A stretch of DNA of 34,089 nt, from the NCBI GenBank assembly GCA_017449495.1, contig JAFTFO010000037.1, forward strand, positions 1 to 34,089. Direction: 5' to 3'. The notes under the pieces were generated by a model. That model saw only the letters and a list, made by a program, of their open reading frames with translations, ran no database searches and had not been told where the DNA came from. This DNA is from Prevotella sp. (GTDB lineage: Bacteria; Bacteroidota; Bacteroidia; Bacteroidales; Bacteroidaceae). How positions within the stretch are numbered: position 1 is the first letter of the stretch; every line of letters starts with the position of its first letter. Both the position numbers and the translations under genes were made by a program. This document shows, in pieces, positions 1 to 34,089 of this stretch.

Positions 1-1
1 G

Positions 2-775
2 CTCGACCTGAACCGCGACTACGGCAACTCGATGGTGCCGCTGCTCATCGGCGAACAGGGTTATCTGAAGACGCAGTTCTGCAACCATATCCTGCCGCCG
101 TCGATGCGCGAATACTATATGAAGGACATCAAGATGGAGAACGCCGAGCAGGTGGAGCGTGTCTTGGGCCGCATGTGGCTCGTCAATATCGACGAGTACG
201 ACGCGAAGACACCCCGTGAGCAGGCGAAGATAAAACGGCTGCTGACTGAGAAGGAGGTGCAGACGCGTAAGATGCGCTCCGACCAGTACACGCTGACGCC
301 CCGCCTCTGCTCGTTTATCGCCACTACCAACGACCTGACGCCCCTACCCTCTGGCGACGGCACGCGCCGCTACCTCTGCGTGGAGGTAACAGGCAAGGTG
401 GATATAAGTGGGAATATTCCTTACAAGCAGATCTTTGCCCAAGCCGTCGCAGAGTTGCGTGACCCAGACTGCCTTTACTGGTTCACGAGCGACGACGAAC
501 AGGAGATCCAGGCACACAACGCCCTGTATCAGCAGGAGTCGGCGCCCGAGATCATCCTCTCGCAGCTCTTCGAACCCACGACCCAGCATCGGAAGGAGAA
601 CTTCTGGACCACCACCGCCATCCAGCAGGAACTCCGCAATCACCTGAAAGCCAGCGACATACCCAACATCACCAACCTTGGTCTCGCCATCAAGAAACTC
701 CGTTGGCAACGTTGCAAGAAAAAGAACGACCGTGGCTACTACCTTCGCCTCCGCAAAGGCCATCCCAAGCCATAA
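2..775 (+). CDS. VirE/VapE-type helicase domain protein, 5' end outside window
   Basis: The reading frame is open from base 2, so the gene begins upstream of the window; the ATG at 32 is internal (NRDYGNSMVPLLIG matches the middle of the 708-residue protein at 31745-33871). The part seen is the C-terminal ATPase half of a VirE/VapE-like protein (SF3-like helicase in phage and island proteins). A Walker A-like stretch reads GEQGYLKT, with the usual second glycine missing. Walker B is WLVNIDEY, followed by a sensor-like FIATTND and an arginine pair in GTRRYLCVEV. About two thirds of residues match the second copy by eye. Family members are presumed to act in DNA replication of mobile elements, but their chromosomal role in Bacteroidota is unknown. 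The gene is the left-hand partner of an inverted pair framing the catabolic locus. Confidence 0.85.
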   Translation, partial: LDLNRDYGNSMVPLLIGEQGYLKTQFCNHILPPSMREYYMKDIKMENAEQVERVLGRMWLVNIDEYDAKTPREQAKIKRLLTEKEVQTRKMRSDQYTLTPRLCSFIATTNDLTPLPSGDGTRRYLCVEVTGKVDISGNIPYKQIFAQAVAELRDPDCLYWFTSDDEQEIQAHNALYQQESAPEIILSQLFEPTTQHRKENFWTTTAIQQELRNHLKASDIPNITNLGLAIKKLRWQRCKKKNDRGYYLRLRKGHPKP

Positions 776-776
776 C

Positions 777-882
777 GACGGCACACAGACGGCATAGTGA
801 CGGCATAGTTTTTCACCAACATAGCCACCACTATCTCATTGTTTATCAATAACATACTTCAATAACGGCATAGACGGCACAG
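777..882. repeat. GACGGCATAG short direct repeats after VirE gene
   Basis: GACGGCATAG occurs at 788-797 and 799-808 with an 11-bp period. A related GACGGCACAC precedes them at 777-786, and AACGGCATAG plus GACGGCACAG follow at 864-873 and 873-882. The copies begin two bases after the VirE stop codon. They do not code for anything evident. They might be iteron-like binding sites or a decayed tandem array. Confidence 0.7.
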
Positions 883-912
883 TTCAAAACTTCGGAAATA
901 ATTGCCATCTTT

Positions 913-944
913 GGCGGGATTAACCCGTATCCGACTTGCCCGCC
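913..944. terminator. possible hairpin between convergent genes
   Basis: GGCGGG at 913-918 can pair with CCCGCC at 939-944; an alternative short hairpin pairs CGGG with CCCG at 924-927. It lies between the converging VirE and MFS genes. There is no clear T-tract, so the terminator role is tentative. Confidence 0.25.
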
Positions 945-966
945 GACATGGTGAAGTTGCTCAATC

Positions 967-2190
967 CTACCTTACTCCGGCATTGAGGTTCCGTCGGAGG
1001 AAGAATGACTTGGTGGCGAGAAAGAAGCAGGCCACGCCCAAGGCATTCACCACAACGACGGTCCAGAAGGCAGCGCTGTAGCTGATCAGCTCAGAGATGA
1101 CACCACCCACGAGGATGCCGAGTCCCATGCCGACATCCCACGAGATGAGGATGGTGGAGTTGGCCGTACCACGCTGGTTGTTCTGCGCCACGTTGATGGT
1201 CATGTTCTGGAAGGCTGGCCACATGTGGCCATTGCCCAAGCCAATCAGCAACGCAGAGCCGTAATAGCCTATAGCAGTGAGAAGTGAAGAGTGAAGAGTG
1301 AAGAATGAAGACAGCGTCGGCATTAATATAAATAAGGTATAGCCGACGAGCGAGATGACCATCCCCTCTCCGGCATTATGCGTCAAGCGCCCCTGTCGCA
1401 GAGCCCTACCACCTTGTAGACGACTTAGTATCAGTCCGATGGAGCAAAGCATGAAATAGGTGCCCGTGCCACCCGTGACACCCATCACCTCCTTGCTATA
1501 GATGGCCAGATAGTTGCTCAGCACACCGAAACTGAAACCAAAGGCAATCATGTTCACACCGAGCAGCCATCCCCGCAAGAGAAAGAAACGGTCGAGTGAC
1601 AGTTTCGACTTGTTGCGTACGATCTCCTTCTCTGGGAACTTCACTGTCGAATCGACCAGCCATCCGGCACAGGCCACGACGAGTGCGATCCAGAACAGCA
1701 ACTCGAAACTGTTAGTGTACTTATAGATAAAGATGCCGATGGTAGGTGCGATGGCCATCGAGAGATTGTTGCTCAGGCCATAGTATCCGATGCCCTCCGT
1801 TCGACGGCTGGAGGGCAACACGTCGATTGCCGCCGTTGAGTTCGCCACCGTCAGGGCCCCGAAGGGTCCGCCGTGTAGCGTTCGGACGATCGTAAATAAT
1901 AATAAGGTGGAAGCCGCGAGATAGCCTGCAAAGAAGATGGCAAAGGCACCGAAGCAGATCATCAGCACCGTGCGCCGGGGGAAGGAGTCGACAAAATAGC
2001 CACTGAACGGCCGGAAGAGTAGGGCGGTGATGGTATAGCCCGACAAGACGAGGCCGATGACATCCTTCGTGGCACAGAAGTGCTCACTCAGATAGAGCGG
2101 CAGCAGAGGTGTCAGCACGTAGAAGGCGAAGAACAGCGAGAAGTTCGCCGTCATCACCTTGATATAGTTCCCGTTCCAGAGCCGGTCCAT
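967..2190 (-). CDS. MFS transporter, substrate unknown
   Basis: A 407-residue polytopic inner-membrane protein with the length and hydrophobic pattern of a 12-helix major facilitator. An MFS-like motif A region (SGYFVDSFPRRTV) follows helix 2. It starts 9 bp after the GH9 stop codon on the same strand, so the two are probably co-transcribed from the promoter near 4700. That suggests uptake or efflux of a product of the GH9 enzyme or of the locus. No substrate can be read from the sequence. Residues around 294-305 (SFFTLHSSLL) are coded by a 7-bp tandem repeat, which looks like an in-frame insertion between two membrane segments. Confidence 0.85.
   Translation of the reverse strand: MDRLWNGNYIKVMTANFSLFFAFYVLTPLLPLYLSEHFCATKDVIGLVLSGYTITALLFRPFSGYFVDSFPRRTVLMICFGAFAIFFAGYLAASTLLLFTIVRTLHGGPFGALTVANSTAAIDVLPSSRRTEGIGYYGLSNNLSMAIAPTIGIFIYKYTNSFELLFWIALVVACAGWLVDSTVKFPEKEIVRNKSKLSLDRFFLLRGWLLGVNMIAFGFSFGVLSNYLAIYSKEVMGVTGGTGTYFMLCSIGLILSRLQGGRALRQGRLTHNAGEGMVISLVGYTLFILMPTLSSFFTLHSSLLTAIGYYGSALLIGLGNGHMWPAFQNMTINVAQNNQRGTANSTILISWDVGMGLGILVGGVISELISYSAAFWTVVVVNALGVACFFLATKSFFLRRNLNAGVR
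1277..1311. repeat. heptamer tandem repeat (GTGAAGA)x5 inside MFS gene
   Basis: Five consecutive 7-bp units: GTGAGAA, then GTGAAGA three times, then ATGAAGA. They lie within the coding frame of the MFS gene and are translated. Because 7 is not a multiple of 3, gain or loss of one unit would shift the frame. Confidence 0.85.
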
Positions 2191-2199
2191 GATGAACGA

Positions 2200-4674
2200 T
2201 TACTCCGCTACAATATTCTTGAGCGATGAGCCGAAGATGATGTACTGGGTGTTGCCAGCGATGGTACCCTCGTTCTGTCCCCAGAGGAAGGGCCAGTCAT
2301 CGTAGTTCTCGAAATGATCGGGCTTACGGAAGAGCAGACCCGGTGCTACGTTACCTGGGATGAACGAGAAGTCGGCGCGGTTGTTGCCATAGAACACCTG
2401 CTTCGGACGGGTGGCACCCACCACAGCCACAAACGAGTAGTTATGGTAGGGATGGCAGCCATAGAGCCAGTTGGCTACCCGGTAGACCTCATCCTTACTC
2501 ACGATGTCGGGGAAGTAAATATGGGCGTAGTTGACGGTGATACCGAAGTTAAGCACCATGTTCACCCCCGCCCAGTTACCCAGTCCGATGGGCACACCGT
2601 AGGGGTTCTGTTTGTCGAAGGAATGGATATAGTCGTTGAAGCGCTCAACGTCGGGACGCAGCTTCTGTTTGTAAGCCTCGTCCTTCATCGGGATGGAGTC
2701 AAGCATGGTCTGCAAGTTACGGGCCACATCCCGGAACATGCCTTCGCCGATACCCGTCAGCCAGTTGTTATCAGCCTCGGCCTGTCTGTCACGGCGGTTG
2801 GGACGTTTGGCCAGCAGTTCCTCTGCCTCCTGACGCAGACGGTCGGCCTGCTTCTGTGCCCGGTCAGCCAACTGGTCGTTATAGCCCCGGAGCACACGGG
2901 CAGCTGAGGTGAAGACACCAGCTGCCTGGAGGTCGAGTCTCGGGTTACGGGTGGTGAAGGCCCACATGTCGTCGGGTGTGCCACTGCGCTTACCGTCGGC
3001 ACTCACCTCATAGGGCTTCAGCGACGGGTCATAGTGCAGGCCGTCGGTGATCGAGGCAGCATCGCCGAGGTGGTGGTAATTGTCAAGGATGGCGTTCGAG
3101 AGTGTCGAGGCCATGTGGCCGATCTGTTCAGCCTGTGCCACGAGGTTCAGCGTGCCATGCTCGATGAACTGTAGGATGTCGGGCACACCGTCAGGTCGGT
3201 GCAGGTCCACATAGCGCTGCTCCTGACTGACGAAGGTCTCGTCGCGCTGGGGTTTGAAAAGTTCCCAGGTACGGATAAGGTTCTGTACGACGTTGATGTT
3301 CGACCCCGTCTCGATGTCGAAGTCGCCCGCATCGAAGAAACCGCCGACGTTCAGCCCGGGGATGAGTTCGTAGGGTTTGTACTTCGTATCGGTGACCGGT
3401 CCCTGACGATGCAGGTCGAAATGGTCGCTCTCCGGTGCCTGTAGGTAACCCTCCTTAAAGGGTTCCCCATGCCAGGTACGATAGCCTTCGTTCACATACA
3501 TGTGGTTCATGTGGATGGGGACCCACACGTCAGTCGTTGCGTCGGTGATCTTGTCATAGACATGGGCGTCGATGAGGAAGTCGTTGGTCTTGGTATTACC
3601 GTACTGGATATAGTAGACGCCGGGCTGTCTGACCTCTGAGAAGTCGAACTTCACATAATTATATTTAAAATACGGGCCCCATGACTGGATTGTGCCTTCG
3701 AAAGCCCGTTCCGCCGCCCCGTCGGGGAGCATGCGCATCAACGAGGCCGTTGTCTGCGGCTGATCGTTCTTGTCGAGTTCTATCACAGCCACCTTCGGCT
3801 GATCAGGTGTATAGCCGATCTGCGAGAAACCGATGTTCGGCTCACGGATCCAGCCCGGGATGGCATGAGGCTCGACCGTCCACGAGAAGACCTTACCCGT
3901 CTTGCCGGCAGGCAGCACACTACGCACCACGAACCAGCCGTTCTGTGCCAGCATACGTCCGTCGTAAAGTTTCAGCTCTGCCTCGTCGCTGCTAATGCGG
4001 ATCAGTCGTCCCGGATCATCGGTGGCCAATGCCAGCTGATGACCTGTCTCTAAGGGCAGTGGGTCAATGAAACGTCCTGTGCCACGGTCGTCATAGGTCT
4101 TGAAGCCCTTGAACTGGCGTGGTTTCTCGCTGTTCGGACGAGTCACGGTCTGACTCGTGGCATAGCGCGGCAGGCGCCCCAAGCGTCCGTCCATGGTGAA
4201 CGTCTTGAGCCAATACTGCGAGGGCAGGAACTCGAGGTTAAAGCCCGCTTCACCCTCCAGTGGCTCTGGCACGGGCTTGTCGAGCCAGACGGCAATCTCC
4301 ACCGCCTGTCCCTTGGCCGTCACCACCACCCGGCTGTCGAAGTCATAGTCGTCGTAACGCATCGAGACCGTGATGGTGCCGTTCTCGGGATCCACCTGTC
4401 GGTCTGTCATCTTCGGCACAAGATCCCATTGCTCTGGCGTGTTGTTCAGACGCACTGCCCCACCCTGCACCGTTCGCACACCGTGGTGAATCACCTCAAT
4501 GCCTGAGTTCTTCTCGTCGTTGAACCCGCCGTTAAAACTATTGCTGAATACCAGCACGTTCACACCCTGCCGTTCGAAGTACTCGCGGTCGTTCAGTTGA
4601 AAGTCCTGCGCCCGGCTGACAGAGGGGACCGCCAGCAGCACCATAAGGACCATGAGAATCTTTTTCATATACAC
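2200..4674 (-). CDS. secreted glycoside hydrolase family 9 protein with long N-terminal extension
   Basis: 824 residues with a type I signal peptide (MKKILMVLMVLLAVPSVSRA, cleaved before QD). Residues about 25-285 form a beta-rich region I cannot assign. Residues about 285-375 (FSQIGYTPDQPKVAVIEL onward) resemble the Ig-like domain that precedes the catalytic module in CelD-type GH9 enzymes. The (alpha/alpha)6 catalytic module follows: GGFFDAGDFD holds the GH9 base aspartate region and the C-terminal GQNEGTIAGN the likely proton-donor glutamate. GH9 enzymes are inverting beta-glucanases; the exact substrate here is unknown. A start at 4668 (MKKIL) is equally possible; both follow closely the promoter at 4692-4722. 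First gene of a two-gene unit with the MFS transporter. Confidence 0.85.
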   Translation of the reverse strand: MYMKKILMVLMVLLAVPSVSRAQDFQLNDREYFERQGVNVLVFSNSFNGGFNDEKNSGIEVIHHGVRTVQGGAVRLNNTPEQWDLVPKMTDRQVDPENGTITVSMRYDDYDFDSRVVVTAKGQAVEIAVWLDKPVPEPLEGEAGFNLEFLPSQYWLKTFTMDGRLGRLPRYATSQTVTRPNSEKPRQFKGFKTYDDRGTGRFIDPLPLETGHQLALATDDPGRLIRISSDEAELKLYDGRMLAQNGWFVVRSVLPAGKTGKVFSWTVEPHAIPGWIREPNIGFSQIGYTPDQPKVAVIELDKNDQPQTTASLMRMLPDGAAERAFEGTIQSWGPYFKYNYVKFDFSEVRQPGVYYIQYGNTKTNDFLIDAHVYDKITDATTDVWVPIHMNHMYVNEGYRTWHGEPFKEGYLQAPESDHFDLHRQGPVTDTKYKPYELIPGLNVGGFFDAGDFDIETGSNINVVQNLIRTWELFKPQRDETFVSQEQRYVDLHRPDGVPDILQFIEHGTLNLVAQAEQIGHMASTLSNAILDNYHHLGDAASITDGLHYDPSLKPYEVSADGKRSGTPDDMWAFTTRNPRLDLQAAGVFTSAARVLRGYNDQLADRAQKQADRLRQEAEELLAKRPNRRDRQAEADNNWLTGIGEGMFRDVARNLQTMLDSIPMKDEAYKQKLRPDVERFNDYIHSFDKQNPYGVPIGLGNWAGVNMVLNFGITVNYAHIYFPDIVSKDEVYRVANWLYGCHPYHNYSFVAVVGATRPKQVFYGNNRADFSFIPGNVAPGLLFRKPDHFENYDDWPFLWGQNEGTIAGNTQYIIFGSSLKNIVAE

Positions 4675-4691
4675 CTATATTAATGACGGTG

Positions 4692-4722
4692 CAAAGATAC
4701 AAAAAAAATTGATAATTGACAA
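4692..4722 (-). promoter_or_regulatory. promoter of GH9-MFS unit
   Basis: On the minus strand, TATCTTTG (4692-4699) matches the Bacteroidota -7 consensus TAnnTTTG. A TTG (4720-4722) lies 20 bp upstream, the normal -33 spacing. The predicted leader is only 10-17 nt. The -33 box lies inside the ATTGAYA heptamer repeat. Confidence 0.65.
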
Positions 4723-4740
4723 TTGATAATTGATAATTTA
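4708..4740. repeat. heptamer repeat ATTGAYA at gene junction
   Basis: Units ATTGATA, ATTGACA, ATTGATA, ATTGATA and a partial ATTTA follow with a strict 7-bp period. The last bases supply the TAA stop codon of the upstream six-hairpin gene (4738-4740), and one unit supplies the -33 TTG of the GH9 promoter. Confidence 0.85.
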
Positions 4741-7635
4741 TTGCAAGGTGATAGCCATCAGTCCGATGACGACATCATTGGAGAGGGTCCGTAAGGTTAG
4801 TGACCGCAGTCGTTTGTGCGGATTCAAGGGCATGATGAGCATCTGTCCAGCCCCTCCGGGAATCTCACGTCCATAGTCACCTCGAAGCGTGACAACCTCA
4901 CTCAGGTCACGACTGACATCACCAGTACTGAAGCAGACACGATAGGGACGAGGCTGTAAGGCTTGGAAGGCCTTGCCGTCGATATAGTAGTCTTGCTCGA
5001 TAGGACACCAGTTGTCGGGGTTCCTCAAGGCCAGGGTATCCGTCGTCGCGTCAGTGTAGGTCACCACGACCAGGCCGTTGTCGATACGACTCTGCATGTG
5101 GTTCGTCGAACCAGCCATCAGCAGACAGGCACACTCAGCCCTCCCCCTCAAGGGTATCACCACAGAGTCTGGATAGTTATCCCAGAGACTCGTATAGACG
5201 ATGTTTCGTCCCCGTTGGGGCGTTTTCATCGGCACGCCCGCCATCATGAAGACACCCTCTGATATCTTACTACGGAAGACAGAGTCGTTGATCTCTGCCG
5301 TCAACTGCGGATGACACCACTCGCCAATGCCCTGAAGGGGAATCTGGAGGGTCGTCGTCTGTGGACGGGGCGAGAGATACTGGTTTTTAAAAATATCGGT
5401 GACGTTAGCGTTAAAGTACTTCGCCATCTCCAAAGGTCTGAACGTCTTCGTTAAGTCCGGCTCGGCACAACCCGAATCATAGGGACTGTTCCCTGTGTGG
5501 GCAGCGAAGCGGAATAGTTGGGGACTGTCCCCATGATTCCTCCGTGACACTTCAATGACTTGGTGTTCCTCGCAGGTGCCCTCGGTATCACAGTATTGTC
5601 CATTACCGAGGTTCTGTCGCAGGACAATCTTCAATGGCTGACGGAAATGCTGGGTAATCTCATAGTGTTCTGCCCCATCCCTCCGTACATACTTATATTC
5701 TATATAGGGCGTCTTGACACTGGCACTATCCCACTCCTGAGGAAATCCGGGGCGGATGATACAGATGCCGTCAAGTGCCTGTGGGATGATACCGAAAAGT
5801 CCCTGCAACAGCGTACGACTGCTGATGCCGATACAGTCACCAAAATCCCGATAGCACTCACCACGTGCAGCATCGTAATGACTGATCTGTCCAAAGTTTG
5901 CCGGACTCTGTCCATAGTACATCTGATCGAGGATATTTGCCTTCATCAACCGATAAGCTTCGTCGGTCCGTCCTGCCTCGAAATAGGCCAGAGCCGTGTG
6001 CATCACCTCGGCAGCAGCCACATTATTGATACTCCATGAATAAGGCATCCAGTCACTGGTGGAGATCGTCTGATAGCCAGAGTCCTCTACACTCATGTGT
6101 GGTATGTATCGGTCAATATATTGTGTAGCTTTGTATGCCTGTTCAGGACTGCATGCGCCACAATCAATCGGCGTGTAGATACTCCACACAGCAGGATGAT
6201 CGTGTTTCCGTTTCAGACCCATCGCATCCTGATATTCTGCCCAGACGCCCTTATCTTCCAGCCACAGCCGTTCGTTCATAGCATGGAGGATGGCCTCAGC
6301 CTCATCACGGTAGGGCTTTGGATCCTTGCCGATGATCTCAGCTATTCTTGCAGCCAGACGGTTGCCGCGATAGTTATAGGCAGAACTGTGGGTGACGGCT
6401 CCACCGCTATAGTAGAGCGCATCACTGGCCCAGATACAGCAGTAGGCATCGTAAAGATGATCGCCGTCAGGATCGAAGTTGCGCTTCTCCCAGGCCAGAT
6501 GCGACTCCAGCACAGGCCACATCTTCCGCATATAAGCGGTATCGGCATCATACTGGAAATGCCACAACAGTTCGTCTATATAGTTCAGGTTCATGTCGTA
6601 ATGGTGCATCTGGTCGTTTCGCTCTGGATTACGACAGATGTAACCATTTGAGTACATCTGTGTGCCCCACTTCTTTTCGGCTCTGGCCATGTTGAGCGCA
6701 GCGTCCTGAGTGGGATGCGGAATAGTGGCAGGCACATTGGTTACCTGACTCTTGGCATAAGCATCGAAATGCCTGACGGCTCGGTCGTTCCAGCCTAACA
6801 CATCACCCAGATAGCCAGCCCGCCAACCTGCCAAAGGCATGCGCCAACCAATACAGCCATGCAGCCAAGTCTGTCCGTCCCAATCACCATCGGCAGCCAG
6901 CACTAATGCACTACCTAACGTATTGATATAAGGATCGGGGGTATCAAAACGGATGCGACTGGCTAATCCTTCAGCATGGTCTTTGGCTCGCTGATAATCG
7001 GCCATTCCTTGCTCTACACTCACCGATCTCACTTCATCCAAACAGACCTCCACATAGTCTTCACCCCCCAGCAACACTTGAACTTCCTGTAACGGACTCC
7101 CCGCTGCCTCAAGTACACCTGATGCGTCAGCCCCGATATCACCATTGCGATAGAGTTTCGGTTGTGCAATCTGACTTACCACGGCCTTCATCTGCATGAG
7201 CTGCGAAGACTGGAACTTCCATACGGCCGCCTCATCATCTGGCATCGCCACGACCTCGATGGTCAGTTGCGCCATGCCCCAACGTTTGTCTTGAAGCTGA
7301 TAGCGCCGCATGCCATCCTGATACCATGCCTTACAGTAATCAGTAGAGTCGAGGGGAACGCCATCTACCAGAAAGCGGATATTACGATGATGCCCTTTCT
7401 TCACAACAGCGAAGACAGGGCGATCGGAGGTATCCAGTCGCCAGTCGGTATGACTGCCATAGAGAGCCCTGGTATAACGGTTATTACCGTTTACAGAGAC
7501 AAAACCGCCCCCTGCACCTGGCTCATATTGCAAGGTGCGAGGGGCTGCTTCGCCTTTAGTCTGGGCGTTGGCGCCGTCGACGCCAATGAATACTAGGCAT
7601 GCTAGCCCGGCTAGTATATCTAGTATTCTCCTCAT
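4738..7635 (-). CDS. secreted six-hairpin glycosidase-like protein (DUF4450-like)
   Basis: 965 residues with a signal peptide (MRRILDILAGLACLVFIGVDGANA). The layout is an N-terminal beta-sandwich (about 28-230), an (alpha/alpha)6-barrel-like region (about 240-650; aromatic, acid-rich segments such as DGDWDGQTWLHGCIGWR and STSDWMPYSWSINN) and a C-terminal beta domain. This resembles the Bacteroidota DUF4450 proteins and, in fold, GH78-type six-hairpin glycosidases; the DUF4450 assignment is from memory. Its TAATG junction overlaps the aldolase stop by one base, so it is translationally coupled as the last gene of the rhamnose operon. That position suggests it releases L-rhamnose or acts on a rhamnose-containing glycan, but no activity is proven. 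Confidence 0.65.
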   Translation of the reverse strand: MRRILDILAGLACLVFIGVDGANAQTKGEAAPRTLQYEPGAGGGFVSVNGNNRYTRALYGSHTDWRLDTSDRPVFAVVKKGHHRNIRFLVDGVPLDSTDYCKAWYQDGMRRYQLQDKRWGMAQLTIEVVAMPDDEAAVWKFQSSQLMQMKAVVSQIAQPKLYRNGDIGADASGVLEAAGSPLQEVQVLLGGEDYVEVCLDEVRSVSVEQGMADYQRAKDHAEGLASRIRFDTPDPYINTLGSALVLAADGDWDGQTWLHGCIGWRMPLAGWRAGYLGDVLGWNDRAVRHFDAYAKSQVTNVPATIPHPTQDAALNMARAEKKWGTQMYSNGYICRNPERNDQMHHYDMNLNYIDELLWHFQYDADTAYMRKMWPVLESHLAWEKRNFDPDGDHLYDAYCCIWASDALYYSGGAVTHSSAYNYRGNRLAARIAEIIGKDPKPYRDEAEAILHAMNERLWLEDKGVWAEYQDAMGLKRKHDHPAVWSIYTPIDCGACSPEQAYKATQYIDRYIPHMSVEDSGYQTISTSDWMPYSWSINNVAAAEVMHTALAYFEAGRTDEAYRLMKANILDQMYYGQSPANFGQISHYDAARGECYRDFGDCIGISSRTLLQGLFGIIPQALDGICIIRPGFPQEWDSASVKTPYIEYKYVRRDGAEHYEITQHFRQPLKIVLRQNLGNGQYCDTEGTCEEHQVIEVSRRNHGDSPQLFRFAAHTGNSPYDSGCAEPDLTKTFRPLEMAKYFNANVTDIFKNQYLSPRPQTTTLQIPLQGIGEWCHPQLTAEINDSVFRSKISEGVFMMAGVPMKTPQRGRNIVYTSLWDNYPDSVVIPLRGRAECACLLMAGSTNHMQSRIDNGLVVVTYTDATTDTLALRNPDNWCPIEQDYYIDGKAFQALQPRPYRVCFSTGDVSRDLSEVVTLRGDYGREIPGGAGQMLIMPLNPHKRLRSLTLRTLSNDVVIGLMAITLQ

Positions 7636-8456
7636 TAGCAGGGTCGCTTCTTGGGAAGATTGAACACGTCCTGCACCTCCTTCATCTGCTCGGCTGTCAT
7701 GCCGTCAGGCTCACTGCCCATAGCCTTGGCACACATATAGATGTTAGCAGCCTTGCAGAGCACATCGGTCTGGTCGAAGGCATCCATGATATCTGTTCCA
7801 ACAGCCACCGTACCGTGCTTCTCCCACAGCACCACATCGTGGGTCTTGATCTGTTCGAGGGTAGCCTCAGCCAGTGCTACCGACGACGGGAGCGCATAAG
7901 GTACGATGCCGATGCCGAGGGGCGCGAACGCCAGCGTCTCGGGAATCATAGACCACAGTACACGTGTCATCTCATCCCCCTTCAGGAACCGCTGGATATG
8001 ACTCATGGCAACCAGCTCGATAGGATGCGTATGCAGGGTTGCCTTGTAGCAAGAACCCGTCTCCAGCAGATAGTTTTGCAGAGCCAGATGGGTGGGCAGC
8101 TCAGAAGTGGGCACGACAGGCTCGTCGGCTATGACCTCGTAGCTTGCACAGTCGTCACAGATACGGATGATTGATCCGTTCTGCATCGGCTCCTTAGCCA
8201 GGTCACGCATACGCTTACCTGTTCCCTTGCAATAGAAATACTTGCCTTTCAGTTGGGGCAACGTCATGCCTATCTGCTTGACGGGAGCGATGGCCGGCAT
8301 CGCCTTACACGCATCGTCCATATACTCGGTGACGTTGACAGTGATGTTACCGCCATTACGCTCTGCCCAACCTTTCTGCCAAAGATAATCTGTGACTTCG
8401 GCAATCTGATAAACGACCGCCTTCAACTCTTCGCGGCCTTCCAAAATACTCTTCAT
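7635..8456 (-). CDS. rhaD: L-rhamnulose-1-phosphate aldolase
   Basis: 273 residues, matching E. coli RhaD (274) rather than the shorter fuculose-1-phosphate aldolase FucA (about 215). It is a zinc-dependent class II aldolase that splits L-rhamnulose 1-phosphate into DHAP and L-lactaldehyde in the cytoplasm. Visible features are the glycine-rich phosphate-binding NGGNITVN, the acid in TSELPTHLAL, and the zinc histidines in LHTHPIEL and WEKHGTVAVG. It lies between the sugar transporter and the six-hairpin gene; its stop codon overlaps the next start by one base (TAATG). Confidence 0.93.
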   Translation of the reverse strand: MKSILEGREELKAVVYQIAEVTDYLWQKGWAERNGGNITVNVTEYMDDACKAMPAIAPVKQIGMTLPQLKGKYFYCKGTGKRMRDLAKEPMQNGSIIRICDDCASYEVIADEPVVPTSELPTHLALQNYLLETGSCYKATLHTHPIELVAMSHIQRFLKGDEMTRVLWSMIPETLAFAPLGIGIVPYALPSSVALAEATLEQIKTHDVVLWEKHGTVAVGTDIMDAFDQTDVLCKAANIYMCAKAMGSEPDGMTAEQMKEVQDVFNLPKKRPC

Positions 8457-8459
8457 ATT

Positions 8460-8487
8460 TTCTTAATTCTTAACTCTAAATCCTTAA
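8460..8487. repeat. heptamer repeat TTAAGAA between transporter and aldolase
   Basis: On the minus strand four 7-bp units run TTAAGGA, TTTAGAG, TTAAGAA, TTAAGAA and end four bases before the aldolase ATG. They make up practically the whole spacer between the two genes. Confidence 0.75.
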
Positions 8488-9849
8488 TTAAATATTGTCG
8501 CCATAACGTTCTTTGGTGATCTGATCCAAGGACTTGCCACGGGTATTGGGCATACCGATAAGTCCGATGATGAGTGAGGTGAGCAGCAGAGCCACCATAC
8601 AGTAGGCGGCTAAGGTGAACCCTTCGCCGTTATCACCATAGATAAAAGTGAATACCAGACCCCACACTGCCGAGAGTCCACGGACGATGAAGAACATCAG
8701 TCCCTGGGCACCAGCACGGAATTTAGCGGGGAACAGCTCCGAGCCCCACAAAGCGTAGAACACCTGAACAGAGCTACCGTTGTTAACACCCCAGAGGATG
8801 GTGAACACCCAGATGCCGGCAATGGTAGACACACCGCCGCCAATGATGAGGATCCAGGCGGTGAGGGCGGCAGCGAGTCCAAACACATAGAAGAAACGGT
8901 GAGCCACTTTGTCGACAAAGAACGAGATGATGAACGTGGTCACCACCACAAACACCCAACTGATGCAGCTCAGCATGTTGGCCGCCTCATTGCTCAGGCC
9001 ACCAGCAGTCTCATAGATATGCGGCATGAAGAAGCCCATCACACTGGCCACCAGGTTCCACGTGAGATAGATAGCAGCCAGGAAAGCGACGGTCTTCACG
9101 GCAATCCTATTGGTGAACAACAGCTTGATATTGTCCACGATTCCACTCTGGTCCTTTGCCTTATTGGCCGTACGCTCGGCTTCTGCCGCTTGGCTTGCCA
9201 AGAACTCCGCACTCTCTTCCAACTGTCGCTGGAGGTTCCATGCGATAAACGCCACGACAAAAAGCGTGAAGAACACGACACGTGAGCTGAACACCTCGAC
9301 AGCAGCCAGAGGCGCATCAGCACCGACGATGCTATGAGCCAATGACTCTACTGGTGCATAGAAATATCCCCCCGGTGCCAACAGCATGCCGAAGAGCAGG
9401 ATGACCATCGGGCCCACACCCCAGGACATCTGGGAGATACAGATGTTACGTCCACGATTGTTCACCTCCGAACTCTCGGAGATATACGTCCAGGAGGCTG
9501 GTACACCAATACCTACCGAGATGCCCGTAACCAAGAACCCAGCGAGCAGCATGGGAAAGTTCATGGCGAACATGACAATCAGCACGCCCGTCATATAAAC
9601 CAGCAGGTTGTAGGTGAAGATGAACTTACGTCCAAACTTATCAGCCAAGAATCCACCAATGATGGCACCGATGGCTGCACCCAAGGCATTGGCACTCAGG
9701 GCGTTCAGCCAACCAAGATGCATCTCGGACAGACCGAGGTAGTTCTGCCACAGCGTGACGCCACTGGCACCTGCCACGATGGCGCCAGCATCAAGATAGT
9801 TATTAAGAGATACCGCCAAGGTACTCTTCAGACTTCCACTTTTTGCCAT
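8488..9849 (-). CDS. MFS sugar transporter, probable L-rhamnose permease
   Basis: A 12-helix sugar-porter-type MFS protein of about 453 residues. I chose the start at 9849 (MAKSGSLKSTL), 4 bp after the isomerase stop; the upstream ATG at 9879 would overlap the isomerase by 26 bp. Motif-like stretches are GGFLADKFGRKFIF after helix 2 and PASWTYISESSEVNNRGRN, recalling the PESPR-type sugar-porter signature. It lies between the isomerase and the aldolase, so L-rhamnose uptake is the likely job (inference from context). It is unrelated to the RhaT family of E. coli. Confidence 0.85.
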   Translation of the reverse strand: MAKSGSLKSTLAVSLNNYLDAGAIVAGASGVTLWQNYLGLSEMHLGWLNALSANALGAAIGAIIGGFLADKFGRKFIFTYNLLVYMTGVLIVMFAMNFPMLLAGFLVTGISVGIGVPASWTYISESSEVNNRGRNICISQMSWGVGPMVILLFGMLLAPGGYFYAPVESLAHSIVGADAPLAAVEVFSSRVVFFTLFVVAFIAWNLQRQLEESAEFLASQAAEAERTANKAKDQSGIVDNIKLLFTNRIAVKTVAFLAAIYLTWNLVASVMGFFMPHIYETAGGLSNEAANMLSCISWVFVVVTTFIISFFVDKVAHRFFYVFGLAAALTAWILIIGGGVSTIAGIWVFTILWGVNNGSSVQVFYALWGSELFPAKFRAGAQGLMFFIVRGLSAVWGLVFTFIYGDNGEGFTLAAYCMVALLLTSLIIGLIGMPNTRGKSLDQITKERYGDNI

Positions 9850-9853
9850 ACGC

Positions 9854-11284
9854 TTATCTGCAAACCACGTCACACTCAATATTGAAAATCTTAGCCACCT
9901 TCAGGATGGTGTCGATGTGATGGCCCACGGCTGCTGCCATGTGGTGGGTAGGACCAGCCTCACTCCACTTGTTGACAAACTCACGGCAAGACAGAGAGAA
10001 CTTGGTACGCATATTGGTATCGCCAAAGGTGAAGATAGGACCATCCTCGTTCACGCCCTCGGCCACAACGAACTTGAACACGCCGTTCTTATCCTGAGTG
10101 ATGGCCAGATAGGTGACAGGCCCCGTTGGGGGATAGAACTGGGTAAGGTAACCACCACCAGCCTTTCCGTGGAACACGGGTACAATCTTCATAGTTGGCT
10201 TCTTGGCCTGTGAGATGTCGAAGTCGCCAGAGCCAGAGTGCCCGATGATGCAGATATCTTTGGGGAAGTCGATAGAGTACATCTCGGCCAGCGTGCCTGT
10301 ACCACTGATGGTCTTCAGGATTGACATGGCCATTGCCACCTTCATATCACCCTCGACGGCGCAGGCTGTGTGCTGTTTGATCAGCATGGAGAATGCAGGG
10401 ATGAGCATCGAGTCGAGCTTACCTGCCACGCCCTGGGCAAAACCGTCATAGTGAGAGGCGATCATCCCCAACTTCTCGTCCTTGACCCACTGTTCGAAGG
10501 CGACCACATACTTGGCCATATCCCAGACCTTCTCAATGGTACCGCCACCCTCGATGTCGAAGGTATCGAGAATATCCTGAGCCTTGGCTCGGATGGCAGC
10601 CTCATCGGTGATGTTATCGGCAATAGCCCACATCTTCTCCCAGTCGAACTGCTTGGTGTAGACGAACATACGATGATAGAGGTTTGTCTCGTCGATATAG
10701 AGGTCCATCATACCAGGGTACGGACGACCTATCTGGGCGATGTTCGTATCGCGGAAACGACGACGCACCTGGGCAGCACGGCACCAGTCCTCGATCTCTG
10801 CCTGACAGGTGGGGTCACCCCCTTCTACCACACCAGTAATCACTGCTGAGCGCTTTCCTGCACGATTCAGGTCGGCGACCATCTCACCGATGGCACCGCA
10901 GGCATACAGCTCACCCAGCCATGTGGGGATGTCAGTCTTGGCATAGTCAGGTGCCAACTTCTTCTGCAAGTTCACAATCACGACGGGCACGTCGAGGTCG
11001 CGAACGGCGGGTAACATATTATAAGATGTGCAGTAGGTCAGCATCTGCAGGATCACCAGGTCTACGTCGGCAGCGCGGAACTTATCGCCTGCGGCCATCG
11101 ACTGCTCCTTGGTAGTCACCATACCCCCGTCAACAATCTCAATGGTGTCGGGGAGCGTCTGCTTGAATGATTCATACTGTGCCTCGAACTCCGGAACGAG
11201 CTGAGGGAACTGTGGCAGGTATGCCTGTAAGGCAATAGAGAATACACCTACCCTTGCTTTGGTCTCAACTAATGGTTTACTCAT
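9854..11284 (-). CDS. AraA/FucI-family sugar isomerase in the rhamnose isomerase position
   Basis: 476 residues. The fold family is that of L-arabinose/L-fucose isomerases: an N-terminal Rossmann-like part (VDLVILQMLTYCTSYNMLPAVRDLDVPVVIVNLQ) and a metal site that aligns by eye with AraA. AVEGDMKVAMAM corresponds to AraA GAEGDWKTA, LAEMYSIDF to the second acidic motif, and IIGHSGSGDFD and the C-terminal GHHIDT to histidine motifs. It is not the TIM-barrel RhaA/RhaI. Its neighbours are the rhamnulokinase (26 bp upstream) and the rhamnose transporter and aldolase downstream. It therefore probably converts L-rhamnose to L-rhamnulose as a non-orthologous substitute; the substrate is inferred. It could instead act on another deoxysugar or pentose. 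Confidence 0.82.
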   Translation of the reverse strand: MSKPLVETKARVGVFSIALQAYLPQFPQLVPEFEAQYESFKQTLPDTIEIVDGGMVTTKEQSMAAGDKFRAADVDLVILQMLTYCTSYNMLPAVRDLDVPVVIVNLQKKLAPDYAKTDIPTWLGELYACGAIGEMVADLNRAGKRSAVITGVVEGGDPTCQAEIEDWCRAAQVRRRFRDTNIAQIGRPYPGMMDLYIDETNLYHRMFVYTKQFDWEKMWAIADNITDEAAIRAKAQDILDTFDIEGGGTIEKVWDMAKYVVAFEQWVKDEKLGMIASHYDGFAQGVAGKLDSMLIPAFSMLIKQHTACAVEGDMKVAMAMSILKTISGTGTLAEMYSIDFPKDICIIGHSGSGDFDISQAKKPTMKIVPVFHGKAGGGYLTQFYPPTGPVTYLAITQDKNGVFKFVVAEGVNEDGPIFTFGDTNMRTKFSLSCREFVNKWSEAGPTHHMAAAVGHHIDTILKVAKIFNIECDVVCR

Positions 11285-11310
11285 ACTATTTACAATTTAT
11301 TTGACTGTTC

Positions 11311-12795
11311 TTATGATTTAGTGATTGTTAAGTAGCGCTCATAGGCGGCATCCCAGGCTGATGAATCCGTGGTAGGATGATAAGCCACCAACTCGATGCT
11401 GTTGGCAATGATCTGACGCATCTGCCAGATGTCGCTTACGTCACCGGCAGCCTGAGCTTGTAACATGATGTTACCAATGGCCGTACCCTCCTGTGGACCT
11501 GCCAGTACCTCTACGCCCAGCGAGTCTGCTGTAAACTGATTGAGATACTTGTTAAGAGAGCCACCGCCGATGATATGTAGGACGTTCAAGTCGAAATCGG
11601 CAAACTCCTTGAGCCATCCAAACACCTGACGGTAGCGCAGCGCCAGCGAGTCGAAGATGCAACGGCATATCTCTGCAGGTGTCTCGGGCACCGGCTGCTG
11701 AGTGTCACGACAGTACTGCTGGATGGCCTCAATCATACTGGACGGGTTGGCAAACACCGCGTCGTCGGGATTGATAATCGAGCGGAAGGCCTCTACCTGC
11801 ATCGCCGACCCCTGCAGTTCCGGATGACTCAGTTGCCGCACCTCCTCGGGCCATTCCTTCCTGCAACGTTCATAGAGCCACATGCCACAGATATTCTTCA
11901 GGAAGCGAGTCGTACCTTCTATACCTCCTTCATTGGTGAAGTTACGTTCGTAACTCAGGTCATTGATAATAGCATCTTTCGTCTCTATACCCATCAGACT
12001 CCAAGTGCCACTCGACAGATAGGCAAACTGCGGGTTCTTTGCGGGGACAGCAGCTACAGCGCTGCCTGTATCATGACCTGCCACAGCAATCACAGGCACA
12101 GCGCCCAGTCCCGTCATCTTCTGTACCTCGTCTGTCAGCACACCAATCTGCGTTCCGGGCATCACCATCTTACCGAACATATCCTTGGTAAGGCCTATCG
12201 ATGACAACAATCGCTCGTCAAGCTGTTTGGTCCGCGGATTCAGCAACTGCGAGGTCGACGCGATCGTATACTCGCACACCTCTTTGCCTGTCAGCATCCA
12301 ACTCAGGGCATCGGGCACAAACAGGATCTTCTTAGCATGACGGAAGGCACTGTTATCCTCTTTCCTCATGGCGTAAAGCTGGAAGATTGAGTTGAAGTTC
12401 AGGAACTGTATACCCGTAACATGGTACACCTCTTCCTTAGAGACGACATGCTCCAGATAATCGTCCATCGCCTCGAAAGTGATGGGATCACGATATGCAC
12501 GGGGATTTCTGAAGATGGCTTTGTCATCGCCAACAAACACGAAGTCGACACCCCAAGTGTCTATACCAATGCTGGCAATCTCCAGTCCACGACGGGCCAC
12601 CTCCTTCAGGCCCTTGATAATCTCAAAATACAGGGCGTAGATATCCCAGTAGAAATGTCCGCCCTGCTCGATGAGGTTGTTGGGGAAGCGGGTGACCTCC
12701 TCCAATTCAAACTTCCCTTCGTTGATGCTGCCGATAATGGTCCTGCCACTCGTAGCGCCCAAGTCGGCTGCAAAGAAATATTTTCTCTTTTCCAT
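11311..12795 (-). CDS. rhaB: L-rhamnulokinase
   Basis: 494 residues, a FGGY-family sugar kinase closest to RhaB/RhaK. It phosphorylates L-rhamnulose at O1 in the cytoplasm with ATP. Seen are the N-terminal phosphate-binding loop AADLGATSGRTIIG, the sugar-contact segment IGIDTWGVDFVF, the catalytic-base region AVAGHDTGSAVAAVP, and the ATP-binding IIGGGSLNKYLNQ near residue 400. It begins 3 bp after the GH28 stop codon, so expression is coupled. Called rhaK in Bacteroides naming. Confidence 0.93.
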   Translation of the reverse strand: MEKRKYFFAADLGATSGRTIIGSINEGKFELEEVTRFPNNLIEQGGHFYWDIYALYFEIIKGLKEVARRGLEIASIGIDTWGVDFVFVGDDKAIFRNPRAYRDPITFEAMDDYLEHVVSKEEVYHVTGIQFLNFNSIFQLYAMRKEDNSAFRHAKKILFVPDALSWMLTGKEVCEYTIASTSQLLNPRTKQLDERLLSSIGLTKDMFGKMVMPGTQIGVLTDEVQKMTGLGAVPVIAVAGHDTGSAVAAVPAKNPQFAYLSSGTWSLMGIETKDAIINDLSYERNFTNEGGIEGTTRFLKNICGMWLYERCRKEWPEEVRQLSHPELQGSAMQVEAFRSIINPDDAVFANPSSMIEAIQQYCRDTQQPVPETPAEICRCIFDSLALRYRQVFGWLKEFADFDLNVLHIIGGGSLNKYLNQFTADSLGVEVLAGPQEGTAIGNIMLQAQAAGDVSDIWQMRQIIANSIELVAYHPTTDSSAWDAAYERYLTITKS

Positions 12796-12798
12796 ATA

Positions 12799-14085
12799 CT
12801 AAAACTCCAATAGTTCTCCGTCGATCGAGAAATCCTCCAGCACATACTTGTCAGAGGTCTTCACGTCATACTTTGTCTTAGCATCCACCTGTATGTTGCG
12901 CATCGTGATGTTATTGCACCGTGACAGGGGCATATCCTCTCGCTGCTCAGGCTTGAAGAACTGTGTCCACGGATGGATGAAGAGGAAGCGGATGCAGTGG
13001 CCCGTGATGTTCTCCACCAGCACATACTCATAGTGCTGGGGCGTGTCGGGGCGCATCTTCAGCCAGAGCACTCGGTCGGACTTCTCGGTATAGCAGTTGC
13101 GCAGGATCACATTACGGTCGTGCAACGACTCCGAACCCAACGTCAGACAACCATGTACCCTGCCATAACGACAGTTTTGGATCAATATCCGCTCACAGTC
13201 GCCATTGGTCTCGTCCTGGTCGGCCCATGTTCCCTTACCACCTTTCAGCACCACAGCATCGTCGTTCACATGCATGAAACAGCCATTGATGAGCACGTCG
13301 CTACAGGCGTCGATGTCGATGGCATCCGACGAGGGAGCGCCCCGAGTGGGGTCTGGTGACCAGATATTCTCGGTGGGGGCAAAGATGTAACAGTCCAGAT
13401 AGCGCACATGGTCGCACTTGTAGATATGATTGGTCCAGAAGGGAGAATTGATCAGATGCACATCCTGGATGGTGACATGCTTCGAGTTCGAGATATAGGT
13501 GAGCCGTGGACGCTGGGCATCCTTGTTGGTACACTGGGGATTCCACTTACGACGGATCCAGAACTCCTGCCAGTAGGTCAGGCCATTGCCGTCGATGGTT
13601 CCCTCACCACTGATGGTAAAGCCGTCCAGTCCGTCGGCATTCACCAACGCACAGAAGTAGGTACACGTCTCACCCTCGATGCGGGTAGTCATATAGGGGA
13701 AGTCGATGATGCGGTCGGAGCCTTTCAGCCGCCCCTTCACATGCAGGTGTGTACCTTGTTTAAAAAACAAAGCACCTGTCAGATACGTACCCTCCGGGAT
13801 GACGATCACGCCCCCGCCATCCGTCGCAGCCCGATCTATCACCTGTTGGATAGCCGCCGTCTGAACGATGGTAGAGTCGCGTTTCACGCCATAGTCGGTG
13901 ATCACATACTGGCGACCTAATGTGGTCACATCCACCTTGGCGGTATCCTTAAACCAGGCATCCATCACCGATCCGTCGGGCCAGGTCTCAACCGCCACCG
14001 CTGTTGAAGGTAAAAAGGTAAAAAGGTAAAGAGGTAAAACCTTCCTTCCCATTACCATCACCTTATTCCATATCATATTACTCAT
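12799..14085 (-). CDS. GH28 polygalacturonase-like glycosidase
   Basis: 428 residues, right-handed beta-helix of family GH28 (galacturonosidases and rhamnogalacturonases). Catalytic-region motifs are SDAIDIDAC, VNDDAVVLKGGKG (paired aspartates), TLGSESLHDRN (GSES where plant and fungal enzymes have GHG) and LWLKMRPDT. The N-terminus is odd: residues 16-26 (VLPLYLFTFLP), which form the hydrophobic core of the export signal, are coded by four copies of an 8-bp repeat. Starts at codons 10 or 12 are possible and would keep the signal peptide. The gene sits between rhamnose mutarotase and rhamnulokinase, suggesting a rhamnose-containing pectic substrate. Confidence 0.88.
   Translation of the reverse strand: MSNMIWNKVMVMGRKVLPLYLFTFLPSTAVAVETWPDGSVMDAWFKDTAKVDVTTLGRQYVITDYGVKRDSTIVQTAAIQQVIDRAATDGGGVIVIPEGTYLTGALFFKQGTHLHVKGRLKGSDRIIDFPYMTTRIEGETCTYFCALVNADGLDGFTISGEGTIDGNGLTYWQEFWIRRKWNPQCTNKDAQRPRLTYISNSKHVTIQDVHLINSPFWTNHIYKCDHVRYLDCYIFAPTENIWSPDPTRGAPSSDAIDIDACSDVLINGCFMHVNDDAVVLKGGKGTWADQDETNGDCERILIQNCRYGRVHGCLTLGSESLHDRNVILRNCYTEKSDRVLWLKMRPDTPQHYEYVLVENITGHCIRFLFIHPWTQFFKPEQREDMPLSRCNNITMRNIQVDAKTKYDVKTSDKYVLEDFSIDGELLEF
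14009..14040. repeat. octamer tandem repeat GGTAAAAA x4 within signal peptide codons
   Basis: Perfectly phased 8-bp units GGTAAAAA, GGTAAAAA, GGTAAAGA, GGTAAAAC. They lie in frame in the 5' end of the GH28 gene (codons 16-26). Loss or gain of one unit would shift the frame. Confidence 0.9.
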
Positions 14086-14113
14086 CTTTTTACTTTTTTA
14101 CCTTTTTACCTTT
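14086..14113. repeat. same octamer-type repeat in the spacer before GH28
   Basis: On the minus strand the whole spacer between rhaM and the GH28 start consists of GGTAAAAA-type units (AAAGGTAAAAAGG onward). The A/G-rich run ends directly at the ATG, so it also occupies the translation initiation region. Confidence 0.85.
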
Positions 14114-14430
14114 CATTTCAGATAAAACACTTCCTGTAACGGCACTGTCACGGGTGAGTTGTCCGGATTCACCTCCATGATATCAGCCATCATGTCCCAC
14201 CATTTCTGGGTGATGGGGTCCACGTGCGCTGTATCCTGCGAGTTCCCTTCGCCTGAACATTCCTGATAGCCAAACAAGATGTTGGTCTCCCGATCCCAGA
14301 AGATACTGTAGTTACTCACTCCGCTGTCTTTGATCATCTTCACCAGTTCCGGCCAGATGGCAGCATGCCTCTTCTCATATTCCTTCTCGCAGCCAGCCTT
14401 CAGCTGCATCTTAAATGCAAATCGTCTCAT
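14113..14430 (-). CDS. rhaM: L-rhamnose mutarotase
   Basis: 105 residues, the size of E. coli YiiL/RhaM (104). It interconverts the alpha and beta anomers of L-rhamnose so that the isomerase and kinase steps are not limiting. Family features seen are the N-terminal RRFAFKMQLKAG, the catalytic-histidine helix EYEKRHAAIWPEL, the YSIFWDRETNILFGY strand, and a tryptophan pair in TQKWWDMMADIM. Second gene of the rhamnose operon. Spacers on both sides are built from GGTAAAAA-type repeats. This gene is the strongest marker that the operon is for L-rhamnose. Confidence 0.95.
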   Translation of the reverse strand: MRRFAFKMQLKAGCEKEYEKRHAAIWPELVKMIKDSGVSNYSIFWDRETNILFGYQECSGEGNSQDTAHVDPITQKWWDMMADIMEVNPDNSPVTVPLQEVFYLK

Positions 14431-14472
14431 CTTTACCTTTTCACCTTTTTACTTTTTCACTTTTTTACCTTC
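14431..14472. repeat. octamer-type repeat spanning reductase 3' end and rhaM leader
   Basis: On the minus strand units of 7-9 bp related to GGTAAAAA (GGTAAAAAAG, TGAAAAAG, TAAAAAGG, TGAAAAGG) run from inside the last codons of the reductase to the rhaM ATG. The repeat codes for the final residues VKK and supplies the TGA stop codon of the reductase. Confidence 0.85.
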
Positions 14473-15413
14473 AAGACACACCGCAGGTTCTTCTCCAACT
14501 GAGCCGTCGAGCTGGCTCCCACCAGAACCGACGTAACCCCCTGCTGATGCAGGATCCAGGCCAAGGCCATCTCCGCCAGCGTCTCACCACGGCTCGTCGC
14601 CTCCTCATTATAACGCTTCAGGCAGGCGAGCAACTCCGGTGTCAGCATCTCTTTCTTCAGGAACTGCCCTTTCGACATCCGGGAGTCCTCTGGGATGCCG
14701 TTGAGATAGCGGTCCGTCAACAGGCCCTGCGCCAGGGGCGAGAATGAGATGAAGCCGATGCCCTTCTCGGTACAGAAGTCGAGGATGCCCTCCTCCTGAG
14801 GCTCACGGTCGAGCAAATTCAGTCGCCCCTGATAGATGAGCAGAGGCACATCGCGCTCCTTCAGATACTGGTAGGCGAACTTCGTGGCCTCGAGGGGCCA
14901 GCGGCTGATACCCACGTAGAGCGCCTTGCCCTGACGGACGATATCCACCAGTGCCTGCAGTGTCTCCTCGAGCGGTGTCGCCGGATCGTACCGGTGGCTG
15001 TAGAACAGGTCCACATAATCTATCCTCATGCGCTTCAGGCTCTGGTCGAGCGAGGCCGTCAGATACTTCCTGCTGCCCCAGTTGCCATAAGGTCCTGGCC
15101 ACATGTCATAACCCGCCTTCGACGAGATGAAGAGTTCATCGCGATAGGGGCGGAAGTCCTGGTCCATCAGCCTTCCAAGCGTCTCTTCAGCCGATCCGTA
15201 GACGGGACCGTAGTTGTTGGCGAGGTCGAAATGGGTGATGCCATGGTCAAAGGCGTAATGGGTGATCTCCCGACTGCGCTCATAGGGATCCACACTACCG
15301 AAGTTATGCCAGAAGCCGAGGCTCACTTTCGGCAACAACACACCAGAGCGACCGCAGCGCTCATACACCATTCCATTGTCATAACGGCTCTTGTCCGCAA
15401 AGTATTGGTCCAT
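14457..15413 (-). CDS. aldo/keto reductase, L-glyceraldehyde-3-phosphate reductase (YghZ) type
   Basis: About 318 residues from the chosen start (MDQYFADKSRY at 15413), which aligns with the N-terminus of E. coli YghZ. The longer frame up to 15527 would run through the -7 box at 15443-15450. The NADPH-dependent reductase tetrad is visible: Asp in HFDLANNYG, Tyr in the same motif, Lys in SSKAGYDM, His in FYSHRYD. The protein stops at AQLEKNLRCVLKVKK, whereas YghZ goes on for some 30 residues; the truncation falls exactly at the repeat. As first gene of the rhamnose operon it may reduce L-lactaldehyde released by RhaD (inference), since no fucO-like dehydrogenase is present. Confidence 0.88.
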   Translation of the reverse strand: MDQYFADKSRYDNGMVYERCGRSGVLLPKVSLGFWHNFGSVDPYERSREITHYAFDHGITHFDLANNYGPVYGSAEETLGRLMDQDFRPYRDELFISSKAGYDMWPGPYGNWGSRKYLTASLDQSLKRMRIDYVDLFYSHRYDPATPLEETLQALVDIVRQGKALYVGISRWPLEATKFAYQYLKERDVPLLIYQGRLNLLDREPQEEGILDFCTEKGIGFISFSPLAQGLLTDRYLNGIPEDSRMSKGQFLKKEMLTPELLACLKRYNEEATSRGETLAEMALAWILHQQGVTSVLVGASSTAQLEKNLRCVLKVKK

Positions 15414-15442
15414 ATTTGTCATTTGTTTTAGTAATCTGCAGG

Positions 15443-15450
15443 CAAAGATA
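15443..15450 (-). promoter_or_regulatory. -7 element of the rhamnose operon
   Basis: The minus strand reads TATCTTTG followed by C, matching TAnnTTTG. No TTTG is found about 20 bp upstream, as expected for a promoter that needs an activator. The predicted leader to the ATG at 15413 is about 20 nt. Confidence 0.6.
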
Positions 15451-15489
15451 GACATTTTTGCCGACATACTATTCGTCTTATCGTCCATT

Positions 15490-15505
15490 TTTGTACAATA
15501 TTGTA
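15490..15505. promoter_or_regulatory. candidate operator centred between divergent promoters
   Basis: TTTGTACAAT (15490-15499) overlaps a perfect 12-bp palindrome TACAATATTGTA (15494-15505). Its centre, 15499.5, is exactly midway between the two -7 boxes (inner ends 15450 and 15549). The TTTGTAC half resembles the direct repeats at 29297-29326. Confidence 0.5.
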
Positions 15506-15520
15506 TGTTTTCGGATGTAT

Positions 15521-15557
15521 TTTGCATAAAAGCCCCCTCATTTCTACCTACATTTGC
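15521..15557 (+). promoter_or_regulatory. promoter of GH28-GH115 pair
   Basis: TACATTTGC (15549-15557) matches TAnnTTTG. A TTTG at 15521-15524 lies 24 bp upstream, slightly longer than the usual spacing. The leader to the ATG at 15586 would be about 20 nt. Confidence 0.5.
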
Positions 15558-15585
15558 AACATGAATCTCTAAAACAATTCGAAAG

Positions 15586-16980
15586 ATGAAGAAAACGCTT
15601 TTTCTCGTTCTCTACACGTTAGTCTGTATGCCGTCGGTGGCATATATATATAATGTACGTGACTATGGTGCCACGGGCGACGGCCTGACGCTTGACCATA
15701 CCGCCATCAACCAGGCTATCGACGACGCCACCTCCCACGGTGGCGGACAGGTCGTCGTGCCTGCGGGTACCTATCTCTGTGGCAGCATCCGGCTGAAGAG
15801 TCACGTCGACCTTCACCTCATGCCCGGGGCTAAAATCCTGGCCGCTCCCGCCGAGATGAAAGCATACGATGAGAGTGAGTCGTTCGGTGGATTCCCCGAA
15901 TACCAAGACGGCGGACACACCTACTTCCACAACTCACTCATCTGGGCCGAGGGACAGCAGGATGTCTCAATCACCGGTTCTGGCATGATCGACGGCGAGG
16001 GGCTCACCAAACGCGACACAGAGAAGGCTGGTAACGTGGAGGGGGGCTCCATCGGCACAGGCGACAAGGCTATCGCCCTGAAGTGCTGTCGGCAAGTCAC
16101 CATCCGCGACATCACCATCTTCCGTGGCGGACACTTCGCCATCATCGCCACAGGCTGTGATATCGGCACTATCGACAATGTGACCATCGACACCAACCGC
16201 GACGGCATCGATATCGACTGCTGCAAGTATTTCACCGTCAGCAACACGAAGGTGAACACTCCTAACGACGATGCCATCGTACTGAAAAGTTCGTATGCCC
16301 TGAAGAAGGCAGTACGCTGCGAACATATCCTGATTACGAACTGCATCGTCACAGGTTATAAGCTCGGTACCTTCCTCAGTGGCGAATATATACCAGAGGA
16401 GGTCAACTGGGTATGCGGCCGCATCAAACTGGGCACCGAGTCGAACGGCGGCTACCGTAACATCACCATCTCCAACTGCACCTGCATGTGGAGTTCCGGC
16501 CTTGCCTTCGAGGAAGTCGACCAAGGTCGTATGGAGAACATCACGGTCAGCAACATCTCCCTGAGCCACGTCCACCACTACCCCATCTATATCACCACAG
16601 GCTGTCGTAATCGCGGTCCGAAGGAAGTCACCCGCGCCTCCTCTGCCCGCGACATCACCATCGACAATGTGGTGGCCGACGACTGCGACTCCCTGGCAGG
16701 CATCATCATCACCGGCATGGCCGACGAGCCCATCCGCAACGTCTCGTTGAGTAATATCCGCATCCAGTATCGCGGAGGCGGTCAGACGGTCGAAAAGCCC
16801 TACCGCGAACAGTCGACACACTATCCTGAGCCTCGTTGGGCCGGAGCGACACCTGCCTATGGCCTCTTCGCCCGCCATGTCAACGGGTTATATCTGCACA
16901 ACGTACAGTTCGAGTTGATGCGCCCCGACGAGCGCCCGGAAATAATAACAGATGACGTAACAAACTACGAAAGGAAATGA
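15586..16980 (+). CDS. secreted GH28 glycosidase
   Basis: 464 residues with a signal peptide (MKKTLFLVLYTLVCMPSVAY) followed by the typical GH28 opening YNVRDYGATGDG. The beta-helix carries RDGIDIDCC, the paired aspartates in PNDDAIVLKSS, and IKLGTESNGGYRN, again with ES where GHG is usual. It is only distantly similar to the other GH28 in the window, so the two may have different linkage specificity (polygalacturonic acid versus rhamnogalacturonan, or exo versus endo; not decidable here). It is the first gene of a plus-strand unit; its TGA overlaps the ATG of the GH115 gene (ATGA), a sign of translational coupling. Confidence 0.9.
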   Translation: MKKTLFLVLYTLVCMPSVAYIYNVRDYGATGDGLTLDHTAINQAIDDATSHGGGQVVVPAGTYLCGSIRLKSHVDLHLMPGAKILAAPAEMKAYDESESFGGFPEYQDGGHTYFHNSLIWAEGQQDVSITGSGMIDGEGLTKRDTEKAGNVEGGSIGTGDKAIALKCCRQVTIRDITIFRGGHFAIIATGCDIGTIDNVTIDTNRDGIDIDCCKYFTVSNTKVNTPNDDAIVLKSSYALKKAVRCEHILITNCIVTGYKLGTFLSGEYIPEEVNWVCGRIKLGTESNGGYRNITISNCTCMWSSGLAFEEVDQGRMENITVSNISLSHVHHYPIYITTGCRNRGPKEVTRASSARDITIDNVVADDCDSLAGIIITGMADEPIRNVSLSNIRIQYRGGGQTVEKPYREQSTHYPEPRWAGATPAYGLFARHVNGLYLHNVQFELMRPDERPEIITDDVTNYERK

Positions 16981-19337
16981 AAAGAACAGCATTATTATTG
17001 TCCGCAGCGATGATGGCAATCAGCCTGAGCGCCGAAGTAGTATGGTTCAATGGCAAGTCGCCCATAACCTTCAGTCTGCCCAAGAAGGTGGAGCCTGTGG
17101 TACTGATAGCCCTCGACATGTGGAAAAGCGACATGCAGCAGGTAACCGGTATGCAGCCTGTAGTCTCTTCCAAGCCTACAATTAAAATCATACAAGGCAA
17201 TGGTCCTGCCGACGGCTTCCGCATATACACCAAAGACGGTCAGATCATCGTTGAGGGCAACAATGGCCGTGGTATGGCCTACGGCATCCTTGAACTCTCA
17301 CGCCTGGCTGGTGTGTCGCCCTGGATATGGTGGGGCGACGTGGTGCCGGAGAAGAAGCCACGACTGGTTCTCGACAGCAGTTTTACCACCGAACAGCGTC
17401 CAAGCGTAGAATACCGCGGCATCTTCCTGAACGATGAGGACTGGAGCCTGCGCCACTGGAGCTACACGACGTTTGAGCCTGCTCCTTTCGGACATATCGG
17501 CCCCCAGACCTATAAGAAGATTTTCCAGTTGTTGCTCCGCCTGAGAGCCAATGCCATCTGGCCGGGCATGCATACAGGAACGACGGCCTTTTTCAAGATA
17601 CCTGGCGCCAAGGCGATGGCCGACTCATGCGGGATCGTGATCGGCACCTCGCACTGTGAGCCATTACTGAGGAATAATGTAGACGAGTGGGATGTTAAGG
17701 AGCGGGGTGCCTTCAACTATCGCACCAACCGCGAGACGGTGCAACAGTACTGGATAGAACGTCTGCAGGAGGTCAGGAAGTCGAAGGACAATATGTTTAC
17801 CATCGGCATGCGGGGCATCCATGACAGTTCGATGGAGGGCTACAAGACAGACGAAGAGAAGTTCGAGGGTCTGCAACAGGTCATCAACGACCAACAGGAA
17901 CTGCTGCGTCAGTATATCGGCGACCCGTCGAAGCAGATGCAGGTGTTCGTGCCCTACAAGGAGGTGCTGCAGCTCTATGAGAAAGGCCTCCAAGTGCCTG
18001 ACTATGTCACGCTGATGTGGTGCGACGATAACTACGGCTATATGACCCGTCTCTCTGATGCCAAGGAGCAACAGCGGTCTGGCGGAGGCGGTGTCTATTA
18101 TCATCTCTCCTATTGGGGTCGTCCGCACGACTATCTCTGGCTGACGACCACCCAGCCCGGACTCATCTATAACGAGATGCGCCAGGCCTACGACCACAAC
18201 GTCCGTAAGCTGTGGATCGTCAATGTTCACGACCCGAAGGTGGCAGGCTACGACCTGGAACTTTTCCTCGACATGGCTTGGAATATCGATGGCGTCAGTG
18301 GTGAGACGCTGAACGACCACTATCGCGCCTGGCTCTGCCGTCAGTTCGGACCACAGGCGGGCGAGCAGCTGTACCCCGTCATGCATGAGTTCTTCCGTCT
18401 CTGTGGCGAACGCCGACCCGAGTTTATGGGCTGGAATCAGGTAGAGGTAGACAAGCGGCTTTACGACAGGGGCCTCTCGCAAGTTCGCAACAGCTGTTGG
18501 ACCGATGCAGAGCGTGACGATTTCCTGGCACGTTTCATCAACATCAGTCAGGAGGTGGAGGAGATAGGTAAGACAGTACGTCCTGAGTTGTCCGATGCCT
18601 ATTTCGCAGCCATCCAATATCCCGTCCAGGTCTCCGCCGCCCATGCCGTCAAGATGCTCGAAGCCGAGAAAGCCCGACTCATGGCCAATGGCAGCACCAT
18701 GGGAGACATGTTCGAGAACCAGACCAAAATACAACAGTCAGTGAACCGGAGTTTCGCAGCCTATAAACGAATCCATGAGTTGACCGATTATTATAATAAT
18801 AAGGTGGCAGGTGGTAAGTGGAAGAACCTGATGTGCGACCACCCCCGTGACCTTCCCGTCTTCTGGGCTCCGCTGACACCCACTGTGCCCAATGAGGCAG
18901 TATCCTACGACACGCTCTTGTACACCCCTCACTCCTCACTCCACAATTGTCAATTGTCCACACCCCTCACCCCTCACGATGCGAAACCCATCCAGATGCT
19001 CGGCCACTCCATGAATGCCCTGGCTCTGCCCAAAGGCGGCCAAGTAACATATCAATTCACCGTCGACAAGGCCAGTGACTACAGTCTGTGGACCGCCATG
19101 ATCCCCACTCAACCCAATGATAACGGTGATATCCGTTACAGCGTTACCATCGACGACGGTGAGCCGACCGTTTATACCCTCAAAGAACCATTCCGCTCCG
19201 AACAGTGGAAGCAGAACGTGCTTCGAGGTCAGGCCCTGCGCGAGAAGAAGGAACATCTGTCAGAAGGGCCCCACCGACTGACAATCAAGGCCATCGACGA
19301 CCACATCGTTATAGACCAATGGTGGCTGTCCCACTAA
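16977..19337 (+). CDS. GH115 alpha-glucuronidase-like protein, short form
   Basis: 786 residues with a signal peptide (MKRTALLLSAAMMAISLSA). GH115 enzymes remove alpha-1,2-linked (4-O-methyl-)glucuronic acid from xylan-type glycans. Recognisable segments shared with the second GH115 here are SPWIWWGDV, VEYRGIFLNDED, NAIWPGMH, MVIGTSHCE-like GTSHCEPLLRNN, GMRGIHDSSMEG and VYYHLSYWGRPHDYLW. It is about 150 residues shorter than the 942-residue paralogue: a middle beta domain after the catalytic part is missing. At that point a 55-bp stretch of repeats (residues about 649-667, TPHSSLHNCQLSTPLTPH) forms the linker to the last domain. Coupled to the GH28 gene by an ATGA overlap. Confidence 0.9.
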   Translation: MKRTALLLSAAMMAISLSAEVVWFNGKSPITFSLPKKVEPVVLIALDMWKSDMQQVTGMQPVVSSKPTIKIIQGNGPADGFRIYTKDGQIIVEGNNGRGMAYGILELSRLAGVSPWIWWGDVVPEKKPRLVLDSSFTTEQRPSVEYRGIFLNDEDWSLRHWSYTTFEPAPFGHIGPQTYKKIFQLLLRLRANAIWPGMHTGTTAFFKIPGAKAMADSCGIVIGTSHCEPLLRNNVDEWDVKERGAFNYRTNRETVQQYWIERLQEVRKSKDNMFTIGMRGIHDSSMEGYKTDEEKFEGLQQVINDQQELLRQYIGDPSKQMQVFVPYKEVLQLYEKGLQVPDYVTLMWCDDNYGYMTRLSDAKEQQRSGGGGVYYHLSYWGRPHDYLWLTTTQPGLIYNEMRQAYDHNVRKLWIVNVHDPKVAGYDLELFLDMAWNIDGVSGETLNDHYRAWLCRQFGPQAGEQLYPVMHEFFRLCGERRPEFMGWNQVEVDKRLYDRGLSQVRNSCWTDAERDDFLARFINISQEVEEIGKTVRPELSDAYFAAIQYPVQVSAAHAVKMLEAEKARLMANGSTMGDMFENQTKIQQSVNRSFAAYKRIHELTDYYNNKVAGGKWKNLMCDHPRDLPVFWAPLTPTVPNEAVSYDTLLYTPHSSLHNCQLSTPLTPHDAKPIQMLGHSMNALALPKGGQVTYQFTVDKASDYSLWTAMIPTQPNDNGDIRYSVTIDDGEPTVYTLKEPFRSEQWKQNVLRGQALREKKEHLSEGPHRLTIKAIDDHIVIDQWWLSH
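18923..18977. repeat. composite heptamer repeat inside GH115 gene
   Basis: 7-bp units CACCCCT, CACTCCT, CACTCCA, then CA, then ATTGTCA and ATTGTCC, then CACCCCT, CACCCCT, CAC. Two near-identical 17-bp CACCCCTCAC-type blocks (18923-18939 and 18961-18977) flank a core related to the repeats at 4708 and 27679. It is translated in frame as a linker. Confidence 0.85.
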
Positions 19338-19345
19338 AGATTCCC

Positions 19346-20122
19346 CTACCCCATCACCACGTCGAGCACCATCATCAGTACGAAACCGATGGCAAAGCCG
19401 ATGGTGCTGAGGTTGGAGTGCTCACCTTCAGAGGCCTCGGGGATGAGTTCCTCTACGACGACATAGAACATGGCACCAGCGGCGAAGGCCAACATATAGG
19501 GCAGTACGGGTGTCATCAGTGAGGCCAACAATACCACAGCCAGACCGCCGATAGGTTCGACGGCTCCGCTCAGGCTGCCGATGACGAACGAACGCCATTT
19601 GCTGTTGCCTGCTGCCCGCATCGGCATGGAGATAATCGCTCCCTCAGGTACGTTCTGGATGGCAATACCGATAGAGACGGCTAAGGCACTGGCTAACGAC
19701 AGCCCTGCTGCACCGTTCTCTGCTCCAGCAAACACCACACCGACGGCCATACCTTCCGGCAAGTTGTGAATGGTAACTGCCAGCGCCAGCATCGCCGTGC
19801 GGGACAGATGGGAACGGGGACCTTCGGGCTTGTCGGTGCCGATGTGCAGGTGGGGCGTCAGTTCGTCAATCAGGAGCAGGAATCCCATACCCAACAGGAA
19901 ACCGACGGCAGCTGGGAATACCGACCACGCACCTTTCGCTTCCTCCATCTCCATCGCAGGAATGAGCAACGACCAAACGGAGGCTGCCACCATCACGCCC
20001 GACGCAAAGCCGAGCAGCGACTTCTGGAGTCGGGGCGACATCTCGTCCTTCATCAGAAAGACGAATGCCGCCCCGAGCATGGTGCCCAGCAAGGGGATGA
20101 GTAATCCTATGATTAACGCCAT
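19346..20122 (-). CDS. ZIP-family metal transporter
   Basis: 258 residues, eight predicted helices, of the ZupT/GufA type of ZIP divalent metal importers (zinc, iron or manganese). The metal-site motifs VTIHNLPEGMAVG and GIAIQNVPEGAII are in the expected adjacent helices, and a histidine pair TPHLHIG lies in the cytosolic loop. Its ATG overlaps the stop codon of the MBL-rubredoxin gene by one base (TAATG), placing it last in the iron/redox unit. It converges with the GH115 gene with an 8-bp gap. Confidence 0.9.
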   Translation of the reverse strand: MALIIGLLIPLLGTMLGAAFVFLMKDEMSPRLQKSLLGFASGVMVAASVWSLLIPAMEMEEAKGAWSVFPAAVGFLLGMGFLLLIDELTPHLHIGTDKPEGPRSHLSRTAMLALAVTIHNLPEGMAVGVVFAGAENGAAGLSLASALAVSIGIAIQNVPEGAIISMPMRAAGNSKWRSFVIGSLSGAVEPIGGLAVVLLASLMTPVLPYMLAFAAGAMFYVVVEELIPEASEGEHSNLSTIGFAIGFVLMMVLDVVMG

Positions 20123-21063
20123 TATGCCTTATTGAACTTTTCTTTAGGTTGCTTGCAGCGCGGGCAACGCCAGTCGTCGGGCAGGTCCTCGAAGGCCACG
20201 CCGTCGTGCTCTGCCGGGTCATAGACATAGCCGCAGACGGAGCAGACATACTTGCCGGAAGCCTCCTGCTTGGAGAAGTCGACTTCTGCGAGGACGGTCG
20301 GCACGGGGTTGTCGAGGTCTATCACGCGCTTGGCCTCCAGGTTTTCATAGCCCTGCGGGGTGTGGGTGCCCATATAGACGGTTGGATTGTTGCGGACGAA
20401 CTCACGCACACGGTCGAGCGTCTCGCGGGCTGCGGGCAGGTCGTCGTAGACCACCGACAGTTTGTTCTCATACAGGGCTTCGTCCACGTAGGTGATGTCG
20501 GCCTCGAACATATAGTAGAGTCCGTCACTCTCGGCAATCACGAGGCTGTTGCCATTGGTATGGCCCTTGGCCTTAATAAACCACACGCCGTCGCAAATCT
20601 TCTGCGTCTCGGGGAAGTTGTGGTAGGCACCGTCAGTATAGGTCACGGGTACCACGTTCGTCAGGCCTTTCAGTTCTTCGGCCTGCGTCTCGTCAGCGCC
20701 TACATAGATTTTCGCATTGGGGAACGAGCGGAGTTCGCCGCTGTGGTCGCCGTGGCGATGGGTGAGCAGAATCTTCGTCACCTGCTCTGGCTTGTAACCC
20801 AATGCGGCCAGCGCATCCATGTAACTACAGATGTCTTTGCCAGTATAGGCCATCGCTTTCTCGTCGACAACCTCCTCTGGGAAGCCTGCTGGCAGACCTG
20901 TGTCTACGAGGATGACCTCCGTGCCGGTGTCGATCAGATAGTTCTGCAGACTGCCACGATAGCGGATGTTGTGGTCGAACTTATCGGCTCCCTCCTCGCC
21001 ACCAAAGGCGAAGGGCTGGGTATAAAAACCGTTCTCCCTGAATTTTACTGCTTTGATAATCAT
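20122..21063 (-). CDS. metallo-beta-lactamase fold protein fused to C-terminal rubredoxin
   Basis: 313 residues. Residues 1 to about 260 form an MBL-fold hydrolase or redox domain with the metal motif THRHGDHSG, a later KGHTNGNS histidine and EADITY acid. Residues about 268-313 are a rubredoxin: [13 protein letters not shown] and [13 protein letters not shown] give the four Fe ligands. Flavodiiron proteins also combine MBL and sometimes rubredoxin parts, but here the flavodoxin domain is absent. The role might be electron transfer to the MBL metal centre, for instance peroxide, oxygen or NO detoxification, or persulfide chemistry; this is inference. It is followed by the ZIP gene with a one-base overlap and preceded by the PNPOx-like gene by 12 bp. 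Confidence 0.88.
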
Positions 21064-21075
21064 GCCTGTGTGGGT

Positions 21076-21474
21076 TTAGAATGTAACAGTCTCTACCAGT
21101 TCCATCATCTTGAAGAAGTCGGCCTTGGCATCCTTCAGATAGTACATCACGCCATTCTCACCATTCTCACCGAGGGCGGGCTTCAGCACGGGCATCTTGT
21201 CAACGAGTGCCTTACCCACCTCAGGACGGTTGTCCTCTACGAGCTTGCACTCAATGCGGAGGGTCTGGCCCTTGAAGGCGCAGATCTCTGCCTTCTGGTT
21301 GGCGGCAATCTGGCGGGTGGCGTTGGTCTTGCCGAAAGCCATAATATAGATTTTGTCCTCGAAGTAGAGCATTGCTCCGTAAGGACGTACGCGGGGCTGG
21401 TCGCCCTCAACTGTTGCTAGATAAAACGTTCCTGCTTTCTCCAGGAAATCGAATACTTTCTTTGTTGCTTCCAT
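21076..21474 (-). CDS. pyridoxamine 5'-phosphate oxidase-like flavoprotein
   Basis: 132 residues, a small split-barrel FMN-binding protein of the PNPOx-like superfamily: TFYLATVEGDQPRVRPYGA, then the FMN-contact-type segments IYIMAFGKTNATRQI and AEICAFKG. It is too short to be the genuine PdxH enzyme (about 210 residues) and probably has a redox or reductase role. It lies between the free rubredoxin and the MBL-rubredoxin gene, which fits an electron-transfer cassette. Confidence 0.85.
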   Translation of the reverse strand: MEATKKVFDFLEKAGTFYLATVEGDQPRVRPYGAMLYFEDKIYIMAFGKTNATRQIAANQKAEICAFKGQTLRIECKLVEDNRPEVGKALVDKMPVLKPALGENGENGVMYYLKDAKADFFKMMELVETVTF

Positions 21475-21499
21475 TGTTTATTTGTTTCTATGTTGGTTA

Positions 21500-21661
21500 C
21501 TATTCCTCTACGGGTACGAATTTCTCCTTCTTGCGCTTGCAACGGGGGCAGCGCCAGGTGTCGGGCAGGTCTTCAAACTTGGTGCCGGGAGGTATTCCCT
21601 GCTTGGGATCTCCCACTTCGGGGTCGTAGACGTATCTACAGGGGCATTTCATCTTTGCCAT
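21500..21661 (-). CDS. small rubredoxin with atypical first cysteine pair
   Basis: 53 residues, too short for most gene callers. The C-terminal half, [17 protein letters not shown], is a standard rubredoxin. The first iron site reads [11 protein letters not shown]: a C-x-C spacing with arginine, where rubredoxins normally have C-x-x-C-G. The second site is [11 protein letters not shown], with lysine in place of the usual glycine. It is a one-electron carrier in the cytoplasm and probably the partner of the flavoprotein or MBL protein encoded next to it. Confidence 0.85.
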
Positions 21662-21775
21662 AGTCGTAAATGTTTTAGGTGAATAGAATTTCTAAAGGGG
21701 GGCGGGCTTGGTATCTGTGTCATTGCACAGTCACACCGGCCTGACTCCCCTCAAGAAGAAAAAATTTATCTGCAA

Positions 21776-21795
21776 CGTGGTGCTGATGCACCATG
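21776..21795 (-). terminator. possible terminator after small winged-helix gene
   Basis: An eight-pair stem (CATGGTGC with GCACCACG on the minus strand, one G-T pair) closes a 4-nt loop. A T-rich run follows about 10 nt downstream. It stands in the 150-bp gap between the winged-helix and rubredoxin genes. Confidence 0.4.
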
Positions 21796-21811
21796 CGATG
21801 CCAAACTTAGA

Positions 21812-21985
21812 TTACTGAGCCGGAGCCCACTTGCAACGGACGGGCGACACAATCGCACCCTCCTTCTTCAACTCGGCGAAAGCCTTGTCTACTTCCTTGC
21901 GGTCGGCACCTAATGCCTTCGTCACGTCACCTGCGGAGACGGGCTTGCCAGCCTCGCGCATACATTGCAATACCTTTTCTTTCAT
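21812..21985 (-). CDS. small winged-helix-like protein
   Basis: 57 residues, beginning MKEKVLQCMREAGKPVSAGD and ending CKWAPAQ. The pattern helix, turn, helix (DVTKALGADRKEVDKAFAEL), then a short strand-rich end (GAIVSPVRCKW) is that of a minimal winged helix-turn-helix. It could regulate this iron/redox unit or be a DNA- or protein-binding accessory. It starts 21 bp after the ferritin-like gene, so is probably co-transcribed with it. I do not recognise an experimentally characterised family member. Confidence 0.75.
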   Translation of the reverse strand: MKEKVLQCMREAGKPVSAGDVTKALGADRKEVDKAFAELKKEGAIVSPVRCKWAPAQ

Positions 21986-22006
21986 ATTGTAGTAGTAGTT
22001 TGTAGA

Positions 22007-22477
22007 TTACATCATAGCGGTGAGGAAATTCTCGTAGCCCAGTTTGTCGATGTAGTTCAGGTATTGAGCCATCCAAGCTATGTGCTCCTTCTCGCCGTCG
22101 ATCCACTTGTAAAGCAGTTTCTGCGTAGGATAGTCATCAGCGAAGGCTGCGGCCATCTCACTCATCATCTGGACGGCCCCTTGGGCTTCGGGCGAGTAGT
22201 CAGACTCTAACTGCTGCTTCGGGTCATCGTAGAAGGGGAACTCCTGCGTCTTCATGGCCTCCTGCAGGTCAGCGGGCTTGCAGCCGAGTTCTACCAAACG
22301 CTGCAGCACTTCCTCTGCCTCTTCCCACTCTTCTTCTGCCTCTTCCTTCCACTTGTCGGCCAACTTGTTCCAGCCCTGCAGACGGCAGTATGCCGAGAAG
22401 GCAAAATGTTGCTTACTGTTTCCAAACCATGCAGCGCCAAGTGCGGCAAACTGCTTCAATGCTTCTTCCTTAGTCAT
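22007..22477 (-). CDS. ferritin-like four-helix protein, bacterioferritin relative
   Basis: 156 residues, four-helix bundle. It aligns by eye with bacterioferritin: KQHFAFSAYCRLQGWNKLADKW against the NQYFLHARMFKNW helix, and EKEHIAWMAQYLNYIDKLGYENFLTA against [26 protein letters not shown]. Of the six diiron ligands, those in helices 2-4 equivalent to E51, E94, E127 and H130 appear kept. The helix-1 Glu falls on a Trp and H54 on a Glu; the heme Met is a Trp. Iron storage or detoxification is likely, with an altered metal site. First gene of the iron/redox cassette, divergent from the AraC gene. Confidence 0.8.
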   Translation of the reverse strand: MTKEEALKQFAALGAAWFGNSKQHFAFSAYCRLQGWNKLADKWKEEAEEEWEEAEEVLQRLVELGCKPADLQEAMKTQEFPFYDDPKQQLESDYSPEAQGAVQMMSEMAAAFADDYPTQKLLYKWIDGEKEHIAWMAQYLNYIDKLGYENFLTAMM

Positions 22478-22520
22478 AATTCTTTCTTCTTTTTAAGTTG
22501 TTAATAATATGAATGTGGGT

Positions 22521-22529
22521 GCAAAGTTA
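22521..22529 (-). promoter_or_regulatory. -7 element of the ferritin cassette
   Basis: The minus strand reads TAACTTTGC, matching TAnnTTTG, with a leader of about 35-40 nt to the ATG at 22477. No TTTG occurs at the normal -33 spacing. Confidence 0.55.
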
Positions 22530-22634
22530 CAAATAATTCAATATACAATCGCTGTCCTAAACAAACAAAAATTCTACCGAGACAAACATTTTTGCTTTTC
22601 CCTTTAGTTTTTTACATTATTTATTGTACCCTTG

Positions 22635-22650
22635 ACCTTCGGTCGAAGGT
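22635..22650. promoter_or_regulatory. inverted repeat upstream of AraC gene
   Basis: ACCTTCG and CGAAGGT are separated by two bases (GT), a 16-bp near-palindrome about 30 bp upstream of the araC -33 box. TTGTAC lies just before it at 22624-22629. It is a candidate autoregulatory site or a site for a regulator of the ferritin cassette. Confidence 0.4.
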
Positions 22651-22678
22651 ACTCACGCTCGAAAATGTTCAAATAAAA

Positions 22679-22710
22679 TTTGGCATTTTGCTCGCTTATT
22701 CGTACCTTTG
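22679..22710 (+). promoter_or_regulatory. promoter of the AraC-family gene
   Basis: TTTG (22679-22682), a 20-bp spacer, then TACCTTTG (22703-22710): a full match to the Bacteroidota -33/-7 consensus. The start codon at 22720 is only 9 bp past the -7 box, which implies a nearly leaderless mRNA. Confidence 0.7.
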
Positions 22711-22719
22711 TCCCCCAAT

Positions 22720-23598
22720 ATGTATAAGTTGAGGGATTTCCTGACATCGATACTCGGCATGGCATACGAAGATGTGGCTTCCGACGAATTGTATTGCTCA
22801 GAGAGCAACACCCGCCTGACGTTTCTCACCAACCAGATGCAGGAGACGCTGGCGGGCTACTCCTATACGCTGGTGCATGACGGGTGGCTGGAACTGCTTT
22901 ACAACGACCGGATGCTGACACTCCAGAAGGGCGACCTGATGATCTATTCCCCTGGCGTGCAAATCCGGATCATCAACGGTTCTAAGAACTACCATTCTGT
23001 CTGCCTGATGATCGACGAGCAGGCCGCACTTGAGATTCCCAGCGTACGCAACGTGGTTCACACCGCCTACCAGCCGATAGCGGAACTTGGCCGACCCATC
23101 ATCCATCTCGACGAGCAGCAGGCAGCCCACTTCTGGCAGCACATGCTCGAGATTATCCGCTATCAGCACTCCAACCACCGCTATCTGCACGAGGCTCTGC
23201 GCACGCTGTTCACCCAGTTTGTCCTCGACCTGATGGACGCCATGGCTCAGAACATCGGTCCTGGACAAGTCAGTGAGCGCACCACGGAGTTGTTTGTTTC
23301 CTTCATGCGCTTGCTGAACCAGCACTTCATCGAGCATCACGACATCGGCTTCTATGCTGACCGACTCCACATCACCTCCATCCACCTCTCGCGTATTGTC
23401 CGACAGGTGACGGGCCGCACTGTGGTGGACTACATCAATCAGATGCTGCTGATGGAAGCCTCATGGTTCCTACAGACCACCGACCTTAGCATAGCAACCA
23501 TTGCAGAACGGCTGTACTTCTCCGACCAAAGCAGCTTCGGCCGCTTCTTCACCCGCATGAAGGGCATGAGCCCGAAATCTTATCGGATGAGGCGATAA
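22720..23598 (+). CDS. AraC-family transcriptional regulator
   Basis: About 292 residues. The N-terminal half is a cupin-like ligand domain (TLVHDGWLELLYNDRMLTLQKGDLMIYSPG); the C-terminal 100 residues hold two helix-turn-helix motifs (IGFYADRLHITSIHLSRIVRQVTG and LSIATIAERLYFSDQSSFGRFF, then GMSPKSYR). I chose the ATG at 22720; the in-frame TTG at 22708 lies in the -7 box. It is the only recognisable transcription factor of catabolic type in the window. By analogy with RhaR of Bacteroides it may activate the rhamnose and hydrolase operons, through the TTTGTAC-like sites (inference). It converges with the GH115 gene with a 4-bp gap. Confidence 0.9.
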   Translation: MYKLRDFLTSILGMAYEDVASDELYCSESNTRLTFLTNQMQETLAGYSYTLVHDGWLELLYNDRMLTLQKGDLMIYSPGVQIRIINGSKNYHSVCLMIDEQAALEIPSVRNVVHTAYQPIAELGRPIIHLDEQQAAHFWQHMLEIIRYQHSNHRYLHEALRTLFTQFVLDLMDAMAQNIGPGQVSERTTELFVSFMRLLNQHFIEHHDIGFYADRLHITSIHLSRIVRQVTGRTVVDYINQMLLMEASWFLQTTDLSIATIAERLYFSDQSSFGRFFTRMKGMSPKSYRMRR

Positions 23599-23602
23599 GA
23601 AG

Positions 23603-26431
23603 TTAAATACCTATACATATTTCCTGTAGTACAATGCCCGGATCGAGCAAGTATATCCTGAGTGGTTGTCTGCCACATAATCCTGCGGGGATACGGATGC
23701 TGCGGGAAGCATAGCCGCGCAGCACATTCCAGCGCCACTCGGCAGTGAAGTCTGCGGCGTGGATGGAGAACACCTGTGGCTCGGCATCACCCAACTGAAC
23801 GGCGTAGCGGGCATCGCGACCCTCGTAGACGTGGAGGGTAGGCAACGTGCGGACTTCTATTGTCTTGTCATGCTCGCAGAGGCTGAGGTCGAACGCCACA
23901 GAGGGTGCCTCCTGGAGATGCGCTGGCTGGTAGGAGGGCGTATCAAACGGCTGTACTGTGATGCCGTCCGTATAGCCCAGGCCCTCTATCCGCTCGATGT
24001 GTCCCTCGCGGCTGTCATGCTTCTGGTTGAAGGCACTGGCGGCTATGCGCAGCCGTGGCTCAGCAGCAAACGGTGGCCAGAGGCCGAGGAAGATGCAGTC
24101 GATGCGGGCATCGGGCTTCACTTCGCTGATAGACAGGTGGTTGATACCTTTCTTCAGATGGAGCGTGCCCACCTGATTCCACATCGGGCCGACGTAGGGG
24201 GCATGCCAGACATTGTTGACGGGGGTGGCGGAGGCTTCGAAGGTTTGGTCTTCTGTCGTGACACGACAGAACACATTATCCTCCGGCGCCTTGGAGAAGT
24301 TGCGGATGGGCGTCAGAGCCTCTATCCAAAGGGGGACGTCGGTATCCTGCTCCGCCTCGATGATGGCACGTTCACAGGAGGTGGCATCGGCCACAGAGAG
24401 GAACATCGGCTGAGGCATCGCCCTGACGGCATCAATCGTCTCAGGCGAAGCAATCGGTGGATCAATCTTATCAGAACGGAACCAATGGTAGGGCTGCCAG
24501 TTGAAGAACTCTCGCCACTTGGCTTCGCCAATGTCCTCATTATAGTGGCGCGTCCACTCGTTCAGCTCTGCGAACATCTGCTTGACACGACTGGCATCGG
24601 CCATCGCCCCGAGACTGTCGAGACGGGAGGCGCAGACCATACTGCGACGGGCCAGCAACTGATACTCATTGAGCATCGCGGCCCCACGGATGGGATAACT
24701 GACGAGTTCGAAATAGGCATCCTGCAAGTCAGCAGGGATACGGGAAGCCAGCAGTTCGGCTTCGGTCTCCAGGCTCCTTGCCTCGCTCAGTCGCTCAGCC
24801 ACCTGTTGCTCCGTGTAGTTGACGAACCAGACGTGCGCATCCTTACCACCCGCCTGTAGTCGGTAGTAGCGCGCCATCAAGTCGGCAATATCCTGAGCCA
24901 CTGCTGGGCCGAAAGTCTTCTCTGCCCAATACTTGATATAATTGTGTGCTTCAGTGGGCCGCCAGCGGTTGATATCCCAGGCCAAGTCCATCACGAAGGA
25001 CAATTCCTTCTCTGCAGGCTTGATGTCGCCCACATTAAAGACCCAGATTTTCCTTGCACCAAAGGTATAGGCCTTCGTCAGTTCTGTGGATAGGAAGGCG
25101 GGGGACAGCGGACTGAGCCATATCCAACTGGCGGGGTCGCCGTGATACGACAGGTGGTAGTAGATACCAGCCCCGCCTTTTCGCTTCTGTTCCTCAGGAT
25201 TCGAGAGATTACGGCAGTAGCCATGTTTGTCGTCGCTCCAGAGCAGCGTCACATCATCGGGTATTTGCAGACCATGATGATAGGCATCGAGCACCTCCTC
25301 GTAGGTACAGAGTACCTGCGGAATCTCTTCTAAAGGCTTGTCGATGTTACGGCGCAGCATGTCGCGCTGGTCGTCGATAGCCTGTTGCATCAGTCTGACA
25401 CGCTCCTCAGTGCTGTTGGCACCTTCCATCGGGTAGTCGTGGATGCCGCGCAGACCGAGGGTATAGGTATTCTCATACTGACCGTTGGTCTTGACACGCT
25501 CTTCCCAGTAGTCCTGCATCGTCTGGCGGTTGGTGATGTAGTTAAAGTCGCCCAAGCCTTCCTCTCCCTTGGCCTGCGCCTGCTGATTCACAGCTTTCCA
25601 CTCGCCCTCATTGTTGCGCAGCATCTGTTCACAGTGCGACGAGCCCATCACGATGGCATAGCGGTCGGCCAGTCGGGCATTCTCCGGGTCGGCATTAAAA
25701 GCCTGAGTACCGGGGTGCATAGCTGGCCACAGGTAGTTGGCCTTCAGTCGAAGCAGCAACTCAAACACCCGCCGGTAGGTCTCTGGCCCCACCCTGCCGT
25801 GTTGCCTCTCCGCCCAACGGGCCCAGCCACCGAAACGCTCGTCATTGATAAAAATGCCACGATATTGCACAGCCGGCTCTCCTTGCACGAAGGTGCCAGA
25901 CTCCACAAACAGCGCCTCTTTATGAGCAGGTGTCACGTCGGCCCACCAGTACCACGGTGAGACGCCGATGGTCTCTGAAAGTGAAGTCAGTCCGAAGGCC
26001 GTACCACGACGGTCACTGCCGATAACGAGCAGCAGTGAGGCGTGGGTCTTTGGGTGCTCAGCAGTCTTAATGATGAACGACTCCCATTTTCCTCGGATGC
26101 TACTGACATCTATCTTCAGGCTCTTCACCAACCCATCAATCAGCCGACTCTTACCCAAAGTACCCGCCACGACGGAAGTTCCTTTCGGCTGCCCAAGACT
26201 GACGATGGGGTGCAGCCCTGTCACCCGCTCCACATCGTCAGCCAACATCTGGGCTGTAATACCCACCACGGGATAGTCACGTTCATCGGTACATATAGTG
26301 GCCACATTCTTTACAGTCACCATCGGGAAGGCACCACTCTGTGCTTTGTCGGTCACCATAGGAAGTCCTGCGGCCTGGACTGATAGTACGGCCATCAAGT
26401 CCACAAAAGAAATCAGCAGTTTTCTCTTCAT
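23603..26431 (-). CDS. GH115 alpha-glucuronidase-like protein, long form
   Basis: 942 residues, the normal size for GH115, with a signal peptide (MKRKLLISFVDLMAVLSVQA). Shared family segments: SPWYWWADVTPAHK, VQYRGIFINDERFGGWARW, NYLWPAMHPGTQAF, VMGSSHCEQMLRNN, LGLRGIHDYPMEG, LLWSDDKHGYCRNLS and IYYHLSYHGDPASWIWLSP. After the catalytic part come two beta domains (about 650-790 and 800-942). It should remove alpha-linked glucuronosyl side groups in the periplasm. Its ATG overlaps the GH2 stop codon (ATGA), so it is translated together with the GH2 enzyme. Identity to the short GH115 is low outside the motifs, so they are probably not recent duplicates. Confidence 0.92.
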   Translation of the reverse strand: MKRKLLISFVDLMAVLSVQAAGLPMVTDKAQSGAFPMVTVKNVATICTDERDYPVVGITAQMLADDVERVTGLHPIVSLGQPKGTSVVAGTLGKSRLIDGLVKSLKIDVSSIRGKWESFIIKTAEHPKTHASLLLVIGSDRRGTAFGLTSLSETIGVSPWYWWADVTPAHKEALFVESGTFVQGEPAVQYRGIFINDERFGGWARWAERQHGRVGPETYRRVFELLLRLKANYLWPAMHPGTQAFNADPENARLADRYAIVMGSSHCEQMLRNNEGEWKAVNQQAQAKGEEGLGDFNYITNRQTMQDYWEERVKTNGQYENTYTLGLRGIHDYPMEGANSTEERVRLMQQAIDDQRDMLRRNIDKPLEEIPQVLCTYEEVLDAYHHGLQIPDDVTLLWSDDKHGYCRNLSNPEEQKRKGGAGIYYHLSYHGDPASWIWLSPLSPAFLSTELTKAYTFGARKIWVFNVGDIKPAEKELSFVMDLAWDINRWRPTEAHNYIKYWAEKTFGPAVAQDIADLMARYYRLQAGGKDAHVWFVNYTEQQVAERLSEARSLETEAELLASRIPADLQDAYFELVSYPIRGAAMLNEYQLLARRSMVCASRLDSLGAMADASRVKQMFAELNEWTRHYNEDIGEAKWREFFNWQPYHWFRSDKIDPPIASPETIDAVRAMPQPMFLSVADATSCERAIIEAEQDTDVPLWIEALTPIRNFSKAPEDNVFCRVTTEDQTFEASATPVNNVWHAPYVGPMWNQVGTLHLKKGINHLSISEVKPDARIDCIFLGLWPPFAAEPRLRIAASAFNQKHDSREGHIERIEGLGYTDGITVQPFDTPSYQPAHLQEAPSVAFDLSLCEHDKTIEVRTLPTLHVYEGRDARYAVQLGDAEPQVFSIHAADFTAEWRWNVLRGYASRSIRIPAGLCGRQPLRIYLLDPGIVLQEICIGI

Positions 26432-29256
26432 TTTTCAATTATATCATCGAACTTCATCAGATAAGTGTCGTATTGCGTCTCAAAGGGACGGAAGGGGGCT
26501 GGGATGCTACTTGGAGCGTCGAACAGCTCTTTCACCAGCAGAGGCAGTCTGTCGGCATCTGTACGATAGAGCCAGAACTCACCGCCGACAGTCCCCACCT
26601 CCCTGGCGACGATAGGGAAGGCCGTGCGGGTGAACTTCGGTCCCTCGCCGGCGACGGCAGCGTTATAGGTGAGCACAATGCCACGGTCGGTCTGCTCGAA
26701 ACTGACATCCCCGTTCCTGCAGACGAGTAACAGTCCGTTACCCTCTTTATCTGTCAGCCAGGCAGCATCCACACCCCTGCGGTTCCCCTCGAAGTAGAGG
26801 TCACCCTGCTGCAAGGCCCAGAAGCCATAGCGCCCGGCCCGATAACGCCCCGGGTAGGTGGGCAGATAGCCATTGCCTATCCACTGCACACGGTCGATCT
26901 GCTGGTCAAGGAGGAAGGCGATGCCGAGTTCGGAGAGGAACGTGTCGGTGGTGTCGGGTGTCAGCGAGAAGGTGAAGTGCGTGACATTGCCAACTGTCTC
27001 TTGCTTAATGTCCGTCTTGAGGGATCCTGCATGAGTGCCATCCTCTGACAGTGGCAGCAGATACCTTTTCAGTCGCTTGTCGCCAACCCTCAGCGTCTCT
27101 GCCAGTGTCGCTTTACGACCAGCACGGACGAGCATTCCATCCTGTACCAGCTCCATCGGATTGGCGGTCTTCTCTGTCAGTCCTGTAAGCAGTCTTGGTG
27201 TGATGGCAACAGGATTCACAGGGATGGACTGACGAAGGAACGTATGGCCCTGATCGTCAGTCATCTCAAGGCGGAGCAGGCTGATCCGTGAGGCATCAGG
27301 AGACGTTGGCAATACTAACGTATACGGGACGGAGGCATGAGGGGCGCAATCGGGGGAGAAGGCACCTCGTGCTATCGTGTCACGGTCTTCAGTATAGGTC
27401 CAACCGAAGGTGACGTTATCCTTCAGATTGAGGAAGTCATAGCGATTCGTGATGTTCAGTAACAGTGTGCCGTCGGCTGTCGTCAAGATGCTGTCACTTA
27501 CGAAGGCACGGGCATAGTTGTGCTGCAACTCGTAGTAGTTCGGCAGCGGCGTACGGTCGGCATAGAGCAGTCCGTCTGTGCCTTTATTGCCGCACATCTC
27601 GAAGCCCTCCGTCGGCGACGTATACACCTTCTCCTCGTAACCGTAATTCAATTGATAATTATTGCCATGCGCAGCCAAATTGTCCATTGTCAATTGTCCA
27701 TTATCAATTTTAAATGGCATTCCCTGATCCACCCATTCCCAGACCGAGCCACCGGCAATCCACGGTGTACGCTCAATAATCTCCCATTGGCGGTCGTGGT
27801 CTTCAAGTGAGACGCCAAGCGTATGGCAGTACTCCGTGAAGATGACGGGACGGTCAGCCCTCTGATAGAAGTCGGCAATCTGAGAAGTAGTAGGATAATG
27901 AGGCGTATAGATATCAGCCACTTTGGGGAAGTCATAGTTGAAACGACGGAAGTAGCTGCCCACCTGTGGATAGCAGACGGGGCGTGAGGTGTCGAGTTCC
28001 GTCTTCACATACTCGCCCAACTTGACGCAGATATCTGTCAGCGGGTTCTCATTGCCTAAGCTCCAGATGAGTACGGAGGCATGGTTCTTGTCGCGGCGGA
28101 TGGTGGCCTGTGCCCGCTGCTGCAGCACGGGATAGAATTCTTCTTTATACAGATTCTTGTCGCCATAGCCGAAAGGCACCTCGTCGATGATGTAGAAGCC
28201 CAACGAGTCGGCCAGCTCATAGAAACGCGGCTCACGGGGGTAGTGCGAAGTGCGGATATAGTTCACCGAGGCCTCCTTCATCAGTCTCATGTCCTTCAGT
28301 GTCAGCTCGTCGCTGATCACCTTCACCGTCTTCGGATCTGTGCTGTGACAGGTGACACCACGGAACTTGATGGGCTGTCCGTTCAGCTTAATCACCTTGC
28401 CATCTATCGTCAGTTCGCGGAAGCCGAACTTGTGTTCGAAAGTCTGGATCACCTTACCCTTCTGCATCAGCTTCGTGCGCAGGGTATATAAATAAGGTGT
28501 CTCTGCCGTCCACAGATGCGGATGCTCCACCATCGTATTGCCCACTACCCTTCCCTGAGCATCGAGTATCTCGTGGGCAACGGTCGTCTGCTTATTGCCA
28601 TTGGCAATCTTCACGTCGACGCTCACCTCACCCGTATTCTTGGGCTTGATAGTCAGGTCGGCGAGGTGTGTCTTCGGCACAGCCATCAGTGTCACATCAC
28701 GGAAGATGCCGTTGGGCGCCCAGTCGTCGTTATAGTCGAAGTCGCTGCCAGGGAACTGTGAGATCACCCGCATCGCCAACTCCTGTCTACTGTCTACTGA
28801 CTTCAAATAGTCCGTGATATCAAAGAGTGCCGTATTATAGCCCGACCGCCAAGCGCCGACCGCCTGACCGTTGATCCACAGGTCGTAGCCATAGAGTACA
28901 CCGTCGAAACGAAGCACGATGCGCTGTCCCCGCCATTCCCGAGGCACGGAGAATGTCGTGCGGTAGTAGCCCGTCAGCGCGTTCGGACTGTCGTATTTCG
29001 GTTTGCAGAAGCCGTAGGCCTCCCAGCATCCCGGCACGGGGATCTTCCCCCACGACCCGTCCTCGGCAGGCACGGCTGTATCTTCACTGATACCGTTCAT
29101 CACTTTCAGACTCCACTCGCCGTTCAGGCTACGTTTCATCTGAGGGTCAGTCACTGGCAGGATGCCCTGGAAGGCATCGCGCACCTGAGCGTTTACTATC
29201 GAAACAGAAAAAAGCGCAATAGCGCAAAAGACGGTTCTTAGTCTGTTCATCATCAT
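26428..29256 (-). CDS. secreted GH2 beta-galactosidase-like enzyme
   Basis: About 942 residues from the MMMNRL start. The longer frame to 29286 would begin upstream of the -7 box at 29261-29268, so I reject it. Signal peptide: NRLRTVFCAIALFSVSIVNA. Domains run: GH2 sugar-binding domain (about 40-195), Ig-like domain (about 195-285), TIM barrel (about 285-600) and a C-terminal Bgal_small-like domain. The acid/base Glu is in IWSLGNENP (about residue 403) and the nucleophile Glu in IFTEYCHTLGVS (about 475). Retaining beta-galactosidase is the likeliest activity, but GH2 also includes beta-glucuronidases and others. Residues about 517-526 (KIDNGQLTMDN) come from a heptamer repeat inserted in frame next to the barrel. 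First gene of a two-gene unit with GH115. Confidence 0.88.
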   Translation of the reverse strand: MMMNRLRTVFCAIALFSVSIVNAQVRDAFQGILPVTDPQMKRSLNGEWSLKVMNGISEDTAVPAEDGSWGKIPVPGCWEAYGFCKPKYDSPNALTGYYRTTFSVPREWRGQRIVLRFDGVLYGYDLWINGQAVGAWRSGYNTALFDITDYLKSVDSRQELAMRVISQFPGSDFDYNDDWAPNGIFRDVTLMAVPKTHLADLTIKPKNTGEVSVDVKIANGNKQTTVAHEILDAQGRVVGNTMVEHPHLWTAETPYLYTLRTKLMQKGKVIQTFEHKFGFRELTIDGKVIKLNGQPIKFRGVTCHSTDPKTVKVISDELTLKDMRLMKEASVNYIRTSHYPREPRFYELADSLGFYIIDEVPFGYGDKNLYKEEFYPVLQQRAQATIRRDKNHASVLIWSLGNENPLTDICVKLGEYVKTELDTSRPVCYPQVGSYFRRFNYDFPKVADIYTPHYPTTSQIADFYQRADRPVIFTEYCHTLGVSLEDHDRQWEIIERTPWIAGGSVWEWVDQGMPFKIDNGQLTMDNLAAHGNNYQLNYGYEEKVYTSPTEGFEMCGNKGTDGLLYADRTPLPNYYELQHNYARAFVSDSILTTADGTLLLNITNRYDFLNLKDNVTFGWTYTEDRDTIARGAFSPDCAPHASVPYTLVLPTSPDASRISLLRLEMTDDQGHTFLRQSIPVNPVAITPRLLTGLTEKTANPMELVQDGMLVRAGRKATLAETLRVGDKRLKRYLLPLSEDGTHAGSLKTDIKQETVGNVTHFTFSLTPDTTDTFLSELGIAFLLDQQIDRVQWIGNGYLPTYPGRYRAGRYGFWALQQGDLYFEGNRRGVDAAWLTDKEGNGLLLVCRNGDVSFEQTDRGIVLTYNAAVAGEGPKFTRTAFPIVAREVGTVGGEFWLYRTDADRLPLLVKELFDAPSSIPAPFRPFETQYDTYLMKFDDIIEK
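27679..27711. repeat. heptamer repeat ATTGTCC/ATTGTCA inside GH2 gene
   Basis: Units ATTGTCC, ATTGTCA, ATTGTCC, ATTATCA and a partial ATTTT follow with a strict 7-bp period. It is translated in frame as IDNGQLTMDN. The sequence is closely related to the intergenic repeat at 4708-4740 and the core at 18945-18958. A partial copy (CAATTGATAATT) lies 20-30 bp upstream at 27649-27660. Confidence 0.85.
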
Positions 29257-29260
29257 GCTG

Positions 29261-29268
29261 CAAAGGTA
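29261..29268 (-). promoter_or_regulatory. -7 element of the GH2-GH115 unit
   Basis: The minus strand reads TACCTTTG followed by C. The first ATG of the triple-Met start is only a few bases downstream, implying a nearly leaderless transcript. No TTTG is seen at -33, consistent with activator dependence. Confidence 0.5.
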
Positions 29269-29296
29269 TAATATTATCCTAAGCATATATAATCAT

Positions 29297-29326
29297 TTTG
29301 TACGATTTTCAAGACATTTGTACGAT
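29297..29326. promoter_or_regulatory. direct repeat TTTGTACGAT x2, candidate shared activator site
   Basis: TTTGTACGAT occurs at 29297-29306 and again at 29317-29326, exactly 20 bp (two helical turns) apart. The pair is centred at 29311.5, and the midpoint of the two flanking -7 boxes is 29312. Two tandem half-sites on one face of the DNA is the usual layout for AraC-family dimers. Confidence 0.65.
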
Positions 29327-29355
29327 ATTATTAGCCCTGATGGCATGATTCTATC

Positions 29356-29363
29356 TATCTTTG
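29356..29363 (+). promoter_or_regulatory. -7 element of the propeller-DUF362 gene
   Basis: TATCTTTG followed by T matches TAnnTTTG, with a leader of about 35 nt to the ATG at 29406. No clear -33 TTTG; the TTTGTACGAT repeats lie 29 bp upstream. Confidence 0.5.
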
Positions 29364-29405
29364 TGGCAAAATTACTAAAAATAAATAATAATCGATTAAA
29401 TCCTC

Positions 29406-31553
29406 ATGAAAAGTATTACATTTTTATTTGCCATCATGCTGGGCTTCTCTCTGACTCTTCAGGCCCAGGAAGCAGATACCACGCTGGCTCGCCACGACTT
29501 CTTTTACGCGGGCCAGAGTAAGCAGATGCGGATGTTCAAGGTGAAAGACGGTCAGGTCTATTGGGCCTACAATAATGCCCAGCGACCAGAAGCCGAGCGT
29601 CTGCGGGGAGAAATCAGCGATGCCATCCTGATGACTGACGGACATATCTTGATGGCGCATCAATATGGTATTGCCGAACTCGACGAGACGGGTGCCTTCG
29701 TCTGGAACTACACGGCACCTGAAGGAACGGAGATCCATACCGTTCAGCCCATAGGCCAGACGCATGTGGTGTTTGTGCAGAATGGAAAACCAGCCAAGGC
29801 AGTGGTGATGGAGATTCCGTCGAAGCGGATTGTGCGTGAGTTTGAACTGCCTGTCTCTGAAAAGGGCTCTGTTCACGGACAGTTCCGTAACGCCCGCCTC
29901 ACCTCTCGGGGTACGCTGCTCATTGCCAACATGGCTTTAGGCTGTATCCACGAATACAACTGCGAGGGTCGTGAGGTGGACCGCTGGGATGGTTTCCTGC
30001 CTTGGTCTGTGCAAGAGCTGCCGAAGGGTAACCTGCTGATTACAGGACGAAAGGGTAAGATACAGGAGATCACCCGTATGGGTGAGACTGTATGGGAGAC
30101 GAACACAACCGACTACGGCATCACCCAACCTCAGAAGACCGTCCGACTGAAAAACGGTCACCACATTATAAATAATTGGTACAACGAGTGGAACAAGACC
30201 CCGATGGACACAGCCCATGCGCCCGTTCAGGCCGTAGAGATCGACAAAGAGGGTAAGGTCGTTTGGCAACTCCAGGCATGGAAGGATCCTGACCTCGGAC
30301 CGTCAACGACTATCCAACTGCTCGATGAAGCAGTGAACCGCGATAGATTGTTCTTCGGAGCGTTCAACCCGCAGTTTCCTAAACTCTTCGTTGGTCCTAA
30401 TGAGCCGATAGGCATCGGCCGCGGCATCCATCCAGGCCGCGTGGCGTGGGTGCATAGTCCTGGTGTGGCCAAGTGGGACGGCAGAACGGGTCTCTGGGTA
30501 GAGGATCGATGGAACGACCAGACTAAGGCCGACGCCATGATCCGTGAGGCTGTCGTACAACTGACAGGCGAACCCACGCCCAAGAAAGCCTGGCAGGCGC
30601 TGTTCCGTCATTTCAACCAGACTCACGGGCGAGGCAACAGAGGCTATAAGAAAGGTGAGACGATAGCCGTGAAACTGAACATGAACAATGCCATCACCCA
30701 TCACGACACGATTGAACTCAACTCGTCACCTTTTGTTACTTTGGCGCTGGTACGCTCGATGGTCTGCGACGGTGGCGTGCGCCAGCAGGATATCATCCTC
30801 TGTGAGCCAAGCCGGGCCATCACCGACAGTATATATAATAAGGTGCATCGCGCTTTCCCTGAAGTGGTGATGATCGACAATATCGGGGGCGACGGTCGCC
30901 AGAAGTGCGAGTATTATCCTGAACAGATTGTCTATTCCGTAGACAACGGCAAGATGGCACGGGGCTTGGCAAAGTGTATCGTCGATGCCGACTATCTGAT
31001 CAACTCCGCACTGCTGAAGACGCATAACGGCCCAGGCGTCACGCTGACATCCAAGAACTGGTACGGCGCCACCGACATCAACCTGCTCTGGCGACAGAAT
31101 GCGCACAACAACGTAAGCCAGGACAAGCGTCACGGTAAGCCCAACTACAAGACCTTCGTCGACTGGATCGCCCACAAGGATATGGGGCAGAAGGCTTTGC
31201 TGTTCTTGATTGACGGCACTTACGGCTCTCGTGACGTGAACGGTGCCCCTGCCCCGAAATGGCAGAAAGAGCCATTCAATGGCGACTGGGCCTGTTCGCT
31301 GATCGTCTCTCAGGACGAGCTGGCCTGTGATGCTGTCGCTATGGACATCCTTATCAACGAGTGGCCTGAGTTCGGCAGCATGAACTACTGCGACGAGTAT
31401 CTGCGTGAGGCCGCCAGTATCCCCAACGCTCCCAGCGGCACCATCTATAAGCAGGAAGGCCAACCCCTACAACACCCCCTTGGCCTCATGGAGCACTGGA
31501 ACAGCCAGAAGCAATATACCAAGATAGACCTCCGATACATCAAGCTCCATTAA
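29406..31553 (+). CDS. secreted beta-propeller/DUF362 fusion protein
   Basis: 715 residues with a signal peptide (MKSITFLFAIMLGFSLTLQA). Residues about 30-310 form blade-like repeats of the PQQ/arylsulfotransferase-like kind (GHILMAHQYGIAELDETGAFVWNY, GNLLITGRKGKIQEITRMGETVWE, GHHIINNWYNEW, VQAVEIDKEGKVVWQ). Residues about 320-700 match DUF362: KGETIAVKLNMN, DADYLINSALLKTH, ASLKNWYG-like TSKNWYGATD, and SQDELACDAVAMDIL. The ferredoxin-like CxxCxxC clusters found in many DUF362 proteins are absent. Function is unknown; binding of, or redox chemistry on, a sugar is only a guess. It is divergent from the GH2-GH115 unit and shares its candidate operator, which ties it to glycan use. Confidence 0.75.
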   Translation: MKSITFLFAIMLGFSLTLQAQEADTTLARHDFFYAGQSKQMRMFKVKDGQVYWAYNNAQRPEAERLRGEISDAILMTDGHILMAHQYGIAELDETGAFVWNYTAPEGTEIHTVQPIGQTHVVFVQNGKPAKAVVMEIPSKRIVREFELPVSEKGSVHGQFRNARLTSRGTLLIANMALGCIHEYNCEGREVDRWDGFLPWSVQELPKGNLLITGRKGKIQEITRMGETVWETNTTDYGITQPQKTVRLKNGHHIINNWYNEWNKTPMDTAHAPVQAVEIDKEGKVVWQLQAWKDPDLGPSTTIQLLDEAVNRDRLFFGAFNPQFPKLFVGPNEPIGIGRGIHPGRVAWVHSPGVAKWDGRTGLWVEDRWNDQTKADAMIREAVVQLTGEPTPKKAWQALFRHFNQTHGRGNRGYKKGETIAVKLNMNNAITHHDTIELNSSPFVTLALVRSMVCDGGVRQQDIILCEPSRAITDSIYNKVHRAFPEVVMIDNIGGDGRQKCEYYPEQIVYSVDNGKMARGLAKCIVDADYLINSALLKTHNGPGVTLTSKNWYGATDINLLWRQNAHNNVSQDKRHGKPNYKTFVDWIAHKDMGQKALLFLIDGTYGSRDVNGAPAPKWQKEPFNGDWACSLIVSQDELACDAVAMDILINEWPEFGSMNYCDEYLREAASIPNAPSGTIYKQEGQPLQHPLGLMEHWNSQKQYTKIDLRYIKLH

Positions 31554-31608
31554 AACAAAGCAGATATTTGAGATTCTGAGTACACTACAGAACAAATAAC
31601 AAAACAAA

Positions 31609-31738
31609 ATCGAGATACCAGTGCTACCTGCGCTTGTATCTTACTGACTATCAGAACAAATAGTTGGTGCAGGATGGTTGAAAATCGAGCTACCATCCTG
31701 CACCTATCGCGCTACCAGATACGCCCATCGCGCTACCT
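31609..31738. repeat. degenerate ATCGMGCTACC repeats downstream of VirE gene
   Basis: ATCGAGATACCA (31609-31620), ATCGAGCTACCA (31684-31695), ATCGCGCTACCA (31706-31717) and ATCGCGCTACCT (31727-31738), plus GTGCTACCTGCG at 31621-31632. The last three start 21-22 bp apart. They fill the gap between the DUF362 fusion and VirE stop codons and do not code for anything evident. Confidence 0.7.
31666..31704. terminator. 13-bp perfect hairpin between convergent genes
   Basis: GGTGCAGGATGGT (31666-31678) and its exact complement ACCATCCTGCACC (31692-31704) flank a 13-nt loop. It may serve as a bidirectional terminator for the convergent DUF362 fusion and VirE genes. There is no T-tract, and it is embedded in the ATCGMGCTACC repeats, so a protein- or replication-related role is also possible. 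Confidence 0.4.
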
Positions 31739-31744
31739 GCGAAC

Positions 31745-33871
31745 CTATTGATTAGCCGTGCGCAGGCGGAGATAGTAGCCTCGGATGCCGTGGTGGGCAC
31801 CCTTGGGCCAGTGGAGGGCCTTGATGGAGTTGGCGAGCGCCTTCAGGTTAGGTACATCGCTGGCTTTCAGATGTTTGGCGAGTTCCTGCTGGATGTCGAC
31901 AACTCGCCAGAGATACTCCCTGGTGCGTTCAGTGACTGGCTCGAAGAGACTGGGCAGGATGCTTTCTACCGACGATTCCTCCATAAACGACTGGTTGTGC
32001 TGACGGATTTCCTGCTCATCCTCCGTAGTGAACCAGTAGAGACAGTCAGGATCGCGCAACTCCGTGACGGCCTGGGCGAACATCTGCTTATAGGGCACGC
32101 GCTCCGACATGTCGATCTCGCCCTTCACCTCGATGCACAGGTAGCGGCGGTTGCCCTCGGTGGAAGAGAGCGGCGTGGGGTCGTTGGTGGTGGCGATGAA
32201 CGAGCAGAGGCGAGGCGTCATCGTGTATTCCGACGAGTGCATCTTGCGCGTCTGCACGTCCTTCTCCGTCAGCAACCGCTTCACCTTGGCCTGTTCGCGG
32301 GCAGTCTTCGAGTTGAACTCGTCGATGCAGACCAGCCACATGCGGCCCAGCACACGCTCCACCTGTTCGGCGTTCTGCATCTTGATGTCGTCCATATAGT
32401 ACTCGCGCATCGACGGCGGCAGGATGTTCTTACAGAAGACAGACTTCTTGATGCCCTCGCTGCCGATGAGCATCGGCACCATCGAGTTGCCGTAGTCGCG
32501 GTTGATGTTCATCGCCTGCGCCACCATCGCTAAGAACCAGCGGTGGAAGTACTTCGGCCAGCGTTCATAGTCCGTGGGCAGGCGGCGGGCGAAGTCCTCG
32601 ATGTAGTTGGCCCGTCCGTCCCAGTTGCCGCAGCCTGCCAGGAACTCATGCACGGGGTTATAGTCGGGGATGTGCGCCGACTCGATGTAGATGCGAATAT
32701 CGTTCATCCAACTCTCACCGCCCTCCTTCATCTGCTCCACCACGATCGACTTCAACTGGCGGTCCGTCAGCGGCTGCCACTGCTTGAAACTCAGGTCGTT
32801 AGGTCGGAACTCAGTCTGTTGCTTCACCACATTATATCGCAACTGGTAGCGACGCTCGAAGAAGTTCTCGATGAAACGTATGATGCGCTCCTTCTCGTTC
32901 ATCTGCGAGAGCGTCCGCCCGTTGTAGGGCTGTTCGTAGGTGGTACGGAATATCTTGCGGATCAGGTCGTCGCCCAGCGTACGGAACCGCAGGTCCCACA
33001 TCGCCCGCGTCGTGCAGGCCTCTTCCTCCAGACCCGCCTTCTGGCAGTACGTCGCCAGCAGTTTCGCGCAGTGCTCCATGTCCTGGGGACTCTCGTTGAG
33101 GGCGTTCCTCAGGCAGGTGTAGAACTCCAGTTTGTAGCGCTCGCGCTCGTCGTAGTCGGGATACCAGATGACGGTGCCGTCGTCGTCCGTCCGCGTGCCC
33201 TCGTATGGTTTCAGCACCCCCTCGTCGTCGTGGATCACGGGCAGCGGCTGGGCATCGGGATTGTAGTATAGTTGTGGGTCGTGGCTCATGCGACAGCCCT
33301 TCACCAGCGTGGGCTCACCCACCGTCAGGTTGCACGTCGCCAGGGCCGTATAGATGCGCCCAGCCGTCTGCTGCGCCTCGTTCAGGAAGGCAAGATAGCG
33401 GGGCACGTCGAATTGCGGGTTCTGTTTGTTACCGCCTGACAACCAGGGTGTTGCGTTGCCGCTGTACTCACAGCGTACCACTACCTTCAGCGTCACACCG
33501 CTCACGCCAGCAAAGGCCAACAGCGTGTAGGGCACCTGCGACACCAGCCGCTTCAGTTCGCCGACCCGCTTCATGCCCTCCGGACAGGGGATGTTGAGCA
33601 GCAGCAGTTGGGTGAGCGCGTTCGGATGGTCGAGCCCGCCCTTGCCGAAGGTGGCTGAGAACAACAGATATGGCAGGCGGTCCGAGTCCGTCAACATGTA
33701 TCTCGGTGCCCCCTTCTCCATCATCAGCCTCGACTGCAAGGCACTGTTCCGTATCCGTGTAGCGGCCTCTTTCGTGTCCTCCGAGCGCATGCGCTCCACG
33801 ACGGTCTCCAGTTCCGTTGAGACTGGCGTGCCGAACTCTCCTAACTTGGTCTTGATCTTCGTAATTTTCAT
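31745..33871 (-). CDS. VirE/BT4734-type primase-helicase-like protein, full length
   Basis: 708 residues. Residues about 55-170 (LPYLLFSATFGKGG, then TLLAFAGVSGVTLKVVVRCEYSG) resemble the VirE/BT4734 N-terminal domain. The C-terminal VirE/VapE domain (about 430-700) has a Walker A-like GSEGIKKS (second glycine replaced by Lys, near residue 470), Walker B WLVCIDEF (about 515), FIATTNDPTP and the arginine pair in GNRRYLCIEV. Such two-domain proteins are frequent in Bacteroidota genomes, often in several copies; replication or mobilisation of DNA elements is presumed, not shown. A full promoter precedes it, with a purine repeat array upstream. It is the inverted paralogue of the partial gene at the left edge. 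Confidence 0.88.
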   Translation of the reverse strand: MKITKIKTKLGEFGTPVSTELETVVERMRSEDTKEAATRIRNSALQSRLMMEKGAPRYMLTDSDRLPYLLFSATFGKGGLDHPNALTQLLLLNIPCPEGMKRVGELKRLVSQVPYTLLAFAGVSGVTLKVVVRCEYSGNATPWLSGGNKQNPQFDVPRYLAFLNEAQQTAGRIYTALATCNLTVGEPTLVKGCRMSHDPQLYYNPDAQPLPVIHDDEGVLKPYEGTRTDDDGTVIWYPDYDERERYKLEFYTCLRNALNESPQDMEHCAKLLATYCQKAGLEEEACTTRAMWDLRFRTLGDDLIRKIFRTTYEQPYNGRTLSQMNEKERIIRFIENFFERRYQLRYNVVKQQTEFRPNDLSFKQWQPLTDRQLKSIVVEQMKEGGESWMNDIRIYIESAHIPDYNPVHEFLAGCGNWDGRANYIEDFARRLPTDYERWPKYFHRWFLAMVAQAMNINRDYGNSMVPMLIGSEGIKKSVFCKNILPPSMREYYMDDIKMQNAEQVERVLGRMWLVCIDEFNSKTAREQAKVKRLLTEKDVQTRKMHSSEYTMTPRLCSFIATTNDPTPLSSTEGNRRYLCIEVKGEIDMSERVPYKQMFAQAVTELRDPDCLYWFTTEDEQEIRQHNQSFMEESSVESILPSLFEPVTERTREYLWRVVDIQQELAKHLKASDVPNLKALANSIKALHWPKGAHHGIRGYYLRLRTANQ

Positions 33872-33902
33872 AGATGTCTTTGTCGTTCTTGCTTATCGTC
33901 TG

Positions 33903-33934
33903 CAAAGTTACCAAAAAATACGCAAACCGCCAAA
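33903..33934 (-). promoter_or_regulatory. promoter of the VirE-type gene
   Basis: On the minus strand TTTG (33931-33934), a 20-bp spacer, then TAACTTTG (33903-33910): a full consensus Bacteroidota promoter. The leader to the ATG at 33871 is about 25 nt. Confidence 0.75.
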
Positions 33935-33950
33935 TAATTAAAGGTTTAAT

Positions 33951-34009
33951 TGTAGATAGAAGGAGATAGAGGAAGATAAAAGAAGATAGAAGAAGATAAA
34001 GGACAATAG
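33951..34009. repeat. 10-bp period purine repeat array upstream of VirE promoter
   Basis: Six consecutive units on an exact 10-bp frame: TGTAGATAGA, AGGAGATAGA, GGAAGATAAA, AGAAGATAGA, AGAAGATAAA, GGACAATAGT. The consensus is RGAAGATARA. The array begins 17 bp upstream of the VirE -33 box. One unit per helical turn suggests a DNA-binding array or intrinsic curvature. Confidence 0.85.
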
Positions 34010-34040
34010 TTTTGCTGCAGAATCATCATGGACAGGGTAT

Positions 34041-34089
34041 TGTCTTCTATCTTCAGCCGCTGAAAAGCGGCTATCTTCCTCTATCTTCC
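34041..34089. repeat. inverted copy of the GAAGATA array with GAAA-loop hairpin
   Basis: CTATCTTC occurs at 34047-34054, 34071-34078 and 34081-34088, the complement of the GAAGATAG units at 33951-34009. Between the first two copies sits a perfect hairpin, AGCCGCT-GAAA-AGCGGCT (34055-34072), with a GNRA-type tetraloop. The array runs to the window edge, so its full extent is unseen. Confidence 0.75.

Follow-up and report, generated by a model that had tools for sequence, protein, structure and literature searches.

We found that the tandem heptamer arrays of a Prevotella genome are probably the arms, in most cases single leftovers, of hairpin-shaped mobile elements, which apparently form a class undescribed so far. 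These elements have a recurrent anatomy, are statistically linked with the gene of a small four-helix-bundle protein, family PF05635 (23S_rRNA_IVP, here IVP), are dispersed in many species and show a fast turnover of both unit and occupancy; at one homologous junction they were found in full, mini and single-array states. The window, i.e. the whole stretch of 34,089 nucleotides that was analysed, is contig C4 of a host assembly of 2.24 Mb, which is 68% complete.

Five sites of the window carry heptamer arrays. A CTTCACT-type array (pyrimidine sense; 1276-1311, reverse strand; TRF 1283-1311, 4.1 copies, 95%) lies in frame in the MFS transporter gene 967-2190 and falls in a loop of the protein. 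A TAATTGA/TCAATTA array (4707-4738, reverse strand; TRF 4.6 copies, 92%) lies directly after the stop of gene 4738-7635, and its 32-nt string was found again at L014:6609 and L015:18823. A degenerate TTAAGRR array (8457-8487, reverse strand; TRF 8460-8489, 4.3 copies, 73%) fills the junction between the genes of a sugar MFS transporter (8488-9879) and of rhamnulose-1-phosphate aldolase (7635-8456). The array at 18923-18977 (forward strand, TRF), in frame in a GH115 gene (16977-19337), is a mosaic of CACTCCT, CAATTGT and CACCCCT units; its TRF blocks are 18923-18942, 18944-18958 and 18961-18977, with the register kept at the first block junction and shifted by 3 nt at the second. Finally, a TGACAAT-type array (27678-27711, reverse strand; TRF 27679-27702, 3.4 copies, 88%), also scored by TRF as period 14 at 27678-27709, is in frame in a GH2 gene (26428-29286). 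An earlier note on this DNA had described these five sites as strict 7-bp repeats, three of them translated in frame and two at gene junctions. All five sites do have period 7 by TRF and in the sequence, with the reservations that 8460-8487 is degenerate and that 18923-18977 is a mosaic in which CACCCCT is one of three units.

The same note overlooked three period-8 and two period-10 arrays of the window, all detected by TRF. The octamer arrays lie on the reverse strand. The one at 14007-14039, whose sense is TTTTTACC, codes for the hydrophobic peptide VLPLYLFTF at the N-terminus of a GH28 protein (12799-14085), which by inspection we read as a signal peptide. The other two have the purine-rich strand in the direction of the genes: the array at 14086-14113 fills the gap between 12799-14085 and 14113-14430, and that at 14435-14471 is at the junction of 14113-14430 and 14457-15527. 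The decamer arrays (both forward strand) belong to a mini-element at the right end of the window. It consists of a purine-rich arm, (AGAAGATAGA)n, at 33954-33998, a middle part at 33999-34070, and a pyrimidine-rich inverted arm at 34071-34089, ended by the contig end. The middle part comprises the inner border AAGGACAATAG, a short core and the inverted border with the start of the second arm, GTATTGTCTTCTATCTTC, with a small hairpin nested in it. VapE/VirE-like genes are present at both contig ends (2-775 and 31745-33871) and by eye appear to be related copies; of the two, only 31745-33871 gave a VapE-like domain match. Contigs probably break in this VapE/VirE-like repeat.

The frequency of such arrays was measured in 712,979 bases of the host genome, in 41 pieces, with order-2 Markov sequence as the null. 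Period-7 arrays numbered 65 against 0.0 expected, period-8 arrays 30 against 0.33 and period-10 arrays 10 against 0.33, while for period 5 none was found (0.33 expected). This census is conservative, because the window arrays at 8460-8487 and 27679 fall below its period-7 threshold. The earlier note was right that different units share one period, and the excess is large. Periods 21 and 22 were also over-represented in the sample (16 vs. 0.67 and 27 vs. 0.0). In loci of 80 named relatives, 39 period-7 arrays were counted against 0, spread over 24 of the 80 loci. Arrays of the type (TTCACTY)3 occur in 17 of 198 Bacteroidota genomes and the permuted unit in 2; the reversed control is uninformative here and matched widely, since TTCACTT is the same read backwards. 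Two Bacteroidota genomes, G398 and G367, contain 268 and 145 matches to (TTCACTY)3.

The host genome has two PF05635 copies over the cut-off, both outside the census sample. Each is placed between inverted arrays, with units AAACTGT and AGAAGATAGA, respectively, and both units recur elsewhere in the genome. The association was assessed with an inverted-pair test, in which a gene passes when arrays of the same period, inverted and with a unit mismatch of at most one third, are found within 350 nt on both sides. PF05635 was detected in 52 of 60 genus genomes (E≤1e-3; 47 over the cut-off) and in 0 of 14 named control genomes. The genus set contained 31 loci (the best match per genome with a locus and the second host copy, many matches being left out), four of which were too short; 22 of the other 27 passed, 14 of them with at most one unit mismatch in the reported pair, and 5 failed, as compared to 3 passing out of 3000 random positions in the host sample. 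Across Bacteroidota, PF05635 was present in 37 of 61 genomes at E≤1e-20, and 12 of 27 loci tested (of 29) passed, 10 with no more than one mismatch in the reported pair. The 15 failing loci comprised 5 without array, 2 with unlike arrays on both sides and 8 with an array on one side only.

Plasmids gave a similar picture. PF05635 was matched by 27 plasmid records; 15 of the 20 listed were examined, 12 of these 15 being cyanobacterial, and 13 passed, all with period 7 (10 with one unit mismatch or none in the reported pair). The passing plasmids are nine Nostocales records, Euhalothece, Planktothrix, Pseudanabaena and Treponema, and at the other two loci, from Bernardetia and Monoglobus, inverted arrays were recognised by eye. 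In particular, plasmids from the genera Nostoc, Aulosira, Dolichospermum, Euhalothece, Planktothrix and Pseudanabaena have the IVP gene within inverted heptamer arrays; the resemblance to heptanucleotide repeats of cyanobacteria that the earlier note proposed is, on these plasmids, more than superficial. Random positions passed in 1 of 1500 cases in named Prevotellaceae loci, which stand in for the phylum genomes themselves, and in 0 of 1500 on three Nostoc plasmid stretches. Fisher's p was 6e-48 for the genus, 7e-22 for the phylum and 3e-30 for the plasmids, with loci taken as independent, some plasmid loci being related copies (L343, L345). As annotated, the plasmid IVP genes L350, L353, L354 and L357 adjoin helicase, hsdS/hsdR, DISARM drmD and cas1 genes.

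The space between the arms, with a median of 435 nt over 47 passing loci, can hold little beyond the IVP gene. The IVP protein matches PDB 2rld (E 2e-36); the elements showed neither a recombinase nor a reverse transcriptase. For several array units, such as TCAATTA, no IVP element with that unit was found. Among 60 other genomes, all 5 with (TTCACTY)3 arrays belong to the 9 that have at least 7 IVP copies (p 2e-5), 4 of the 5 coming from one family.

A second line of evidence is given by fixed sequences at the array ends. CTTCACT-type arrays of several unrelated genes start with GGYAGCAAAT or a near form. When up to 2 mismatches were allowed, the head pattern GGYAGCAAAYTYTTCACT occurred 15 times in the host and its reversed control not at all; with 1 mismatch it was present in 30 of 60 genus genomes, in up to 82 copies, the reversed control giving 1 match in all. 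In CTTCACT-type MFS loops the head GGCGGCAGC is exact in 5 of 11 and near in 3 of 11; the window's own array at 1276 does not have it. Many of the listed GGYAGCAAAYTYTTCACT places are divergent pairs. In 18 of these, selected for divergent heads and read together with one other stretch, the purine array was followed by AATTTGCTACCGC or a variant close to it, then by the core, and then by GCGGTAGCAAATT (or again a close variant) and the pyrimidine array. Their cores vary; those of L278 and L279 (about 350-400 nt) contain a PF05635 gene, with a TIGR02436 match also in L279. More generally, the borders recur beside part of the arrays.

These observations bear on the possibility that each array arises locally when replication slips, preferably by 7 bp, the IVP link being secondary. 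A heptamer excess in many bacteria is reported, and a polymerase-footprint idea for the 7-bp step is cited, in the accessible part of PMC4692102. Slippage followed by drift also suits the arrays of the host sample, which are graded mixtures of related units within one register, and a DsbD-like gene in which L047 and L183 differ in unit at equal length and register. However, slippage predicts neither a fixed head, nor like arrays inverted across a 0.4-kb gene, nor the match of a mini-element to an IVP element in both arm and inner border, and we consider it an improbable origin. As the whole story we reject it on account of the fixed head and the inverted pairs, and we reject a process restricted to period 7 on account of arms of 8-, 10-, 11- and 12-mers.

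Alternatively, arrays or mini-hairpins might come first, the IVP genes being cassettes that insert into them. In fact, none of 18 inverted pairs present in 1.76 Mb of sampled loci encloses an IVP gene (the core measures 19-171 nt in 16 of the 18), and gene-less forms are therefore much commoner. Nevertheless, insertion into one pre-existing array would give flanks on the same strand, and we reject it because the flanks are inverted; the proposal becomes workable only if the target is an already paired hairpin. The comparison of 17 junction loci described below is suggestive on this point, the loci being too distant for it to be decisive. For us it is just as doubtful as slippage, and we favour arrays that derive from the arms of complete elements.

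The junction at 8457-8487 was compared by means of the aldolase gene in the 22 closest of 30 loci, 17 of which, window included, have the transporter upstream; classes were assigned by eye. At this junction L377 has an IVP gene between two AGAGGTG arms (L307 in the genus set is the same place), L367 has an IVP gene beside which one arm is clear, L365 has a mini-element of 152 nt whose borders are ATTATGATTAC-like, and L373 has a single arm with the AGAGGTG unit. A TTAAGAA-type array is found in three of the remaining loci, the window among them, and an octamer array in several; one has another hairpin, and the others show nothing clear. The genes in L367 and L377 were identified as IVP, so that the window array 8460-8487 sits where others hold a full element. 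GC-rich palindromic inserts (CCCTCCC...GGGAGGG and similar) were seen in array loops or junctions at L120:8087, L121:5360, L054:6830 and the L380 junction; they are perhaps another dispersed hairpin family.

The mini-element at the right end of the window resembles a gene-bearing form: 33962-34011 matches the arm end and border of the IVP element L309 (50 nt, 94%). A string nearly equal to the stretch 33999-34070 occurs in L028 and, inverted, in L047. When folded as RNA, four chosen mini-elements gave -55 to -61 kcal/mol, with z of -12.3, -11.7, -6.7 and -5.2; the value for 33954-34089 was -57.5 kcal/mol (z -6.7). No insertion event was observed, and no target-site duplication was evident by eye in the element flanks, for which there was no close empty site to compare.

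Homologous sites in relatives show how fast units and occupancy change. The transporter with the array at 1276-1311 was found at E≤1e-140 in 118 of 249 genus genomes, which gave 91 loci with the loop readable in 90, window included. A lag-7 array is present in 22 of the 90 (again with the window), with six different units; 41 loops are short, without insert, and 26 have other inserts. With L198 added by hand, the units are CTTCACT in 11, TTCAATG, TCAATTR and CTCACCT in 3 each, and three single types. The tree of the 90 sequences, with the loop excluded and nine states, requires at least 30 state changes (shuffled mean 43), and one supported clade of four rows (100/87) contains three units. CTTCACT-type loops are barely clustered on it (10 changes vs. 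a shuffled mean of 10.6). The loop types form two register classes; because offset 0 is best in just 9 of 21 type pairs (4.4 expected), in-place unit conversion and re-insertion are not separated. In a second loop of the same transporter, L158 carries an entire mini-element that keeps the frame, and we read the inserts of others in that loop as reduced or one-armed forms.

At the GH115 site an array is present in 3 of 81 sequences (window included), with a different unit in each; the best 80 of 454 relatives are almost all Prevotella and near kin, many from the rumen. At the GH2 site it is present in 4 of 15 (window included), the other three being of AAGAGTG/AAAAGTG type. By eye, the GH2 arrays of the four species have a common register, and in our reading the unit that would put TGA in frame is altered in each. 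Among the 166 homologous array pairs listed, many of which come from the MFS loop, 31 have the same unit class. In the orthologues examined the array peptides are without conservation, and the objection that they are conserved peptides, foreseen in the earlier note, does not hold. The DsbD-like gene of L047 has three arrays with different units, at 13728, 14386 and 14883 (N-terminus, linker and loop).

The orientation of arrays was read with respect to genes called by a simple longest-ORF rule. Where codirectional genes are separated by 100 bp or less, the sense strand of the array is the purine-rich one in 22 vs. 5 cases in the host and, with 2 even, in 9 vs. 0 in relatives; the pooled p is 1e-5. 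Within genes the pyrimidine strand is sense in 28 vs. 13 cases (host) and 29 vs. 18 (relatives), and several octamer or heptamer arrays code for the hydrophobic part of N-termini, which we read as signal peptides. The bias at short gaps and a unit consensus, KTGANRR, that exceeds shuffled units would agree with arrays selected as regulatory sites, i.e. translation leaders or protein-binding sites; the Beggiatoaceae TAACTGA repeats are interpreted as possible regulator-binding sites in the available text of PMC4679880. Against this, one and the same site differs in unit and occupancy from one close species to another, many arrays are inside enzymes, and gaps over 100 bp show a weaker preference for one strand (9 vs. 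3 in the host and 10 vs. 4 in relatives). Selection for regulation is unlikely as the origin of the arrays, if slightly less so than the two alternatives discussed above, and regulation can be a secondary use of arrays. The KTGANRR grammar is real and may reflect which arms survive.

The elements may be summarised by the following model. A full element consists of a purine-rich array of a 7-12 nt unit (most often 7-mers, also 8-, 10-, 11- and 12-mers), a short border on its inner side, some 0.4 kb of core with a single PF05635 gene and, on the far side, a similar border inverted, followed by the same or a similar array inverted and thus pyrimidine-rich. It may insert in the form of DNA or RNA with paired arms, to which the IVP protein would bind, and with the help of host enzymes. 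Loss of the gene would give mini-elements with short cores, and further loss of one arm, presumably by deletion, the single array, which is the form at most sites; indeed, most arrays are single. Arms would survive where the strand that is read is harmless: between genes this would be the purine-rich strand, acting as a leader; inside genes, the pyrimidine strand with its few stops; and in signal peptides, a strand that gives hydrophobic codons. Re-insertion, or another arm serving as the template for copying, could change a unit in place. The common generator that the earlier note supposed in this lineage is, in our reading, kept as a common factor, in the form of a mobile-element family rather than a 7-bp copying mechanism and not confined to the lineage.

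We regard as evenly balanced the wider proposal that these elements are shared by Bacteroidota, Cyanobacteriota and other phyla, move without a transposase, driven by IVP, and are the source of the cyanobacterial STRRs and of much of the heptamer content of Bacteroidota, with leftover arms put to use as gene leaders, as linkers in proteins and as signal peptides. Heptanucleotide repeats and the widespread PF05635 protein are both unexplained in the literature consulted. Once the two are connected, each can be put to the test, with the repeats as arms of a single class of element and the protein as the likely agent of that class. Elements in frame in enzymes and transporters, forming hydrophobic N-termini and linkers, would represent mobile DNA that supplies protein segments. 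For annotation, array peptides need no longer be read as conserved protein features.

No link between IVP and tandem repeats was found in titles and abstract openings of the open PMC literature, nor in the available portions of PMC4060949, PMC3542288 and PMC4853749, and the elements fit none of the known classes tested here. STRRs are dispersed 7-nt tandem units of several unit families (see also PMC4692102). They resemble the present arrays in being dispersed 7-nt tandem units, and such arrays flank the IVP gene on Nostocales plasmids; we would tentatively equate the plasmid arrays with classical STRRs. However, the host of the window is a Prevotella, 8-12-mers occur too, and STRRs are described as repeats only, no link with an IVP gene being found in the literature searched. 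The TAACTGA repeats of Guaymas Maribeggiatoa (MacGregor, 2015) are also heptamer arrays, located mostly just upstream of starts, and occur in Cyanobacteria and five Bacteroidetes as well, with horizontal spread suspected by a mechanism that was not evident; unlike here, the sections of that paper at hand (PMC4679880) mention one indirect repeat and neither PF05635 nor inverted pairs around a gene.

Slippage-derived simple repeats differ in that part of our arrays has a head motif and recurrent borders beyond the repeat. MITE or REP-like sequences are similar as regards the many short, gene-less inverted-repeat copies beside a gene-bearing form, whereas here the arms consist of short units in tandem, no transposase gene is seen in the form that bears a gene, and no target duplication is defined. 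The nearest kin are the intervening sequences (IVSs) of 23S rRNA. Their ends form a hairpin, and their excision from the RNA by RNase III involves no ligation. IVP may be akin to the Avd protein of diversity-generating retroelements. The longer IVSs share with our elements one PF05635/TIGR02436 gene, and both have complementary ends forming a stem, as seen here in the inverted arrays and the four mini-element folds. According to the accessible text of PMC11270868, the function of the IVP domain is uncharacterised; the domain is known from IVSs, and these are cut by RNase III. The elements read here differ in lying between or inside protein genes and not in the 23S rRNA gene, and in having arms made of short-unit tandem arrays and many gene-less copies; with these differences, the element could be taken as an IVS outside rRNA.
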